Below are positions 1-64,000 of a stretch of DNA of 64,000 nucleotides, piece by piece. This stretch comes from Caulobacter sp. NIBR1757 (GTDB lineage Bacteria > Pseudomonadota > Alphaproteobacteria > Caulobacterales > Caulobacteraceae). Numbering within the stretch: the first letter of the stretch is position 1; each line of letters opens with the position of its first letter. The stretch lies in contig NZ_CP115463.1 in assembly GCF_027912495.1 (NCBI RefSeq), positions 3,794,501 through 3,858,500 of the forward strand, given 5' to 3'. Position numbers and translations under genes: made by a program. The notes under the pieces were generated by a model. The model was not told the origin of the DNA. It made no database searches and worked only from the letters and a program-made list of their open reading frames with translations.

Positions 1-207
1 AGTAGTTCAGCAGCGTGTGGTGCACGCCCACCGCCTTGGCCACGTCCTTGAGGGTGACCCCGTAGAGGCCGTGCTTGGAGAACAGCAATTCGGCGGCGTC
101 GAGGATCTGCTCCATCGACTCGGCGCGTTGTTCGGCCTTGGTGGAGCGGCGTGGCGATGTCTGGGCTTGGGGCACGCGGTACTCTTTCAGGACTGACTGC
201 GTGAGCG

Positions 208-211
<4 letters not shown>
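1..211 (-). CDS. TetR-family transcriptional regulator, N-terminal part (cut by window edge)
   Basis: The visible 70 residues contain a TetR_N helix-turn-helix: an ILDAAELLFSKHG helix followed by GVTLKDVAKAVGVHHTLLNYY, the usual recognition-helix pattern. The probable start is TTG at 211, because GGAGGGG lies just upstream and the TTG overlaps the TGA stop of the acyl-CoA synthetase (TTGA), which suggests translational coupling; GTG at 175 is an in-frame alternative. Being last in an operon for fatty-acid-like catabolism, it is likely a local repressor sensing a substrate or its CoA ester. The ligand-binding domain lies outside the window, so the effector cannot be guessed. Confidence 0.85.
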
Positions 212-1793
<1,582 letters not shown>

Positions 1794-1797
<4 letters not shown>

Positions 1798-3413
1798 TGT
1801 CGCTCCGATGCCTTGAGGGGCAGTGGCGGCGAGAGAATGCCGTGGTTCCAGTTCCAGGGGATGGTCCCGACGGCGCGGCGGCGCAGGATGACGTCCTCGT
1901 GCAGGGCGTACATGCCCGGCATCAGCCCGGCCTTGGGAACCGGCTGGACCCCGTAGTCCATGTAGTGGCGCCCCGAGCCGTAAGGGTTCCAGCCGCCGCC
2001 GGGGTCGCCGGTCTTGATGAAGTCGACCCACTGGCCGGCCAGGGCGTTGCCGAAGGCGGCCTCTTCCGGCGTCGAGGGCATGCGCGGCCAGGCGGCCGGG
2101 AAGCGCTCGGAGAGGCCGAAGAAGTAGGGGATCTCCGAGGCGTGGAAGGCGTGCAGGCCGCGGCTGTCGGCGTCGGGGTAGCCGTGGTCGAACAGGTAGA
2201 GGTAGGCCGGTTGGCCGGCGGCGGTCTGCTTGGCGGCGACGCGCTCGGCGGTCCAGCCGTAGATGCTGTCGCGGACGTAGGCGTAGATGCTCTCCTGCAT
2301 ATCGCTGGCGGGATAGAGCTTCAGGAAGGCCTCGGCGTGGGGGCCGTATCGTTCGCGGATGGCGGCCTCGTAGACGGCGGCGGTGGCCGGCGGCTTGGGC
2401 GCCAGGAAGCGCAGGGAGCGGATCTCGCCGCTGTTGAAACCGACGAGGACCGGGACCGGGGCCTGTTCGCCGGCGTCGAAGACATCGACCAGTTGCTTGG
2501 GCAGCACCTTGCCGTCGATGTTGCCGAACGGCGGGTAGCCGGCCATCACCGCCTTCCAGGTCAGCTCGGTGGCGTCCATGGCCCGCAGGCGGACGAGACC
2601 GCGCACGCCGAGCTTGGATTCCAGATTGCTGCCGATCGTCTCGCCCGCCAGTTCGCCGTGGCGGGCCTCCTTCAGGGAGGGGGTCGAGATCATGTAGGCG
2701 CTCTCGATGATCGCCTTGTGGAACAGGCCCCGGGCCTTGGGCGCCGCCATCAGGTAGAGGATGGAGAGGCCGCCGGCCGACTCCCCGGCGATGGTGACAT
2801 TGTCCGGATCGCCCCCGAAGGCGGCGATGTTGCGCTTGACCCATTGAAGGGCGGCGATCTGGTCGAGCAGGCCGTAGTTGCCCGAGACGCCGTCGGGCGA
2901 CTCGGCGCTGAGGCCCGGGTGGGCGAGATAGCCGAGGACGCCGAGCCGGTAGTTGATGGAGACCACCATGACGCCGCGCCTGGCGAGGTTGGCGCCGTCG
3001 TACATCCCGCCGCGGGCGGAGCCGCTGACCAGGGAGCCGCCATGGATCCAGACCATGACCGGGGCCTTGGCGGCGCCCGGGGGTTTCCAGATGTTGAGGG
3101 AGAGGCAGTCCTCGCTGAAGGCCTTTAGGTCTTCGGAATAGATGCTGCCGGGCCGCGACGGCGGCTGGATGCAGGCCGGGCCGAAGGCGGTGGCGTCGCG
3201 AACGCCGGACCAGGTCGGGGCCGGGGTCGGCGGCTTCCAGCGGTTCTGGCCGGTGGGGGGGCCGGCGAAGGGGAGGTTCCTGAAGCTGTCGATGCCGTTG
3301 TTGGAGACGCCCCGGACCGCGCCGGCGGGGGACTGCACGATGGGGCCGGTGGCGGCGAGGGCGGGGGTGGTGAAGATGAGGCCGGCAAGGAGGGAGAGGG
3401 CCGACAGGCGCAT
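1794..3413 (-). CDS. Type-B carboxylesterase, exported
   Basis: This 539-residue alpha/beta hydrolase of the carboxylesterase/lipase family begins with a cleavable signal peptide (MRLSALSLLAGLIFTTPALA), so it acts in the periplasm or outside. Features of the type-B group are visible: EDCLSLNIW, the oxyanion-hole WIHGG, and the nucleophile elbow GESAGG with Ser near residue 212. A later HASEIPYFFG segment carries the likely catalytic His, and GFNSGE probably the acid. Start ATG 3413 is chosen for the signal peptide; the frame stays open upstream only because the spacer lacks stops. It precedes the acyl-CoA synthetase with a 4-nt overlap, suggesting an ester is split outside the cytoplasm and its acid then activated. 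Confidence 0.92.
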
Positions 3414-3446
3414 GGGCACGGACCTTTGGGCGTTCGCCTCGGGGCG

Positions 3447-3606
3447 CCCTTCTCCCCTCGCGGGAGAAGGTGTCGGCGAAGCCGACGGATGAGGGGGCGC
3501 ACCGGCTTCGGACACAGCCCGGCCTAACCATTTGCACGCGGCCGAGAGGACAAGGAGCCCCCTCATCCGGCCCTTCGGGCCACCTTCTCCCGCGAGGGGA
3601 GAAGGG
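3447..3606. repeat. Intergenic inverted repeat (CCCTTCTCCC...GGGAGAAGGG family)
   Basis: A 160-bp element between the MFS and esterase genes. The outer arms read CCCTTCTCCCCTCGCGGGAG and its near-perfect reverse complement, with CGGATGAGGGGG / CCCCCTCATCCG just inside. Each arm is itself palindromic. It can fold into a long cruciform or RNA hairpin and may attenuate or stabilise the operon mRNA. No transposase is present, so this looks like a REP/MITE-like dispersed element; copy number elsewhere cannot be seen here. Confidence 0.85.
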
Positions 3607-3640
3607 AGACCAGAGGCGGCTTCGCTGACCTTCGAAATCG

Positions 3641-4975
3641 TCATGCGAAGACTTCCTTTGCCGCGGTCTCTTCGCGGCCCAGCGCCCGGCCGAGGAACAG
3701 GAACAGCACGACCGCCAGGACGTAGAAGGGAACAAGCGTGTAGAGGGCCAGCTGCAGGGAGTGGTCGGGCGAGATGGCCTTGAGCCAGTCGCTGGCGGCG
3801 CCGAGATAGGTGGGGCCGAGGCCGAGGCCGATCAGATTCATGACCAGCAGCAGCAGGGCCCCGGACAGCACGCGCTGGTGCGGCTTCACCTCTTCCTGGA
3901 CCAGCGCCACCGAGGGCGACAGGTAGAAGTAGTTGAGGAACATCGGGACCGACAGGAACAGGATGGACGCCTGCCAGGTCGGGGCCCAGACGAAGCCGAT
4001 GTAGAAAGGGACTGCCAGGGTGAGGGAAGCCGCAGGCAGCCAAGCGTAGGCCCGCTTGGTCTTCGGAACCAGCCAGTCGGCGAGCCGGCCGGCCAGGAAG
4101 ATGCCGCCGCCGCCGGCGATGCCGATGACGAGGGCGTACCAGAGGGCGACCTGCTGCAGCGTCATGCCCTTTTCCCGCATCAGGAACAGGGTGGCGAAGT
4201 TGAGCAGGGCGTAGGTGACGAACTGGGTGGCGCCGCCGGCCAGGGCGGTGAGCCGCAGGACCGGGCGGGCGAAGAACATGGCGCAGGTGGCCCAGAAGCC
4301 TTCCCGGGGCGTGGTGTCGGCGGCGATCGCGGCTTGATCGAGGCCGCCGCGCGGGGGTTCGCGCAGGGTGAAGAAGACCAGGATGGCGGTGGCCACGCCG
4401 ACCGCGCCGACGGCGACGAAGGCGCTGCGCCAGTCATAGGCCGCGGCGATGGAGGCCCCGAAGGCGACGCCGAGCATCTGGCCGATGGCAGGCCCAAGGT
4501 TGAACAGGCCGAGCGCCGTGCCGCGCGTGCCGGGGCCGAAATAGTCGCTGATGATGGCGTAGGAGGGCGGCACGCCGCCGGCCTCCCCCACCCCGACCGC
4601 CATGCGGGCCACGACCAGCTGCGGATAGCTGGAGGAGACGCCGCAGGCGATGGTGGCGGCGCTCCACAGGCCGCAGGCGACGGCCACCAGCTTGACCCGG
4701 TTGGTGCGGTCGGCCAGCCAGCCGACCGGGATCGAGATGGTGCAGTAGAAGAGGGCGAAGTAGAGCCCGGTGATCAGGCCGATCTGGCCGTCGGTGATCT
4801 GAAGGTCATCCTGGATCGGCTTGGCCAGGATCGACAAGAGCTGCCGGTCCAGGAAGTTGAGCACATAGACGAAGCAGAGGACGCCGAGGACGAACCAGGC
4901 GCGGGCGCCCGGTCTGGCGGGCGCCACTCCTGCTGAGAGGGGGGCGCCCGCCGTCTGGGGAGGAACTCCGGCCAT
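3641..4975 (-). CDS. MFS transporter (Spns-like)
   Basis: A 444-residue inner-membrane protein with about 12 hydrophobic segments. After a polar 25-residue N-terminus comes WFVLGVLCFVYVLNFLDRQ, then the signature loop GWLADRTNRVK between TM2 and TM3 and VVARMAVGVGEAGG in TM4, typical of the Spns/ExuT-like branch of the major facilitator superfamily. The central loop (about residues 190-225) separates the two six-helix halves. Its ATG follows the TonB receptor stop by one nucleotide, so uptake across the outer and inner membranes is probably co-expressed. The substrate is unknown; the neighbouring esterase, synthetase and dehydrogenase suggest a carboxylate or ester. Confidence 0.9.
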   Translation of the reverse strand: MAGVPPQTAGAPLSAGVAPARPGARAWFVLGVLCFVYVLNFLDRQLLSILAKPIQDDLQITDGQIGLITGLYFALFYCTISIPVGWLADRTNRVKLVAVACGLWSAATIACGVSSSYPQLVVARMAVGVGEAGGVPPSYAIISDYFGPGTRGTALGLFNLGPAIGQMLGVAFGASIAAAYDWRSAFVAVGAVGVATAILVFFTLREPPRGGLDQAAIAADTTPREGFWATCAMFFARPVLRLTALAGGATQFVTYALLNFATLFLMREKGMTLQQVALWYALVIGIAGGGGIFLAGRLADWLVPKTKRAYAWLPAASLTLAVPFYIGFVWAPTWQASILFLSVPMFLNYFYLSPSVALVQEEVKPHQRVLSGALLLLVMNLIGLGLGPTYLGAASDWLKAISPDHSLQLALYTLVPFYVLAVVLFLFLGRALGREETAAKEVFA

Positions 4976-4976
4976 C

Positions 4977-7244
4977 CTAGAAGTCGTAGCTCACCCGCAC
5001 GCCGACGGTGCGCGGGCGCTGGGTGGCGTAGCGGTTGGCCACGAAGGCTTCGGGGTGGACGTAGGTGATCGAGTGGTCGTCGAACAGGTTTTCGACATAG
5101 GCGCCGACGGTGACCTTGTCGAAAGCCACGGCGAAGGCGCCGTTGACCACGTCCCAGCTCTCGGTGCGGTCATAGACCGGGCTGGGGACGGTCGGCCGGC
5201 CGGGGGTGTTGGGGAAGGACCCCGGGTAGGACCCGACGTGGGCGTAGACCATCGAGACGTTGCCCTCGACCCGGTCGGCGATCTGCCAGCGATAGTTGAT
5301 ATAGGCCGACAGCTGGAACTTCGGGAACGACAGGCGCGAGTTCGGTTCGGCGCCCGAGATTGCCGCCTCGGCCGCCGTCAGGTCGGTGACCTTGGCGTCG
5401 TTGAGCGAGCCGTTGAGGCCCAGGGTCAGGCCCTCGACCGGCAGGGCCATGATCTCCCACTCGATGCCCTTGGACACCGCGCCGCCGATGTTGGTGGCGA
5501 ACTGGACGGAGTCGGAGACGCGGTTGGCCTGGACCTGGATGTTCTGCCAGTCGATGTAATAGACGGCCAGGTTGGCGTAGAGCTTGCCGTCGAACCAGCG
5601 TCCCTTCAGCCCGACCTCGTAGTTGGTCAGGTCGTCGGAATCGGCGCCCGGCGGGATGATCAGGTCGGTCGGATCGACCAGGCTGGGCCGGCCGGCGAAG
5701 GCATTGACCACCGGTGTGCGGAAGCCGGTCGAGTAGGTGAAGTAGGTGGTCATGTTCGGCACGGGCCGCCAGGACATGCTGAACTTCCACGACGGGTCGG
5801 TGGCTTCAACCTTCTTGCCCGTCGCCTTGGCAATCGGGGTGATCGTCAACGGCCCGGGAATGAAGAACAGCGCGTTGACCAGGTAGTTGGAATTGTAGCC
5901 GCCTTCGGTGAACCCCTGGGTATCGACCGAGCCGTAGCGCATGCCGCCGGTGACCCACCAGTCGTCGGTGAAGCGGTAGGTCAGCTCGCCGAACAGCGCC
6001 TTCTCGTGACCGTTAAAGTGGGTGTACTGCTTCTGGTAGTACTCGTCCGTCAGGCCGGTGATGCCGCGCAGGGCCAGGAACTCTTCGGTCGAGCGGTACT
6101 GGTAATCGAAGTCCAGACGGCGATCCATGTAGAAGCCGCCGATCGACCAGTCCCAGCGGCCGCCGGGGTCGGAGACCAGCCGGACCTCCTCCACGAAGGT
6201 GTCCTGGCGGCCGACGCCGTCGAGGCCGAAGGCGATGGCGCCGCCGAAGGTGCCGGCCAGATCGACGAAGAACAGCTGGTCATAGAGGGACTTGGTCGTC
6301 GAGCTGGTCAGCTTGGCGCCGTCGAACTGGTATTCGACGGTAGCGTTATAGTTGGTCAGCTTGCCGACGAAGAGGTCGGGCCGGTCGGAGACCCGTTTGT
6401 CCCAGCCGAGCGCCGGGTTGATCAGGCCGGAGTCCTCGGGGCGCGACTTCTCGTAGGAGGCCAGGAACTTGACCGACAGCCGGTCGGTCGGCTCCCACAA
6501 GAGGTTCACCCGGCCGCCCCAGTCGACGAGGCTGTTGGAGTTGTCCTTGCCGGTGCCGAGGTTCTCGGTCCAGCCTTCCTCGTCGCGATAGAAGCCGACG
6601 GCGCGCAGGCCCAGCTTGTCGTCGACCAGCGGCACATTGACCATGGCGCTGTAGCGCTGGCGCAGGCCGTCGCCGTCCGTCTGGCCGATATCGACCAGGG
6701 CCGACATGTCGAAGTCGTTGAGATCGGGGTTCTTGGTCAGGATGCGCAGGGCGCCGGCCAGCGAGCCGGAGCCGAACAGGGTGCCCTGCGGCCCGCGAAG
6801 GAACTCGACCCGCTCGACGTCGTAGAGGGCGGGGTCGATGTTGGTGGAGTTGCCGACGTTGGAGATCGGCAGTTCGTCGATGTAGACGGCGACCGTGCCC
6901 TGCAGGTTGGCGCCGTAGCCGTTGGTGGCGACGCCGCGGGCGGTGAAGTTGTTGAAGTTGGCGGTCGGGCGGTTGAGCACGACGCCGGGGGTCTCGATCG
7001 CCAGGCCCTCGAAGCCGACGATGCCCTTGGCGGTCAGCTCTTCCTGGCCATAGGCGGTGACGCTGAGCGGCACGTCCTGGATGTTCTCGTCGCGGCGGGT
7101 GGCCGAGATGATGACCTCGTCGACGTCGGTGCTTTCCGCCTTGGCGGGCGCGGGGGCCGGCGTGGCCTCGGTTTGGCAGAGCGCGGGCGACGCAGCGCCC
7201 AAAGCGACGGCGCAGGCCGTCGCGAGCAGATAACCCTTCATCAT
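4977..7244 (-). CDS. TonB-dependent outer-membrane receptor
   Basis: A 755-residue outer-membrane receptor. It has a signal peptide ending near SPALCQ, a TonB-box-like VDEVIISATRRDENIQDVPLS stretch, a plug domain (VDVERVEFLRGPQGTLFGSGSLAGALRILTK region) and a long 22-strand barrel. It ends in the aromatic C-terminal strand RVSYDF needed for BAM insertion. This is the CirA/FecA-like type with SusC-independent architecture, common in Caulobacterales and sphingomonads for sugars, aromatics or lipophiles. Two consecutive ATGs lie after GGAGGGA, and either may start. It is first in the run towards the MFS, esterase and synthetase, behind a palindromic operator-like site. Substrate unknown. Confidence 0.94.
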   Translation of the reverse strand: MMKGYLLATACAVALGAASPALCQTEATPAPAPAKAESTDVDEVIISATRRDENIQDVPLSVTAYGQEELTAKGIVGFEGLAIETPGVVLNRPTANFNNFTARGVATNGYGANLQGTVAVYIDELPISNVGNSTNIDPALYDVERVEFLRGPQGTLFGSGSLAGALRILTKNPDLNDFDMSALVDIGQTDGDGLRQRYSAMVNVPLVDDKLGLRAVGFYRDEEGWTENLGTGKDNSNSLVDWGGRVNLLWEPTDRLSVKFLASYEKSRPEDSGLINPALGWDKRVSDRPDLFVGKLTNYNATVEYQFDGAKLTSSTTKSLYDQLFFVDLAGTFGGAIAFGLDGVGRQDTFVEEVRLVSDPGGRWDWSIGGFYMDRRLDFDYQYRSTEEFLALRGITGLTDEYYQKQYTHFNGHEKALFGELTYRFTDDWWVTGGMRYGSVDTQGFTEGGYNSNYLVNALFFIPGPLTITPIAKATGKKVEATDPSWKFSMSWRPVPNMTTYFTYSTGFRTPVVNAFAGRPSLVDPTDLIIPPGADSDDLTNYEVGLKGRWFDGKLYANLAVYYIDWQNIQVQANRVSDSVQFATNIGGAVSKGIEWEIMALPVEGLTLGLNGSLNDAKVTDLTAAEAAISGAEPNSRLSFPKFQLSAYINYRWQIADRVEGNVSMVYAHVGSYPGSFPNTPGRPTVPSPVYDRTESWDVVNGAFAVAFDKVTVGAYVENLFDDHSITYVHPEAFVANRYATQRPRTVGVRVSYDF

Positions 7245-7315
7245 TCCCTCCCTTCGGCGCCCGTCTTGATGCGGGGCCGTTGGGAGGACGATGCAACGAC
7301 GTTCGCCCAGCTGTC

Positions 7316-7343
7316 AACATTCACTCTCACGAGCGTGAATGTT
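7316..7343. promoter_or_regulatory. Operator-like palindrome upstream of the TonB receptor
   Basis: Perfect 9-bp arms AACATTCAC and GTGAATGTT are separated by 10 nt, and a second perfect inverted repeat TCACG-AG-CGTGA is nested inside. It lies about 70 bp upstream of the receptor start. Size and symmetry suit a dimeric TetR-type repressor, and the partial TetR gene at the end of this operon is the obvious candidate. No -10/-35 pair was assigned with confidence. Confidence 0.6.
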
Positions 7344-7386
7344 TTTCGGAACGCGCGTTTGAGGGGGTGAGGCGATGCCCCCCTCC

Positions 7387-7515
7387 CCGCTGTCATCCTC
7401 CGGGGCCGCGCAGCGGCGACCGGGGGACCCAACTGTCCGCGTGATAATGGCCGGGAGTCTGTCCGGAGCCGGCATGGGTCCCCCGGTCCGCTGCGCGGCC
7501 GGAGGATGACAGCGG
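7387..7515. repeat. Intergenic inverted repeat (CCGCTGTCATCC family)
   Basis: A 129-bp element with arms of about 40 bp: CCGCTGTCATCCTCCGG... at the left and its reverse complement ...CCGGAGGATGACAGCGG at the right, both including a GGGGGACCCA / TGGGTCCCCC segment. The spacer is about 43 bp. It sits between the acyl-CoA dehydrogenase stop and the TonB receptor promoter region, where it could act as a transcription-attenuating hairpin. Confidence 0.85.
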
Positions 7516-7532
7516 TAGGGAAAGGCGGGAGC

Positions 7533-8684
7533 CTAGAAGCTCTTGGGCAGCCCCAGCACGTGGGTGCCGACGTGGCTGAGGATCAGGTTCGTCGAGATCG
7601 GGGCCACCTGGTAGAGGCGCGTTTCGCGGAACTTGCGCTCGATGTCGTATTCCTCGGCGAAGCCGAAGCCGCCGTGGGTCTGGACGCACATGTCGGCGGC
7701 GTACCAGCTGGCCTCGCTGGCCAGCATCTTGGCCATGTTGGCCTCGGTGCCGCAGGGCTCATCCGCGTCGAACATGGCGGCGGCCTTGTCGACCATCAGG
7801 CCGGCGGCCGTGACCTGCACATGGGCGCGGGCGATGGGGAACTGGATGCCCTGGTTCTGGCCGATGGGACGACCGAAGACCTCGCGCTCTTTCGCATAGG
7901 CCGAGGCGCGGTCGATGAAGAACTTGCCGTCGCCGATGCATTCGGACGCGATCAGGATGCGCTCGGCGTTCATGCCGTCGAGGATATATCTGAAGCCCCG
8001 GCCCTCACTCCCGATCAAGTTCTCGACCGGGACTTCCAGGTTGTCGAAGAACAGCTCGGTGGTGGCGTGGTTGAGCATGGTGCGGATCGGCCGGATGGTC
8101 AGGCCATTGTTCACCGCCGACCGCATGTCGACGAGCAGGACGCTCATGCCGTCGGAGGTCTTGGCCACCGCCTCGCGCGGGGTGGTGCGGACCAGCAGGA
8201 CCATCAGGTCGCTGTGTTCGGCGCGGGAGATCCAGATCTTCTGGCCGTTGACGACGTACTTATCGCCTTCCCGCCTGGCGAAGGTGCGCAGGCGGGTGGT
8301 GTCGGTGCCGCTGGTCGGTTCGGTGACGCCGAAGGCCTGCAGCCGCAGATCGCCGCTGGCGATGGCCGGCAGGTACTTCGCCTTCTGCTCGGGCGTTCCG
8401 TGCCGCAGGATGGTGCCCATGGTGTACATCTGGGCGTGACAGGCGCCGCCGTTGCAGCCCGAGCGATGGATCTCCTCAAGCACCGCCGTCGCCGCGCCGA
8501 GCCCGAGGCCCGAGCCGCCGTACTCCTCCGGGATCAGCACCGACAGGAAGCCGGCCTCCGTCAGGGTGGTGACGAACTCGGTCGGATAGGTGCGGTCGCG
8601 GTCGAGCGCCTGCCAGTAGGAGCCGGGGAAACCGGCGCAGAGCCTGGCGACCGCTTCGCGGATCTCGGGGAAGGACTGGGTCAC
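7533..8684 (-). CDS. Acyl-CoA dehydrogenase family protein
   Basis: A 383-residue flavoenzyme that would introduce a double bond alpha-beta to a CoA thioester in beta-oxidation. Visible landmarks are the N-terminal helical domain with FLSVLIPEEYGGSGLG, the middle beta-domain with FGVTEPTSGTDT and KYVVNGQKIWIS, and the C-terminal helical domain with EREVFGRPIGQNQ, QTHGGFGFAEEYDIER and R-YQVAPISTNLI. The length is typical. The start appears to be GTG at 8684. It begins 9 nt after the short-chain dehydrogenase stop, so the two are co-transcribed. The catalytic Glu position was not assigned. Substrate class is inferred from context only. Confidence 0.92.
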   Translation of the reverse strand: MTQSFPEIREAVARLCAGFPGSYWQALDRDRTYPTEFVTTLTEAGFLSVLIPEEYGGSGLGLGAATAVLEEIHRSGCNGGACHAQMYTMGTILRHGTPEQKAKYLPAIASGDLRLQAFGVTEPTSGTDTTRLRTFARREGDKYVVNGQKIWISRAEHSDLMVLLVRTTPREAVAKTSDGMSVLLVDMRSAVNNGLTIRPIRTMLNHATTELFFDNLEVPVENLIGSEGRGFRYILDGMNAERILIASECIGDGKFFIDRASAYAKEREVFGRPIGQNQGIQFPIARAHVQVTAAGLMVDKAAAMFDADEPCGTEANMAKMLASEASWYAADMCVQTHGGFGFAEEYDIERKFRETRLYQVAPISTNLILSHVGTHVLGLPKSF

Positions 8685-8693
8685 GGATGGTCC

Positions 8694-9473
8694 CTAGAAA
8701 ATCGTGTAGCCGCCGTCGATGACGAGGCTGTCGCCGGTATGGAAGCGGCTGGCGTCGGACGCGAGATAGACGGCCAGACCGGCGAAGTCGTCCGGCTCGC
8801 CCCAGCGGCGCATCGGCACGCGGCTGATGACCTTTTCGTTGAACTTGTCGTTGGCCTGGGCCCCGGCGGTCATGTCCGAACGGATCCAGCCCGGCAGCAC
8901 GGCGTTGGCGCGGATGCCGTAGCGGGCGAACTCGACGGCGAGACCCCGGATCATCGCCTGCACGCCGGCCTTGGTCGAGGCGTAGGCCTGGTTGCGCGGG
9001 GCGCCGTGGATGGCCGAGGTCGAGGAGGTGACCAAGAGGCTGCCGCCCGGATCGCCGGCCTGGGCCCGCTCGACCATGTGCTTGGAGGCTTCGCGGAAGG
9101 TCCAGAAGACGGCGTCGAGGTTGACGGTGGTGACCCGGCGCCAGTTCTCGGTGGTCATCTCGGTGAAGGCCGCGCCCTTGCCGACCCCGGCGTTGGCGAC
9201 CACGAAGTCGAGGCGGCCCATCTCTTTCAGGGCCTCGGCCGTGGCGTCGATGATGGCCTGTTCATTGGCGACATCGACCTGGCGGACCATGACCCGGGTC
9301 CCGTGGGCCTTGAGGACCTGTTCGGCATGAGCGTTCTTGTCGGGGTTCTGGCCCCAGATGACGACGTCGGCGCCAGCCTGGGCCAGGCCCTCGGCCATGC
9401 CAAGCCCGATGCCGCCGTTGCCGCCGGTCACCAGGGCGACCTTGCCGGTCAGGTCGAAGGGCTTGAAGGTCAT
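8694..9473 (-). CDS. Short-chain dehydrogenase/reductase (SDR)
   Basis: A 259-residue classical SDR. It has TGGNGGIG for NAD(P) binding near residue 16, the NAG motif in VVANAGVGKG, Ser in TSSTSAIHG and the catalytic YASTK. The C-terminal DGGYTIF is usual for the family. ATG 9473 is chosen over the upstream ATG because AAGGAG lies 7 nt before it and the Rossmann fold follows directly. It would oxidise a hydroxyl or reduce a ketone, plausibly a 3-hydroxyacyl-CoA step given that the acyl-CoA dehydrogenase gene starts 9 nt downstream. Confidence 0.92.
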   Translation of the reverse strand: MTFKPFDLTGKVALVTGGNGGIGLGMAEGLAQAGADVVIWGQNPDKNAHAEQVLKAHGTRVMVRQVDVANEQAIIDATAEALKEMGRLDFVVANAGVGKGAAFTEMTTENWRRVTTVNLDAVFWTFREASKHMVERAQAGDPGGSLLVTSSTSAIHGAPRNQAYASTKAGVQAMIRGLAVEFARYGIRANAVLPGWIRSDMTAGAQANDKFNEKVISRVPMRRWGEPDDFAGLAVYLASDASRFHTGDSLVIDGGYTIF

Positions 9474-9638
9474 CGGGGTCTCCTTGCTGAGTCTCCCCAT
9501 TGTCGTCGGGCGCCCCTGCGGAGGGCAAGCACCGTCAGACCGTATTGAACACAACCTGTATTTGCGCAATGTTTTCCACAGGCGGGCGGACAGGAGGGCC
9601 GACCGCCGCTTCCAGCGTCAGTACAAGAGCCTCTCCGG

Positions 9639-9654
9639 TGTGACCCGGATCACG
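9639..9654. promoter_or_regulatory. CRP-like box in the 9474-9707 divergent spacer
   Basis: TGTGA-CCCGGA-TCACG matches the CRP/CAP half-site pair TGTGA-N6-TCACA at 9 of 10 positions and lies about 55 bp before the ATG at 9708. The 234-bp spacer serves the SDR gene to the left and the DUF2272 gene to the right. Otherwise it shows only unassigned AT-richer patches around 9545-9580. Confidence 0.45.
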
Positions 9655-9707
9655 ATGAGGGGCCTCACAACCTTGTAGTGTTTCCGAGTCCTGACCGAGG
9701 AGCCGTC

Positions 9708-11213
9708 ATGCCCGGATTGTCGAACTTCCGCCGTCGCCTTGCCGACGTCGCCCTGGCCGAACTGGCCAACTATGGCGGCATTCCGGAGACCGATCCGCCG
9801 CTGCGACCGCGAATCTACAAGACCTACCTGGCCGACCTGGCGCTCGCCGATCCGAACGACCCGCAGGGCTGGGCGATGCCGGCGGACATCACCAGCTGGG
9901 CCTGGTCGGCGACCTTCATCTCCTGGTGCGTCAGCCAGGCCGGCGCCAAGCGGCAGGAGTTCGACTTCTCGATCCGCCATTCGACCTTCACCCAGAAGGC
10001 CATCGCCGACGCCCTGCAGAACAGGGGCCTGTTCCGCGGTCGCCGGATCGGCGACTACGCCCCGCAGATCGGCGACCTGATCGTCGCCAATCGCGCCAAG
10101 GGCAAGATCACCTACGACCAGGCGGCGACCAACAACAACTTCCCCAGCCACAGCGCCATCGTCGTCGATTTCACGGTTCGGAACGGCGTGCGCTTTGCGG
10201 TGACCATCGGCGGCAACGAGGGCGACACGGTCGGTCGCACGGAGGTGGCCCTGACCGCCGCCGGCCTGGTCAAGCAGCGGACGATCAACCCCTATGTCTG
10301 CGTCATCGAGACCCTGAAGGAGGACGGCCCGGCCCCGGCCGCGACGGTGAAGTCCACGGGCCTGCCGGCCAGCTTCAGGGGCCACGGGACCTTCTTCCAC
10401 GACATGGCCGCGACCATCGCCGACTACGGCTCGATCCCCAATGTCGTCGCCGCCATGCAGCGGGCCGGCATGGGCCATGCCTGGGTGCGCATCCACGGGG
10501 TTTCGGCCTACGCCGGGAAGGCCAAGGCGGACAACAAGGAGATGATCGCCGCCCTGAAGACGGCCGGCATCGCCGTCGCCGGCTGGGGCTGGTGCCAGGG
10601 GGCGAACCCCAAGGGCGACGCCGCCCTGGCCGTCAAGGAGCTGAAGGACTACGGCCTGACCGACTATGTCGCCGACATCGAGCCCGGGGTGAACAACGCC
10701 CAGTGGACGGCGCTGGAGGTGCAGCAGGTCTGCGAGGGCGTGCGCAAGGCCGGCCTGGGCGGCGGGCTGGCGGTGTCCAGCTTCGCCCTGGTCGACTGGC
10801 ATGAACCGCAGGTGATGAAGGCCGCCGCGCCCTTCATCGACGCCTGGGCGCCGCAGGTCTACTGGTTCAACTTTCCCAACAGCAAGATGGTCCAGCAGTT
10901 CCAGCGGCCGGGCGGCGGCGCCTACACGGCCGGCGATCCGGGGCAGTATGCCGACCTCTGCCTCGACCGCTGGGCGGCCCTGACGGCGCCGACCGCCAAG
11001 CCCCTGATCATGACCGGCCAGGCCTACTGGGGCGAGAGCAACTTCACCCAGGCCCAGGCCGACGCCAAGCTCGCCGCCTTCCTGAAGAGCTGGAACGGCT
11101 ACAGCCGCATCGCCGGCCTCAACTGGTGGCATCTCGGCGGCGGCTCAGGGATGAGCCACGCCATGCTGGAAGCCATCGTCGCCGCCAGGCTTGCGGCCAA
11201 ACCCTACAGCTGA
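9708..11213 (+). CDS. DUF2272 domain protein with C-terminal GH25-like TIM-barrel
   Basis: A 501-residue protein with no evident signal peptide. About residues 1-200 resemble DUF2272, an NlpC/P60-like domain (SWAWSATFISWCVSQAG carrying the likely Cys, and FPSHSAIVVDF the His). About residues 215-495 look like a GH25-type barrel: HAWVRIHGVSAY, AGWGWCQG, a YVADIEPG strand end with acidic residues, and YWFNFPNSK. Both halves suggest peptidoglycan or glycan cleavage, perhaps lysozyme plus amidase in one chain, but activity is inferred. ATG 9708 is preferred to the upstream ATG because GAGGAG precedes it. The next gene starts 22 nt after its stop. Confidence 0.7.
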   Translation: MPGLSNFRRRLADVALAELANYGGIPETDPPLRPRIYKTYLADLALADPNDPQGWAMPADITSWAWSATFISWCVSQAGAKRQEFDFSIRHSTFTQKAIADALQNRGLFRGRRIGDYAPQIGDLIVANRAKGKITYDQAATNNNFPSHSAIVVDFTVRNGVRFAVTIGGNEGDTVGRTEVALTAAGLVKQRTINPYVCVIETLKEDGPAPAATVKSTGLPASFRGHGTFFHDMAATIADYGSIPNVVAAMQRAGMGHAWVRIHGVSAYAGKAKADNKEMIAALKTAGIAVAGWGWCQGANPKGDAALAVKELKDYGLTDYVADIEPGVNNAQWTALEVQQVCEGVRKAGLGGGLAVSSFALVDWHEPQVMKAAAPFIDAWAPQVYWFNFPNSKMVQQFQRPGGGAYTAGDPGQYADLCLDRWAALTAPTAKPLIMTGQAYWGESNFTQAQADAKLAAFLKSWNGYSRIAGLNWWHLGGGSGMSHAMLEAIVAARLAAKPYS

Positions 11214-11235
11214 GTTCACCAGACCGGAGGTTGTC

Positions 11236-12159
11236 ATGCGTGCTCTTCAACAGACCCGGGCCGGCGTCGCCGCCGTGCTCGCCGTCCTCGTCCTCTCGCT
11301 GAGCGGCGGCGGAGTCCTGGCCCAGGACACCCCCCCTGCGCCGGCCGAGCAGGCCGGGACGGCAACGGCGCCGCAGGCGCAACCCCCGGCCCCGAAGACC
11401 GAAGCCCCCGCGCCCGGCACGGAAACCCCGGCGGGGGATACCGACCAGGACACGGCCAACGACCAGACCCCGGGGCCCGGCGTCTATGACGCGGTCTTCA
11501 AGACCCTGTTCATCGCCATGGTGCTGGCGCTGGTGCTGGAGTCGGCGCTGGCCGTGGTCTTCAACTGGCGGCCCTTCCTGTACTACTTCGACGGTCGCGG
11601 CGTCCGCACCCCCGTCTCCTTCGGCTTCGCCCTGGCCATCGCCGGCGCCTTGCAGTTCGACCTGGTCACCCGGCTCTACATCGCCAGCCAGGCCGACCCG
11701 GTAACGACGGATCTCGGTCCCGTCGGCTATATCCTGACCGGCCTGGTCCTGGCCGGCGGCAGTTCGGCGGTGAACACCATCCTGCGCGGCCTCGGCCTTC
11801 GCCAGATGGGCGCCCGCGAAGACGTGGTCGCCCGGCCGCCGCCGACCATGGCCTGGATCTCCGTCTCCCTGACCCGCAAGACCGCGGTCGGGCCGGTCGA
11901 GGTGTTCGTCACCGACGCCGGCGGCGTCGCCACCCTGGTCGGGATGATCACCGGCGACTCGCATCCCCCCGGCCTGCTCCGCTGGCTGATCCGGGACGAC
12001 ATGCGCTTCCCGACCGCCGGCGGCCATGCCCTGCTCGGCAACGCCGACTACAGCGTCAGCGTCGCCGGCAAGGACCGGAACGGCCAGCCCGTCACCGACA
12101 CCTGGGGCCCGTTCCACATCGGGGCCGGGGCCATCGTCGACCTGACCCTGACCGCCTAG
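11236..12159 (+). CDS. Exported/membrane hypothetical protein with Pro-Ala-rich linker
   Basis: A 307-residue protein not assigned to a family. A signal-peptide-like N-terminus (RAGVAAVLAVLVLSLSGGGVLAQ) is followed by about 50 residues rich in Pro, Ala, Thr and Glu. Three hydrophobic spans come next (about residues 92-110, 130-150 and 165-182). The C-terminal 120 residues, starting near TMAWISVSLTRK, look like a small beta-rich domain. It is preceded by CGGAGG and lies 22 nt after the DUF2272/GH25-like gene, so an operon is likely. A role next to a wall hydrolase, for instance anchoring or export, is speculative. Confidence 0.6.
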   Translation: MRALQQTRAGVAAVLAVLVLSLSGGGVLAQDTPPAPAEQAGTATAPQAQPPAPKTEAPAPGTETPAGDTDQDTANDQTPGPGVYDAVFKTLFIAMVLALVLESALAVVFNWRPFLYYFDGRGVRTPVSFGFALAIAGALQFDLVTRLYIASQADPVTTDLGPVGYILTGLVLAGGSSAVNTILRGLGLRQMGAREDVVARPPPTMAWISVSLTRKTAVGPVEVFVTDAGGVATLVGMITGDSHPPGLLRWLIRDDMRFPTAGGHALLGNADYSVSVAGKDRNGQPVTDTWGPFHIGAGAIVDLTLTA

Positions 12160-12208
12160 CCTGCGGCGGGGCCCGGGATATCGTGCAGGTCCGCCGCCTG
12201 ACGCTTTC

Positions 12209-12229
12209 AGGCCCGGACCATCCGGGCCT
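12209..12229. promoter_or_regulatory. Stem-loop just before the GMC oxidoreductase start
   Basis: Perfect 9-bp arms AGGCCCGGA and TCCGGGCCT with a 3-nt loop end 11 nt before the ATG at 12241. It follows the stop at 12159 by 50 nt. It could be a terminator for the upstream pair, although there is no T-run, or a structure affecting translation of the oxidoreductase, which has no clear Shine-Dalgarno sequence. Confidence 0.5.
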
Positions 12230-12240
12230 AGATAGCCGCC

Positions 12241-13854
12241 ATGAGCGTGGAATCGGTCTTCGACGACATCATCGTGGGCGCGGGCTCGGCCGGCTGTCTG
12301 CTGGCCAACCGGCTGTCGGCCGATCCGGCCCGCAAGGTGCTGATCCTCGAGGCGGGCGGCAAGGACGACTGGGTCTGGCTGCACATCCCGGCCGGCTATC
12401 TGTTCGCTATCGGCAATCCGCGTTCGGACTGGATGTATCAAACCGCCGCCGAGGAGGGGCTGGGCGGCCGGGCCCTGGCCTATGCTAGGGGCAAGGTGCT
12501 GGGCGGCTCATCAGCCATCAACGCCATGATCTACATGCGTGGCCAGGCGGCCGACTATGACGGCTGGCGTCAGCTGGGACTGGAAGGCTGGGGTTGGGAG
12601 GACGTGCTGCCGGCCTTTCTCAAGCATGAGGACCATGTCGCGCCGCCCAATGGCCTGCACCGGTCGGGCGGCGAATGGCGGGTGGAGTATCCGCGCATCG
12701 GCTGGGAGATCCTCGACGCCATCCGCGAGGCGGCGGCGGCGGCCGGGCATCCCAAGGTCGATGATTTCAACACCGGCGACAACGCCGGCTCCTCCTACTT
12801 CCAGGTCAACCAGCGGCGCGGCCTGCGGGTCAGCGCCGCGACCGCCTTCCTCAAGCCGGTGCTGAAACGGCCGAACCTGAAGCTGGAAACCGGCGTCACG
12901 GTCGATCGGGTGCTGATCGAGGATGGCCGCGCGACCGGCGTTGTCTATCGCCGGCATGGGAAGACGGTCACCGCCCGGGCGCGGGGCGAGGTGGTGCTCA
13001 GCGCCGGGGCCATCGGCTCGCCGGCCATCCTGCAGCGGTCGGGGATCGGCGATCCGGCCCGGCTGCAGGCGGCGGGGATCGCCGTCGTGCATGCCGCGCC
13101 CGGCGTCGGCGCCAACCTGCAGGACCATCTGCAGATCCGGCCGGTCTTCAAGGTCAGCGGCGTGCGGACGCTGAACACCGACTACGCCAACCTCCTGCGG
13201 CGCGGGATGATGGCCATCGACTACGCCCTGTTCCGGCGCGGTCCGCTGACCATGGCCCCCTCGCAGGTCGGGCTGTTCGCCAAGTCCAGCCCCCGCTACG
13301 CCACCGCCAACCTGGAGTTCCACTTCCAGCCCCTCTCCCTCGACAAATGGGGCGACGGCATGCACCCGTTCGGGGCCTTCACGGCCAGCGTCTGCAACCT
13401 GCGCCCGACCAGCCGGGGGGAGGTTCACATTACCTCGCCCGATCCGGACACGCCGCCGCGCATCGCCCCCGGCTATCTCTCGACCGAGGAAGACCGGCAG
13501 GTGGCGGTCGAGGCCCTGCGGCTGACGCGCGACATCGTCGGCCAGGCGCCGCTGGCGAAATACCGGCCCGAGGAATACCGCCCGGGCGCCGAAAAGACCT
13601 CCGACGCCGAACTGCTGGCGGCGGCCCAGGCCCTGGGCACGACCATCTTCCACCCGGTCGGCACGGCCGCCATGGGACCGGACGGGGATGCCGGCGCCGT
13701 GCTGGACGCGCGGATGCGGGTGCGCGGGGTGGGCGGGCTGCGGGTCATCGACGCCTCGGCCATGCCCCGCATCGTCAGCGGCAACACCAACTCCCCGACC
13801 CTGATGATGGCCGAGAAGGGCGCGGCGATGCTGATCGCCGACCGGACCGCCTGA
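12241..13854 (+). CDS. GMC-family FAD oxidoreductase (choline dehydrogenase-like)
   Basis: A 537-residue flavoprotein of the glucose-methanol-choline family that oxidises alcohols. The FAD-binding IIVGAGSAGCLLANRLS is at residues 10-26. ARGKVLGGSSAINAMIYMRG is GMC signature 1 and GAIGSPAILQRSGIG is signature 2. The C-terminal segment has HPVGTAAMG with the likely catalytic His, and GNTNSPTLMMAEKGA. Length and motif order match PF00732/PF05199 proteins. It heads the run leading to the two-domain TetR gene, an SDR and a Baeyer-Villiger monooxygenase, so the substrate may be an alicyclic or terpenoid alcohol. Confidence 0.93.
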   Translation: MSVESVFDDIIVGAGSAGCLLANRLSADPARKVLILEAGGKDDWVWLHIPAGYLFAIGNPRSDWMYQTAAEEGLGGRALAYARGKVLGGSSAINAMIYMRGQAADYDGWRQLGLEGWGWEDVLPAFLKHEDHVAPPNGLHRSGGEWRVEYPRIGWEILDAIREAAAAAGHPKVDDFNTGDNAGSSYFQVNQRRGLRVSAATAFLKPVLKRPNLKLETGVTVDRVLIEDGRATGVVYRRHGKTVTARARGEVVLSAGAIGSPAILQRSGIGDPARLQAAGIAVVHAAPGVGANLQDHLQIRPVFKVSGVRTLNTDYANLLRRGMMAIDYALFRRGPLTMAPSQVGLFAKSSPRYATANLEFHFQPLSLDKWGDGMHPFGAFTASVCNLRPTSRGEVHITSPDPDTPPRIAPGYLSTEEDRQVAVEALRLTRDIVGQAPLAKYRPEEYRPGAEKTSDAELLAAAQALGTTIFHPVGTAAMGPDGDAGAVLDARMRVRGVGGLRVIDASAMPRIVSGNTNSPTLMMAEKGAAMLIADRTA

Positions 13855-13912
13855 TTCCCCTGCGACCGGCGGGCCGATGGCAGGACGCCCCCGGATCGTC
13901 TAAGCAGGGCGC

Positions 13913-15160
13913 ATGGCCGACTCCGCCGACCTTTCCGCGCCGTCCCGCCCCGCCACCGCCCGCTTCGAGAAGCGCAAGGAGGCGGTGCTGGCGGCCGCCA
14001 TCGAGGTGCTCAACAAGGAGGGCCTCAAGGGCATGACCCTGGCGGACGTCGCCGCCAGGGTCGACCTGACGACGACCAGCGTCACCTACTATTACCGGCG
14101 CAAGGAGCTGCTGGCGGTCGACTGCTTCCTGCATGGGTTGCGGCGGCTGGAGGCGATGGTCGAGACGGCCGGCGCGCAGGACGAGCTGGCCGGGCGGATC
14201 GGGGCGCTGCTTGACGAGCACCTGGCGCTGCAGACGCGAGTGCGCGGCCGGGCCGAGCCGCCGCTGACCATCTTCAGCGACGTGCGGGCGCTGAGCGACG
14301 AGCATCGGGCGCCGGTGGCCGAGGCCTACCGCGCCCTGTTCGACAAGGTGCAGGCGCTGTTCGCGGCGCCGGGCTACTTCCACCTCGACCGGCTGGCCCG
14401 GTCGGCGCGGGCCCATATGCTGCTGGAGCAGCTCTACTGGTCGTCGGCCTGGCTGTCGCGCTACGATGTCGAGGATTTCCCCCGCCTGCGGGCGCGGATG
14501 TTCGATGTTCTGTGCAAGGGGCTGGCCGCGCCGGGGCGGGGCTTCGAGCCGACGCCGCTGGCCATCGCGCCGCGTCCCATCGACGTCGGCGGCGGCGATG
14601 CGGCCAGCGAGACCTTCCTGCGGGCCGCCACGCCGCTGATCAACGAGCGCAGCTATCGCGGCGCCTCGGTCAGCGCCATCACCGGGCGGCTGAACCTGAC
14701 CAAGGGCGCCTTCTACCACCACATGGAAGCCAAGGACGACATCGTCGTCGCCTGTTTCGACCGCACCTTCGAGGTGATCCGCGCCACCCAGGAAGCGGCC
14801 CTGACCGGGGCCGCCGACCAGTGGCAGGCGCTGTCCAGTTCGGTCGCCTCGCTGGTCGCCCGGCAGGCCGAGCCGGACGGGCTGCTGCTGCGGTTCTCGG
14901 CCCTGCAGGCCCTGCCTGAGGCCATGCGAGCCAGCGCCGTGTGGCGAGCCGACCGGGTCAGCCAGCGGTTCGCCTCGATGATCGCCGACGGGGCGGCCGA
15001 CGGCTCGATCCGGCCGGTCGATCCCTTCCTGGCCGCCCAGATGGTCAGCGCCGCCGTCAACGCCGCCGCCGACCTGATCGCCTGGACCGACGGCCTGACG
15101 CCGGAGAAGGTCACCGACGTCTATGCCAGGCCAGCGCTGATGGGCCTGCTGGTCTCCTGA
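13913..15160 (+). CDS. Tandem TetR-family regulator (two TetR units in one chain)
   Basis: A 415-residue protein, twice the usual TetR length. The first HTH is about residues 20-68 (AAIEVLNKEGLKGMTLADVA and TTTSVTYYYRRKELL). The second is about residues 230-280 (ATPLINERSYRGASVSAI and LTKGAFYHHMEAKDDI). Each is followed by a helical region of C-terminal type, so it can be read as a covalent TetR dimer. No frameshift separates the halves. It lies 58 nt after the oxidoreductase stop and 119 nt before the SDR, so it probably controls this oxidation cluster. The effector is unknown. Confidence 0.85.
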   Translation: MADSADLSAPSRPATARFEKRKEAVLAAAIEVLNKEGLKGMTLADVAARVDLTTTSVTYYYRRKELLAVDCFLHGLRRLEAMVETAGAQDELAGRIGALLDEHLALQTRVRGRAEPPLTIFSDVRALSDEHRAPVAEAYRALFDKVQALFAAPGYFHLDRLARSARAHMLLEQLYWSSAWLSRYDVEDFPRLRARMFDVLCKGLAAPGRGFEPTPLAIAPRPIDVGGGDAASETFLRAATPLINERSYRGASVSAITGRLNLTKGAFYHHMEAKDDIVVACFDRTFEVIRATQEAALTGAADQWQALSSSVASLVARQAEPDGLLLRFSALQALPEAMRASAVWRADRVSQRFASMIADGAADGSIRPVDPFLAAQMVSAAVNAAADLIAWTDGLTPEKVTDVYARPALMGLLVS

Positions 15161-15279
15161 TTCCTATGGCGGGAACGGCCAGTTTCCCAATGCGGCTGCG
15201 ACATTTCTGATTTTTTGAATTTCGGGTTTGTCGCTCCCGGCGACCGCTGTATGATCAATGGCAAGGGAGAAAACCGCCA

Positions 15280-16149
15280 ATGAGCATCAGTCTGGACGGC
15301 AAGGTGGCGGTGATCACCGGGGCGGCCTCGGGCATCGGCCGGGCCAGCGTCGAGCGGTTCGTCGAGGCCGGGGCGAAGGTGCTGGCGGCCGACATCGATG
15401 AGGCCGGTGGCCGCCTGCTGGAAGCCACCTTCCCCGGCCAGGTCGTCTTCCAGAAGTGCGACGTCATGAGCGAGGACGATATCGCCGTCGCCATGGAGGT
15501 CGCCTCCCAGACCTTCGGCGGGCTCGACATCCTGTTCAACAACGCCGGGGCCGGCGGCTCGCCCACCTCGCTGGAGGAAATGACCGGCGAGCTGTGGGAC
15601 TTCAGCCAGAACCTGCTGCTGCGCTCGGTGGCGCTCGGCATGCGCTATGCCATCCCGCACATGAAGGCGCGCGGCGGCGGGGCCATCGTCAACACGGCCA
15701 GCGTCGCGGCCCTGTCGGCCGGCATGGGGCCGATCGCCTATTCGGCCGCCAAGGCCGGGGTGCTGCACCTCAGCAAATGCGCGGCGGCGGAGCTCAGCAA
15801 GTACAACATCCGGGTCAACGCTATCTGCCCGGGCTTCATCCTGACCAACATCTTCACGCCTGGCGAGATGCCCAGCCAGATCAAGACGGCGGTGCAGCTT
15901 ACTATGCGAAGTGCGGCTGGCGCGGCCCAACCGATCCAGCGGCCCGGCGAGGCCGACGACATCGCCCAGGCGGCCCTCTACCTGGCCAGCCCGGCCAGCA
16001 GCTTCGTGACCGGCACCCACATCCTCGTCGATGGCGGCATGCTGGTCGGCCCGCGCCACAGCTGGGATCCGGAAGAACAAGCCCGGCGGCTGGCCGAGCG
16101 CGAGAAGCTCTGGGCCGGCGCCGCCGAGCTCGCCAAATCCGACGCTTGA
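15280..16149 (+). CDS. Short-chain dehydrogenase/reductase (SDR)
   Basis: A 289-residue classical SDR: GAASGIGRA cofactor loop at residues 12-20, ADIDEAG suggesting NAD preference, NNAG at about 86, ASVAALS with the catalytic Ser, and YSAAK as Tyr-Lys pair. It carries a C-terminal extension of about 25 residues beyond the usual DGG end (about residues 260-289, rich in Arg, Glu and Ala). GGGAG precedes the start. It is followed after 66 nt by the Baeyer-Villiger monooxygenase, fitting an alcohol-to-ketone step whose product the monooxygenase could turn into an ester or lactone. Confidence 0.92.
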   Translation: MSISLDGKVAVITGAASGIGRASVERFVEAGAKVLAADIDEAGGRLLEATFPGQVVFQKCDVMSEDDIAVAMEVASQTFGGLDILFNNAGAGGSPTSLEEMTGELWDFSQNLLLRSVALGMRYAIPHMKARGGGAIVNTASVAALSAGMGPIAYSAAKAGVLHLSKCAAAELSKYNIRVNAICPGFILTNIFTPGEMPSQIKTAVQLTMRSAAGAAQPIQRPGEADDIAQAALYLASPASSFVTGTHILVDGGMLVGPRHSWDPEEQARRLAEREKLWAGAAELAKSDA

Positions 16150-16215
16150 CCTGACCCAGCGGCAAACACCGACACTCGACCCAACCAACACGCGAAACGC
16201 CCAGGAACCTCCCCG

Positions 16216-18024
<1,809 letters not shown>

Positions 18025-18029
18025 CTCCC

Positions 18030-18195
18030 TCCCTCCCCGAATGGGGAGGGCAGGCGCGCGTTGCGCGCCGGGTGGGGCAGTGGGTCACCGGCTCCACCGG
18101 CTAGGCGTCTCAGTGGTTGGTCGCGAACGTCAGTGACCGACTTCCCCACCCGACGCGCGTAACCGCGCGTCTGCCCTCCCCAGTTCGGGGAGGGA
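18030..18195. repeat. Long inverted repeat, copy A of a near-identical pair
   Basis: A 166-bp element starting 5 nt after the monooxygenase stop. The ends are TCCCTCCCCGAATGGGGAGG and its imperfect reverse complement CCTCCCCAGTTCGGGGAGGG. Inside are CGCGCGTTGCGCGC and CGCGCGTAACCGCGCG, each self-complementary, plus the CCGACTTCCCCACCC / GGGTGGGGCAGTGGG arms. The element at 35366-35532 matches it almost base for base outside a central variable stretch of about 35 bp, so this is a dispersed family, likely active as a transcript hairpin. Confidence 0.92.
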
Positions 18196-18269
18196 TGTGT
18201 TGCGGCAGGTCGTCAACAGGCGCACCCTCCAAGGCGGAACTTCGGTCCGGCTCCGCCATTGGGCTTGCC

Positions 18270-19220
18270 ATGGTCGCTCACCTCGATGCTCCGACGCCAT
18301 CGCGCGCCGCGCCCTGGATCTCTGACTTCGCCTGGGAGAACGGGCGACTTCGGATCCGCAAGACCGACATCAAACTGAGCCTCAACGGCCCGGTGCTCGC
18401 CGAGATCGCCGCCTGGGCCCTGTGGCTCGCCCTGCTTTGGCCGGTGGCCTTCCTGGCAAGGCAGGGCCGCCGGCAACCGCTGGCCATCTGGTTCGCGCCC
18501 GAGCGGCCAAGGCCCTGGTACCTGGTGCGGGCCGCGGCGATGTGGGCTGGCATCGATGTCGCCCGGCGGCCGGAAGAGGCGGACGCGGCCTTCTACTTCG
18601 ACGACGTGACGGTGGGTTTGCCGGAAAGCGCGGGTCGCTTGCGCGGCCTCAACTTCGGCTGCGCCGACGTCTCCAAGAGCCATGTGGCGGCGGTGTTCGA
18701 GGCGGTGTTCGGCTATCCCCTGAGCGTCGATCCGATGATCACGGCCGGGCCGATCGTGGAGAAGTCGGAGAAGAACGGGGTCCATGACGGCCGTATCGTC
18801 GAGGGACCGCTCGCGCCCCGACCGGGCCATGTCTACCAGAAGCTCATCGACACCGCCGACCGGAGCGGCGCATGCCACGACCTGCGCACCCCCTGCGCCG
18901 GCGGGGCGCCGGTGCTGGTCTGGACCAAGCTCAAGCCGGCCGGGCGCCGCTTCGCCATCCAGAACCGACGGGCCACGCTGCACGCGCCGGCTGAGGTGTT
19001 CAGCCCCCGCGAACTGGCCCTGATCGTCGCGTTCAACGCCCGGATGGGCGCCGACTGGGGCGGCCTCGACATCCTTCGTGATCGCCAGGACGGAAGAATC
19101 TACATCGTCGACGTGAACAAAACCGACCTTGGGCCGCTTATCGCCCTCTCGTGGATCGACAAGATCCGTTCAATGAGCCGGCTTGCAGTGGCTCTGGAAA
19201 GGTTGGTTTGTCGTGGGTGA
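18270..19220 (+). CDS. ATP-grasp-like protein of unknown substrate
   Basis: A 316-residue protein not assigned to a named family. The N-terminal part has one hydrophobic stretch (EIAAWALWLALLWPVAFLA, about residues 45-65). The C-terminal third (GADWGGLDILRDRQDGRIYIVDVNKTDLGP) resembles the metal-binding end of ATP-grasp folds, where an Asp and an Asn bind magnesium and ATP. ATG 18270 is chosen; the frame continues upstream into the repeat element and that extension is not credible. It overlaps or abuts the YqcI/YcgG gene, so a peptide- or amide-forming step in that cassette is possible but unproven. Confidence 0.55.
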   Translation: MVAHLDAPTPSRAAPWISDFAWENGRLRIRKTDIKLSLNGPVLAEIAAWALWLALLWPVAFLARQGRRQPLAIWFAPERPRPWYLVRAAAMWAGIDVARRPEEADAAFYFDDVTVGLPESAGRLRGLNFGCADVSKSHVAAVFEAVFGYPLSVDPMITAGPIVEKSEKNGVHDGRIVEGPLAPRPGHVYQKLIDTADRSGACHDLRTPCAGGAPVLVWTKLKPAGRRFAIQNRRATLHAPAEVFSPRELALIVAFNARMGADWGGLDILRDRQDGRIYIVDVNKTDLGPLIALSWIDKIRSMSRLAVALERLVCRG

Positions 19221-19227
19221 GCCGAGC

Positions 19228-19944
19228 ATGAACGGCGATCGTCTGGGCGAGCGGTTCGCCGCCTTCCTGGAAGACTCGGCGTTTCCCTGCGTCGGGGCCA
19301 AGTCGGCGCTGGCCCGGGCCGAGATGGAGATCATCGAGGCGCGGGACGTCCGCTCGTCCTGGGACGACACCACCATCTTCGCCGCCGTCACTCGCTTCGC
19401 CGCCCGCTACAAGGCCGACCCGCACCCGTTCCAGAGCCTGGCCGTGGTCTTCCATCAGCCGGACCAGATGGAGGAGGCGGCCTTCGAGACCGCCCTCTGG
19501 CAGCGGCTGCAATCGCTGGCCGATAAGGACGCCTTCAACGGCTATCTGCACGATCCGCGCGTCAGCGACGACGTCGACAGTCCGCACTTTGCCATGAGCT
19601 TCGGCGAGGAGGCCTTCTTCGTCGTCGGTCTGCATCCGGGCGCCAGCCGCCTGGCCCGGCGCTTCGAGCGGCCGGCCATCGTCTTCAACCCGCACGGCCA
19701 GTTCGAGACCCTGCGCGAGCAAGGCCGCTACGACAAGCTGCGCGCCTCGATCCTCAAGCGCGACGTGGCCATCGCCGGCTCGACCAACCCGATGCTGGCC
19801 GGCCATGGCGAGATTTCGGCCGCGCGCCAGTACAGCGGCCGACAGGTGGGGCCGCGCTGGACCCCGCCGTTCAAGTCGCCGCCGGCCCTGACCTGCCCCT
19901 ACGATCCGAACGCGCCCAAGACCGGCAACGCCAATGACAATTGA
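19228..19944 (+). CDS. YqcI/YcgG-family protein (possible heme-dependent N-hydroxylase)
   Basis: A 238-residue protein of the YqcI/YcgG family: FLEDSAFPCVGAKSAL near residue 10-25, FQSLAVVF, FAMSFGEEAFFVVGLHPGASR, FNPHGQFE, and a C-terminal Y-GRQVGPRWTPPF segment. Characterised relatives are heme enzymes that N-hydroxylate guanidino groups (GntA in guanitoxin synthesis, AglA acting on arginine); this is family knowledge, not shown here. ATG 19228 gives the usual N-terminus; GTG 19213 would overlap the preceding stop. Its last 11 nt overlap the DUF1989 gene, strongly implying co-expression. Oxidation of a guanidine-like nitrogen is a reasonable hypothesis. Confidence 0.75.
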   Translation: MNGDRLGERFAAFLEDSAFPCVGAKSALARAEMEIIEARDVRSSWDDTTIFAAVTRFAARYKADPHPFQSLAVVFHQPDQMEEAAFETALWQRLQSLADKDAFNGYLHDPRVSDDVDSPHFAMSFGEEAFFVVGLHPGASRLARRFERPAIVFNPHGQFETLREQGRYDKLRASILKRDVAIAGSTNPMLAGHGEISAARQYSGRQVGPRWTPPFKSPPALTCPYDPNAPKTGNANDN

Positions 19945-20518
19945 GATCGCGCCGCGCACCGGCGTCGCCTTCCGGCTGAACGCCGGCCAACGGCTGCGGG
20001 TCATCGATCCGCAGGGCGAGCAGGTCTCCGACATGCTGGCGTTCAGGGCCGACGACACGGCCGAGGTGATCAGTTCGGGACGCAGCCTCGACTATGCCAG
20101 CAAGCTGTACCTGACGACCGGCGATCCGCTCTATTCCAACCGCAGCAACGTCATGCTGCGCATCGTCGAGGATACGGTCGGGCGGCATGACTTCCTGTTG
20201 ACGCCCTGTTCCAAGGACACCTTCCGGATCATCTACGGCGACGAGCATCCGCACCGGGGCTGTTTCGGCAACCTGGCCGAGGCGCTGGAACCCTATGGGG
20301 TGACGCCGGACCAGATCCCGACGGCGTTCAACATCTTCATGAATGTGACGGTCGATCCGGCCACCGCCGAGCTCAAGGTCGAACCGCCGCTCAGCAAGGC
20401 CGGCGACCACATCCTGCTCGAGGCGGAGATGGACCTGGTGGTCGCCCTGACCGCCTGCTCGGCCCTGCAGTCGAACAACTACAGCTTCAAGCCGATCCAC
20501 TACGCGATCGAGGGATAG
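19934..20518 (+). CDS. DUF1989 (urea carboxylase-associated / carboxyguanidine deiminase-type) protein
   Basis: A 194-residue DUF1989 protein: LNAGQRLRVIDPQGEQVSDML at the start, SKLYLTTGDPLYSNRSNVML, HDFLLTPCS, HPHRGCFGNL with His/Cys metal-ligand candidates, FNIFMNV and a C-terminal ALTACSA. Members assist urea carboxylase or form the carboxyguanidine deiminase CgdAB of guanidine breakdown. No urea or guanidine carboxylase is in the window, so the assignment stays at family level. The ATG overlaps the YqcI/YcgG gene end by 11 nt. Together they hint at metabolism of a guanidino or amino-nitrogen compound. Confidence 0.85.
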   Translation: MTIEIAPRTGVAFRLNAGQRLRVIDPQGEQVSDMLAFRADDTAEVISSGRSLDYASKLYLTTGDPLYSNRSNVMLRIVEDTVGRHDFLLTPCSKDTFRIIYGDEHPHRGCFGNLAEALEPYGVTPDQIPTAFNIFMNVTVDPATAELKVEPPLSKAGDHILLEAEMDLVVALTACSALQSNNYSFKPIHYAIEG

Positions 20519-20535
20519 CCGGCCTGCGGCGCGGC

Positions 20536-20691
20536 GGGGACATGTACCCCGCCTCGCCAACTCTTTCAGAATGTAGAGCCGACCCCACCCGGGGTACGTG
20601 TCCCCTCTCCTACCGCCGGTAGCGGGGACACGTACCCCGGGCGCCGCCTCATGGCCTCCTGACTCATTGCGGAAGCTGGGTCCATGTCCCC
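20536..20691. repeat. Cluster of GGGGACAYGTACCCC palindromes
   Basis: Four related units lie in the spacer before the PadR gene: GGGGACATGTACCCC at 20536, GGGGTACGTGTCCCC at 20591, GGGGACACGTACCCC at 20624 and a degenerate GGGTCCATGTCCCC at 20678. The second and third are inverted copies around a CCGCCGGTAGCGG core and can pair. This resembles REP-type sequences mobilised by RAYT transposases in other bacteria; no such transposase is in the window. Confidence 0.75.
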
Positions 20692-20702
20692 ATTGACTCC
20701 CT

Positions 20703-20744
20703 CACACAGTATGCGCCATACACTGTGTGTCACACACTATGTGA
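20703..20744. promoter_or_regulatory. PadR operator-like inverted repeats
   Basis: CACACAGT (20703) pairs with ACTGTGTG (20722), and TGTGTG-T-CACACA forms a second dyad at 20724-20736, followed by ATGTG. These overlapping TGTG/CACA dyads end about 20 nt before the padR-type start, where an autoregulated PadR protein would be expected to bind. Confidence 0.5.
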
Positions 20745-20762
20745 CGCCAAGGCGAAGCTGTG

Positions 20763-21089
20763 ATGTCCGAGACCGATCTGTTTGAGAGCCTGAAGCTGGA
20801 GCTGCGCCGGGGATCCCTGATCCTGGCGGTGATGGCCCGGCTGAAGACCGAGCAATACGGCTATTCCCTGCGCGTCGCCCTGGCCGAGGACGGGCTGGAG
20901 ATGGAGGAAAGCACCCTCTATCCCCTGCTGCGCCGGCTGGAATCGCAAGGCCTCCTCGACTCCGAATGGCGCGAGGAAGACCGGCGCAAGAAGCGGTTCT
21001 ACCGCCTCAGCGCCCAGGGCCAGACCATGCTGGAGCGTCTGGCGGCCGAGTGGCGGAGAATCTCCGCCTCGCTCGACCGGATGCTCTGA
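20763..21089 (+). CDS. PadR-family transcriptional regulator
   Basis: A 108-residue winged-helix protein: LRRGSLILAVMARL, YGYSLRVALAEDGLEMEESTLYPLLRRLESQGLL for the recognition helix, then the wing SEWREEDRRKKRFYRLSAQG and a C-terminal dimerisation helix. Length is normal for the short PadR type. ATG 20763 is preceded by a GTG that could also start. It lies 31 nt before a gene for a HAAS-type membrane protein, a pairing widespread in bacteria in which PadR controls that protein. The effector is unknown. Confidence 0.92.
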   Translation: MSETDLFESLKLELRRGSLILAVMARLKTEQYGYSLRVALAEDGLEMEESTLYPLLRRLESQGLLDSEWREEDRRKKRFYRLSAQGQTMLERLAAEWRRISASLDRML

Positions 21090-21120
21090 ACCCACACAAC
21101 AATCTGACACGGAGGGGGCG

Positions 21121-22218
21121 ATGACCCTGCTGGACCAATATCTGAAAGCCGTGGCGGCGCAGCTGCCCAAGGACGCCCGGGACGACATTGTCGCCGAGCT
21201 GCGCGACATGATCCTCACCCGCTTCGAGGCGAAGGAGGAGGAACTCGGACGGCCGCTGACGGACGGCGAGCAGGAGGCGATCCTGCGCGAGGTCGGCCAT
21301 CCGCTGGCCGTCGCCGGGCGGTATCACACCGGGGCCAACCATCTGATCGGGCCGGAACTGTATCCCTACTTCCTGTTCGCGGTGAAGATCGGGCTGGCGG
21401 CGCTCATCGTCATCACCCTGTTGGCCTCGGCCATCCAGGTTCTGGTCGGCGAGCTGAGCTTAAGTGAAGGCATCGGCCACGCCTTCAGCAACATCGTCTC
21501 GGGCGGCATCACCCTGATCGGTTTCGCCGCCATCGCCGGCTTCATCATCGAGCGGCAGCCGGAGAAGCCGAAGTTCCTGCGCGAATGGCGGGTCAAGGAC
21601 CTGCACCTGTTCGAGTTCGCCGCCTTCGACACCGAGGCGCTCGAACGCAGCTTCAAGGAAGGACAGAAGGGCAAGAGCATGAGCGTCACCATGGGCTTCA
21701 AGTCGAGCTCTCCGGCGGCCAACGCCCTGGGCGCGGCCATGGGCCTGACCGTCCTGCTGCTGTGGTGGACCGGCGTGTTGCCGATCGCCGACCTGCGCCC
21801 CGGCGCCGGCAGCTGGGTGATGGACGGCATCGACTACGGGGCCATCCTGACCAGCATTGTCGAAGTCGCCTTCTGGCCGATCCTCGCCTACCTCGCGGCC
21901 CGCATCGGCCTGGAGCTGTTCCGGGCCTGGCGGCCGGGGGCGCGGCGGGTCGCGGCGCTGGGTCAGCTGACCCTGGCGCTCGTGCGGCTGGGCGGTCTGC
22001 TGTGGCTGTGGAGCTATTCTCCCCTGTCGCCGGTCATCCATGTGGACTCGATGCAGGCCCTGATCGATGGCGCCCGGCGCATGGCCGATGGCCACTTCAG
22101 CCTGGCGACCCTGCTGACCCTGATCGGCCTGTTCATGATGATCGAGACGGTCGGCAATATCCTGGGCTCGGCCTGGCGGCTGGCGACCCCGGCCAGGGCG
22201 GAGACGGCGAAGGCCTAG
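21121..22218 (+). CDS. HAAS/DUF1700-type integral membrane protein, PadR partner
   Basis: A 365-residue protein with an N-terminal helical HAAS-like domain (LLDQYLKAVAAQLPKDARDD, DGEQEAILREVGHPLAVAGRY). Seven hydrophobic segments follow from about residue 80 (LFAVKIGLAALIVITLLASA) to about 355. Between segments 3 and 4 is a soluble stretch of about 55 residues with FEFAAFDTEALERSFKEGQKGKS. GGAGGGGG precedes the ATG. Such proteins sit next to PadR regulators and may sense membrane state. Its end overlaps the convergent hydrolase by 4 nt. Confidence 0.82.
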   Translation: MTLLDQYLKAVAAQLPKDARDDIVAELRDMILTRFEAKEEELGRPLTDGEQEAILREVGHPLAVAGRYHTGANHLIGPELYPYFLFAVKIGLAALIVITLLASAIQVLVGELSLSEGIGHAFSNIVSGGITLIGFAAIAGFIIERQPEKPKFLREWRVKDLHLFEFAAFDTEALERSFKEGQKGKSMSVTMGFKSSSPAANALGAAMGLTVLLLWWTGVLPIADLRPGAGSWVMDGIDYGAILTSIVEVAFWPILAYLAARIGLELFRAWRPGARRVAALGQLTLALVRLGGLLWLWSYSPLSPVIHVDSMQALIDGARRMADGHFSLATLLTLIGLFMMIETVGNILGSAWRLATPARAETAKA

Positions 22219-22985
22219 AGATCCTGAATCCAGTCGAGCACGGTGCGGGCGACCCGCTCCCAGCCGGGCTCGGCGATCAGGAAATGGCTCATCCCCGGGA
22301 ACGCCGCGTAGTCGGTCCTGGCGGGTGAGCCTTTCTGTATGTTGAAGGCGGCGCGGCTCAGGTAGGGCGTGACCAGCCGGTCGGCCGCGCCCTCGGTGAT
22401 CAGCAGGGGGGCCGTTCGGCGGCGAGGGTCGATCCCGGTGCCGATCCAGCTGGCCGCCTGGTAGAAGATGCGGCCGGGCGCGGGAATGACGTAGGCGTCG
22501 TAGGCCGCGTCCGAGAGAGCCCTGGGGGCGGCGTTGGCGAAGCGGCGGAACCAGCGCTCGCGGGTGAAGGCGTAGGGGCGGTTCCAGCCATTGGGCCGCG
22601 CCAGGATCGGCAGGGCCGCGGTCAGGGTCGTGGGGCCCGGCACGATGCCGCCGATCAGCACCGGGTTGATCGCCGCCCCGGCGACGCCGACGCCGCGGTC
22701 GAGCAACAGCTGGGTGTAGAGGCCGCCGAAACTGTGGCCGATCAGGATCGGCTGTTCGGGCAGGGTCTCGATGAAGCGCTGAAGATGATCGACCACCTTG
22801 CCGACGGTCAGGGCGCCGAAGCCGGCGGGCGGGGCCGCATTGATCTCGGCGGCGGTGAAGCCGTCCAGCAGCGGCCAGGTCGGGGTGTGGACGCTGTATC
22901 CGGCCGCCTCGAAGGGCTGACGAAAGTCGGCCCAGCTGGCCGGGGTGACCCAGGCGCCGTGGATCAGGACGATGGTCTTGCTCAT
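22215..22985 (-). CDS. Alpha/beta hydrolase
   Basis: A 256-residue cytoplasmic hydrolase with the family start KTIVLIHGAWVTPASW carrying the oxyanion-hole HG, a nucleophile elbow GHSFGG near residue 97 and a C-terminal FPGMSHFLIAEPGW segment carrying the catalytic His. LLITEGAADRLV holds the probable acid. The truncated hydrolase at 23909-24304 is clearly a relative: both share an FTR...FAN...PGRIFY block. No signal peptide. Substrate unknown. Confidence 0.9.
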   Translation of the reverse strand: MSKTIVLIHGAWVTPASWADFRQPFEAAGYSVHTPTWPLLDGFTAAEINAAPPAGFGALTVGKVVDHLQRFIETLPEQPILIGHSFGGLYTQLLLDRGVGVAGAAINPVLIGGIVPGPTTLTAALPILARPNGWNRPYAFTRERWFRRFANAAPRALSDAAYDAYVIPAPGRIFYQAASWIGTGIDPRRRTAPLLITEGAADRLVTPYLSRAAFNIQKGSPARTDYAAFPGMSHFLIAEPGWERVARTVLDWIQDL

Positions 22986-23062
22986 GACAGCCTCGAACGA
23001 AGAGCGGCCCGCGCCGCCACATGGGGGGATGAAGCGGCGCGGGCCTGTCCGGAGACGGGGGG

Positions 23063-23884
23063 CTAGCTCCGGATGAAGGCCAGGAGGTCGGCGTTGACCT
23101 CGTCCTGATGGGTGGTCGGGAAGCCGTGCGGGGCGCCCTTGTAGACCTTGAGGGTCGCGCCCTTGACCAGCTTGGACGACAGCAGGGCCGAGGCGCCGAT
23201 GGGGACGATCTGGTCGTCGTCGCCGTGCAGGATCAGGGTCGGCTTGTCGATGGCCTTGAGGTCCTCGGTGTAATCGACCTCCGAGAACTCGTGGATGCAG
23301 TCGAGCTGGCCCTTGATGCCGCCCATCATGCCCTGCAGCCAGAAGCTGTCGCGGACACCCTCGGACAGTTTCGCCCCGTCGCGGTTGTAGCCGTAGAAGG
23401 GGATGACCAGGTCCTTGAAGAACTGGGCGCGGTTGTCGAACGTGCCCTTGCGGATGCCGTCGAAGACCTCGATGGGCAGGCCGCCGGGGTTGGCGTCCGT
23501 CTTCAGCATCAGCGGCGGCACCGCGCCGATCAGCACCATTTTGGCGATACGCTTGGTGCCATGCCGGCCGGCGTAGTGGGTGATCTCGCCGCCGCCGGTC
23601 GAATGGCCGACCATGACGATGTCCTCGAGGTCCAGCGTCTCGATCAGGGTGTGCAGGTCGTCGGCGTAGGTATCCATCTCGTTGCCGTTCCAGGTCTGGT
23701 CGGAACGGCCGTGGCTGCGGCGGTCATGGGCGATGACGCGGTAGCCGTTCTGACCCAGGAAGGTCATCTGGCCGTCCCCGGCGTCGGCGGTCAGCGGCCA
23801 GCCGTGAGAGAAGAGGACCGGCTGGCCCTTGCCCCAGTCCTTGTAGAAGATCTTGGCGCCGTCCTTGGCGGTGATGAAAGGCAT
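23063..23884 (-). CDS. Alpha/beta hydrolase of the non-heme chloroperoxidase/arylesterase group
   Basis: A 273-residue alpha/beta hydrolase. [13 protein letters not shown] gives the HGW oxyanion motif, [15 protein letters not shown] is typical, [17 protein letters not shown] holds the catalytic Ser near residue 93, HGDDDQIVP the Asp and [12 protein letters not shown] the His. These match cofactor-free haloperoxidases, which mainly act as esterases or perhydrolases. AAGGAG precedes the start. It follows the hydrolase remnant by 24 nt in the same orientation, so it may use that locus's promoter. Confidence 0.92.
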
Positions 23885-23908
23885 GGTCTTGCTCCTTGAT
23901 TTTGGGGT

Positions 23909-24304
23909 TCAGGCGACGGCGGCGAGCTTGGGCCTGGATTGTGACGGCAGGTGCGCCACCGCCCAGTCGAGGCAGTAGTCTGCGACGTCTTCCCAGCCGA
24001 CCTCGTTACAGAGGTAGTGGCTGCGTCCGTAGAACAGGTGGAAGTCGGTGGCGCTGGGGGCGCGCTTCTGCTTGGCGTAGTTCTGTTTGACCATCGGGGT
24101 CGGCACGGTGCGGTCGTGCTCGGCGGCGATCAGCAGCAGCGGGGCGCGGGCCGGGTTCTTCCAGTTCACCCGGGCCCCGCGGCCCAGCACCACGTCATAG
24201 AAGATGCGGCCCGGCGAGGGCACGATCTGGGCGTCGTATTCGGCGGCCAGCTGGCTCTGCGGCAGGGTGTTGGCAAAGCCCTTGGCGAAGCTCTGCCGCG
24301 TGAA
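23909..24304 (-). pseudogene. C-terminal half of an alpha/beta hydrolase (deletion remnant)
   Basis: From 24304 downwards this frame reads FTRQSFAKGFANTLPQSQLA, PSPGRIFYDVVLG, LLLIAAEHDRTVPTPMV and FYGRSHYLCNEVGWEDVADY, matching the C-terminal half of the intact hydrolase at 22215-22985 (FTRERWFRRFAN, PAPGRIFY, TEGAADRLV, MSHFLIAEPGWERVA). The acid and His regions survive, but the oxyanion loop and nucleophile elbow are missing. Upstream of the FTR codon the DNA belongs to a response regulator in another frame. It cannot encode an active hydrolase. GTG 24223 could start a 104-residue peptide. Confidence 0.85.
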
Positions 24305-24614
24305 CGGCGGCCTCCGTGCGGGCGGTGATCATGATGACCGGAGCGCTGCGGCCGGCGGCGGCCAGCTTGAGCTTGAGGTCGATGCCGCTGGTCCCGGGCA
24401 TCTGGATGTCGGTGATGATGCAGTCGCAGGCGGCCTCCTCACCGGCCGCCAGGAAGAGGTCGGCGGAGGCGAAGCTGCTGGCGCGGTAGCCCAGCGAGCG
24501 CACCAGCCCGACCAGGGACTCGCGCAGGGACTCGTCGTCCTCGACGATGGCGATAAGCGGTTGGGTCACTCTGGAAACGGCCTTTTCTGTATCCCTGCCA
24601 GTGGGTTGTCGCAT
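24303..24614 (-). pseudogene. Receiver-domain fragment of a FixJ-type response regulator
   Basis: The frame starts at ATG 24614 (or GTG 24569 giving VTQPLIAIVEDDES). It encodes the first three quarters of a receiver: acidic pair EDD, phospho-acceptor Asp in CIITDIQMPG, and the Thr in VIMITARTEAAV. At that point it runs into hydrolase DNA and continues out of frame for about 35 residues. The conserved Lys of beta-5, helix alpha-5 and the HTH output domain are gone, so it is almost certainly non-functional. A complete FixJ-type regulator lies immediately downstream at 24846. Confidence 0.85.
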
Positions 24615-24667
24615 CTGGCGCGGCCGTCAGAAACTATACGTAGGTGTCAGGCGGTTTGTCGCACCCG

Positions 24668-24843
24668 CATCCTTCCCCGTTTACGGGGAAGGGGGACCGC
24701 CGGCGAAGCCGGGGGTGGAAGGGGCGAGGGCCGTGCGCCGGACCCTACCGACCCTTCTTCGAAACCACGGCTGTCTCAGCACGGCCCTCGCCCCCTCCAC
24801 CACGCTTCGCGCGGTCCCCCTCCCCCGTGAACGGGGGAGGATG
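24668..24843. repeat. Intergenic inverted repeat (CATCCTTCCCCG / GGGGGAGGATG family)
   Basis: A 176-bp element with arms of about 65 bp: CATCCTTCCCCGTTTACGGG at the left, CCCGTGAACGGGGGAGGATG at the right, and a well-matched inner pair GGGGCGAGGGCCGT / ACGGCCCTCGCCCC. It ends 2 nt before the stop of the response regulator, so the hairpin would form directly at the 3-prime end of that transcript and could serve as its terminator. Confidence 0.85.
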
Positions 24844-24845
24844 AG

Positions 24846-25451
24846 CTAGAGACCCAGCGTTTCCGCCATCCGCACCAGGTCGGCCAACGACCTCGCCTGC
24901 ATCTTCCGCATGGCCGAGCCGCGGTGGATCTTCACGGTGATCTCCGAGAGGTTCAGGTCGCCGGCCACCTGTTTGTTGAGCTTGCCGGCGGTGACCAGGG
25001 CCATGACCTGCCGCTCGCGGGGCGACAGGGTGGCGTAGAGGTCGCGGACGGGGTTGAGGTCGACCTCGGCGGCGCGGCGGGCGCCGTCTCTGGCGATGCC
25101 GGCGGCGACGGCGTCGAGCATGTCCTGGTCGCGGAAGGGCTTGGGCAGGAAGTCGACGGCCCCGGCCTTCATGCCGCGCACGCTCATCGGGATGTCGCCG
25201 TGGCCGGTCATCAGCACGACGGGCAGGCGCACCCCGAGGTCGGCCATCTGGCCCTGGAAGTCGAGACCGCTGACGCCGGGCAGGCGGACGTCGAGGACCA
25301 GGCAGCCGGGCGTGTCGGGCAGGTCGGCGTCCAGGAAATCGGCGGTGGAACCGTAGGTGCGGCTCTCCAGCCCGACCGAGCGGAACAGGCTGCCCAGCGA
25401 GTCCGCGAGGGACGCGTCGTCATCGACGATATGGACGATTGCCTGGGGCAT
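24846..25451 (-). CDS. FixJ/NarL-type response regulator
   Basis: A 201-residue two-domain regulator. The receiver (residues 1-120) has HIVDDDASL, phospho-acceptor Asp in CLVLDVRLPG near residue 55, LMTGHGD and the conserved Lys in FLPKPF. The C-terminal LuxR/NarL HTH (about residues 135-195) reads LSPRERQVMALVTAGKLNKQ and LSEITVKIHRG. The overall layout is that of FixJ/TodT proteins paired with PAS histidine kinases, but no kinase lies in the window. ATG 25451 begins the receiver directly; the upstream in-frame ATG would add 40 low-similarity residues. Target genes unknown. Confidence 0.9.
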   Translation of the reverse strand: MPQAIVHIVDDDASLADSLGSLFRSVGLESRTYGSTADFLDADLPDTPGCLVLDVRLPGVSGLDFQGQMADLGVRLPVVLMTGHGDIPMSVRGMKAGAVDFLPKPFRDQDMLDAVAAGIARDGARRAAEVDLNPVRDLYATLSPRERQVMALVTAGKLNKQVAGDLNLSEITVKIHRGSAMRKMQARSLADLVRMAETLGL

Positions 25452-25607
25452 TGGGAGCTCGGGAGCGGCCGATTTGGGCAGAATGACACACCAAAACGGG
25501 GACGCCCACCATACGAAGATATGAGCCGGAAAACCGCCTGTCTGATCGCCCGGCCCCTTCCGCCGAGGCAAGGTATTCCCATATCAGTTTTCAAAGGAGA
25601 CTGACTC

Positions 25608-26405
25608 ATGACGAAGACCCTGATCACCGGCGCCTCCAGCGGCATCGGCGCGACCTATGCCGACCGGCTGAGCGCCGCCGGCCACGACCTGGTGCTGGTC
25701 GCCCGCGACCTGAAGAAGCTCGAGGCCCTGGCCGAACGGCTGAGCGCCCGGGACGGAACGACCGTCCAGGTCTTCCCGGCCGACCTCGGCTCGCCGGCCG
25801 ACCTGCATGCGGTCGAGCGGCGGCTCCACAACGATCCTGACATCGACGGCCTGATCAACAACGCCGGCATCTCCATCGGCGGGACCTTCGAAACGCACGA
25901 TCCCGAGCGCATCCAGGACCTGATCGATCTCAACATCACCGCCCTGACCCGGCTGGCCGCGGCCGCCGCGGCGGCCTTCACCGCCAAGGGCAAGGGCACG
26001 ATCATCAACATCGGCTCGGTCACCGCCCTGCTGCCCGAGCGGTTCGAACCGACCTATCTGGCCAGCAAGGCCTATGTGCTGGCCCTGAGCCAGGCCCTGG
26101 CCGCCCAGCTGAAAGACAAGGGCGTCCGCGTCCAGGCCGTGCTGCCCGGCGCCACCCGCACCGACATCTGGGCCAAGAGCGGCGTCGACGTCGACAGCCT
26201 GCCGGCCGGCATGGTGATGGGCGTCGAGGACATGGTCGACGCCGCCCTCGCCGGCCTGGCGCAAGGCGAGACGGTGACCATCCCCGCCCTGCCCGACGCC
26301 GCCGACTGGCAGGCGCTGGAAACCGCCCGCCTGAACCTGGCCCCCAACCTGTCCCGCGACCAGTCGGCGGACCGCTACGGCGTCCGGTCGGCGGTCGCCG
26401 CCTGA
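25608..26405 (+). CDS. Short-chain dehydrogenase/reductase (DltE/YqjQ-like)
   Basis: A 265-residue SDR starting with TLITGASSGIGATYADRL, with NNAGIS at about residue 85, INIGSVTAL with the Ser and YLASK as the Tyr-Lys pair. The LVLVARDLKKLEALAE segment suggests NADP preference. It belongs to the YqjQ/DltE-like branch of general SDRs. AAAGGAGA precedes the ATG. The thiolase gene starts 13 nt after its stop, so both are probably transcribed together, perhaps in a beta-oxidation-like route, though this SDR branch is not a classical 3-hydroxyacyl-CoA dehydrogenase. Confidence 0.9.
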   Translation: MTKTLITGASSGIGATYADRLSAAGHDLVLVARDLKKLEALAERLSARDGTTVQVFPADLGSPADLHAVERRLHNDPDIDGLINNAGISIGGTFETHDPERIQDLIDLNITALTRLAAAAAAAFTAKGKGTIINIGSVTALLPERFEPTYLASKAYVLALSQALAAQLKDKGVRVQAVLPGATRTDIWAKSGVDVDSLPAGMVMGVEDMVDAALAGLAQGETVTIPALPDAADWQALETARLNLAPNLSRDQSADRYGVRSAVAA

Positions 26406-26418
26406 GGAGCACCCCCCG

Positions 26419-27579
26419 ATGACCCGCGCCGTACTCGCCACCTATGCCCGCACGCCGTTCCACTTCGCCCGCAAGGGCGCCCTGGCCGGGGTGCGGCCCG
26501 ACGACTTGGCCGCCGCCGCCCTGAAGGCGGTGGTGGAGCGCAGCGGCATCGATCCGGCGACGCTGGACGATGTGCTGCTCGGCTGCGCCTATCCGGAAGC
26601 CGCGCAGGGCAACAACATCGCCCGCTTGGCCAGCCTTCTGGCGGGCCTGCCCATTGAGGTTCCCGGCATGACGGTCAACCGCTTCTGCGGCTCGTCGATG
26701 TCGGCCATCCACATCGCCGCCGGCCAGATCGCGCTGGGGGCCGGCGAGGCTTTCCTTGTCGGCGGCGTCGAGTCGATGACCATGGTGCCGCAGGGCGGCT
26801 TCAACTTCTCGCCCAACCCGAAGTTCAAGGGCGTCAGCCCGGACAGCGAAGAGATCGGCATCGAGGCCTACATCACCATGGGCGAGACGGCGGAGAACGT
26901 GGCCGCCCTCTATCATGTCAGCCGCGAGGACCAGGAAAAGCTGGCCTATGCCTCGCAACAGAAAGCGTTCGCGGCGCAACAGGCCGGGCGGCTGAAGGAC
27001 GAGATCGTCCCCATCGTCCTCGCCGACGGCACGGTGATCGATACCGACGGCTGCCTGCGCCCCGGCACGACGCTGGAAGGCCTGGCCGGTCTGAAGCCCG
27101 CCTTCCGGCCCGAAGGTTCGGTCACCGCCGGCACCGCCTCGCCGCTGACCGACGGGGCTTCGGCGGTGCTGGTGGTCAGTGAAGCCTATGCGCAACGTCA
27201 TAACCTCGAAATCCTGGCCGCCATCCGGTCGGTCTCGGCCGCCGGCTGTCCGCCCGAGCTGATGGGCATCGGCCCCGTGCCGGCCACCCGCAAGGCGCTG
27301 GCCCGGGCCGGACTGAGCATCGAAGACATCGACGTCATCGAGATCAACGAGGCCTTCGGCAGCCAGGCGGTGGCCTGTATCCGCGAGCTCGGCATCGACG
27401 AGGCGCGGGTCAACATCGACGGCGGCGGCATCGCCATCGGCCACCCGCTTGGCGCCACCGGGGCCCGCATCACCGCCAAGGCGGCGCAGATCATGAAGCG
27501 GCAGGGCGGGAAGTACGCCCTGTCCACCCAGTGCATCGGCGGCGGCCAGGGGGTGGCGACGGTGCTGGAGGCGGTCTAG
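26419..27579 (+). CDS. Acetyl-CoA acyltransferase (thiolase)
   Basis: A 386-residue thiolase that would cleave 3-ketoacyl-CoA with CoA or run in reverse. The nucleophilic Cys is in NRFCGSSMSAIH near residue 90. The second signature GGGIAIGHPLGATGARI and the third CIGGGQGVA with the acid/base Cys are intact, and NEAF is present. Its length fits the degradative FadA type. GAGGAG precedes the ATG and an SDR ends 13 nt upstream. No enoyl-CoA hydratase is adjacent, so the complete pathway is not encoded here. Confidence 0.95.
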   Translation: MTRAVLATYARTPFHFARKGALAGVRPDDLAAAALKAVVERSGIDPATLDDVLLGCAYPEAAQGNNIARLASLLAGLPIEVPGMTVNRFCGSSMSAIHIAAGQIALGAGEAFLVGGVESMTMVPQGGFNFSPNPKFKGVSPDSEEIGIEAYITMGETAENVAALYHVSREDQEKLAYASQQKAFAAQQAGRLKDEIVPIVLADGTVIDTDGCLRPGTTLEGLAGLKPAFRPEGSVTAGTASPLTDGASAVLVVSEAYAQRHNLEILAAIRSVSAAGCPPELMGIGPVPATRKALARAGLSIEDIDVIEINEAFGSQAVACIRELGIDEARVNIDGGGIAIGHPLGATGARITAKAAQIMKRQGGKYALSTQCIGGGQGVATVLEAV

Positions 27580-27582
27580 GCG

Positions 27583-27621
27583 GCTTCGGTCCGGGCGGCT
27601 TGTCGAAGCGAAGCCATTATA
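27583..27621 (+). terminator. Terminator-like stem-loop after the thiolase, with CCATTATA
   Basis: GCTTCG (27583) pairs with CGAAGC (27604) just after the stop at 27579, followed by CCATTATA at 27614. There is no T-run directly after the stem; T-rich sequence appears from about 27650. The remainder of the spacer to 27778 shows no coding signal. A similar TCGAAGCG...CCATTATA arrangement occurs at 50165-50185. Confidence 0.4.
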
Positions 27622-27778
27622 GCATGAGCCCGGCGGACCGTCCGGACGATTTTGTGTTGTTTTTCAACATCCTAAATCCAACCCGGCGCCCACCCGAAAC
27701 GGCGTTTACACCCTCTCAAAACCTACCGGGCTCCCACCCCGGACCCTCCTCGGACAGCCCGTCTCGGCCGTCGCGGCG

Positions 27779-28900
27779 CTACAGCCGGTCCTCGAGGGTC
27801 ACGACGACGCGGGAGCGTTTTTGAATCCGGAGTATGTCGAGCGCCACCTGCGTCCCCGCCGGCCGGGTCAGGGCGTAGGGCAGGCCGGCGACGCCGGCCT
27901 CGACGTCGGCGGCGACCACGACGTCGCCGCGGCGGACGCCGGCCTTGAAGGCGGGGCCGGTCTCGTCGATCCAGGTGACGGTGAGGGCGCCGTCGTAGTC
28001 GGTGAAGGCCATGCCGGCGCGGTCGTCGACGTAAGGGTCGTGGCGATAGCCGCTGTAGCCGACGTGGAAAACGAGCGCGTCCTGCGGTCGGTCGACATGC
28101 ATGTTCAGGCGCTTCAGCAGGTCGAAGCCGATGACCCCGTCATTGCTGCCGCCGAGGTGGCGAAGGTAGCGGTCCTCGCGGGCGTTCAGCCGGACCACGG
28201 CGTTGTCGAGGGTCAGCCCGCCGACGGTGATGCGTTCGGCGATGACGCTCTGGTGCAGGATATTGCCCTCGCCGTCGTAGTCGTTGCGCCGGCGGGCGAA
28301 CTTGTCCCACAGGCCTTCGCGCTTCACCCAGCCGGTGCTGAGGTGCAGACCCCAGGGGATGAAGGGGGCGACCCAGACGCGGGCGGTGTGGCCGTCGATG
28401 TCGAGCTTGATACAGGCGAAGGTGCCGACCAGCCCGTCCATGCGCAGCTTGCGATAGCCGGCCGGGACGGCGCGGGTGTTGATGCTGAGCACCTGGCGGT
28501 CCCAGTCCATCAGCACCGGCTGATAGCGGATGACGCCGATGAGGCCGGCGATGGGCAGGCCTTCGAAGAAGCCGGGCACGCTCTCGCAGGGGATGGCGGT
28601 ATCCTCGATCTTGCCGCCGATCACCGCCCGCTCGATCTGGGAGCCGCCGCTGTTCTTGCCGGGGACGTAGTCCGGGTTGGTCACCGAGGGGTGGGCGCCC
28701 CATTTGCGCTGGCCTGTGGTCAGGCCGAACGGGAAGCTGCGGCCATCCGGCAGGGCCACGGTCGTCCACGGCAGGCCGCGGGTGATCTTCAGGGGCAGCT
28801 CGACAGGACTGCCGGCGTTCTGGCGGCGCGTCGGGGCGGCCAGGACCGGGGTCGCGGCGGCGGCGGTCAGGCCGGCGAGCGCGGTGCGGCGGTTGATCAT
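27779..28900 (-). CDS. Exported retropepsin-like protein with C-terminal PDZ domain
   Basis: A 373-residue protein. The N-terminus MINRRTALAGLTAAAATPVLA has a twin-arginine-like pair and a cleavable hydrophobic stretch. The body has the layout of two retropepsin-like lobes (LPLKITRGLPWTTVALPDG, then SVIAERITVGGLTLDNAVV and GVIGFDLLKRLNMHVD) followed by a PDZ domain (DETGPAFKAGVRRGDVVVAA). The expected DTG is replaced by FGLTTGQ in the first lobe, so proteolysis is doubtful. GGGGGAG precedes the chosen ATG. Role unknown; family membership is by pattern only. Confidence 0.65.
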   Translation of the reverse strand: MINRRTALAGLTAAAATPVLAAPTRRQNAGSPVELPLKITRGLPWTTVALPDGRSFPFGLTTGQRKWGAHPSVTNPDYVPGKNSGGSQIERAVIGGKIEDTAIPCESVPGFFEGLPIAGLIGVIRYQPVLMDWDRQVLSINTRAVPAGYRKLRMDGLVGTFACIKLDIDGHTARVWVAPFIPWGLHLSTGWVKREGLWDKFARRRNDYDGEGNILHQSVIAERITVGGLTLDNAVVRLNAREDRYLRHLGGSNDGVIGFDLLKRLNMHVDRPQDALVFHVGYSGYRHDPYVDDRAGMAFTDYDGALTVTWIDETGPAFKAGVRRGDVVVAADVEAGVAGLPYALTRPAGTQVALDILRIQKRSRVVVTLEDRL

Positions 28901-29012
28901 GCCGGATACTCCCCCATGCGACTGATGGGAGCCTATCACCGGAAATGGGGAAAGCGAGAGGTGCGGTGTGTGGGTTCGCCTCCCAGAGGCGAACCCACTG
29001 ACTACCGGGGGT

Positions 29013-30848
29013 CTACTTCGCCCCGGCGATGTAGCGGTCGATCACTGTGCCGAGCACCGTCAGCGGCGTGCCGCCGGTGGCGACGACCGTGTCGTTGAAG
29101 TCGCGGATGTCGAACTTGGCGCCCAGGGCCGCCCTGGCCTTTTCGCGCAGGCGGACGATCTCGGTGTGGCCGACCTTGTAGCCGCAGGCCTGGCCGGGGC
29201 TGGCGCAGTAGCGATCGACTTCCGAGGTGATGGCGCCGGTCGAGCGGCCGGTGGCCTCGGTCATCCACTTGATGGCCTGGTCGCGGGTCCACTTCTTGGC
29301 GTGCAGGCCGGTGTCGACCACCAGCCGGGCGGCGCGGAAGCGCAGGGCCTGCAGGTAGCCGACCTTGCCCAGCGCATCGCCCTGATACATGCCGACCTCA
29401 TCGGCCATCTGCTCGGCGTAGAGGGCCCAGCCCTCGACGAAGGCGTTGAAGCCGATCAGCGAGCTGATGGTGTGGATCTGGTCGTGCTTCTCGGCGAGAT
29501 AGGCGCCCTGCCAGGCGTGGCCGGGAATGGCCTCGTGCATGGTCAGGCTGTTGAGCGAATAGCGCGGCCAGTTGCCGGTATCCTTGAGGTTCACATAGTA
29601 GATGGCCGGGCGCGAACCATCGAGCGAGGCGAAGTTCATGTAGCCGAGCGCGGCGCCGTCCTGGATGTCCTTGGGCACCGCCTTGACCTCGACGGCGGCC
29701 TTGAGCCCGAGCTTCGAGAGCTCCGTCATGTGCGGGCGGATCTTGTCGATGCAGCCGTTGAGGTAGGCGATCAGCTCCTTATGGCCGGCCTCGGTGTTGG
29801 CGTAGAGTTGCCTGGGGTCTTTGGTCAGGGCGCTGACCCGTTCGCCGACCGTGCCGGTGGTGAAGCCCTCGCCCTTCAGCAGGGCGTCCATCTCGGCGTC
29901 GATGGCCTTGCCCTGTTCGAGCCCCAGGGTGTGGATCTCGTCCGCGGTCAGGGTGGTGGTGGTGCCGATCTTCAGGCCCCAGTCGTAATAGGCCTCGCCC
30001 TGCGGCAGTTTCCAGACGCCGGCGTCGCTGGTCGCCGTCTTCATCGCCGCCCCGACGGCGGCGATCTGGCGGTCGATGGCGGGGAAGATCTTGTCGCTGA
30101 CCAGGGTGGTGACCGGGGCGGCGAAGTCGCCGGCGATGTTGGCCGCCCTGGCGCGGTCGGCGACGGATTTGACGAGGCCCGTCTCGCCGGCCTGCTGGGC
30201 GCGGAAGCCCTTCAGCTGGCCGAGCAGGTTGGGCAGGATGAAGTTCGGCGGCGTGACGCCGGCCGCGACGTCGGCCCGGAAGCGCTCGGTCTCCTGGTCG
30301 ATGACGCCGGCCAGCGCCTCGGTGCGGGCGATGTAGGCATCGACGTCGGACCGCGTCTTGATCAGGTGCTGGCTGTTGAGGAACTCGGGGATGCCGCCGA
30401 CCGCGCCGTTCTGCTGGCTGATCACATAGGGATTGGCGTAGTCGCCGCCGTAGCTGAAGGCGCCGCCCTGCGCGCCCAGCTCCTGCGAGGCCGCGACGGT
30501 GTCGTAGAGGGTGGTGTCGCGCTCGCTCAGGCCCTTGCGGTCGATGGCCCGCAGGCGCGCCAGGCGGCCCTTGTAGTCCTCGACGGTCTTGCGGCGGCCG
30601 GCGACGGAGGCGTCCGACAGCTTGCTCCTGAGGCCGGCCAGGGCGTCCTTGTCGAGGCCGAGCGAGGTGGCCGTCTCCGGCGAGGCGACGAGGATCTCGG
30701 TGACGAAGGCGTCGAGCAGGGCGCCGAGTTTGGCGTCGTCGACCGGGCGGTTGGCGGCGGCGGCCGGCGCGCAGGCGGCGAGAGGAAGGGAGGCGACCAC
30801 GCCGACGGCGGCGGCGCCCAGCAGGAGTTGGCGACGGTTGGACTGCAT
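29013..30848 (-). CDS. DUF885 family metallo-lipoprotein
   Basis: A 611-residue DUF885 protein. The N-terminus NRRQLLLGAAAVGVVASLPLAAC has both an Arg pair and a lipobox (LAAC), so it is probably a lipidated periplasmic protein. The family signature HEAIPGH is near residue 445, giving the zinc-site histidines, with the distal Glu in the FVEGWALYAEQ helix, as in gluzincins related to carboxypeptidase Taq/M32. Many Caulobacter relatives exist as multi-copy exported peptidase-like proteins. GGAGG precedes the ATG. The peptide substrate is unknown. Confidence 0.88.
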   Translation of the reverse strand: MQSNRRQLLLGAAAVGVVASLPLAACAPAAAANRPVDDAKLGALLDAFVTEILVASPETATSLGLDKDALAGLRSKLSDASVAGRRKTVEDYKGRLARLRAIDRKGLSERDTTLYDTVAASQELGAQGGAFSYGGDYANPYVISQQNGAVGGIPEFLNSQHLIKTRSDVDAYIARTEALAGVIDQETERFRADVAAGVTPPNFILPNLLGQLKGFRAQQAGETGLVKSVADRARAANIAGDFAAPVTTLVSDKIFPAIDRQIAAVGAAMKTATSDAGVWKLPQGEAYYDWGLKIGTTTTLTADEIHTLGLEQGKAIDAEMDALLKGEGFTTGTVGERVSALTKDPRQLYANTEAGHKELIAYLNGCIDKIRPHMTELSKLGLKAAVEVKAVPKDIQDGAALGYMNFASLDGSRPAIYYVNLKDTGNWPRYSLNSLTMHEAIPGHAWQGAYLAEKHDQIHTISSLIGFNAFVEGWALYAEQMADEVGMYQGDALGKVGYLQALRFRAARLVVDTGLHAKKWTRDQAIKWMTEATGRSTGAITSEVDRYCASPGQACGYKVGHTEIVRLREKARAALGAKFDIRDFNDTVVATGGTPLTVLGTVIDRYIAGAK

Positions 30849-30968
30849 GGGAAGGGCCTCCGGAACGGGGCGGGACCTCTGGTGGCGGCCCGCCGGGAAG
30901 CTGCGGACTATTGGCCGGGACCGGGGAGGCGTCGAGTGCTTTTCTGTAGGGAATGGATCGCACATCTC

Positions 30969-31083
30969 CCGTCATCCCGGCCGGACCCCGGCGAAAGCCG
31001 GGGGTAGAGCCGGGACCCAGGGGCCAACACACAGCCCTCGGCCCCTGGGTCCCGGGTCGCCCTGCGGGCGCCCGGGATGACGG
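30969..31083. repeat. Intergenic inverted repeat (CCGTCATCCCGG family)
   Basis: A 115-bp element in the 347-bp spacer 30849-31195. Ends are CCGTCATCCCGG and CCGGGATGACGG; inside, CCGGGACCCAGGGGCC pairs with GGCCCCTGGGTCCCGG. It resembles the 7387-7515 element in layout (GTCATCC ends and GGGACCCA inside) but not in detailed sequence. The rest of the spacer holds the divergent starts of the DUF885 and tyrosinase genes and no other gene. Confidence 0.85.
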
Positions 31084-31195
31084 ATTGGTATTGGATGCTA
31101 ACAAGGCCGGCTCTTCCCCTTGAGGGCGACAGCGATTGACTTCGGGCCCTCGCGGTCAGCCAATCGCCGCCGGGGTTGTTCAGGGGCGTAACATC

Positions 31196-32440
31196 ATGGC
31201 CATTCATCGGCGGGCGGCGCTTGCCGGCATCATCGGGGCGGGACTGGCGGGGGTGGACCTGTCCATGGCCCAGGCGGTGCGCCTGAGGCGGCCGGTCTCC
31301 AGCCTGGCGGCCAATGACCCGGACCTGGCGGCCCTGCGGCGGGCCATTCCGCTGATGAAGTCGGCGGGGGTCTGGCAACAGCAGATCGCCCTGCACGCCG
31401 ACATGCGCCAGCGCCACCATTCGTCCTGGCGCTTCCTGCCCTGGCACCGGCTGCAGCTGGTCTGGTTCGAGCGGCAGGTGGCGCGGTTCAGCGGCAAGGC
31501 CAACTTCGCCCTGCCCTACTGGGACTGGGATGACGACCGGATGCCGGCCATCGTCTCGTCCGATCCCTCGTTCGCCATGCGGCGGGACGCGGCCCCGGGC
31601 GACAGCCTGCGGGCCTTCATGCAGCGCAACGGCCAGCGCTTCCAGGGCCGCATCACCGACGACTTCTCCACCTTCTTCGGCCGGGCCCGCAATGTCGGGA
31701 CGCCGGCCCAGGGCGGCTATTCCGGCTCGGCCGAGTGGAGCGGCCACAACATGATCCACGGCTTCGTCGGCGGCGACATGGGCCGGCTGGACCGGGCCCC
31801 GAACGATCCACTCTTCTGGATGCACCACTGCAACATCGACCGCATCTGGACGCTCTGGCATTCCAAGAACAGCGACGGCCTCTATCCCAAGCCCTGGCGC
31901 GACGAGCAGTTCAGCGGCTTCATCGACACACGCGGGCGCCTGGCCCCGACGGTCGACGCGGCCTCGACCATGCGGACCACCAACTTCGGCTACGACTATC
32001 CCTTCGACATGACGCCGCCGATCGTCTTCGCCGCCGCCCCGATGCGGATGGTGAAGCAGGAGACCATCAACCTGGCCGGCGACATCCGGACCCCGCAGAC
32101 GGCCCTGGTCACCATCCCGGCCGAGGCCATCGGGGCGACCGAGGCGGTGACGACCGGCTTCATCGAGGTGAAGCCCGATCCCGACGCCGCGTCGGTGATC
32201 CGCATCCGGGTGCTGGCCGACGGCCAGGAGGTCGATACCGATTCGCTGTTCCTGGTGCCGTCGGGCGCCTGCGAGTCGCGGCAGGGCCTGCGCATCAGCC
32301 TGGACGGGGCCTGGAACGGAGCGGCGCGCCGGATGCGGACGATCGAGCTGACCGTGACGCCGCTGGACGGACGAGGGACGGCCACGGCCACCAGCCTGCT
32401 GTCCGTCATCGTCGACGCCGAGCTGACCTGGAAACAGTAA
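31196..32440 (+). CDS. Tyrosinase-family copper oxidase, Tat-exported
   Basis: A 414-residue type-3 copper protein. The N-terminus AIHRRAALAGIIGAGLAG is a twin-arginine-like signal. The CuA site is HADMRQRHHSSWRFLPWHR and the CuB site is HNMIHGFVGG followed by DPLFWMHHCNIDRIW, giving six His in the expected spacing. The NFALPYWDWDDD stretch is typical. It would hydroxylate phenols or oxidise diphenols outside the cytoplasm. A C-terminal beta-rich domain (about residues 280-414) may act as a lid, as in polyphenol oxidases. The start is chosen to begin at the Tat motif; a longer ORF extends upstream. Confidence 0.92.
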   Translation: MAIHRRAALAGIIGAGLAGVDLSMAQAVRLRRPVSSLAANDPDLAALRRAIPLMKSAGVWQQQIALHADMRQRHHSSWRFLPWHRLQLVWFERQVARFSGKANFALPYWDWDDDRMPAIVSSDPSFAMRRDAAPGDSLRAFMQRNGQRFQGRITDDFSTFFGRARNVGTPAQGGYSGSAEWSGHNMIHGFVGGDMGRLDRAPNDPLFWMHHCNIDRIWTLWHSKNSDGLYPKPWRDEQFSGFIDTRGRLAPTVDAASTMRTTNFGYDYPFDMTPPIVFAAAPMRMVKQETINLAGDIRTPQTALVTIPAEAIGATEAVTTGFIEVKPDPDAASVIRIRVLADGQEVDTDSLFLVPSGACESRQGLRISLDGAWNGAARRMRTIELTVTPLDGRGTATATSLLSVIVDAELTWKQ

Positions 32441-32444
32441 TGCG

Positions 32445-32503
32445 CCCGAAATGGGTGCATCGATACTCGCCCATTTCGGGTGTTCGCTCGCCTGACAGGC
32501 GAG
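32445..32503 (+). terminator. Two stem-loops after the tyrosinase gene
   Basis: CCCGAAATGGG (32445) pairs perfectly with CCCATTTCGGG (32470) over a 14-nt loop, starting 5 nt after the stop. A second hairpin, CTCGCCT-GAC-AGGCGAG, follows at 32487-32503. No T-run follows, so this may be a Rho-aided or 3-prime-end-protecting structure. Confidence 0.65.
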
Positions 32504-32642
32504 TTCGTGGCGGCGGGTCACGTTTGCCGGGCGACTCATTCTGTATTCGTGTCGCTCGGCAGGCGAATAACGTCGTTTTCTCTTGGCCTATTCCTCGTCC
32601 CGACTATGGTTAATGCGGGCTATTTGAAGGGGCTTAACGAAA

Positions 32643-33845
32643 ATGGGCAGGTCGAAACTTTTGGGTGGCGTGGCGCTGGGCGCGACGCTGCTGGCGCTTT
32701 CCGCGGGCGGCGCGATGGCCGGCGGACCGGGCGGCGACTTCCCGCCGAACGCCGTGCCGGGCAAGTGCTACGAGAAGGTGCTGATCCCGCCGTCCTACGA
32801 GAGCTACACCGAGCAGATCGTCGACAGCCCGGCGCGGGTCGAGACCCGGGTCATCCCGGCCGTCTACGGCGAGGAAGTGCAGCAGGTGCTGGTCCGCGAA
32901 GAGCGGGTCGAATACATCACCCTGCCGGCCACCTATCGCACGGTGACCGAGACCATCATCCTCAAGGCCGCCAGCGTGCGCACCGAAACGGTGGCCGCCG
33001 TCTATGAGACCATCACCGAGCGGGTCATGGTTCGCGAGGCCCACTACGAGTGGCGCCGCGGGGTGCCGAAGGACCAGCGGCCGAGCGATCCCAACCACTA
33101 CAAGGTGCTGTCCACCGGCGAGGTGCTCTGCCTGGTCGAGGTGCCGGCCGAGTATTCCACCGTCACCCGCAAGGTGCTGCGCACCCCCGAACGTACGGTC
33201 GAGATCCAGGTGCCGGCCGAGACGCAGGTGGTCACCCGGCAGGTCATCGACCAGGACGCCCGGGTCGAGAAGCGCGTTATTCCGGCCGAGTACCGCTCGG
33301 TCCGCGTGCGGGTCGTGGTCACCAAGGAGCGGGTCGAGACCTACACCATCCCGGCCATCTACAAGACGGTGACCAAGCAGCGGATGGTGTCCGACACCAG
33401 CTTCCAGTGGCGCGAGATCGTCTGTGCCGACAAGGCCAGCTACTCGGCGCCGCCGTCGGGTTACGCTCCGCCCCCGCCGCCGTCGTCCTATCCCAAGCCG
33501 CCGAAATCCTATCCGAAGCCGCCGCCGGCGCCGCCGTCGGGTGGTGGTTACGGCCGCGACTGCATCGACAACTGCTCGGCGCCTCAGGCGGGCGGCCTCT
33601 ACGGCGCCGACGCCGCGCCCCGGCCCTACGCCGAGGCCGGCGGCGCCCAGCAGGTGCGGCTCACCCCGCAGCTGGTTCGGGACATGCAGTCGGCGCTCGG
33701 CCTGCGCGGCTACTACACCGGTCCCCGTGACGGCCAGCTGAGCGCGCCGACCCGGGCGGCCCTCAGCCGCTTCCAGTCCGATCGCAAGCTGGCGGGCGGG
33801 GTCACCACGGAGACCCTGCTGGCCCTCGGCGTCGGCCTGCCCTAG
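32643..33845 (+). CDS. Exported repeat protein with C-terminal peptidoglycan-binding domain
   Basis: A 400-residue protein with a signal peptide (GVALGATLLALSAGGAMA). Residues 40-265 consist of about eight degenerate repeats of 20-25 residues of the form P-A-x-Y-x-T-V-T-x-x-V, for example VPAEYSTVTRKVLRTPERTV and IPAIYKTVTKQRMV. A Pro/Lys/Ser-rich linker covers about residues 270-300. The C-terminus (LTPQLVRDMQSALGLRGYYT to TLLALGV) is a PG_binding_1 domain. It is probably an envelope protein tethered to the wall by its last domain. GAAGGGG precedes the ATG. Specific function unknown. Confidence 0.78.
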   Translation: MGRSKLLGGVALGATLLALSAGGAMAGGPGGDFPPNAVPGKCYEKVLIPPSYESYTEQIVDSPARVETRVIPAVYGEEVQQVLVREERVEYITLPATYRTVTETIILKAASVRTETVAAVYETITERVMVREAHYEWRRGVPKDQRPSDPNHYKVLSTGEVLCLVEVPAEYSTVTRKVLRTPERTVEIQVPAETQVVTRQVIDQDARVEKRVIPAEYRSVRVRVVVTKERVETYTIPAIYKTVTKQRMVSDTSFQWREIVCADKASYSAPPSGYAPPPPPSSYPKPPKSYPKPPPAPPSGGGYGRDCIDNCSAPQAGGLYGADAAPRPYAEAGGAQQVRLTPQLVRDMQSALGLRGYYTGPRDGQLSAPTRAALSRFQSDRKLAGGVTTETLLALGVGLP

Positions 33846-33923
33846 CGGCGGATAAACTTTCCTTCTGCGAACCGGCGGCCAGCGCTAAGCGTTTGGCCGC
33901 CGAGTTTGTTTTGGGGAAGCGCC

Positions 33924-35360
33924 ATGCCGCTGAAGGATTCCTATCCGCTGTACCTGGCCAATGAGGCGCTGAGCCCCAACCAGGACCTCGAGGTCACCGA
34001 CAAGTACACCGGCAAGGTGGCGACGCGGGTGGCCATGGCCAGCCCGGCGCTGATCGACCAGGCGATCGCGGCGGCCGTCGAGGCGACCGGCCCCATGGCG
34101 CGCATGGCGGCCTATGAGCGCCAGGCAGTGCTGGCCCACTGCGTGACGCGCTTCAGCGAGCGGCAGGACGAGCTGGCCGAGGCCCTGTGCATCGAGGCCG
34201 GCAAGCCGATCCGTGACAGCCGGGGCGAGGTCACCCGCCTGATCGACACCTTCCGCATCGCCGCCGAAGAGAGCGTGCGAATGACCGGCGAGGTGCAGCC
34301 GCTGGACATCTCGGCCCGGGCCCGCGGCTATCAGGGCATGTGGAAGCGGGTTCCGATCGGGCCCTGCAGCTTCATCTCGCCCTTCAACTTCCCGCTCAAC
34401 CTGGCGGCCCACAAGATCGCCCCGGCCATCGCGGTGGGCTGTCCCTTCGTCATGAAGCCGGCCAGCCGCACGCCGCTGGGGGCGCTGATCATCGGCGAGG
34501 TGCTGAGCGAGACCGATTTGCCGAAGGGGGCCTTCTCGATCCTGCCGGCGACGCGGGACGGGGCCGACCTGTTCACCACCGACGAGCGGCTGAAACTGCT
34601 GAGCTTCACCGGCTCGCCGGAGGTGGGCTGGGGCCTGAAGGCCAAGGCCGGCAAGAAGAAGGTGGTGCTGGAGCTGGGCGGCAACGCGGCGGTGATCGTC
34701 GATGCGGATACAGACATTGACGACGCGGTGGAGCGGATCGTGTTCGGGGCCTTCTACCAGTCGGGCCAGAGCTGCATCGGGGTGCAGCGGATCATCGTCC
34801 ATGAGGCCGTCTATGACGCCTTCAAGCGGGCGCTGGTGAAGAAGACCAAGGCGCTGGTGATGGGCGATCCGCGCCAGGAAGAGACCTTCATCGGGCCGAT
34901 GATCGACGTTGGCGAGGCCCGGCGGCTGGAGGGCTGGATCGAGGACGCGGCGGCGGCCGGCGCGACCCTGCTGTGCGGCGGCAAACGCGACGGGGCGATG
35001 CTGGAGGCGACCCTGCTGGAGGACGTGCCGCGCGGTTTGAAGTTGCGCGAGGAGGAGGCGTTCGGGCCGGTGGCTATTCTGTCCAGGTTCAGCGACTTCA
35101 AGGCGGCGCTGGCCGAGGTCAACGACAGCCGCTTCGGTCTGCAGGCCGGGGTCTTCAGCCGCGACATCCACAAGGCCATGGCCGCCTGGGACGAACTGGA
35201 GGTCGGCGGGGTGCTGATCAACGACGTGCCGAGCTACCGGGTCGACAACATGCCCTACGGCGGGGTGAAGGACTCGGGGCTGGGGCGCGAGGGGGTGCGG
35301 TTCGCCATGGAGGACATGACGGAGATCCGGAACCTGGTGATCCGGCGGGCGGCGATCTAG
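33924..35360 (+). CDS. NAD(P)-dependent aldehyde dehydrogenase
   Basis: A 478-residue ALDH. SPFNFPLNLAAHKIAPAIA and KPASRTPL form the cofactor pocket, SFTGSPEVGW is the GxxxxG loop, LELGGNAAVIVD carries the general-base Glu and QSGQSCIG the nucleophilic Cys near residue 284. EEEAFGPV and the C-terminal PYGGVKDSGLGREG are present. It resembles the succinate-semialdehyde/phenylacetaldehyde-type branch, and the aldehyde oxidised is not clear. ATG 33924 is preferred since GGGGAAG precedes it. It is followed directly by copy B of the long inverted repeat. Confidence 0.93.
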   Translation: MPLKDSYPLYLANEALSPNQDLEVTDKYTGKVATRVAMASPALIDQAIAAAVEATGPMARMAAYERQAVLAHCVTRFSERQDELAEALCIEAGKPIRDSRGEVTRLIDTFRIAAEESVRMTGEVQPLDISARARGYQGMWKRVPIGPCSFISPFNFPLNLAAHKIAPAIAVGCPFVMKPASRTPLGALIIGEVLSETDLPKGAFSILPATRDGADLFTTDERLKLLSFTGSPEVGWGLKAKAGKKKVVLELGGNAAVIVDADTDIDDAVERIVFGAFYQSGQSCIGVQRIIVHEAVYDAFKRALVKKTKALVMGDPRQEETFIGPMIDVGEARRLEGWIEDAAAAGATLLCGGKRDGAMLEATLLEDVPRGLKLREEEAFGPVAILSRFSDFKAALAEVNDSRFGLQAGVFSRDIHKAMAAWDELEVGGVLINDVPSYRVDNMPYGGVKDSGLGREGVRFAMEDMTEIRNLVIRRAAI

Positions 35361-35365
35361 CTCCG

Positions 35366-35532
35366 TCCCTCCCCGAATGGGGAGGGCAGGCGCGCGTTGC
35401 GCGCGGGGTGGGGCAGTGGGTCACCGGCCCCACCGGTGGGGCGTCTCATCGCTTTAATCTTGAAGGTCTCGAACCGACTTCCCCACCCGACGCGCGTAAC
35501 CGCGCGTCTGCCCTCCCCAATTCGGGGAGGGA
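35366..35532. repeat. Long inverted repeat, copy B of a near-identical pair
   Basis: A 167-bp element matching 18030-18195 almost fully in both arms; only the middle of about 35 bp differs (CATCGCTTTAATCTTGAAGG here). It begins 5 nt after the aldehyde dehydrogenase stop, as copy A begins 5 nt after the monooxygenase stop, and it ends 2 nt before the convergent oxygenase stop. This placement between convergent genes suits a bidirectional terminator. Confidence 0.92.
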
Positions 35533-35534
35533 GG

Positions 35535-36701
35535 TTAGCGCGCCCAACCCTTGGCAGGCGCACTGCCCAGTCGGCTCTGCGGAATCAACATCCGCATCCG
35601 CCGGGCGAAGCTCTTCAGCGCCACCTCGTTCTCGCTGAGCGGGCCCATGGCGTAGCTCGACGAGGCCATCCCCGCCTGGACCCGTTCGATCAGCGCCTTG
35701 TCCTCGATGTTGACCAGCCGGTTGATGCGCCAGTTGAGGTAGCGGGCCGCCTTCATCTCACGCCGATCGTCAGGCAGGACATAGGCGATCTCGCGCAACA
35801 GCGTCTTCGTCGGCGACACCGGCAGGAACTGCATGAAGTCGATCTGGTCGGGATAGACGTCGAAGGCGACGTTCGGCCAGAGCTTGAAATAGGTCCACAG
35901 CCGCTTGCGGTCGGCCGGCAGGTGATCGACGTCGGGCAGGAAGCGCTGGTAGGCCCGCTCGGACCAGCTGTCCGACGGGCTGGAGCGCAGGGCGCCCCAC
36001 ATCTTGTCGCACCAGGGACCCGCTTCCAGTCCGTAGCCGACGCCGAACAGCCGGGTCAGGCCCGGGTGGGCGACGGTGATGTGCAGGCTGTCGGAGTAGT
36101 TGTCGGAGACGTTCTTCCAGTTGACGTCCCGCTCGCGCAGGGTGACCCGGCCGAGGGGTTGGAGCTCGTCCATGCGGTAGTGTTCGAGCTCGAAATAGTA
36201 GTCGCCGAGCATCTCGCGCACGCTGGGCAGGCCGCCCTCAAGCCGCACGAAGACGAAGCCCAGGCAGACCTCGTGCTCGACGGGGGTCAGGTTGTGGGCG
36301 GCGCGGTCGAAGTCGCCGAAGGCCTTGGCATGCGGCACCCCGGCCAGGCGGCCGCGCAGGTCGTAGCTCCAGGCGTGGTAGGGGCAGGTCATGCGGACGC
36401 CGCAGTTGCCGCTCGGCCCATCGACCACCCGCGAGGCGCGGTGACGGCAGACGTTATGGAAGGCGCGAACCTTGTCGTCGTCGCCGCGCACCACGACCAG
36501 GCTCTCGCCGAGGAAATCGAGAGTGTGGAAATCGCCGGCCTGCGGGATGTCCGACAGGTGGCAGACGATCTGCCAGCTGGTGCGAAACACCGCCGCCTTC
36601 TCGGCCTCGAAGAAGTCGGCGTCGTGATAGATCCAGCCCGGCAGGCCGAGATTGGCAAGGTCCGGGTTGGTGTCGGGATGCAGGGGCTGGGCGGCGCTCA
36701 T
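35535..36701 (-). CDS. Rieske-type aromatic ring-hydroxylating oxygenase, alpha subunit
   Basis: A 388-residue terminal oxygenase. The Rieske [2Fe-2S] ligands are in NVCRHRASRV and MTCPYHAWSYDLRG (CxH...CxxH). The mononuclear iron site is suggested by NYSDSLHITVAHPGL with two His; the third acidic ligand lies nearer the C-terminus and was not pinned. It would activate O2 on an aromatic ring or N-methyl/carnitine-like substrate using electrons from a separate reductase, which is absent from the window. No beta subunit is adjacent, so it is probably a homo-oligomer. The start is chosen at SAAQPLHPDTN; an upstream ATG would add unrelated sequence. Confidence 0.9.
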   Translation of the reverse strand: MSAAQPLHPDTNPDLANLGLPGWIYHDADFFEAEKAAVFRTSWQIVCHLSDIPQAGDFHTLDFLGESLVVVRGDDDKVRAFHNVCRHRASRVVDGPSGNCGVRMTCPYHAWSYDLRGRLAGVPHAKAFGDFDRAAHNLTPVEHEVCLGFVFVRLEGGLPSVREMLGDYYFELEHYRMDELQPLGRVTLRERDVNWKNVSDNYSDSLHITVAHPGLTRLFGVGYGLEAGPWCDKMWGALRSSPSDSWSERAYQRFLPDVDHLPADRKRLWTYFKLWPNVAFDVYPDQIDFMQFLPVSPTKTLLREIAYVLPDDRREMKAARYLNWRINRLVNIEDKALIERVQAGMASSSYAMGPLSENEVALKSFARRMRMLIPQSRLGSAPAKGWAR

Positions 36702-36785
36702 GGTCGGCAGTCTAGCCTGAGAGGGCGTGATGGGAGAAGCTGCCGCGGTCCGTTGGCCGATCATTGGTCTCGGCGGGGGGCGCAT

Positions 36786-37532
36786 TTGACACTTTACGAC
36801 CACTTCCACGGCCTGCCGACCTGGGTCCGCTGGCTGAATGGCCTGAGTTGGGTGCTTGCCCTGTGGCTGATCTTCTGGCCCGTGCCCTACCTGCCGTTGG
36901 TGATCGTGGTCGGCTTGGCGCCGCTGGCGTTCCTGGTCGCGGCGACGTGTTGGCCGGACTGGATCGCGGTCGAGGACGGCGAGGAACTGTCCTTTGGCCG
37001 GCGATTGGGGAGGCGGCTCAACCTGACCGGGCTCTGGAGCCTTGCCGGCTTGGCGACGGGTCTGAGGGCCATCTCAGATGTCGAGCTGGTGGACTGGGGT
37101 TGGCCGCTTCTTGTCTGTCTGGGCCTGGCCTTTCCGATGACTGCCATCTGCGTGCGGGCGGAGGGGCGGCTGTTTAGTTGGGCGACGATCTGCAATGCGA
37201 TGATCGCCCTGTTCTTCAGCTGGGGCGCGGCTGTACAGGCCAACGTGCTGCTCGACCCCTCGCCGGGCAAGGTGGAGGCTGCCACAATCATCTGGCGCGA
37301 GGACCTGAACCGAAGTGGGCCGGATATCAGCCTGCGATTGGCAGACGGCGAGGAAATCGCCCACCTGGATGTCAGTTCGGCGGTCTATGAGGGGACCATC
37401 GTCGGAGGAACCGCCTGCCTGGACATCAATCCCGGCCTGTTCGGCTGGCGGACCGCCCGGATTGTCAGCTGCACGGCGCCGCTGCGCGATCTTACGCCCC
37501 CGGCACCTTCAACCCCTTCGCCGCCTCGCTGA
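36786..37532 (+). CDS. Hypothetical inner-membrane protein
   Basis: A 248-residue protein starting at TTG 36786, with GGCGGGGGG just upstream. It has about five hydrophobic segments between residues 15 and 155 (WVLALWLIFWPVPYLPLVIVV, LAFLVAATCW, LWSLAGLATGL, LLVCLGLAFPMTAI, AMIALFFSWGAAV). A soluble C-terminal part of about 90 residues follows, with ADGEEIAHLDVSSAVYEGTI. No family recognised. Its last 41 nt overlap the 3-prime end of the convergent ccmI, where the frame turns Pro/Ser-rich (PAPSTPSPPR), so the true function may end earlier. Confidence 0.65.
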   Translation: MTLYDHFHGLPTWVRWLNGLSWVLALWLIFWPVPYLPLVIVVGLAPLAFLVAATCWPDWIAVEDGEELSFGRRLGRRLNLTGLWSLAGLATGLRAISDVELVDWGWPLLVCLGLAFPMTAICVRAEGRLFSWATICNAMIALFFSWGAAVQANVLLDPSPGKVEAATIIWREDLNRSGPDISLRLADGEEIAHLDVSSAVYEGTIVGGTACLDINPGLFGWRTARIVSCTAPLRDLTPPAPSTPSPPR

Positions 37533-38673
37533 TCCTCGCCTGCTCGGCAGGCGAACCGGCGAAGGCCGCGCGGCCCTGCTTCAACGCCCGCGATGCCGCC
37601 GCTGGTTCGCCCAGAACCATCCGCGCCCGCATCAGGCGGATCCAGCCTTCGGCGTCGCGGGGCTGTTCCTGAAGACGGCCTTCGAGGCCCTCGACCATGC
37701 CGCGGATCATCTGTTGCTGGTCGTCCGGGGTCATCGTCTGCGCCGCTGCGATGTCGTCGGCGGACGGGCCGCGCGGGGCGGCGCCTCCGCTGACCGGCTT
37801 CAGCCGGCCGGTCAGGTCCACGCCCCGTTCGCGGGCCAGGTCCTCGACGAAGTTGCGGACTTCGCCCACCCAGGGGGCGCCCTCGGGAGCGGCGTTGATC
37901 AGGGCGATCCAGTCGGCCATGGCCCCGGCCTGGTCGCCGGCCTGGTCCTTCTCGACGGCCAGGAAGTAGCGGGCGCGGGGATCGTTCGGATCGAGCTTGA
38001 GGGCTTGCCGGAAGGCGGCGGAGGCGGCGGGGGTAATCTGGCCGCCGGCGGCCTGGACCAGGGACTCGCCCTGGGCCGAGCGGTGTTCGGGATTGGCGGG
38101 ATCGTTGGTCGCCGCCTTGTCGTAGGCCTCCGCCGACTCGCTGAACTGACCGGTCTGGAAGTAGGACCAGCCGAGCATGCGCCAGCCTTCGGCGTCGTTC
38201 GGATTGCGGGCGACCTGGGCCTGCAGTTGGGCGATCATGGCCGGGATGTCGCCGCCCGGATGGTCGGGCGGCGGCGCCGCCGTACCGTCGGGCGCCTTGG
38301 CGGCGGCGGCGTTGGCAGAGGCGATTTCGGGCTTGCCCATCACCGCATAGAGGCCAGTGGCCCCGATGGCGACGACGGCGGCCAGGCCGAAGGCGAGCCG
38401 CAGCAGGGACTTTTCGCTCAGGGGCCGCGCGGGGGCGTCGGGGCCCTTGGCCTCGGCCAGCATGCGGCGCTCGATCTCCAGCCTAAGCCGGGCCGCCTCG
38501 TCGGCGGTGACGGTTCCAGCGGCCGCCTGGGCGTCGAGCTCGCTGAGCTGGTCGGCGAGGATGCCGGTCGGGGTGGCGGCGGCGTCGACCGCCTTACGCG
38601 GCCGGGCCAGCGGGATGACCAGGCCGACGACAGCCAGGGCGACCAGCAGGGTGAGGACCATCCAGAGAATCAT
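37492..38673 (-). CDS. ccmI: Cytochrome c maturation protein CcmI
   Basis: A 393-residue CcmI/CycH. One N-terminal membrane helix (ILWMVLTLLVALAVVGLVI), a leucine-zipper-like cytoplasmic loop (LADQLSELDAQAAAG to LRLEIERRM), a second helix (LLRLAFGLAAVVAIGATGLYA) and a periplasmic domain with TPR repeats (about residues 150-280: DAEGWRMLGWSYFQTGQFSE, DPNDPRARYFLAVEKDQ). It chaperones apocytochrome c to the CcmFH lyase. It overlaps ccmH by 4 nt and is last in the ccmF-G-H-I operon. The many CxxCH proteins encoded downstream are its evident clients. Confidence 0.93.
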   Translation of the reverse strand: MILWMVLTLLVALAVVGLVIPLARPRKAVDAAATPTGILADQLSELDAQAAAGTVTADEAARLRLEIERRMLAEAKGPDAPARPLSEKSLLRLAFGLAAVVAIGATGLYAVMGKPEIASANAAAAKAPDGTAAPPPDHPGGDIPAMIAQLQAQVARNPNDAEGWRMLGWSYFQTGQFSESAEAYDKAATNDPANPEHRSAQGESLVQAAGGQITPAASAAFRQALKLDPNDPRARYFLAVEKDQAGDQAGAMADWIALINAAPEGAPWVGEVRNFVEDLARERGVDLTGRLKPVSGGAAPRGPSADDIAAAQTMTPDDQQQMIRGMVEGLEGRLQEQPRDAEGWIRLMRARMVLGEPAAASRALKQGRAAFAGSPAEQARISEAAKGLKVPGA

Positions 38674-39128
38674 GACGTCTCACTCAGCAGGGCTTTGAGC
38701 CGGGCCTGTTCATCCGGGTCGAGGGGGGCAGGCGCGACGACCGACCGTCCGCGCCAGTAGCGCCAGACTCCGAAGGCGCCGCCGAGCAGCAGCAGGGCCG
38801 GGCCGAACCACAGGAACAGGGTGGCGGGGTTGATCGGCGGTTTGAGCAGCACGAAGTCGCCGTAGCGCTGGACGAGATAGGCCTTGGCCTGCTCGTCGGT
38901 GTCGCCGGCCGTCAGCCGCTCGCGCAGGATGGCGCGCAGATCGGCGGCCAGGGGGGCGTCGGAGTCGTCAATGGTCTGGTTCTGGCAGACGACGCAGCGC
39001 AGTTCTTTGGACAGATGCCGGGCGCGGGCCTCGAGGACCGGATCCTTGAGCTGTTCTTCGGGCAGAACCGCGAGGGCCGGACCGGCGACGACGGTCAAGG
39101 CGAGGATAAGGGCAAGGAGCCGTTTCAT
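38670..39128 (-). CDS. ccmH: Cytochrome c maturation protein CcmH
   Basis: A 152-residue CcmH/CycL with a signal peptide (RLLALILALTVVAGPALA), the redox motif LRCVVCQNQTIDDS (RCxxC) and a C-terminal membrane helix (TLFLWFGPALLLLGGAFGVW). It reduces or holds apocytochrome cysteines for heme ligation. The start overlaps the ccmG stop and the end overlaps the ccmI start by 4 nt each. This is the short single-domain alphaproteobacterial form, with the TPR part encoded separately by ccmI. Confidence 0.94.
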   Translation of the reverse strand: MKRLLALILALTVVAGPALAVLPEEQLKDPVLEARARHLSKELRCVVCQNQTIDDSDAPLAADLRAILRERLTAGDTDEQAKAYLVQRYGDFVLLKPPINPATLFLWFGPALLLLGGAFGVWRYWRGRSVVAPAPLDPDEQARLKALLSETS

Positions 39129-39664
39129 GCTTCGGCCTCCAGCTTGTCGAGCAGGGGCTTCAGGGTGGTGGTCCAGGTTTCGGGATCGACGGGGCCGACG
39201 TGGCGGTAGCGGACCACACCCTTCTTATCGATGACGAAGGTCTCCGGCGCGCCAGTGACGCCCAGATTGATGCCGGTTCGGCCGGTCGGGTCATAGCCGA
39301 CGCGATCGTAGGGGTCGCCGAACTGGGTCAGCCAGCGGGCCCCGGCGTCGCCCTTGTCCTTCCAGTTGAGGCCGTGGATCGAGACGCCCTCGGCCTTCAG
39401 CCGCATCAGGAAGGGGTGCTCGATGCGGCAGGAGACGCACCAACTGGCGAAGACGTTGATCAGACCGGGCTTGCCCTCGAAGTCGCTGCTCGCAAGGCCG
39501 CGGCCGCCGGTTCCGGTGCGGACGTCGGGCAGGTTGAAGGCTGGCAACGGCTTGCCGATCAGCATGGAGGGCAGGATCTTCGGATCGCGGCCGAGACCGA
39601 TGGCCATGACGGCGGCGATGCCCAGGAAGACAACGACCGGGACGATGAAGGCCAGGCGCCTCAT
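39125..39664 (-). CDS. ccmG: Thiol:disulfide interchange protein CcmG/DsbE
   Basis: A 179-residue thioredoxin-fold protein with an N-terminal anchor (LAFIVPVVVFLGIAAVMAIGL) and the active-site motif FASWCVSCRIEHPFLM (WCxxC) near residue 75. PFLMRLKAEGVSIHGLNWKD and GVTGAPETFVIDKKG with the cis-Pro are also typical. It keeps heme-binding cysteines reduced in the periplasm. It overlaps ccmF and ccmH by 4 nt each. CcmA-E genes are not in the window, so they must lie elsewhere. Confidence 0.94.
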   Translation of the reverse strand: MRRLAFIVPVVVFLGIAAVMAIGLGRDPKILPSMLIGKPLPAFNLPDVRTGTGGRGLASSDFEGKPGLINVFASWCVSCRIEHPFLMRLKAEGVSIHGLNWKDKGDAGARWLTQFGDPYDRVGYDPTGRTGINLGVTGAPETFVIDKKGVVRYRHVGPVDPETWTTTLKPLLDKLEAEA

Positions 39665-41652
39665 GCGGCGGCACCGGCGGTCTTGCGGCCCGCCTTCACC
39701 CTGGAGCGTTGCGGGGCCCCGAGGCGCAGGCGGCGGTCACTGAGCGAGATCAGGCCGCCGAGCGCCATCAGGATCGAGCCGCCCCAGATCCAGCCGACGA
39801 AGGGGTGGTTCCACAGGCGGATGACGGCCTTGCCCGCCTCGTCCCGATCACCGACCGAAATGTAGAGGTTGCCGACCAGTGAGGGCCCGATGGCCGCCTC
39901 GATGGTCTGGGTCTGGCTGGAGGGATAGAAGCGGCGCTCGGAGATCAGCTGCCTCGGGCCGCGTCCGCCGATGATGCGGAAGACGCCCTGATCGGCCTGG
40001 TAGTTGGGGCCGATGACCTGGCCCAGGCTGTCGAGGATGACGGTGCGGCCGGCGAACTCGACCTGGTCGCCGGGGCCCATGCGCAGCACCTTGTTGGCTT
40101 CGAAGCCGCCCATGGCGGTGATGCCGATGCAGGTGACGCCGAGGCCTGCATGGGCCAGGGCCACGGCCCAGACGGCGACGGGGGTGGTGCGGACCAGGGT
40201 CCAACTGGCGGCGGCGGTCTTCGAACCGATCCCCCAGCGGCGGACCAGCAGCAGGCCGCCGGCGGCGATCAGCCAGACGCCGAGCGCGATGCCAAAGGCG
40301 GCCAGGGTCCTGGCCAGGCCGAAGGCGAAGGTCCCGGCGAGGAGGGCGATGACGAACAGGCCAAGCGGCCAGCGCAGGCGGATGAGGATGGCCTTCACCT
40401 GATCCCGCTTCCAGTGCAGCAGCGGGCCGAAGCCGACCAGGGTCAGCAGGATGGCGAACAGCGGCAGGAAGATCAGGTTGAAGAAGGGCGGGCCGACGGT
40501 GATCGTCGCCCCACCCGCGATCAGCGGGTAGAGCAGCGGATAGAAGGTGCCGAGGAAGACGGTGGCCGTCGCCACCACCAGCACCAGGTTGTTGAGGGTG
40601 ATCCCCGCCTCCTTGGAGATGGGGCCGAAGATGGCGCCGGTGCGCATGGCCGGGGCCCGCCAGGCGTAGAGGGCCAGGGCCCCGCCGGTGGCGGCGACGC
40701 AGAAGGCCAGGACGTAAGCGCCGCGAGCGCTGTCGACGGCGAAGGCGTGGACGCTGTTGAGGATTCCCGAGCGCACAAGGAAGGTGCCGATCAGGCTCAG
40801 GGAGAAGGTCAGAATGGAGAGCAGCAGCGTCCAGCTGATCAGGGCGCCGCGCTTTTCCAGCACCAGGGCGCTGTGCAGCAGGGCCGTGCCCATCAGCCAG
40901 GGCATCAGGGAAGCGTTCTCGACCGGATCCCAGAACCACCAGCCGCCCCAGCCGAGCTCGTAATAGGCCCAGTGACTGCCCAGCGCGATGCCGAGGGTCA
41001 GGGAGGTCCAGGCGAACAGCACCCAGGGCCTGACCCACCGGGCCCAGGCGGCGTCGACCCGGCCCTCGATCAGGGCGGCGACGGCGAAGGCGAAGGCGAC
41101 GCTGAAGCCGACATAGCCGAGGTAGAGCAACGGCGGATGGCTGATCAGCCCGGGGTCCTGCAGCAGCGGATTGAGCTCTGTCCCTTCGAGGGGCGCCGGG
41201 CTCAGGCGCGCGAAGGGATTGGAAGTGAGCAGCGAAAAGCCGAGGAAGGCGGCCCCGAGCAGCCCCTGGACGCCGAGCACGCGGGCGAGGAAGGTCGCCC
41301 GCAGGGTGCGTCCGAAGACGGCCAGCGCCCCGCCATGCAGAGCCAGGATCAGGATCCACAGCACCATCGAGCCCTCGTGGCTGCCCCAGGTGGCGGCCAG
41401 GCGGTAGGCCAGCGGCTGGGTCGTATGGCTGTGGCGGGCGACCAGCTCGACCGAGAAGTCGAGTGTCGCATAGCCCCAGGCGATGGCCGCGAAGGCAATG
41501 AGCACGAACAGCAGCTGCAGCAGGGCGGCCATTCGGCCCAGCCCCATCAGGGCGTCATCGCGCCGATGCGCCCCCCACATCGTCACGGCCGACTGCACCA
41601 GCGCCAGCGCGAAGGCGAGGATCAGGGCGAACTGGCCGATTTCGGCGCTCAT
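39661..41652 (-). CDS. ccmF: Heme lyase CcmF
   Basis: A 663-residue integral membrane protein with about 15 hydrophobic segments. It has the heme-handling WWD domain WGGWWFWDPVENASLMPW near residue 235 and flanking His regions (SLTLGIALGSHWAYYELG and ALLHSALVLEKRG). CcmF with CcmH and CcmI forms the synthetase that attaches heme to CxxCH motifs. It is the first gene of the ccmFGHI operon. The spacer of 131 nt to the divergent flavoprotein gene presumably contains promoters for both. Confidence 0.95.
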   Translation of the reverse strand: MSAEIGQFALILAFALALVQSAVTMWGAHRRDDALMGLGRMAALLQLLFVLIAFAAIAWGYATLDFSVELVARHSHTTQPLAYRLAATWGSHEGSMVLWILILALHGGALAVFGRTLRATFLARVLGVQGLLGAAFLGFSLLTSNPFARLSPAPLEGTELNPLLQDPGLISHPPLLYLGYVGFSVAFAFAVAALIEGRVDAAWARWVRPWVLFAWTSLTLGIALGSHWAYYELGWGGWWFWDPVENASLMPWLMGTALLHSALVLEKRGALISWTLLLSILTFSLSLIGTFLVRSGILNSVHAFAVDSARGAYVLAFCVAATGGALALYAWRAPAMRTGAIFGPISKEAGITLNNLVLVVATATVFLGTFYPLLYPLIAGGATITVGPPFFNLIFLPLFAILLTLVGFGPLLHWKRDQVKAILIRLRWPLGLFVIALLAGTFAFGLARTLAAFGIALGVWLIAAGGLLLVRRWGIGSKTAAASWTLVRTTPVAVWAVALAHAGLGVTCIGITAMGGFEANKVLRMGPGDQVEFAGRTVILDSLGQVIGPNYQADQGVFRIIGGRGPRQLISERRFYPSSQTQTIEAAIGPSLVGNLYISVGDRDEAGKAVIRLWNHPFVGWIWGGSILMALGGLISLSDRRLRLGAPQRSRVKAGRKTAGAAA

Positions 41653-41750
41653 GATCCCCCGGCCCGCTCCCCATTCACGCGATATACGTTAGCCGGTTAT
41701 CAGGATACTGGTAAAGCCAAGGGTCGGCGAACCGGGGTCGCCGAAAGGTC

Positions 41751-41770
41751 GCCTGGCCACCTGGCCAGGC
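41751..41770. promoter_or_regulatory. Stem-loop in the ccmF / flavoprotein divergent spacer
   Basis: Perfect 8-bp arms GCCTGGCC and GGCCAGGC around ACCT end 13 nt before the ATG at 41784. It could be a dimer operator or a leader hairpin partly masking the GGGGCAGGGG ribosome site. The spacer as a whole divides the ccm operon from the flavoprotein/cytochrome operon. Confidence 0.45.
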
Positions 41771-41783
41771 CTGGGGCAGGGGC

Positions 41784-44231
41784 ATGGAGGGAGTCTACAA
41801 GGTCGCCATCCTGGGCTCGGGCCCGGCCGGCCTCAGCGCCGCCGCGCGCGCCGCCCGCCGGGGGCTGACCCATGTCCTGCTGGAGAAGACCGACCGCCTC
41901 TCCGACACCATCTTCCGCTACCAGCGCGGCAAGCACATCATGGCCACCCCGACCCAGCTGGTGCTGCGCTCGGACATCGGTTTCGAGGCCGGCAAGCGCG
42001 AGACGATCCTCGACCGCTGGAACAGCGAGACGGCCGGCCACAAGGTCAACGTCGCCTATCGGGCGGAAGCAGCGTCGGTCACCGGCAGCAAGGGCGATTT
42101 CACCATCACCCTGACCGACGGCCGGGTGCTGAAGGCCGAAACGGTGGTGCTGGCCATCGGCACCCAGGGCAACCCCAACCTGATGACCGTGCCGGGCAGC
42201 GACCTGAAGCACATCCAGTACAGCCTCGATGATCCCACCGAATACGTCGACGAGCACATCGTCGTGGTCGGGGGCGGCGACGCCGGCATCGAGAACGCGC
42301 TCGGCCTGATCGCCGATGCGGCCCAGGGCAACATCGTCACCCTGCTCAACAAGTCGATGGACTTCGCCCGCGCCAAGGAAGCCAACGTCAAGGCCCTGAC
42401 CGACGCGGCGGCGGCGGGGCGGATCACCATCCTGGCCGGCTCCACGCCGGCCAGGGTCGATCCCGGCTTCATCACCATCGACACCCCGGAGGGCCAGCAG
42501 TCGATCCGCTGCGACCGGATCATCGCCCGCATGGGCTCGGCCCCGCCGCGCAGGTTCGTCGAATCGATGGGCGTCGCCTTCACCGGGCCGGACCGCGAGG
42601 CCTTCCCCAGGCTGTCGTCGACCTTCGAGACCACCGTGCCTGGCATCTATGTCATCGGCGCCCTGGCCGGCTATCCGCTGATCAAGCATTGCATGAACCA
42701 GGGCTATGACGTCATCGAGTTCATCACCGGCAACCTCGGCCTCAAGCCCGCCGACGAACCGATCCTCGAGGCCAAGCTGTCGGCCCTGCCGGGCGGCCAG
42801 TCGGTGGCCGACTGGCTGGAGTTCCTCCGCACCCGGATCGAAATCCTGAACGGCCTGTCCACCCTGCAGATGCGGGAGTTCCTGCTCGACTCCTCACTGC
42901 GGGTCTGCGCCGCCGACGAGGTCATCTTCCAGCGCAACTCGATCGGCTCCTCGATGTTCGGCATCGCCGCCGGCTCGGTGAAGGTCGAGGTCAATCCGAA
43001 GAACCGGCGCGAGACCGTTCCCATCGGCCAGGGCTCGATCTTCGGCGAGGTCGGGCTGATCTCCGGTCGCCGGCGCGGGGCGACGATCCGGGCGGCCGAA
43101 CCCTGCATCCTGCTGGAGATGCCGCGCACCGCCTCGCTGCGGCTGATGGCCCAGAACAAGGAGGCGCGGGAGACGGTCAACCGCATCACCACCGAGCGCC
43201 AGGTGCTGCAGATCTTCGGCTCGGGCCTGACCAAGGAGGACATCGCCGAGGTGCTGACCAGCGCCGAACTGATGCAGGTCAAGGCCGAGGACGCCATCAT
43301 CAACGAGGGCGAGGCCGGCTACGACATCTTCATCATCCGCTCTGGCTCGATGACCATCGAGAAGGAGATCGGCGGCAAGACGGTCTTCCTCAACTATGTG
43401 CCGGCCGGCAGCTACGTCGGCGAGATGGCGTTGATCGACGGCGGCCGCCGGGTGGCGACGGTGCGGGCGGCGATCCGCTCGGAGGTGGTGCGGCTGGACG
43501 GCGACCTGTTCCGGCGGCTGCTGGCCCGCAAGCCCGAGCTGGAAGCCAAGATGCGGGAGGACATGCGGACCCGCAAACAGATCAACAGCTACATCGAGGA
43601 ACAGAAGGACCGCTTCAGCGGCGTGGTCGATCTCTACTCCTCCGTCGCCGACTTCCTGGTCGACCAGGGCATCGGCGAGGCCACCGACGTGCTGCTGATC
43701 GATGAGACCCTCTGCGTCGGCTGCGACAATTGCGAGAAGGCCTGCGCCGACGTCCATGACGGGCTGTCGCGGCTGGACCGCGAGGCGGGCCGCACCTACG
43801 CCAACCTGCATGTGCCAACCAGCTGCCGGCACTGCGAGCACCCTTACTGCATGACCGACTGCCCCCCCAACGCCATCCGGCGCGGGGCCGACGGCGAGGT
43901 GTTCATCGACGAGACCTGCATCGGCTGCGGCAACTGCCAGCGCAACTGTCCCTACGGCGTGATCCGCATGGACAGCCCACCGCCGCAGAAGCCGGGGCTG
44001 CTCAGCTGGTTCCTGTTCGGGGCGGGACCGGGTCCCGGCGAGCCGGACCTGGAGTGGAAGACGCGGGCCAAGAAGAAGCACGGCGAAAAGCCCAAGGTCG
44101 CCATCAAGTGCGACATGTGCGCCGGCATCGACGGCGGGCCGGCCTGTGTGCGGGCCTGTCCGACCGGGGCGGCGATCCGGGTCTCGCCCGAGGACTTCCT
44201 GACCGTCACCCGCGTGCGAGGCGAGGGCTGA
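41784..44231 (+). CDS. FAD/NAD oxidoreductase - dual cyclic-nucleotide-binding - four-cluster ferredoxin fusion
   Basis: An 815-residue cytoplasmic protein with four parts. Residues 1-320 are a pyridine-nucleotide-disulfide-type oxidoreductase (GSGPAGLSAA for FAD, VVVGGGDAGIENA for NAD(P)) without a redox-active CxxC. About 355-470 and 480-600 are two cNMP-binding domains, each with an intact phosphate-binding cassette (FGEVGLISGRRRGAT and GEMALIDGGRRVAT). About 640-815 is a DmsB/NrfC-like ferredoxin with four Cys groups (CVGCDNCEKAC, CRHCEHPYCMTDC, CIGCGNCQRNC, CDMC...CVRAC), enough for four [4Fe-4S] clusters. It likely passes NAD(P)H electrons to the next gene's membrane protein, and cAMP gating is inferred from the cyclase in the same operon. 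Confidence 0.9.
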   Translation: MEGVYKVAILGSGPAGLSAAARAARRGLTHVLLEKTDRLSDTIFRYQRGKHIMATPTQLVLRSDIGFEAGKRETILDRWNSETAGHKVNVAYRAEAASVTGSKGDFTITLTDGRVLKAETVVLAIGTQGNPNLMTVPGSDLKHIQYSLDDPTEYVDEHIVVVGGGDAGIENALGLIADAAQGNIVTLLNKSMDFARAKEANVKALTDAAAAGRITILAGSTPARVDPGFITIDTPEGQQSIRCDRIIARMGSAPPRRFVESMGVAFTGPDREAFPRLSSTFETTVPGIYVIGALAGYPLIKHCMNQGYDVIEFITGNLGLKPADEPILEAKLSALPGGQSVADWLEFLRTRIEILNGLSTLQMREFLLDSSLRVCAADEVIFQRNSIGSSMFGIAAGSVKVEVNPKNRRETVPIGQGSIFGEVGLISGRRRGATIRAAEPCILLEMPRTASLRLMAQNKEARETVNRITTERQVLQIFGSGLTKEDIAEVLTSAELMQVKAEDAIINEGEAGYDIFIIRSGSMTIEKEIGGKTVFLNYVPAGSYVGEMALIDGGRRVATVRAAIRSEVVRLDGDLFRRLLARKPELEAKMREDMRTRKQINSYIEEQKDRFSGVVDLYSSVADFLVDQGIGEATDVLLIDETLCVGCDNCEKACADVHDGLSRLDREAGRTYANLHVPTSCRHCEHPYCMTDCPPNAIRRGADGEVFIDETCIGCGNCQRNCPYGVIRMDSPPPQKPGLLSWFLFGAGPGPGEPDLEWKTRAKKKHGEKPKVAIKCDMCAGIDGGPACVRACPTGAAIRVSPEDFLTVTRVRGEG

Positions 44232-45103
44232 TGGCCAGGGCGCCGCGCAAGGGACAACGATCGAACGCCCAGGTCCATGTCGGCTTCCTGCGTCACGCCG
44301 GCTATCGCTGGGCCTGGGTCGGGCTGGTGCTCTCCATCGCCGCGGCGGTCGGCTATGTGCTGGCCGACGTGCATCCCCGGCCCAACGGTGGCAGCTGGTA
44401 TGGCTACACGCTGGGGACCATCGGGGCCCTGCTGATCGTCTGGCTGACGGCGCTGGGCATTCGCAAGCGGGTGATCACCAAGGGCGACTGGTCGTTGAAG
44501 GCCTGGGTCTCGGCCCATGTCTATTTGGGCATCGCTCTGGTCGCCGTCGCCACCCTGCACAGCGGCCTGCAGTTCGGCTGGAACATCCATACGCTGGCGT
44601 ATGCTTTGATGATCCTGGTCGTGTTGTCGGGCATCTACGGCATCATCGCCTACGCCGGCCTGCCCAAGGCGCTGAGCAACAACCGGCGCGAGACCACCCA
44701 GAAGCAGATGGTCGAGACCCTCCGCAGCCTCGACCGCCAGCTCAATGAGGCGGCCCAGCCGCTGAACCAGCGCCAGGCGGCGGCGGTGCGGCTGTCGCTG
44801 GAGAAGAGCCGGGTCGGCGGCGGCTTCTTCCGCCGACTGAGCACCAACCCGATGGACTGCGGCACCCGCCGGGCTCTGAACAAGCTCAAGGGCCTGTCGC
44901 GCAAGGCGACCGAGGGCGAACAGGCCGCCATCGGCAATGTCACCGCCCTGCTGGACCGCAAGAGCGCCGCCCTGCTGCAGCTGCGCAAACATCTGCGCAT
45001 CCGCACTCTGCTGGGGGCGTGGCTGGCCATCCATGTTCCCGCCTCCATCGCCCTGCTGATGGCGCTGACCGCGCACATCGTCAGCGTCTTCATCTACTGG
45101 TGA
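44231..45103 (+). CDS. Membrane protein with b-heme-type histidines (ferric-reductase/cytochrome b-like)
   Basis: A 290-residue protein with four or five membrane helices: WAWVGLVLSIAAAVGYVLA, LGTIGALLIVWLTALGI, HVYLGIALVAVATLH, AYALMILVVLSGIYGIIAYAG, and C-terminal HVPASIALLMALTAH. His pairs spaced about 13-15 residues apart in two helices resemble di-heme b-type electron carriers. A cytoplasmic stretch of about 100 residues (AKALSNNRRETT-like to LRKHLRIR) separates the last two helices. The ATG overlaps the flavoprotein stop (TGATG), so translation is coupled. It is the natural membrane partner of the ferredoxin, handing electrons to the periplasm; heme binding is inferred. Confidence 0.8.
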   Translation: MARAPRKGQRSNAQVHVGFLRHAGYRWAWVGLVLSIAAAVGYVLADVHPRPNGGSWYGYTLGTIGALLIVWLTALGIRKRVITKGDWSLKAWVSAHVYLGIALVAVATLHSGLQFGWNIHTLAYALMILVVLSGIYGIIAYAGLPKALSNNRRETTQKQMVETLRSLDRQLNEAAQPLNQRQAAAVRLSLEKSRVGGGFFRRLSTNPMDCGTRRALNKLKGLSRKATEGEQAAIGNVTALLDRKSAALLQLRKHLRIRTLLGAWLAIHVPASIALLMALTAHIVSVFIYW

Positions 45104-45110
45104 GGCGGGC

Positions 45111-46958
45111 ATGAGCTTCACCCTTCGCCAGATCACCAAACGGGCCGCGGGCGGCGAGATCGTCCGCAAGAAGACCTATTCCGAGGGGCCCCTGCGCATC
45201 GGCCGGGGAACCGACTGCGAGATCCGCGTCCCCGACCTGGCCGTCAGCATCCACCACGCCACCCTCAGCCAGGAGGGCCTGGGCCGGCTGCGCATCGAGG
45301 CGGCCGGGGCCCAACCGTTCGGCGTCGACGGCCGCTTCACCAGAAGCGCCGTGGTCAAGATCAGCGACGTCCCCGAACTCAGCTTCGGCGACCACCTGCT
45401 GACCATCGGTCCCGGCCAGGGCGATGAGGTCATCCTGACCCTGAGCCGCGTCGAGGCCGCCCCCGGCCAGGGCGAGGTCGCCAGCCCGGCGACGCTCATT
45501 CCCCGCGCCCGCGTGCTGGGCAAACGGCGACTGGCCTGGACCGGCTTGCTGCTGATCGCGGTGCTCAGCCTGATCCTGCCGGTGATGGCCGTGTACGGCG
45601 TGTTCGGCAGCCACCCCAGGATCGATCTCGACAGCCAGTGGTCGTCCGGCCCGCTGTCGAAGACCCACGCCTTCCTCGAGAACGATTGCCAGGCCTGTCA
45701 CCAGAAGGCTTTCGTGGCGGTGCGCGACACTGCCTGCCAGACCTGCCATTCGGCCAGCCAGACGCCGGCCGACCTGCAGGCGACGGTGGCGCGCCTCAGG
45801 ACCAGGGGCGCGCCCGACCAGCCGCTGCGAACGGTCGCCGACCATGCGGGGCTGAACCGTCTGGTCTGGGGAACGCCGTCGCCCGACAAATGGCACGAGA
45901 AGGTCTTCGACTACGCCCGCAAGGTGTTCAACCGGCCGCAGCAGCGCTGCGCCAGCTGCCACCTCGAGCATGTCGGCGACCCCCTGGCCGACCCGAACCA
46001 TGACAAGCCGACCCTGCAGACCGCCCACAGCTGCACCGCCTGCCATGCCGGCCTCGACCGCCGGCTGAAGGATACCAAACTGGCCAATGTCGCCGACTGG
46101 GGCCGTCATCCGGATCTGCGTCCCCTGGTCACGGTCTCGCCCTCGCCGCTGCAGGTCCGCCGCGTCTCCATGGCCGCCCGACCGACCGAGAACAGCGGCC
46201 TGATCTTCCCGCACGACCTGCACCTGTCGCGCACCGGCGGTCCGGCGCGGATGGCGATCAGCCTGGGCGCCGGACGCGGCTATGGCGCCCCGCTGGACTG
46301 CCAGAGCTGCCACAGGGACGAGCCGAAGGGCGGCAATTATCTGCCGGTGAAGATGGAGGCGGCCTGCGGGTCCTGCCATTCGATCGGCGCCCTGCCGCAC
46401 GGCGATACCCGCAGGCTGGTCAGCTTCTTCCAAGGCGGCGGCGGCGTGGTTTCCAGAACCGGCCCGACCATGGGCCGGCGGCGGCCCGGCGATCCGGAGG
46501 TCTACAGCGGCGTGACCGCCAGCGCCGCCCAGCGGATCCGCGGCCTGTTCTCACCGGGCGGGACCTGCTTCGGTTGCCACGGCGCCTCGCCGCCGACCGA
46601 CGGCTCGCTGGTCTGGCGGGCGGGACCGGTCAGGCTGGCCGACGCCTGGCTGACCAAGGGGACCTTCAACCACGATATCGCCGAGCATTCGAAGGGCCCG
46701 GATGGCCAGCCGGCCTGTGCCACCTGCCACGCCGCCGGAAAGTCGGGCACGGCCAGGGACCTGCTGCTGCCAAGGCTGGCGACGTGCCAGTCCTGCCACG
46801 GGGCCGACAGGGCCAAGGTCAAGCAGGCGGCGGGCGCCGACTGCGCCGACTGCCACAGCTATCACGCGCCGATCCGTCCGACCCGTAAGGCGCCGGCCAA
46901 GGCGCCCGAAGCCATCGCCGCACAAAGCCGCGCCATCTCCTGGGGAGCAGGGCAATGA
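45111..46958 (+). CDS. FHA domain - transmembrane - decaheme cytochrome c
   Basis: A 615-residue protein. Residues 1-115 form an FHA domain (LRIGRGTDCEIRVPD and VSIHHATL give the Gly-Arg and Ser-x-x-His phosphothreonine-binding residues). One membrane helix covers about 143-167 (LAWTGLLLIAVLSLILPVMA). The rest contains ten CxxCH motifs (CQACH, CQTCH, CASCH, CTACH, CQSCH, CGSCH, CFGCH, CATCH, CQSCH, CADCH). The FHA part would be cytoplasmic and the hemes periplasmic, joining phosphoprotein sensing with electron transfer. No Ser/Thr kinase is in the window. It starts 7 nt after the b-type protein and overlaps the cyclase by 4 nt. Confidence 0.93.
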   Translation: MSFTLRQITKRAAGGEIVRKKTYSEGPLRIGRGTDCEIRVPDLAVSIHHATLSQEGLGRLRIEAAGAQPFGVDGRFTRSAVVKISDVPELSFGDHLLTIGPGQGDEVILTLSRVEAAPGQGEVASPATLIPRARVLGKRRLAWTGLLLIAVLSLILPVMAVYGVFGSHPRIDLDSQWSSGPLSKTHAFLENDCQACHQKAFVAVRDTACQTCHSASQTPADLQATVARLRTRGAPDQPLRTVADHAGLNRLVWGTPSPDKWHEKVFDYARKVFNRPQQRCASCHLEHVGDPLADPNHDKPTLQTAHSCTACHAGLDRRLKDTKLANVADWGRHPDLRPLVTVSPSPLQVRRVSMAARPTENSGLIFPHDLHLSRTGGPARMAISLGAGRGYGAPLDCQSCHRDEPKGGNYLPVKMEAACGSCHSIGALPHGDTRRLVSFFQGGGGVVSRTGPTMGRRRPGDPEVYSGVTASAAQRIRGLFSPGGTCFGCHGASPPTDGSLVWRAGPVRLADAWLTKGTFNHDIAEHSKGPDGQPACATCHAAGKSGTARDLLLPRLATCQSCHGADRAKVKQAAGADCADCHSYHAPIRPTRKAPAKAPEAIAAQSRAISWGAGQ

Positions 46959-49219
46959 GCGAGAAGACGGCCAAACGGCCCCGCGCCGGCCAGAGCGCCG
47001 GCTGGCTGCCGACCCTGACCGCCGCCGCTCCGGGCCTGCTGGTCACCCTGCTCATCGCGGTGATCCAGTTCTCGCAACCGGCCGCCCTGGCGACCCTCGG
47101 CAACCTGGTCTTCGACAGCTACCAGCGGCTTTATCCGCGGCCGTATGAAGACGCCGGCGTCCGCGTCGTCGATATCGACGACGAGACCATCCGGCGGCTC
47201 GGCCAATGGCCCTGGCCGCGCACGGACACCGCCCGCCTGACCCAGACCCTGACCGACGCCGGCGCCGCCGTCGTCGCCTTCGACGTCGTCTTCTCGGAAC
47301 CCGACCGCACCAGTCCGGCGCGGGCCGCCGAGATCCTGCGCCAGAACCCGCAGGCCAGGGGCGACTACGCCGACATCGCCGCCCTGCCCGACCACGACCT
47401 GCTGTTCGGCCAGGTGATGGCCAGCTCGCCGACCGTGGCCGGCTACTTCCTGACCCGCCAGTCCAACGCCGCCCGGCCCGTGGAAGCGGCCGGCGTGGTG
47501 GTCACCGGCAGCCCGCCGATGGAGGCCCTGCCGGCCTTCGAGGGCTCCATCCCCACCCTGCCGGCCATCGCCCAAAACGCCGCCGGGGCCGGCTTCGTCT
47601 CCATCCTCGGCGACCGCGACGGCATCATCCGCAGGGCCCCGCTGCTGGCCCGGATCAACGACCGCATCGTCCCCTCCCTGTCGCTGGAAGCCCTGAGGGT
47701 GGCGCAGGGGGCCGGGGCGGTGGTGGTCAAGTCCACCGACGCCAGCGGCGAGACGTCCGGCGGACGGGTCGGGGTCATCGCCGTCAAGGTCGGCAACTTC
47801 ACCGCCCCCACGACCCGCGAGGGCGAGCTGTGGATGCACTATACCGACTACCGTCCCGAGCGCGTCGTTCCGGCCTGGAAAATCCTCGAGGGGAGGCTGT
47901 CGCCTGAAGAGATGCAGGCGAAGTTCGAAGGCCAGGTGGTCTTCGTCGGGGCCGGCGCCGTCGGCCTGCGCGACCTCGTCTCTACACCCCTGAGCGAGCG
48001 CGAGCTGGGGGTCATCGTCCATGCCCAGGCCGCCGAGCAGATGATCCTGGGCAAGTACCTGTCGCGGCCCGACTGGGCGCTGGGGTTCGAGCTCATCCTG
48101 CTGACCCTCTTCGGGGTCGGCCTCGCCATCCTGTCGCCAGCTCTGGGAGCCCTGCGCAGCGGGGTCATCGCCGGGCTGTCGGTGGCCCTGACCATCGCCG
48201 GCAGCTGGGCCGCGTTCCGCTATGGGGCCATCCTGCTCGAGCCGACCATCCCGGTGCTGACCATCGCCCTGGTCTACACCATGGTCACCAGCTTCAGCTT
48301 CTATCGCGAGGAACGTTCCAGAGCCTACATCCGCCGCGCCTTCGACCGCTACCTCTCGCCCGAACTGGTCGAGCGCATCGCCCGCGATCCTGGCCAGCTG
48401 GAACTGGGCGGCGAGGAGCGGGACATGACCGTCCTGTTCAGCGACATCCGCAGTTTCTCGCGCATCTCCGAGAAGATGGCGCCGCAGGAGCTGATCCGTT
48501 TCCTGATCGAGCTGCTGACCCCGCTGACCGACGCCCTGCTGGCCCGCAAGGCGACGATCGACAAATACATCGGCGACGCCGTCCTGGCCTTCTGGAATGC
48601 GCCGCTCGACGATCCGGACCAGTACCAGAACTCGGCCCATGGGGCGCTCGACATGATCGACGCCATGAAGGAGATGAACGCCCGCAAGAGCGGTCTCGTG
48701 GGCCCCTGGCCCGGCGACATCGCCATCGGCATCGGGCTCAACGCCGGCCGGTGTTGCGTCGGCAACATGGGGTCGCGCCAGCGGCTGAGCTATTCCCTGA
48801 TCGGCGACGCGGTGAACCTGGCCTCGCGGCTGGAGGGGCTGACCAAGGTCTATGGCGTGCCAATCCTGATGGGCCAGACGCTGGCAAGGGAAATCCCGCA
48901 GTTCGCCCAGCTGGAGGTCGACCAGGTGCGGGTTGTCGGGCGTGACGCGCCCGAGCGCATATTCGCCCTGCTGGGCCGGCCGGTGATGGCCGGGGACAGG
49001 GACTTCCAGGCGATGAAGGCCGCCTTCGCCGACATGCTGGCCGCCTACCGGGGCCAGCAGTGGGCGGCCGCGCAAGCCGCCCTGGCTCGGGTCAGGGAAA
49101 CGGGCGCGGTATTCGGACTCGAAAAACTGGCGGGACTCTTCGCCGAACGTATCGCACGATACCAACTCAGTCCGCCGCCGGTGGATTGGGACGGGGTGTA
49201 CCAGGCGGAAGACAAGTAG
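46955..49219 (+). CDS. CHASE2-domain class III adenylate cyclase
   Basis: A 754-residue sensor enzyme. One N-terminal helix is followed by a periplasmic CHASE2 domain (VRVVDIDDETIRRLGQWPWPR to VFVGAGAVGLRDLVSTPL, about residues 65-350). Three closely spaced membrane helices come next (about 365-450), then the cyclase (about 480-680). The cyclase has both metal Asp residues (FSDIRSFS, IGDAVLAFW), the adenine-selecting Lys and Asp (DKYIGD, LIGDAVNLASRLE) and the transition-state Asn/Arg, so cAMP is the expected product. It overlaps the decaheme gene by ATGA and precedes a phosphodiesterase gene. The periplasmic sensor may read a signal near the cytochromes. Confidence 0.94.
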   Translation: MSEKTAKRPRAGQSAGWLPTLTAAAPGLLVTLLIAVIQFSQPAALATLGNLVFDSYQRLYPRPYEDAGVRVVDIDDETIRRLGQWPWPRTDTARLTQTLTDAGAAVVAFDVVFSEPDRTSPARAAEILRQNPQARGDYADIAALPDHDLLFGQVMASSPTVAGYFLTRQSNAARPVEAAGVVVTGSPPMEALPAFEGSIPTLPAIAQNAAGAGFVSILGDRDGIIRRAPLLARINDRIVPSLSLEALRVAQGAGAVVVKSTDASGETSGGRVGVIAVKVGNFTAPTTREGELWMHYTDYRPERVVPAWKILEGRLSPEEMQAKFEGQVVFVGAGAVGLRDLVSTPLSERELGVIVHAQAAEQMILGKYLSRPDWALGFELILLTLFGVGLAILSPALGALRSGVIAGLSVALTIAGSWAAFRYGAILLEPTIPVLTIALVYTMVTSFSFYREERSRAYIRRAFDRYLSPELVERIARDPGQLELGGEERDMTVLFSDIRSFSRISEKMAPQELIRFLIELLTPLTDALLARKATIDKYIGDAVLAFWNAPLDDPDQYQNSAHGALDMIDAMKEMNARKSGLVGPWPGDIAIGIGLNAGRCCVGNMGSRQRLSYSLIGDAVNLASRLEGLTKVYGVPILMGQTLAREIPQFAQLEVDQVRVVGRDAPERIFALLGRPVMAGDRDFQAMKAAFADMLAAYRGQQWAAAQAALARVRETGAVFGLEKLAGLFAERIARYQLSPPPVDWDGVYQAEDK

Positions 49220-49270
49220 CCGGAGGGCCGCGTTCGGGCCGGAGACGACAGCGCTTTGAGGGGCAAAGAC

Positions 49271-50140
49271 ATGCTGATCGCCCAGATCACCGACCTGCAC
49301 CTGGGCTTCGGCTCCGGCGGGGACTTCGAGGACAACGCCAGGCGCCTGCGCCTGGCGGTCAAGACGCTGAACGAGATCGTGCCGCGCCCAGACCTGGTGC
49401 TGGCGACCGGCGACCTGACCGACCATGGCGACCTGCCCAGCTACAGGCGGCTGAAGAAGATTCTCGACAAGCTGGCCATGCCGGTCCTGTTCTGCATGGG
49501 CAACCACGACAATCGCGACGTCTTCCGCCAAGTCTATCCCAACGCCCCCTTCTCCGGCGGCTTCAACCAGTACGCCGTCGACAACCTGCCCCTGCGCATC
49601 CTGGTGCTCGACACGCTCGAGGTCGGCCGCCACGGCGGCGGCTTCGACGAGACCCGCGCCGCCTGGCTGGAGGGGCGGCTGGCCGAGTCCGACCGCCCCA
49701 CCCTGCTGGTCATGCACCATCCGCCGATCGAGACCGGCATCGAGTGGATGACCATCGGCCCGCAGGAGGCCTGGGTCGGCCGGCTGGAGCCGATCGTCGC
49801 CCGCCACCGCCACATCGTCGCCATCCTGGCCGGCCACGTGCACCGGCCGATCATCAGCGCCTTTGGCGGCACCACGGTGCGCGTCTGCCCCTCGACCCAG
49901 CCGCAGGTGGTCCTGGACCTCGACCCCATGGACCTGGACCGCCCCGACGACCGCCCGATGATCGTCGCCGGCCCGCCCGGCATCGGCCTGCACTGGTGGA
50001 ACGGCAAGGCCCTGGTCAGCCACTACACCGACACCGACGAACAGAGCCGCGCCAAGATTCTCGCCCGCTATACGGCGAAGATGCAGGGCTTCATGAAGCA
50101 TCTGGCGCACGAACGGGCCGAGGGATCAGGCGGGCACTGA
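49271..50140 (+). CDS. cpdA: Class III cyclic-AMP phosphodiesterase (CpdA-like)
   Basis: A 289-residue metallophosphoesterase with the full metal-binding set: QITDLH, ATGDLTDHG, MGNHDNRD, VMHHPPI and AGHVH. The RRLKKILDKLAMPVLFCMGNHD layout is the CpdA/Icc layout. It would hydrolyse cAMP, balancing the cyclase encoded 51 nt upstream and resetting the cNMP-binding flavoprotein. ATG 49271 follows GAGGGG with good spacing and starts the fold directly. The C-terminal 40 residues (HWWNGKALVSHYTDTDEQS onwards) extend beyond the core. Nucleotide specificity is inferred from family and context. Confidence 0.88.
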   Translation: MLIAQITDLHLGFGSGGDFEDNARRLRLAVKTLNEIVPRPDLVLATGDLTDHGDLPSYRRLKKILDKLAMPVLFCMGNHDNRDVFRQVYPNAPFSGGFNQYAVDNLPLRILVLDTLEVGRHGGGFDETRAAWLEGRLAESDRPTLLVMHHPPIETGIEWMTIGPQEAWVGRLEPIVARHRHIVAILAGHVHRPIISAFGGTTVRVCPSTQPQVVLDLDPMDLDRPDDRPMIVAGPPGIGLHWWNGKALVSHYTDTDEQSRAKILARYTAKMQGFMKHLAHERAEGSGGH

Positions 50141-50161
50141 GGCCGGGCGGCTTTCCCGGCC
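50141..50161 (+). terminator. Stem-loop after the phosphodiesterase
   Basis: GGCCGGG pairs with CCCGGCC around a CGGCTTT loop directly after the stop at 50140, and TTATC follows. It plausibly ends the flavoprotein-to-phosphodiesterase operon. The spacer 50141-50451 also holds CCATTATA at 50178 and the 24-bp palindrome at 50406; no coding frame there looks real. Confidence 0.55.
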
Positions 50162-50405
50162 TTATCGAAGCGGCCTACCATTATACCGCGCGTCCGGGCG
50201 GCAAGGCGGCCCGGGCGTCTGTTTGCCGTTGAAAACACTGAAAAACCTGTGGCCGCCGGGTTGGTCGGGCGGCGTCAAATGTAGGTCCAGATGCAGGGGA
50301 TGCGTAGGCCGGCTGTCGCCGAATGTGGGCCCGATTGTCGCCGGCCGACCCACATCGGACGGGAACGCGGGTGCACGCCGCGCCCGGGCGTCAAAATGCT
50401 CCAAA

Positions 50406-50429
50406 ATGAATATGTCTAGACATATTCAT
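50406..50429. promoter_or_regulatory. 24-bp perfect palindrome
   Basis: The half-site ATGAATATGTCT is followed without spacer by its exact reverse complement, centred on CTAG. It is AT-rich against a very GC-rich background and lies 22 nt downstream of the stop of the 55-residue ORF. Such a long perfect dyad suggests a protein-binding site, although it could also be a terminator stem for the minus-strand genes. Confidence 0.6.
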
Positions 50430-50451
50430 CGGCGCTGAACGCCGGGCGAAC

Positions 50452-50619
50452 TCAGCTCTTGAGGTCGGGCCGCGAGGCGAGGAAGGCGGCCTTCTCGGCC
50501 GGGGTCAGCACCTTGCCCTTCTTCAGGCGGCTGACCTTGGGGGTCGGCGGTTCGAACTTCTTGACCGGGCCCGATCCGCCCTTGAGGTCCGAGAGGCGGG
50601 TCTTGGAAGGCGGTTTCAC
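50452..50619 (-). CDS. Small basic hypothetical protein (55 aa)
   Basis: A short frame starting at GTG 50619 with GGAG 9 nt upstream. The sequence is Lys/Pro-rich (KPPSKTRLSDLKGG, PVKKFEPPTPKVSRLKKG) and ends in LTPAEKAAFLASRPDLKS, a typical small-helix C-terminus. Codon use is GC3-rich like the neighbours, which supports coding. It lies 55 nt downstream of the parE stop on the same strand. No function is recognised; it may be the third gene of the toxin-antitoxin transcript or independent. Confidence 0.5.
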   Translation of the reverse strand: MKPPSKTRLSDLKGGSGPVKKFEPPTPKVSRLKKGKVLTPAEKAAFLASRPDLKS

Positions 50620-50674
50620 GGGCGGTGCTCCGGGTGCGCTTTGAGTATGGCTTACTTCGCGCGCCAGGAAGTCG

Positions 50675-50983
50675 CTAATTTGAGTCCATCTCCGGAAAGA
50701 GGATGGCCTCATAGTCGCGGGCGCCATGCAGGATATGGATGATTGACACCTGGCGATCCTCGACCCTGTAGAAGATGACATAGGAACGATGAGGTCGCCG
50801 CCGGACGCCGCGATGGGCGTACCTTTCGACGAGTTGGAAACCATAGGGCGTGCGACCAATGTTGCGGGCCTTGGCGACCAATTCCTTGACGAATGACGAC
50901 GCACGCCATGGAGCCTCCTGTCGGAGGTAGTCGCCGATCTCGATCAGATCGAGCCGCGCCGCTGGCGTAAAATCGACCTTCAT
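50675..50983 (-). CDS. parE: ParE/RelE-type toxin
   Basis: A 102-residue ParE-family toxin: FTPAARLDLIEIGDYLRQEAP at the N-terminus, NIGRTPYGFQLVE in the middle, RRRPHRSYVIFYRVEDRQVSIIHILHGARDYEAILF at the C-terminus. This is the usual RelE-fold layout, with GARDY at the end as in ParE gyrase poisons. It overlaps the antitoxin gene by 4 nt (ATGA), the classic arrangement with the antitoxin first. Its base composition is slightly lower in GC than the flanking genes, suggesting horizontal transfer. Confidence 0.93.
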   Translation of the reverse strand: MKVDFTPAARLDLIEIGDYLRQEAPWRASSFVKELVAKARNIGRTPYGFQLVERYAHRGVRRRPHRSYVIFYRVEDRQVSIIHILHGARDYEAILFPEMDSN

Positions 50984-51240
50984 TCGGCCGTGGCGACCGG
51001 CTTTCCGTATCGAGCGTCCATCTCGGCCTCGATGTCGTCGATACTGATCAAGAGCCCGGCATCAGCCTCGGCCAGGCCACGCTCGATAGCGGCATCCAAC
51101 GCCGCCAGCCGTCGTTCCCGCTCCTGGACCAGACGGACCCCTTCGCGGAGAATTTCACTGCGCGAATTGTAGCGGCCGGAGGTGACGAGGGCGGTCACAA
51201 CCTGTTCGAGATTTGCCCCGAGATCGACGCTGCTGGCCAT
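50980..51240 (-). CDS. parD: ParD-type ribbon-helix-helix antitoxin
   Basis: An 86-residue antitoxin. The N-terminal RHH DNA-binding domain reads SVDLGANLEQVVTALVTSGRYNSRSEILREGVRLVQERE, followed by a toxin-binding tail (LDAAIERGLAEADAGLLISIDDIEAEMDARYG). It neutralises ParE and should repress its own promoter. GGAG precedes the ATG and a palindrome suited to RHH binding lies 24 nt upstream. Confidence 0.93.
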   Translation of the reverse strand: MASSVDLGANLEQVVTALVTSGRYNSRSEILREGVRLVQERERRLAALDAAIERGLAEADAGLLISIDDIEAEMDARYGKPVATAE

Positions 51241-51263
51241 GGCGCTCTCCGCTGTTCGAGGCT

Positions 51264-51280
51264 CCGATAATAGTTATCGG
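51264..51280. promoter_or_regulatory. Operator-like palindrome before parDE
   Basis: CCGATAA-TAG-TTATCGG is a perfect 7-bp dyad with a 3-nt centre, 24 nt upstream of parD. It contains an AT-rich core resembling a -10 region (GATAAT), so ParD binding here would block transcription. This is typical toxin-antitoxin autoregulation, though unproven. Confidence 0.65.
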
Positions 51281-51356
51281 TCCGCGGGGCGTCTAGCGTC
51301 GTGCCGGTCGGTCATGCCGGGTGGATCATCCAGAGGCGATGGACAAAGGGCGCGGG

Positions 51357-52073
51357 TCAACGCTCTGGCATGCTGAACATCAGGGGGATGCGAACGGTAG
51401 CGCCCCCGACGGGCTGTCCATCGGCCGTCGTCGGTCGCATGCGAAACTGGCTCGACAGGCTCTTGGCGGCCTCGCCGAAGCCCATGTCGGCGGGGCTTTC
51501 CATGACGACGTTGCAGTCCCGGAGGGTCCCGTCGGCGATGACCTGACAGGACAGAGTCACCCGCCCGCTCTGACCTGCCGCCAGCGCGGCCTTGGGATAA
51601 ACCCGGGCGACGTCGCCGCCGGTCGGCTTTCGAACCCAGTCCGGCCGTGTGACGACAGGGTTGCGCGGCGGCGCCGGCGGGGCCGGCGGCGCGATGACCG
51701 GCGGCGCGGGACTGGCCCACGGCCAGCCGAAGCTGAGGGTCAGCTCCACCTTCGCGCCCAGCTGCGCCTTGGCGTAGGTCGGCTCGATCCGGTAGCTGTC
51801 GATGAGTTTGAGCGCGGCCTGCTCGAAGCCAAGGCCGGGATGGTTCGCATATCGGATTGCGCAGTCGACGAGCCAGCCCTCCACATCGAAGCCGCAGCGA
51901 AGCGCGACCCAGGCCCTTGCGGCGACGTGAGCGGCTTCGGGAGGGGTGACGCCCTTGATCTGCTCCGGCGTCGGCTGCTGGATCAGCCGGGGAGAGAACA
52001 GGACCTTTTCCTGGGCGAACACTGGCGGCGCGGCGAGGGTGGCCAGGGCCACGAAGGGCAGAAGGTGACGCAC
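51357..52073 (-). CDS. Exported TonB C-terminal-domain protein
   Basis: A 238-residue protein with a signal peptide (HLLPFVALATLAAPPVFA) rather than a TonB-type membrane anchor. Residues 20-115 form a cysteine-containing domain of unknown type. A Pro-rich linker (PAPPVIAPPAPPAPPRNP) follows, then a TonB_C domain (VARVYPKAALAAGQSGRVTLSCQVIADGTLRDC to FRMRPTTADGQPVGG). Such stand-alone TonB-C proteins are frequent in Caulobacterales and their roles are mostly unknown. The start is GTG 52073 with GGAG 7 nt before. It lies 14 nt after the decaheme gene stop, so it is probably the last gene of that operon. Confidence 0.8.
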   Translation of the reverse strand: MRHLLPFVALATLAAPPVFAQEKVLFSPRLIQQPTPEQIKGVTPPEAAHVAARAWVALRCGFDVEGWLVDCAIRYANHPGLGFEQAALKLIDSYRIEPTYAKAQLGAKVELTLSFGWPWASPAPPVIAPPAPPAPPRNPVVTRPDWVRKPTGGDVARVYPKAALAAGQSGRVTLSCQVIADGTLRDCNVVMESPADMGFGEAAKSLSSQFRMRPTTADGQPVGGATVRIPLMFSMPER

Positions 52074-52087
52074 ATCTTGCTCCGGAA

Positions 52088-55000
52088 CTAACGCAGCCAG
52101 TCGGCCATGCTGGGGGTGTCGGTCACCCTGTACACCTCACCCCGCGGATCAAGGAACAGCCGCTCCATCTCACCCCTGTTGAACGGCCGCGAACCCAGCC
52201 GCCCGAACACCGCCATCTGGTTGCCGGTTTCATCGACGGCGCGGTCGCGGTCGAGGCCGCGGGAGAGGGCGAAGGCGGGGGTCCTGGTCCTGGCCCAGGC
52301 GATCAGTTCGGGAACCGGGGCCGGGGAGAAGCCGTAGAAGTTGGGCTGGGTGGCCGGGCTGTTCAGCTGCACCACCTTCAGGCCGTTGCGGCCGTCGGCG
52401 ACGTAGGCGAACAGGCTGGCGTTGGTCGAGGCGACGATGACGTCCCGCGCGTCGTTCAGGCGGCCGTCGAAGGTGACGCGCTGGAAGAGGCGGGGGCTGC
52501 GCGGCCGCTCGATGTCGAGGATGACGAGCCCTTCCGTCCCCGCCGCCACATAGAGGTAGGTGCGGGCGGCGTAGAGGCGGCGGGCGTCCTTCAGCGGCAC
52601 GACGGCGCCGGGAATGGCGGTCGGGCGATCCAGGCGGGTGATGTCGAGGACGCGGACCCCCTCGCGGTCGGTGACGAACAGGTAGCGGAACTGCACGGCG
52701 CTGGCGCGAACGTCCGTCAACGGAACCGTCGCGGCGTGGCGCGGCTTCAGGGGATCGTCGAGATCGACCACCACCAGCCCGGCGTCGGCGGCGATATAGG
52801 CGTAGCGGCCGGCCAGGGTGATGTGCCGCGCGCCGTTCAGCACCCCGCCCGGGTTCCACGTCACCGCCCGTTTCAGCCTGTTGTTACGCGGTTCGCCGTC
52901 GGCCAGGGTGTCGACGTTGACGGCGATCAGCCCCTCCCTGGCGTCGGTAACGAAGGCGTAGTGGTAGATGGGGTGGAAGGGCTGCTCGAGGTTCTCTTCG
53001 CGCATCATCGGGGTGTTGCGCGCGGGATTGATCGGCTGGTTGGTCGGCAGGGCCATGCAGGTGGCGTTGGCGCTGGCGACATGGGTGTCGTGGCCGGCGC
53101 CGGAGAAGGGGGCGGTGACGATACGTTCGGAGACGCCCTTGTTGCCGATGTTGGCGACGTCATAGACCCGGAAGCCGCCCCGGCCCTCGGCGACATACAT
53201 GTACTCTCCGCGCAGCTGCAGGCAGCGGACGTCGCCGCCGGCCCCCTGGCGCACATTGGCGAACTCTTCCATCGACCCGTCCTTCGACCGGCGGGTCCAG
53301 TTGGAGAGCAGGCGGTTTCGGCCGAGGTGCGACTGGTAGAAGTCGGGATAGGCGTACTTCTGCAGATAGGAGCCGAGCACCGCCTGCGGCTCGTCCCACT
53401 CGGTCACCCGGATGGCCTCGAAGCCGCCCTCCGCCCCGACCCAGGCGTTCAGGCCGACGAAGTTGACCGTGCCCGTGCCCAGGGTCAGCAGCTGGGCCAT
53501 GATGGCGTTGTTGTCCTCGGCCGCCGAGACGTGACAGTCGGTGCAGGTCTTGGTCTCGGTGGTCCGCACCGTGTGCGGGAAGTGGGGCGCGAAGGCCTGG
53601 CTGGAGAAGCCCGCCGCCGAGACCGGCGGCTGCTGAATATAGATGCGCTCGCGGTTGATGTTGGTCGAACTGAGCACCAGGGCCGATGACGAGCGCACCG
53701 GGGCGATGACGCCGCCCCGGGTCAGCTGGTGCTTGCCCAGCTGGAACATGTCGTCGCGCGCCACCTGCGGATTGTAGGTGGCGTAGTTGCGGCTCTCCCC
53801 GCCCTGGTCGCGATGGCTGCCGGCCTTCCAGTTGGCCTCGATCGGCAGGTGGCAGCCGCCGCAGGACGGGGTCCAGCTGGTGTGACAGGTGAAGCAGGCG
53901 ATCTCGGCCTCGGGGTGGGCGAGGTCCTTGTCGGCGACACCCGAACCGAAGGCGAGCGGCTTGCGGCCGGCGACGCCCTTGCTCATCAGCTTGGCGCGGG
54001 CCGATTTGGCATTGAAGGTGGGACTGGTCGGATCGACGGCGTCCTTCACCAGCGACACCTCCCACTCCAGCTTCGGATCGACGATGGAGCGCTGCATCAA
54101 CACCCGCCGCCCGTCGCGCTGCAGCCATTCGAAGCGGCGCTGGCCGTCGGGATTGCGCAGGACCATCAGGTCCGTGCCGCCGGGCGGCGCGGCCGGGCCG
54201 CTGGTGCGCAGGTTGGGATACTTGCGGGCGTTGCCGTGGCAGTCCTTGCAGGAGATCTCCACGGCCGAGGCGACCTCGCCCATGATCAGGCCGCTGCCGT
54301 GGCTGTCCTGGGCGAAGTGGCAGTCGGCGCACTGCATGCCCTTCTCGGCGTGGATATCCATCATATGGACGGTCTTGCCCGGATTGGTCCCGGCCGGAAC
54401 GAACTCGCCCTCGCCCTTCCTGCGCCATTTCTCCGGGTCGTCCGGGCCGACGATCTTGCCGTCCTTGTCCAGCAGGTTGCCGGCCCGGTCGCGCTTGAAC
54501 ACGCCGCGGAAGTTCCAGCCGTGGCCGTGGTAGTCGGCGAACTGGGTATCCTTGAGGTCCTTGTTGAGACCGTAGACGTTGCGCATGAAGTCGAGGTCGG
54601 CCCACAGGCCCTTGGGCGCCGCGCCTTCGGGGTTGCGGTCGTTGGTCTGGCGGATCTCGTGATCGGTGGGGTATTTCTGGGTCTTCGGCCACATCGACGG
54701 GGCGTCAGCCTCGTAGTCCCACATGGTGTAGCCAAGGTAGCTGTTCAGGAACATGTTGGGCTGGTGCATGTGGCAGTTCATGCACTGCGACGTCGGGATG
54801 GCGCGGCTGAAGACGTGTTTCAGCGGATGGCCTGGAGCGGCCTTGTCGATGGTCGGATCGGTGGTCTGGCTTTGGCCGTCGCGGCCGAATTTCGCATAGG
54901 TCAGGCTGTGCCGGGGCTCGCGGTCGTTGGCGTAGATGACGTGGCAGCTGGCGCAGCCGGAGGAACGGTAGTCCCCCGGCTGGTCATTGGTGCCCAGGAA

Positions 55001-55966
55001 CCAGGTGTAGGGATCGTTCAGCCGGGTCTTGTGGATGTTGAGCACCGGGACGGCGATACGCAGGCCGGTGCCGGGGCCCCGGTTCGACTGGCGGATGTCG
55101 GGCCGGCCGGCCTCTTCCAGCCGCTGGGTCTGGCCGGTGGAATTGGGCAGGCCGATCTCGGGGAACTGGGTGTTGATGTTACGCCCGCCGCGCTCGAACA
55201 CCCGGAACACGTCAGCCGGCGGCACGACCTGCCAGGTCGGCAGCGGGTAGAGCACCGGCAGGGCGCCGCGCGCCGCCTGCGCCTGGGTGACCGTGCCGGC
55301 CGGCCGGCCGGGGGAGACGATCTTCGCCGGCTCGCCCTGCGGCGTGTAGGACTCGCCGACCATGTAGCGTTTGAACGGCAGGATGCCGTTGTTGTAGCTG
55401 GCCCCGCCGAAGAACATCGCCCCCGTCGCCATCAGGGAGCGTTCGTTGGCCTCGATCAGCCCCATGTGGCAGGCGCCGCACGCCTGGCGGGCGACGCGGT
55501 AGTCGCCCGGATTGACGAAGCGGATGAACTCCGGCGACTCGCGATTGAGCAGGGAATAGCTGCGCTTGGGGTTGGCGGAGCCCGGCCAGCCCCAGGCTTT
55601 GGGATAGCGCGGCAGGACGTGGGCCTTGTCGCGGACGGCGATATAGCCGGCGCTGTCCTTCGCCGTGCCGGCCGGCAAGGCCGCCCCGGCGTCGCCGCCG
55701 TGGCAGTCGGTGCAGCCGATGACCACGGCCGGTGACGCATGCATCGATACCGAGTCCACGGGCGCGTGGCAGCTCATGCAGCCGGCGCTCCTGGCCTTCG
55801 CCTCGGCCGGGGCCTGACCGGCCTTGGCCGGCGGGGCGACGGCGTAGGTCCGGGCAACCGGCTTTTCCTCCTCCCCGGCGCGGGCCAGGGCGGAGGCCGT
55901 CGTCAGGCCGAGCGCCGCGACGGCCAGGGCTCCGAGCAGCCAGCGCTTGACGCCCCCCGCCCGCAT
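52088..55966 (-). CDS. Large decaheme cytochrome c with C-terminal LVIVD beta-propeller
   Basis: A 1292-residue exported protein. A signal peptide (WLLGALAVAALGLTTASALA) is followed by about 800 residues with ten CxxCH motifs (CMSCH, CTDCH, CGACH, CASCH, CMNCH, CADCH, CKDCH, CFTCH, CGGCH, CTDCH). From about residue 910 come repeats of the LVIVD type (YMYVAEGRGGFRVYDV, YAYIAADAGLVVVDLDDP, YLFVTDREGVRVLDITR, YLYVAAGTEGLVILDIERP, FAYVADGRNGLKVVQL) forming a probable propeller. It starts directly after the barrel gene stop (TGAATG). It likely conducts electrons through or at the outer membrane; the propeller may bind a partner or surface ligand. Confidence 0.93.
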   Translation of the reverse strand: MRAGGVKRWLLGALAVAALGLTTASALARAGEEEKPVARTYAVAPPAKAGQAPAEAKARSAGCMSCHAPVDSVSMHASPAVVIGCTDCHGGDAGAALPAGTAKDSAGYIAVRDKAHVLPRYPKAWGWPGSANPKRSYSLLNRESPEFIRFVNPGDYRVARQACGACHMGLIEANERSLMATGAMFFGGASYNNGILPFKRYMVGESYTPQGEPAKIVSPGRPAGTVTQAQAARGALPVLYPLPTWQVVPPADVFRVFERGGRNINTQFPEIGLPNSTGQTQRLEEAGRPDIRQSNRGPGTGLRIAVPVLNIHKTRLNDPYTWFLGTNDQPGDYRSSGCASCHVIYANDREPRHSLTYAKFGRDGQSQTTDPTIDKAAPGHPLKHVFSRAIPTSQCMNCHMHQPNMFLNSYLGYTMWDYEADAPSMWPKTQKYPTDHEIRQTNDRNPEGAAPKGLWADLDFMRNVYGLNKDLKDTQFADYHGHGWNFRGVFKRDRAGNLLDKDGKIVGPDDPEKWRRKGEGEFVPAGTNPGKTVHMMDIHAEKGMQCADCHFAQDSHGSGLIMGEVASAVEISCKDCHGNARKYPNLRTSGPAAPPGGTDLMVLRNPDGQRRFEWLQRDGRRVLMQRSIVDPKLEWEVSLVKDAVDPTSPTFNAKSARAKLMSKGVAGRKPLAFGSGVADKDLAHPEAEIACFTCHTSWTPSCGGCHLPIEANWKAGSHRDQGGESRNYATYNPQVARDDMFQLGKHQLTRGGVIAPVRSSSALVLSSTNINRERIYIQQPPVSAAGFSSQAFAPHFPHTVRTTETKTCTDCHVSAAEDNNAIMAQLLTLGTGTVNFVGLNAWVGAEGGFEAIRVTEWDEPQAVLGSYLQKYAYPDFYQSHLGRNRLLSNWTRRSKDGSMEEFANVRQGAGGDVRCLQLRGEYMYVAEGRGGFRVYDVANIGNKGVSERIVTAPFSGAGHDTHVASANATCMALPTNQPINPARNTPMMREENLEQPFHPIYHYAFVTDAREGLIAVNVDTLADGEPRNNRLKRAVTWNPGGVLNGARHITLAGRYAYIAADAGLVVVDLDDPLKPRHAATVPLTDVRASAVQFRYLFVTDREGVRVLDITRLDRPTAIPGAVVPLKDARRLYAARTYLYVAAGTEGLVILDIERPRSPRLFQRVTFDGRLNDARDVIVASTNASLFAYVADGRNGLKVVQLNSPATQPNFYGFSPAPVPELIAWARTRTPAFALSRGLDRDRAVDETGNQMAVFGRLGSRPFNRGEMERLFLDPRGEVYRVTDTPSMADWLR

Positions 55967-57910
55967 TCAGAAGGCCAGCGTCGCGTTGAGCAGGATCGAA
56001 TAGTAGCGGTCGTCGCGCTCTGAATTGGTGAACAGGTCGCCGAAACCGTCGCCCGGCTCGAACAGGGCGCCGGACGCCCGGACCACGATGTTCTGGGTCA
56101 TCCAGGGCCGCCAGACGGCCCCGACCGAGACGTCGAGGCCCAACTCCTTCGGGATCGAGCCCTCGTTGCGCAGCACCTGGACGGTGATGGTGTCGTCGAA
56201 CCACAGGTGGTTGATGTTGCCGGTCAGGCGGACCTGGGGCGTGACATCGAAATCGGCGCCCAGGCCGACCAGCATGGTCCCGGGGTTGTTGAAGTTCGAC
56301 TGCCCCTCTTCCTTCGACGAGCGCAGGGAATTGAGAATGCCGTTGCGGCCGTTGACGCCCACCGCCCGGCCGCCGCCGGCGAAGGGGATCGACTGGCGGA
56401 TCCAGTAGCTGGTGTCGGCCCCGGCGAACTGCGGGTTCTCGAAGATGGCGTCGAAGCCCTTCTCGACGTTGTCGTAGGGGTCGTCGTCGCCCGAGGCGTA
56501 GAGGAAGGAGCCGCGCAGCCGCACCCAGTCGAAGTCGATCGAGGGTTCGAGGGCGGCGAACCAGGCGCGGATGTCGGCCGGCTTGCTGGTGAAGATCGAA
56601 TTGCGGTCCTCGCCGACCGCCCCGTAGAGGCTGCCGGACAGGTTCAGCCGGCCAATCCGTCCGTCTGCGGAGTATCCCAGGTAGAGGACGTCGTAGTCGC
56701 GGGGGCGCAGGTTGCCGATCAGGGCCGGGCGGACCGGAAAGCCGTTGTCGTCGACCTGGATGTCGTCGGCCTCGTCGTTGCGGTTGTAGACGGCGGTGAC
56801 CTGCGAGGTCATGCCGGGGACCGGGAAATCCTGGCGATAGAGGTTGGCGACGAACAGCTGGTCGTCGCGCAGGTTCTGGGTGACGTCGTTGAGGCCGCTG
56901 TTGGTGTCCTTCTCGACCCGCCAGAAGAAGGCCAGGTTGTACTGCCAGCGATTGTTGTCGCGGTTGCCGAACAGGCGGACGCCCAGCTGGTTGTCCTGGA
57001 ACAAGAAGCCCCGGAAGTCGGCGTTGAACGGCTGGATACCGACCCGTATGGAATCGAAGTCGTAGCGGTCGGAGACGTTGCGCAGGTGGTAGTCTACGAA
57101 GGCTTCCTGAATCCCGACGAACCAGTCCTCGCGCTCGGTGTCGCGGCTGGGCTTGACCGACAGGATGCGGCGCTCGGAGATGTCGGCGTAATTATAGTTG
57201 AAGGCCAGGGTGACCCGGGCCTCGAAGTCCGGCGGCTTGAAGGCGGTCGAGCCCTCGATGAAGGCGAGGCCGGCGATGAAGGTCTGGGAGGCGACCAGGC
57301 TGTCGGCGCGGCCGAAGACGTCGTTGCTGCCCGAGCCGGAGGTGGTCTGCACGCCGACGGGGACCGGGAAGCTGCGCGGCTCGATGACTGTGTCCATGAC
57401 GCCGGTGAAGACCAGGAAGCGGTCCTCGGTGCCGGGGATCGGCCGGTCGCCCTTGAAGCTGTTCTGGTTGTAGGGATCGAACCAGTTGTCCCGGACCCCG
57501 AACTGGTCGGCCAGGCGCCAGCGGTCGGGGATGGGGAAATGGTCGGTCGGGAAGGCTTCCGGCGGCGGGGCGTTCACCGCGCCGGGGTTCTCCTGCGGAT
57601 CGCGGTCGGGATAGGTCTCGACGCGGCCCGGGCGGCGGCGCCAGGGCAGCCATTCGACTATCGAGTCCTCGGGCGCCGGTGCGGCGGCCGGGGCATTGAG
57701 CCCCAGGTCGGGCGGCGGCGGCGCAGGCGCGCGGCCCAGGATCCTGCCGGTGGGTGTCGGCTCGGAATCGTCGGGCTGTTCGGCGGCCTGCTGCCGCGCC
57801 GCCTCGACGGCCTGGTCGATCGCCGAGCCCTCCGCCGCCCAGGCGCCACCGGCCAGCAGCGCGGCGATGGCCACGCTCCCCAGCAGCAGGACGGGGCGGA
57901 CGGCGATCAT
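55967..57910 (-). CDS. Outer-membrane beta-barrel protein (porin-cytochrome partner type)
   Basis: A 647-residue protein with a signal peptide (VLLLGSVAIAALLAGGAWA), a Pro/Ala-rich 80-residue periplasmic N-terminus and then alternating amphipathic strands rich in aromatic residues (FEARVTLAFNYNYADISER, YDFDSIRVGIQPFNADFRGF, WQYNLAFFWRVEK). It ends with LLNATLAF, the terminal Phe typical of BAM substrates. Length allows roughly 20-26 strands. The layout resembles DUF1302/MtrB-like barrels, and its place between two cytochrome genes suggests it holds a cytochrome across the outer membrane. The start is ATG 57910, 1 nt after the lipoprotein stop. Confidence 0.85.
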   Translation of the reverse strand: MIAVRPVLLLGSVAIAALLAGGAWAAEGSAIDQAVEAARQQAAEQPDDSEPTPTGRILGRAPAPPPPDLGLNAPAAAPAPEDSIVEWLPWRRRPGRVETYPDRDPQENPGAVNAPPPEAFPTDHFPIPDRWRLADQFGVRDNWFDPYNQNSFKGDRPIPGTEDRFLVFTGVMDTVIEPRSFPVPVGVQTTSGSGSNDVFGRADSLVASQTFIAGLAFIEGSTAFKPPDFEARVTLAFNYNYADISERRILSVKPSRDTEREDWFVGIQEAFVDYHLRNVSDRYDFDSIRVGIQPFNADFRGFLFQDNQLGVRLFGNRDNNRWQYNLAFFWRVEKDTNSGLNDVTQNLRDDQLFVANLYRQDFPVPGMTSQVTAVYNRNDEADDIQVDDNGFPVRPALIGNLRPRDYDVLYLGYSADGRIGRLNLSGSLYGAVGEDRNSIFTSKPADIRAWFAALEPSIDFDWVRLRGSFLYASGDDDPYDNVEKGFDAIFENPQFAGADTSYWIRQSIPFAGGGRAVGVNGRNGILNSLRSSKEEGQSNFNNPGTMLVGLGADFDVTPQVRLTGNINHLWFDDTITVQVLRNEGSIPKELGLDVSVGAVWRPWMTQNIVVRASGALFEPGDGFGDLFTNSERDDRYYSILLNATLAF

Positions 57911-57911
57911 C

Positions 57912-59894
57912 TCAGATCCCCGAGCAGACGTTGGAAGCGCCGCTGTCGATGTAGGGCGCGAAGGGGCAGTTGACGTAGCGCAGCCGTGTCGAGGTCGCGC
58001 CCTGGACGACGACGACGGTGTCGGAGCGGATGGAGGCGGCCGGATGGGCGATGGTCCCGCCGGCATTGAACAGGCCGAGGGCGCTGATCATGTCGTCCTG
58101 GTCGATGCCGTCGCCGGAGACGCCGATGGCGCCGACCAGCTGGCTGCCCCGATAGATGGGCGCGCCGCCGGGGAATATCTGCAGGCCGTTCTGCAGCCGG
58201 TTCTGGCCGGGCCGGGCGTCGGGCAGGGCCGTGCAGCGGGCCGGGGTGTCGGCCCCGCCGCCGTTCACGAAGGTCAGGTGCTGGCCGAGGTTGCCGAGCA
58301 CCAGGGCCGATTGCAGGCCGGTCGAGAAGGGGCTCCAGTCGGCGATCGACCGCGACAGCGGGCCGGGCGGCCGGCCGACCTCGCCGTCCGGGAAGTAGGG
58401 CCGGTGCAGGTTGCCGATGGCCCGGACCGAGACGCCGATGGTTCCGGTCAGGGCGTCGGGGCGGGACAGGAAGGTGCGGGTGGCCGGGACGAAGGCGCGG
58501 ACATCGGCGCTGGGATCGGCCGACAGGTCGGCGCCGGCCGCGGGATGGCTCATGAAGGCGGCCGAGCGGGCCTTCTGCAGCGAGACATCGATGCCGAACA
58601 CCGGGGCGTCGGGCGAGCGGACGATGCCGAGGATGTCGCCATGGGTGTCGACCACCGAGATGGTCACCTGGGCGCGGCTGTCGAGCGGCCGCCGGATCTG
58701 GGCCCGGGCGTGACGCATGACCGCGAAGGCCTGCTCCAGCAGGCTACGCGCCTCGGCGGCGGTCAGCGGGGTGGCGACACTGCCGCCGTCGGCCCCGGCG
58801 GCCGGCGGGTAGCGATTGCCCCCCGCGCCGTTGGTCAGGACGAAGGCGTCCGGGTCGGCGAATTCGGCATCGGCGGCGTCGCGCACGCCGGAGCCCTCGG
58901 TCCCGAAGGTCTGGCCGGCGATGGCCGGGCCGGCGGCGTAGCCGGTGACCGCCACCAGGGCCCCCGTGCCGACCGGCAGGCTGGCGAAAGCCGGCGCGCT
59001 GGCCGGGGTGCTCATCAGGTCGGAGATCGTGGCGTCGCTGAAGCGCAGCGAGGTCCCATCGACGGTGATGCGGTCGGCCTTGATCTCGGCGGCGGCGTCG
59101 AGGCCGCTCATGGCGGCCAGGGCGATGATCTCTTCCAGGTCCTTGTCGACGTCGATGACGTTGGCGTCGAAACCGTAGTCGCCTTCGGCGATGACGCCGA
59201 CGCCGCCGACCAGCACCCCGCCCTTGTAGAGCGGAAAGCCGCCCGGATCGGCGGCCAGGCCGAGCGGCGAGCGCTTGGGACCCAGGAAGGCCGTGGCCCC
59301 GCCGCCGGCCGCATACCGTCGGTTCAAATCCGAACAGGGCAGCTGGCTGAACTGCACCCCGAACAGCGGACCGCTCTCCAGCCCGACCGCGCCGGGGGCC
59401 GGCGGGAAGTGCTGCTGGACGATCATGCTGGCCGTGCGGCTGGAGAAGGCGTTGCCAGCCGAGGAGAGGTAGGCGCCGGTCACCGCCTTGGCGATGGCGC
59501 CCGCCTCGGCCGGGGCGACGACGCCCTGGATGTCGCGGTTGGTCCCCGGCCCCGGGCGGATGGTGATGGTCGCCGGGGCGCCGGTCATCCGGTAGACGGC
59601 CAGAACGTTGCCGACCCGGTCGGTGACCGCGATCACCGCCGGCCGGCCGCGGGCCCGCGCCTCAGCCACGGCCCGGGCGAGGACGCCTTCGACATCGGCG
59701 ACGCTGAGCGCGGCCAGGCCCAGAGCCGGATAGACGGGCGTCGATCCACCGCCGCCGCCGCCGCCTCCACCGCCGCCACCTCCCCCACCGCCGCCGCCGC
59801 CTCCCCCACCGCCGCCGGAGCAACCGGCGACGACCAGCGAGGCCGCGACGATGACGCTGGTGACGGCGCGGCCCAGGAGGGAAGCCCGGATCAT
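57912..59894 (-). CDS. Tandem GlcG/HbpS-domain lipoprotein with 24-Gly tract
   Basis: A 660-residue lipoprotein. The lipobox LVVAGC is followed by Ser and 24 consecutive Gly, a flexible tether. Two GlcG/HbpS domains follow: the first has VSDVEGVLARAV-like helices and GGFPLYKGGVLVGGVGV, the second GGAPIYRGSQLVGAIGVSGDGIDQDDM, the family hallmark, each with an upstream AVTDRVGNVLAVYR or SVVDTHGDILGIVR strand pair. HbpS relatives bind heme or protect against peroxide. It lies in an operon with cytochrome genes, so a heme or redox role at the membrane surface is plausible. It overlaps the pentaheme gene by 4 nt and ends 1 nt before the barrel gene. Confidence 0.88.
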   Translation of the reverse strand: MIRASLLGRAVTSVIVAASLVVAGCSGGGGGGGGGGGGGGGGGGGGGGGGSTPVYPALGLAALSVADVEGVLARAVAEARARGRPAVIAVTDRVGNVLAVYRMTGAPATITIRPGPGTNRDIQGVVAPAEAGAIAKAVTGAYLSSAGNAFSSRTASMIVQQHFPPAPGAVGLESGPLFGVQFSQLPCSDLNRRYAAGGGATAFLGPKRSPLGLAADPGGFPLYKGGVLVGGVGVIAEGDYGFDANVIDVDKDLEEIIALAAMSGLDAAAEIKADRITVDGTSLRFSDATISDLMSTPASAPAFASLPVGTGALVAVTGYAAGPAIAGQTFGTEGSGVRDAADAEFADPDAFVLTNGAGGNRYPPAAGADGGSVATPLTAAEARSLLEQAFAVMRHARAQIRRPLDSRAQVTISVVDTHGDILGIVRSPDAPVFGIDVSLQKARSAAFMSHPAAGADLSADPSADVRAFVPATRTFLSRPDALTGTIGVSVRAIGNLHRPYFPDGEVGRPPGPLSRSIADWSPFSTGLQSALVLGNLGQHLTFVNGGGADTPARCTALPDARPGQNRLQNGLQIFPGGAPIYRGSQLVGAIGVSGDGIDQDDMISALGLFNAGGTIAHPAASIRSDTVVVVQGATSTRLRYVNCPFAPYIDSGASNVCSGI

Positions 59895-61216
59895 GTGACG
59901 CGCTCCAGGGCGGCCCGCACCCGGCCGAGGGCGGCGCGGAAGTCGCCCGGTCGATAGGCGTTGGGGTCTCTGACGGCGGCGTAGGCCGCCTCGATGTCGC
60001 GACGCATGCCGCCAGCCGCGCCGCCGCCGACGGCGCCCTGGCTGACGGCGGCGGTCAGCAGGGTGTCGACGGCCATCACCGCCTGGGCCCCGCCGCTGTA
60101 GTCGGTGTAGCGGACGGTCAGGGCGTCGCCGAGCACCAGCCGCAGGATGGCGACGGTGTCCCGGTCGCTGAAGCCGCGCCCGGCGAAGCGGTTGCCCAGC
60201 TGGGCCGTGGTGGCGCCCAGCCGCCTGGCGGCGGCCAGCATGCCGGCCCGGTCGCCGCCCATGGCCTGGTGGAAGGCCCGGGAGTCGGCCGCGAACCGCT
60301 GGGCCAGGTCCGGCGCGGCGATCTTCGCCGCCGCCGTCAGCAGGATCATGTTCTCGTCGTTGTAGGGCGGCGCGCCCCAGACGATCGGCCGCCCGGGATT
60401 GGCCCCGAACCGCACCGGCGGGTTCGCCTCGTCGCTGATCGCCCGGTGACAGCTGTGGCAGTCGAAGAAGTAGAATTCCGGGAAGACCCCCTCGCTGCCC
60501 TTCGACGAGGTGAACAGGGTCAGGGAACGCTCGAGCGCCAGGGCCTGGCCGACAGCCCAGCTGGTGACGCCGCTGACCGAGCGCTTGCGGGCGTGGTTCT
60601 GATAGCTGTTGAACAGGTCCAGCTCGAAGCTCATGCGGGGATGGCCGGCGGCCATCATCCGGTGGCTGACGAACTGCCCCGGCTTGTCGCTGCCGAAGTG
60701 GCAGTCGAGGCAGGTACCCGCGAGAACCCGGGGGTCTTCCAGCGCCCGCATGCCGCGGGCCCGGTTGTCGGCGCGGCTGGCCCCGACCGTGTAGTGGCTG
60801 GCCAGCCAGCCCTCCGACCCGCCGTGGCAGGATTCGCAGCCGACGCCGTCGGAGACCTGGAAAGTCGGGCCGCGACGGGCGGCGTTGTCGGTGTGGCAGC
60901 CGAGGCAGGCCGGGGCCCTGGACGCTTCGCCCATGCCGAGACGGTCGGCGATCTTCTGGGCCCAGGGGGTCTGCAGGCTGCGCCAGGCCTTCGAATGGGC
61001 GCCGGCGGCGCTGGTGTAATCCTGCCAGACGACCAACTCGTTCTGGCGCACCACGGCGCCGTCGCCGGCCCCGCGTCCGTGGCAGGTCGAGCCGGCGCAG
61101 CTGCCGACGCCGTTGTGCACGGCCTGCGAGGAGGCCGGGACGGCGAACAGCAGGGCGAGGACGAGACTCGCCCACGCCACGACGGCATTGACCTTGCCCG
61201 CGAGCAGACGCTCCAC
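59891..61216 (-). CDS. Periplasmic pentaheme cytochrome c (c554-like)
   Basis: A 441-residue exported cytochrome. A signal peptide (VVAWASLVLALLFAVPASSQA) is followed by an atypical CAGSTCH (CX4CH) site near residue 40, then CLGCH, CESCH, CLDCH and CHSCH. The first site sits in a block like those of c554-type multiheme proteins (GSCAGSTCHGRG...NELVVWQDYTSAAGAHSKAW). The last 170 residues lack heme motifs and are helical. It is the first gene of the four-gene cytochrome/barrel operon and overlaps the next by ATGA. It is the probable periplasmic entry point of the conduit. Confidence 0.9.
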   Translation of the reverse strand: MERLLAGKVNAVVAWASLVLALLFAVPASSQAVHNGVGSCAGSTCHGRGAGDGAVVRQNELVVWQDYTSAAGAHSKAWRSLQTPWAQKIADRLGMGEASRAPACLGCHTDNAARRGPTFQVSDGVGCESCHGGSEGWLASHYTVGASRADNRARGMRALEDPRVLAGTCLDCHFGSDKPGQFVSHRMMAAGHPRMSFELDLFNSYQNHARKRSVSGVTSWAVGQALALERSLTLFTSSKGSEGVFPEFYFFDCHSCHRAISDEANPPVRFGANPGRPIVWGAPPYNDENMILLTAAAKIAAPDLAQRFAADSRAFHQAMGGDRAGMLAAARRLGATTAQLGNRFAGRGFSDRDTVAILRLVLGDALTVRYTDYSGGAQAVMAVDTLLTAAVSQGAVGGGAAGGMRRDIEAAYAAVRDPNAYRPGDFRAALGRVRAALERVT

Positions 61217-61584
61217 GCGGCCCCCTTTTGAACCCTCGCCCTACGGCCTCCCCGGCCCGGGCCTATCCCCGATGCTGCGACGATAACACCAAACACCGGT
61301 CGGCCAAATGGAATGCAAGCGAAGGGGGAGGCTCCCCCGCCAGACGTCTCGGGGTGCAGACTCTTGCAGGCGAGTGTTTCGGACTGGCCGGGCAAGACGC
61401 CGGCCGCGCCAATACTACCCGTTTCGGTGTTTCGACCTGAGAATGCCCAGGTTCGCGGCCCCAGACCTGACGTCGCCAAATTGACGCCAAAACCAAACAC
61501 GGGAACTGTACGTACCTATCGAACACCGTTCGCGGTGATTGGGGCTGGTCGGCGGAGCCGGTCGGGGATTGAGGGGATCAGATC
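61217..61584. other. Divergent spacer between cytochrome operon and surface-protein gene
   Basis: A 368-bp region without a credible gene. It must hold the promoters of both flanking divergent units. Seen inside: a short perfect hairpin GGGGGAG-G-CTCCCCC at 61324-61338, two GTGTTTCG copies (about 61373 and 61423), and TGTACGTAC near 61506. No clear -10/-35 pair was assigned. Confidence 0.5.
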
Positions 61585-64000
61585 GTGGCCGTCAAAAAGA
61601 GCACCAGCGACACGCCTCTTGCCGCCTTGGCGCCGGTCGGCGGCGACCCGCTGGCCGCCCCGCGGGTGGTCTCCGGAACCAGCGACAGCGGCACGATCGC
61701 CGAGGACGGCGGGACGGTCGTGCTGCCGGTGCTGTCCAACGACACCGGCGTGGTCGGCATCGTCCAGATCAACGGCGCCAGCGTCACGCCGGGGTCGGTC
61801 ATCACCCTGCCCTCGGGCGCGCAGATCGTCGTGGGGGCCGGCGGCGCGCTGAGCTTCCTGGTCGGCGGCGCCTACCAGAACCTGGCCGCCGGCCAGACCG
61901 CCACCGAGACCTTCACCTATGTCGCCACCGACGGCGGCGGCTCGGCCGTCGCCCCGGACGGCTTCATCAGCGCCGGCGCCCTGACCGCCGCCAAGGGCTT
62001 CACCATCACCGGGGCGGCGGCCGGGGACCTGGCCGGCTACGCCGTGGCCGGCATCGGCGACGTCAATTCCGACGGCGTCGACGATGTGCTGGTCGGGGCC
62101 CTGCAGGCCGACCCGGCGGGCCGGACCAGCGCCGGGACCGCCTACGTCCTCTATGGCCGGACGGGCGGCTACACCGGCATCGACCTCGCCGCCCTGACCC
62201 CCGCCCAGGGCTTCGGGGTTCGCGGCTTCGCCAGCCTCGACTTCCTGGGGACCAGCGTCTCGGCGGCCGGCGACATCAACGGCGACGGCCGCGCCGATTT
62301 CATCGTCGGCGCCCCCAAGGCCAATGGTCCGGCCGGCCTCGACGTCGGCGCGGCCTACGTCATCTTCGGCCAGGCGAGCGGCGGCTTTGCCGGCGGCATC
62401 GACGTCAATGCCCTCAACGGAACCAACGGCTTCGTCATCCGGGGCGGGGCGGCGACGGACAGCCTCGGCTTCTCGGTCTCGGCGGCCGGCGACGTCAACG
62501 GCGACGGCCGGGCCGATCTCATCGTCGGGGCCCGCGACGCCGACCCGGCCGGCCAGTCGGGGGCCGGCAAGTCCTACGTCCTGTTCGGCCACACCGGGCC
62601 GTTCAGCGCCGCCGTCGATGTCGCCAGCCTGAACGGGGCCAACGGCTTCTCGATCTCCGGCATCGACGCCGCCGACCAGAGCGGCCTGTCGGCAGCCTCG
62701 GCCGGCGACCTCAACAACGACGGCCTGGCCGACCTCATCATCGGAGCGGCCGGCGGCGATCCCGGCGGGCGGGCGGGGGCCGGCGAGGCCTATGTCCTGT
62801 TCGGCCGCACGGGCGGCTTTGCGGCCAATGTCGACCTCTCCAGCCTCAACGGGACCAACGGCTTCGTCCTCAACGGCATCGACGCGGGTGACTTCGCCGG
62901 CTGGTCGGTGGCCAGGGCCGGCGACCTCAACAACGACGGCATCGACGACATCGCCGTCGGCGCCCTCTACGGCGACCCGTCGGGGCGCGGCAACGCCGGC
63001 GAGGTCTACATCCTCTATGGGCGGGGCGGCGGCTTCGGCGCCTCGGTCAACCTGTCCAGCCTTTCCGGCGCAACCGGCTTCGTGATCAGCGGCGGGGCGG
63101 CGGGCGACCTGACCGGCCACACGGTCAGCGCGGCCGGCGACGTCAACGCCGACGGCATCGACGACCTGCTGATCGGCGCCCTGTACGCCGATCCGCAGGG
63201 CAGCACGGACGCCGGCCAGAGCTACGTCCTGTTCGGCCGCGCCGGCGGCTATGCCGGCGTCGATCTGTCCCTGCTCGACGGCCTGACCGGCTTCGCCGTC
63301 GGCGGCGGCACGACCGGCGGCTTCAGCGGCCAGACGGTGTCGGCGGCGGGCGACCTCAACAACGACGGCATCGACGACCTGATCATCGGCTCGCCCAATG
63401 CCGACCCCAGCGGCCGAACCGACGCCGGCGCGGCCTATGTCCTCTACGGCGCCGCCAACATCGCCCGGCTGACCAGCCCGGTGACCGTCACCGTCACCAT
63501 CACCGGGACCAATGACGCCCCCAGCATCGTCTCGGGCGGCGGCGGCGCGACGGCGGTCGCCAGCCGCGTCGAGGGCGGAACCAGCGTCGCCGTCATCACC
63601 GCCGTCGATATCGATAGCGGCGCCAGCATCACCTACAGCATCGCCGGCGGGGCGGACGCCGCCCGGTTCAAGATCAACGCCGCGACCGGCCTGCTCGAAT
63701 TCAAGGCCGCCCCCAACTTCGAGGCCCCGACCGATGTCGGGGCCGACAACGTCTATGACGTCATCGTCCGGGCCAGCGACGGCGCCCTGTCCGACACCCA
63801 GGCCATCGCCGTCATGGTGACCAACCTCGCCGAGGCCCCGGTCATCACCAGCAACGGCGGCGGCGCCACGGCGACCCGCTCGCTGGCCGAGAATCTGACC
63901 ACCGTCACCACCAACCTCGCCACCGACCCCGACGGCACGGCCCCGACCTGGTCCATCGTCGGCGGCGCCGATGCGGGCTTCTTCCTGATCGACGCCGCCA
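61585..64000 (+). CDS. Large FG-GAP / VCBS-cadherin-like surface or secreted protein (3-prime cut by window edge)
   Basis: At least 805 residues, open at the window end. The start is GTG 61585: the in-frame TGA at 61570 leaves only this start, with GAGGGG upstream. Residues 138-625 are seven FG-GAP repeats, each of the form GF-x-I-x-G...AGD-N-x-DG-x-D...VLFGR with Ca-binding DxNxDGxxD loops, enough for a seven-bladed propeller. Before them is the first part of a VCBS-like domain (IAEDGGTVVLPVLSNDT to FTYVATDGGG) and after them its last strand (VTVTVTITGTNDAPSI), followed by cadherin-like repeats. It has no Sec signal, so type I secretion is likely. Function may be adhesion or matrix binding. 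Confidence 0.9.
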   Translation, partial: MAVKKSTSDTPLAALAPVGGDPLAAPRVVSGTSDSGTIAEDGGTVVLPVLSNDTGVVGIVQINGASVTPGSVITLPSGAQIVVGAGGALSFLVGGAYQNLAAGQTATETFTYVATDGGGSAVAPDGFISAGALTAAKGFTITGAAAGDLAGYAVAGIGDVNSDGVDDVLVGALQADPAGRTSAGTAYVLYGRTGGYTGIDLAALTPAQGFGVRGFASLDFLGTSVSAAGDINGDGRADFIVGAPKANGPAGLDVGAAYVIFGQASGGFAGGIDVNALNGTNGFVIRGGAATDSLGFSVSAAGDVNGDGRADLIVGARDADPAGQSGAGKSYVLFGHTGPFSAAVDVASLNGANGFSISGIDAADQSGLSAASAGDLNNDGLADLIIGAAGGDPGGRAGAGEAYVLFGRTGGFAANVDLSSLNGTNGFVLNGIDAGDFAGWSVARAGDLNNDGIDDIAVGALYGDPSGRGNAGEVYILYGRGGGFGASVNLSSLSGATGFVISGGAAGDLTGHTVSAAGDVNADGIDDLLIGALYADPQGSTDAGQSYVLFGRAGGYAGVDLSLLDGLTGFAVGGGTTGGFSGQTVSAAGDLNNDGIDDLIIGSPNADPSGRTDAGAAYVLYGAANIARLTSPVTVTVTITGTNDAPSIVSGGGGATAVASRVEGGTSVAVITAVDIDSGASITYSIAGGADAARFKINAATGLLEFKAAPNFEAPTDVGADNVYDVIVRASDGALSDTQAIAVMVTNLAEAPVITSNGGGATATRSLAENLTTVTTNLATDPDGTAPTWSIVGGADAGFFLIDAA

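What the first reader, a model, noticed from the sequence alone, without database searches (positions are those of the whole stretch)
37492..61216. Candidate cAMP-gated electron-transfer supercluster
Four adjoining units appear to form one system: ccmFGHI for heme attachment; a flavoprotein/ferredoxin with two cNMP-binding domains plus a b-type-like membrane protein and an FHA-anchored decaheme; a CHASE2 cyclase with a CpdA phosphodiesterase; and an outer-membrane barrel with pentaheme and decaheme cytochromes. About 25 c-type heme sites are encoded in three genes. The pieces offer a path from NAD(P)H to the outer membrane and its own second-messenger control. Domain content is read from sequence; the electron path and gating are inference. 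Porin-cytochrome conduits are known from Shewanella and Geobacter, but I know of none described with this control module.
Basis: partly seen in the sequence, partly recalled or inferred. Interest (0 to 1): 0.87.

Follow-up and report, generated by a model that had tools for sequence, protein, structure and literature searches.

The report
cAMP-linked electron conduit of Alphaproteobacteria
A Caulobacter genome carries a gene set, found together in many related bacteria, that looks built to carry electrons from the cell's NAD(P)H out to the cell surface, with what appears to be a cyclic-AMP switch built into its first protein.

Summary
The units encode a second ccmFGHI set; an FAD/NAD(P)–tandem cNMP–16-Cys Fe-S protein; a di-heme-b-type membrane protein; an FHA-anchored decaheme; a CHASE2 class III cyclase; a metallophosphoesterase; and an outer-membrane block of pentaheme, barrel and LVIVD decaheme (25 heme c sites).

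In overlapping samples of 200 (order), 240 (class) and 299 (phylum) genomes, 34 hold both flavoprotein and LVIVD decaheme, 9 the flavoprotein only, none the LVIVD only. They lie within 20 kb in 27 of 29 genomes with both on one contig.

Both cyclic-nucleotide pockets and all 16 cysteines are kept in 110 of 110 full-length flavoproteins. A cyclase lies within 15 kb in 9 of 20 chosen genomes (0.65 expected).

Best reading: one trans-envelope electron line from NAD(P)H to the surface that skips quinones, probably gated by cAMP at its entry. Path and gating are inferred. The barrel matches no MtrB-type family. Eight literature searches found no description. New variant of porin-cytochrome electron export.

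The parts
37492..38673 (-). ccmI (TPR, heme-lyase accessory)
   Evidence: TIGR03142 1.2e-18
38670..39128 (-). ccmH
   Evidence: PF03918 4.7e-51
39125..39664 (-). ccmG/dsbE
   Evidence: TIGR00385 1.3e-50, above cut-off
39661..41652 (-). ccmF/nrfE heme lyase, one of two copies in this genome (other copy 49% identical)
   Evidence: TIGR00353 above cut-off; own-genome search
41784..44231 (+). YpdA-like FAD/NAD(P) flavoprotein + two cNMP-binding domains + HycB-like Fe-S domain (16 Cys; four [4Fe-4S] clusters inferred)
44231..45103 (+). membrane protein with two His pairs 14 residues apart (di-heme b type inferred); start overlaps the flavoprotein stop
45111..46958 (+). FHA domain - hydrophobic segment - decaheme cytochrome c (periplasmic placement inferred)
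46955..49219 (+). CHASE2 - class III nucleotidyl cyclase; start overlaps the FHA-cytochrome stop
49256..50140 (+). metallophosphoesterase (CpdA/SpdA-like)
51357..52073 (-). TonB_C-domain protein after the LVIVD gene; among the fetched relatives detected only in L064
52088..55966 (-). decaheme cytochrome with C-terminal LVIVD repeats
55967..57910 (-). outer-membrane barrel (647 aa; signal-like N-terminus, terminal F; barrel fold inferred)
57912..59894 (-).
   Evidence: PF03928 1.4e-23, 3 stretches
59891..61216 (-). cytochrome c554-like pentaheme (4 CXXCH + C-X4-CH)
33906..35360 (+). aldehyde dehydrogenase; orthologues 75-89% identical lie near the core in 18 of 80 named loci (possible reductant supply, uncertain)

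Best explanation
One trans-envelope electron-transfer system. The cytoplasmic flavoprotein oxidises NAD(P)H through FAD and passes electrons along four [4Fe-4S] clusters to the di-heme-b membrane protein. That protein hands them across the inner membrane to the FHA-anchored periplasmic decaheme. The pentaheme and barrel carry them through the outer membrane to the LVIVD decaheme, which reduces an extracellular acceptor not identified here; the HbpS lipoprotein probably helps with that acceptor or with heme. This route bypasses the quinone pool. The two cNMP domains sit between the flavin and Fe-S domains, so cAMP made and destroyed by the neighbouring cyclase and phosphoesterase probably switches the first step. 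Shown: gene content, conserved cofactor and ligand residues, co-inheritance, gene order, fusion. Inferred: electron path, direction, acceptor, nucleotide identity, gating.
For: Co-inheritance: order sample, flavoprotein (E<=1e-60) in 18 of 200 and LVIVD decaheme (E<=1e-30) in the same 18; class, 20 and 15 of 240, the 15 all within the 20; phylum, 9 and 5 of 299, the 5 within the 9. Within 20 kb in 27 of 29 genomes with both on one contig. In 80 named loci the membrane protein is beside the flavoprotein in 77, the FHA decaheme in 74 (the misses are all at locus ends), the phosphoesterase in 65. One same-strand run flavoprotein-membrane-FHA decaheme-HbpS-barrel-LVIVD in 8 of the 10 LVIVD-bearing class genomes fetched, and up to the barrel in the non-alphaproteobacterial G574. 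Flavoprotein and membrane protein are one chain (1123 and 1118 aa) in G573 and G463. 16 of 16 Fe-S cysteines and both Gly-Glu...Arg cNMP pockets in 110 of 110 full-length homologues. Ten hemes in 95 of 98 FHA cytochromes and 39 of 41 LVIVD cytochromes; 4 CXXCH + C-X4-CH in 15 of 15 pentahemes (36; full-length hits only). Cyclase within 15 kb in 9 of 20 genomes, 0.65 expected, P about 1e-9 without correction for kinship. Both metal Asp and the Lys of class III adenylate cyclases in the window and 13 of 13 full-length homologues. NADP-specific glutamate dehydrogenase in 24 of 80 named loci (one partial) and, as another subfamily, inside the operon in 4 genomes of family f5.
Against: No structure could be predicted, so the barrel's size and any cytochrome inside it are untested. 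NAD(P)H use, direction and acceptor are unknown. The core occurs without barrel or LVIVD in G251, G259, G303, G437, G463 and G573, and G318 has the flavoprotein alone in the 34 kb fetched. In G376 the flavoprotein sits between the LVIVD decaheme and a c554-like gene with no membrane protein or FHA decaheme on that 10 kb contig. The blocks are far apart in G025 and G631. The cyclase is not within 15 kb in 11 of 20 genomes and the phosphoesterase is undetected at 1e-10 in 7 of 20. The FHA Ser of the SxxH motif is not conserved, so phosphothreonine reading is doubtful. No CRP-like site lies in the intergenic promoters.
Confidence: 0.62

Rival explanations
1. The wire is real but the cNMP domains do not gate it: they are structural or bind another ligand, and the cyclase and phosphoesterase act elsewhere (for example through a CRP regulator).
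For: 11 of 20 genomes have no cyclase match within 15 kb; 7 of 20 lack the phosphoesterase at 1e-10. Nucleotide binding is untested.
Against: Both pockets keep Gly-Glu and Arg in 110 of 110 full-length homologues; cyclase and phosphoesterase recur near the core in different arrangements and share its operon here.
Confidence: 0.22
2. Two separable modules: the core is a general NAD(P)H-to-periplasmic-cytochrome reductase that can feed several partners, and the barrel block is only one partner.
For: Core with another neighbour set in G259 and G303 (c554-like protein, pentaheme of 604/641 aa, 535/538 aa protein); core without barrel in G437, G463, G573; blocks far apart in G025 and G631.
Against: The LVIVD decaheme was not found without the flavoprotein in any of the 34 genomes that have it, and is within 20 kb of it in 27 of 29 with both on one contig.
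Confidence: 0.3
3. Inward flow: electrons from an external donor enter through the LVIVD decaheme and reduce NAD(P)+.
For: Porin-cytochrome systems can run inward (recalled, PioABC).
Against: Recurrent NADP-glutamate dehydrogenase, ThDP-enzyme and aldehyde dehydrogenase neighbours suit NAD(P)H supply better; flow from hemes c to NAD(P)+ without an energy input is uphill (general knowledge).
Confidence: 0.08
4. A dedicated surface enzyme rather than mineral respiration: the LVIVD decaheme and HbpS lipoprotein reduce one soluble compound (for example a heme, metal chelate or xenobiotic).
For: HbpS is in the block of 10 of 10 genomes and of 9 of the 10 LVIVD-bearing genomes (in the tenth, G376, the contig starts inside the barrel gene); hosts include soil sphingomonads and Sphingobium megaplasmids.
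Against: No catalytic heme or substrate site was identified; the LVIVD decaheme reaches no curated cut-off of a known reductase and no solved structure at E 0.1.
Confidence: 0.3

Closest known systems
Porin-cytochrome conduits (MtrCAB, PioAB, Geobacter Omb/Oma/Omc, ExtABCD; names recalled)
   Same: Outer-membrane barrel encoded with a smaller multiheme and a large decaheme, and a periplasmic decaheme feeding them. The FHA decaheme passes the Pfam cut-off for MtrC/MtrF-like domains II/IV (33.7 of 30 bits), and its profile touches chain 6r2q_A at E 1.9e-4 (labelled cystathionine beta-synthase there; that 6r2q is MtrCAB is recalled).
   Different: Barrel matches no MtrB/PioB family or solved barrel; the surface cytochrome carries LVIVD repeats and stays under the MtrC/F cut-off (20.2 of 30); extra HbpS lipoprotein; the input is a NAD(P)H-type flavoprotein, not a quinol dehydrogenase.
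HycB-like 4x[4Fe-4S] subunits, YpdA flavoproteins and cNMP-binding regulatory subunits
   Same: Best solved matches: formate hydrogenlyase subunit 2 (9.8e-22), YpdA/Bdr 7a7b (1.2e-19), a PKA regulatory subunit 6rsx (1.4e-17).
   Different: Here the three are one chain next to a di-heme-b-type membrane protein and a decaheme.
Geobacter ExtM/N/O cytochromes (selenite/tellurite operon)
   Same: Local similarity around two hemes of the LVIVD decaheme (ExtM 65.4 bits).
   Different: Far below the curated cut-off of 800 bits.
Shewanella cAMP control of respiration (CRP, CpdA)
   Same: cAMP and a phosphodiesterase linked to respiration (PMC8458880: title, start of abstract and term counts in the listing only; CpdA is recalled).
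   Different: There control is transcriptional (recalled); here the nucleotide pockets are inside the redox enzyme.

Membership tests
Porin-cytochrome conduit (MtrCAB type) | Barrel-type protein and multiheme cytochromes in one operon | tested here: met
   barrel fold itself inferred
Porin-cytochrome conduit (MtrCAB type) | Barrel homologous to MtrB/PioB | tested here: not met
   Among the 10 Pfam families matched by any of 38 members at E<=1 none is MtrB/PioB; 5 of 38 touch Alginate_exp, best 2.1e-4; only a chance low-complexity match in the PDB profile search
Porin-cytochrome conduit (MtrCAB type) | Cytochromes with MtrC/MtrF-like heme domains | tested here: inconclusive
   FHA decaheme 33.7 bits, above the cut-off of 30; LVIVD decaheme 20.2 and pentaheme 19.1, below it
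Porin-cytochrome conduit (MtrCAB type) | Cytochrome sheathed inside the barrel | not testable with these tools
   Structure prediction switched off
Cytochrome b561 / ferric-reductase-like di-heme b proteins | Two transmembrane His pairs about 14 residues apart | tested here: met
   H96/H110 in 100 of 100; H268/H282 in 99 of 100, one gap; meaning of the pattern recalled
Cytochrome b561 / ferric-reductase-like di-heme b proteins | Window protein above the Pfam gathering cut-off | tested here: not met
   Ferric_reduct 15.3 of 28, b561 14.3 of 30.1 bits; b561 matches 52 of 53 members at E<=1, best 9.2e-10
Cyclic-nucleotide-binding domains | Phosphate-binding cassette Gly-Glu...Arg | tested here: met
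   Both domains, 110 of 110 full-length homologues
Cyclic-nucleotide-binding domains | Binds cAMP or cGMP | not testable with these tools
   Needs a binding assay
Class III adenylate cyclase | Two metal Asp and adenine-type Lys | tested here: met
   D497, D541, K537 in the window and 13 of 13 full-length homologues; residue meaning recalled
Class III adenylate cyclase | Makes cAMP | not testable with these tools
   Needs enzyme assay
CpdA / SpdA cyclic-nucleotide phosphodiesterase | Metallophosphoesterase motifs | tested here: met
   D-x-H, GD, GNHD, HH and GHxH in 49 of 49 full-length homologues
CpdA / SpdA cyclic-nucleotide phosphodiesterase | NCBIfam equivalog cut-off | tested here: not met
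   SpdA 140.2 of 400 bits; CpdA 77 of 225
ExtM (selenite/tellurite operon) | NCBIfam cut-off 800 bits | tested here: not met
   65.4 bits
FHA phosphothreonine-binding domain | GR, Ser and His of the binding loop | tested here: inconclusive
   GR 98 of 98, His 92 of 98, Ser not conserved

The most novel reading that the evidence does not exclude
An outward electron conduit that draws straight from NAD(P)H, skips the quinone pool, and is switched on or off at the enzyme level by cAMP made and degraded by genes in its own operon, so that Alphaproteobacteria not known as electrogens can vent reductant to the surface on a second-messenger signal.
Probability: 0.4. Interest if true: 0.88.

Novelty: new variant of a known kind. 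Interest (0 to 1): 0.73.

Why it matters
Known electron-export systems are fed by quinols and regulated by transcription (recalled). A widespread conduit fed from NAD(P)H and carrying cyclic-nucleotide pockets in its first enzyme would add a new entry point and a new control mode. It would also suggest extracellular electron export in genera not usually tested for it (recalled); Caulobacter, Phenylobacterium, Brevundimonas, Sphingobium, Sphingomonas and Novosphingobium are among the 80 named loci. In the one plasmid record whose annotation I opened, the genes bear generic names such as 'hypothetical protein', 'heme-binding protein' and 'cyclic nucleotide-binding domain-containing protein'.

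Tried and rejected
FNR/FixK box: 16 matches with up to 2 mismatches in the window against 5.0 expected (0 of 100 shuffles reached 16). Of the 8 between 42468 and 55999, 7 lie inside genes; the only 1-mismatch site (51038-51051) lies between the two operons and in no obvious promoter of them. The excess was not pursued. CRP box: 6 matches, 11.5 expected, none in the intergenic promoters. Rfam: nothing at gathering score in 30000-64000. Barrel strand count by an amphipathicity profile gave 13 to 26 depending on threshold and is not used. ORF 35397-37532 (+) was rejected as a gene because it lies opposite a Rieske ring-hydroxylase (35535-36809, -).

The idea that the recurrent GDH, ThDP enzyme and ALDH form a glutamate-to-succinate route that makes NADPH was considered. 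The ThDP enzyme fits NCBIfam acetolactate synthase PRK08322 (897.9 bits, cut-off 509) and the ALDH stays below every cut-off of the 25 families shown, so it is kept only as a lead. PMC10418658 (passages only) describes a cyanobacterial bypass of that kind.

The similarity of the FHA domain to GarA/OdhI was noted but is probably just generic FHA likeness.

Literature: of ten searches, eight sought this system or its kind, one Shewanella cAMP control (64) and one the 2-oxoglutarate route (66). No listed title or abstract start describes this gene set; most listed papers were not opened. The library is open-licence PMC only. Passages, not whole papers, were seen of PMC10418658, PMC13322032, PMC12225005 and PMC9226611, and the abstract and outline of PMC9765408; none describes the set in what I saw.

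The flavoprotein tree is the quick one; the careful search did not finish. Distance correlations between components (0.64 to 0.96) have no housekeeping control and are not used as evidence.
Full report
What is there. The window is part of a complete 4.47 Mb genome. Its closest relative found is a Caulobacter MAG, flavoprotein 96% identical. Three tight gene runs are present (coordinates). Leftward from a 131-base divergent region (41653-41783): ccmF, ccmG, ccmH and ccmI, each overlapping the next. Rightward: flavoprotein, membrane protein, FHA decaheme, CHASE2 cyclase and phosphoesterase; the first two overlap at 44231 and the FHA decaheme and cyclase overlap by 4 bases, so the cyclase belongs to the redox operon. 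Facing it on the minus strand: pentaheme, HbpS lipoprotein, barrel, LVIVD decaheme and a TonB_C protein, with gaps of 14 bases or less. Heme motifs number 10, 10 and 4 CXXCH plus one C-X4-CH, 25 in all. The ccmF here is one of two in the genome; the other is 49% identical.

Is it one system? In the order sample the flavoprotein (E<=1e-60) and the LVIVD decaheme (E<=1e-30) occur in the same 18 of 200 genomes. In the class sample the flavoprotein is in 20 of 240 and the LVIVD decaheme in 15, all among the 20. In the phylum sample the numbers are 9 and 5 of 299, again nested. The samples overlap. Taken together, 34 distinct genomes have both, 9 have only the flavoprotein, and none has only the LVIVD decaheme at these thresholds. 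Of the 9, G224 has HbpS at a contig end and G574, outside the class, has HbpS and barrel near a contig end; the other seven (G251, G259, G303, G318, G437, G463, G573) have no barrel by profile search. From the printed coordinates, 29 of the 34 have both on one contig and 27 of those have them within 20 kb; G025 and G631 have them far apart; in five genomes (G122, G169, G177, G189, G206) they fall on different contigs. Genomes are related, so the Fisher values (5e-26, 6e-20, 7e-9) overstate the evidence. In the order sample the 18 genomes fall in 11 of 41 genera. Presence is patchy: 1 of the 15 genomes shown from the window's own genus has it.

Anatomy across relatives. The membrane protein is beside the flavoprotein in 77 and the FHA decaheme in 74; the 3 and 6 misses are loci that end just there. 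The phosphoesterase is in 65, the LVIVD decaheme in 33, the barrel in 26, ccmF in 23, a cyclase match in 19, HbpS in 17 and the pentaheme in 4. Flanks end at 10 kb or at contig ends, so misses do not mean absence. I fetched neighbourhoods of 10 of the 18 order genomes and 15 of the 20 class genomes. In 8 distant Alphaproteobacteria flavoprotein, membrane protein, FHA decaheme, HbpS, barrel and LVIVD lie in one same-strand run (G228, G291, G320, G324, G355, G358, G397, G427). In four genomes of another family of the order (G005, G045, G104, G134) the pentaheme joins that run. G376 is an exception: there the flavoprotein is followed by a c554-like gene, with no membrane protein or FHA decaheme on its 10 kb contig. 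In G463 and G573 the flavoprotein and membrane protein are a single chain of 1118 and 1123 residues, which favours electron transfer between them. G259 and G303 keep the core but have a c554-like cytochrome, a different pentaheme and a 535/538-residue protein nearby, so the outer half can apparently be swapped.

Cofactors. In 110 full-length flavoprotein homologues (of 112 loci hit) the 16 cysteines of the Fe-S domain, the glycines of the FAD-type GxGxxG, and the Gly-Glu and Arg of both cNMP pockets are invariant. Some genomes are counted twice there through two collections. The Fe-S domain is nearest to formate hydrogenlyase subunit 2 and the flavin domain to YpdA/Bdr among solved structures. 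In the membrane protein H96, H110 and H120 are in 100 of 100, and H268 and H282 in 99 of 100 with one gap; two pairs 14 residues apart is the pattern of di-heme b proteins (recalled). The cytochrome b561 profile matches 52 of 53 members at E<=1, best 9.2e-10. Ten hemes are kept in 95 of 98 full-length FHA cytochromes and 39 of 41 LVIVD cytochromes, and the odd C-X4-CH in 15 of 15 pentahemes.

Second messenger. The cyclase keeps D497, D541 and K537; the residue seven before the catalytic Asn is Ser, or Thr in some relatives, which I recall as the class IIIb adenylate-cyclase pattern. In 20 genomes that I chose from those with the flavoprotein, a match to the cyclase lies within 15 kb of it in 9 (G000, G022, G025, G040, G045, G081, G104, G168, G198), against 0.65 expected from match number and genome size, P about 1e-9 without correction for kinship. 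In the other 11 it does not; in G343, G631 and G005 the nearest match is 18 to 24 kb away. In a Phenylobacterium locus the cyclase is a different CHASE2 protein (Pfam CHASE2 1.7e-24), so a CHASE2 cyclase has been kept or recruited in more than one form. The phosphoesterase was found in 13 of the same 20 genomes and lies within 10 kb of the flavoprotein in 9 of those 13.

Reductant supply, a lead not in the original finding. NADP-specific glutamate dehydrogenase lies in 24 of the 80 named loci, one copy partial, and in several of the numbered genomes (name). Two subfamilies about 54% identical are involved, and the arrangements differ: minus strand after the FHA decaheme in Phenylobacterium and Brevundimonas, upstream in Sphingomonadales, inside the operon between pentaheme and HbpS in G005, G045, G104 and G134, next to the pentaheme of the separate outer block in G631. 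Many loci are closely related, so 24 of 80 is not 24 independent events. A ThDP enzyme and an aldehyde dehydrogenase accompany the core in 18 of 80 loci each; the window has only the aldehyde dehydrogenase (33906-35360) and neither of the others. This fits an NADP(H)-linked input but does not prove it.

History. In a quick tree the eight Caulobacteraceae flavoproteins sit inside the Sphingomonadales, while the seven rows of families f4 and f5 of the window's order lie outside; family f3 and G198 are not in the tree. Twelve Sphingobium plasmid records carry both markers, and a thirteenth record (Sphingopyxis) the LVIVD decaheme. Horizontal spread is likely; the tree is provisional.

How it most likely works. 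NAD(P)H to FAD to four Fe-S clusters to two hemes b to ten periplasmic hemes to pentaheme and barrel to ten surface hemes. Outward flow is more likely than inward because hemes c lie well above NAD(P)H in potential (general knowledge). The quinone pool is not needed on paper, which would set this apart from CymA- or CbcL-fed systems (recalled). cAMP gating is the bold part: pockets kept in every homologue examined, between the flavin and Fe-S domains, with cyclase and phosphoesterase in the operon, argue for it; direct proof is missing.

What it is not. The barrel is not recognisably MtrB/PioB. The FHA decaheme does pass the Pfam cut-off for MtrC/MtrF-like heme domains (33.7 of 30 bits), while the LVIVD decaheme and pentaheme do not. 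The LVIVD decaheme is not ExtM by the curated cut-off and matches no solved structure at E 0.1. Membership in MtrCAB is therefore not claimed; the likeness in layout is. Eight searches of an open-licence library for this system or its kind listed no account of the gene set.

Noticed in passing
L050:13763-15367; also L048, L052, L054: NADP-specific glutamate dehydrogenase of a separate subfamily with an N-terminal extension sits inside the redox operon between pentaheme and HbpS genes.
   Followed up: partly
L222:1-10662 (Sphingobium herbicidovorans plasmid pMSHV): A CHASE2 protein, a ShlB/FhaC-type two-partner secretion gene and a 2092-residue protein with no Pfam match at 0.01 lie directly upstream of the pentaheme gene.
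   Followed up: no
L180:14425-19165 and L181:1377-6309: An alternative gene set beside the same core: c554-like protein, another pentaheme (604/641 aa) and a 535/538-residue protein without Pfam match.
   Followed up: partly
window 35535-36809 (-): Rieske ring-hydroxylating oxygenase alpha subunit between the aldehyde dehydrogenase and ccmI.
   Followed up: no
window, both strands: FNR/FixK-like boxes (up to 2 mismatches) number 16 against 5 expected from shuffles; of the 8 within this region 7 lie inside genes.
   Followed up: no
G437:C17:52544-54940 (L214): A second flavoprotein copy near a 1092-residue cyclase-like protein; no membrane protein or FHA decaheme was detected beside it.
   Followed up: no
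Sphingomonadales loci about 1 kb upstream of the flavoprotein (for example L101, L117, L123); L222:27206-28177: A lone divergent TPR/CcmI-like gene stands where the ccmFGHI set is in Caulobacteraceae.
   Followed up: partly
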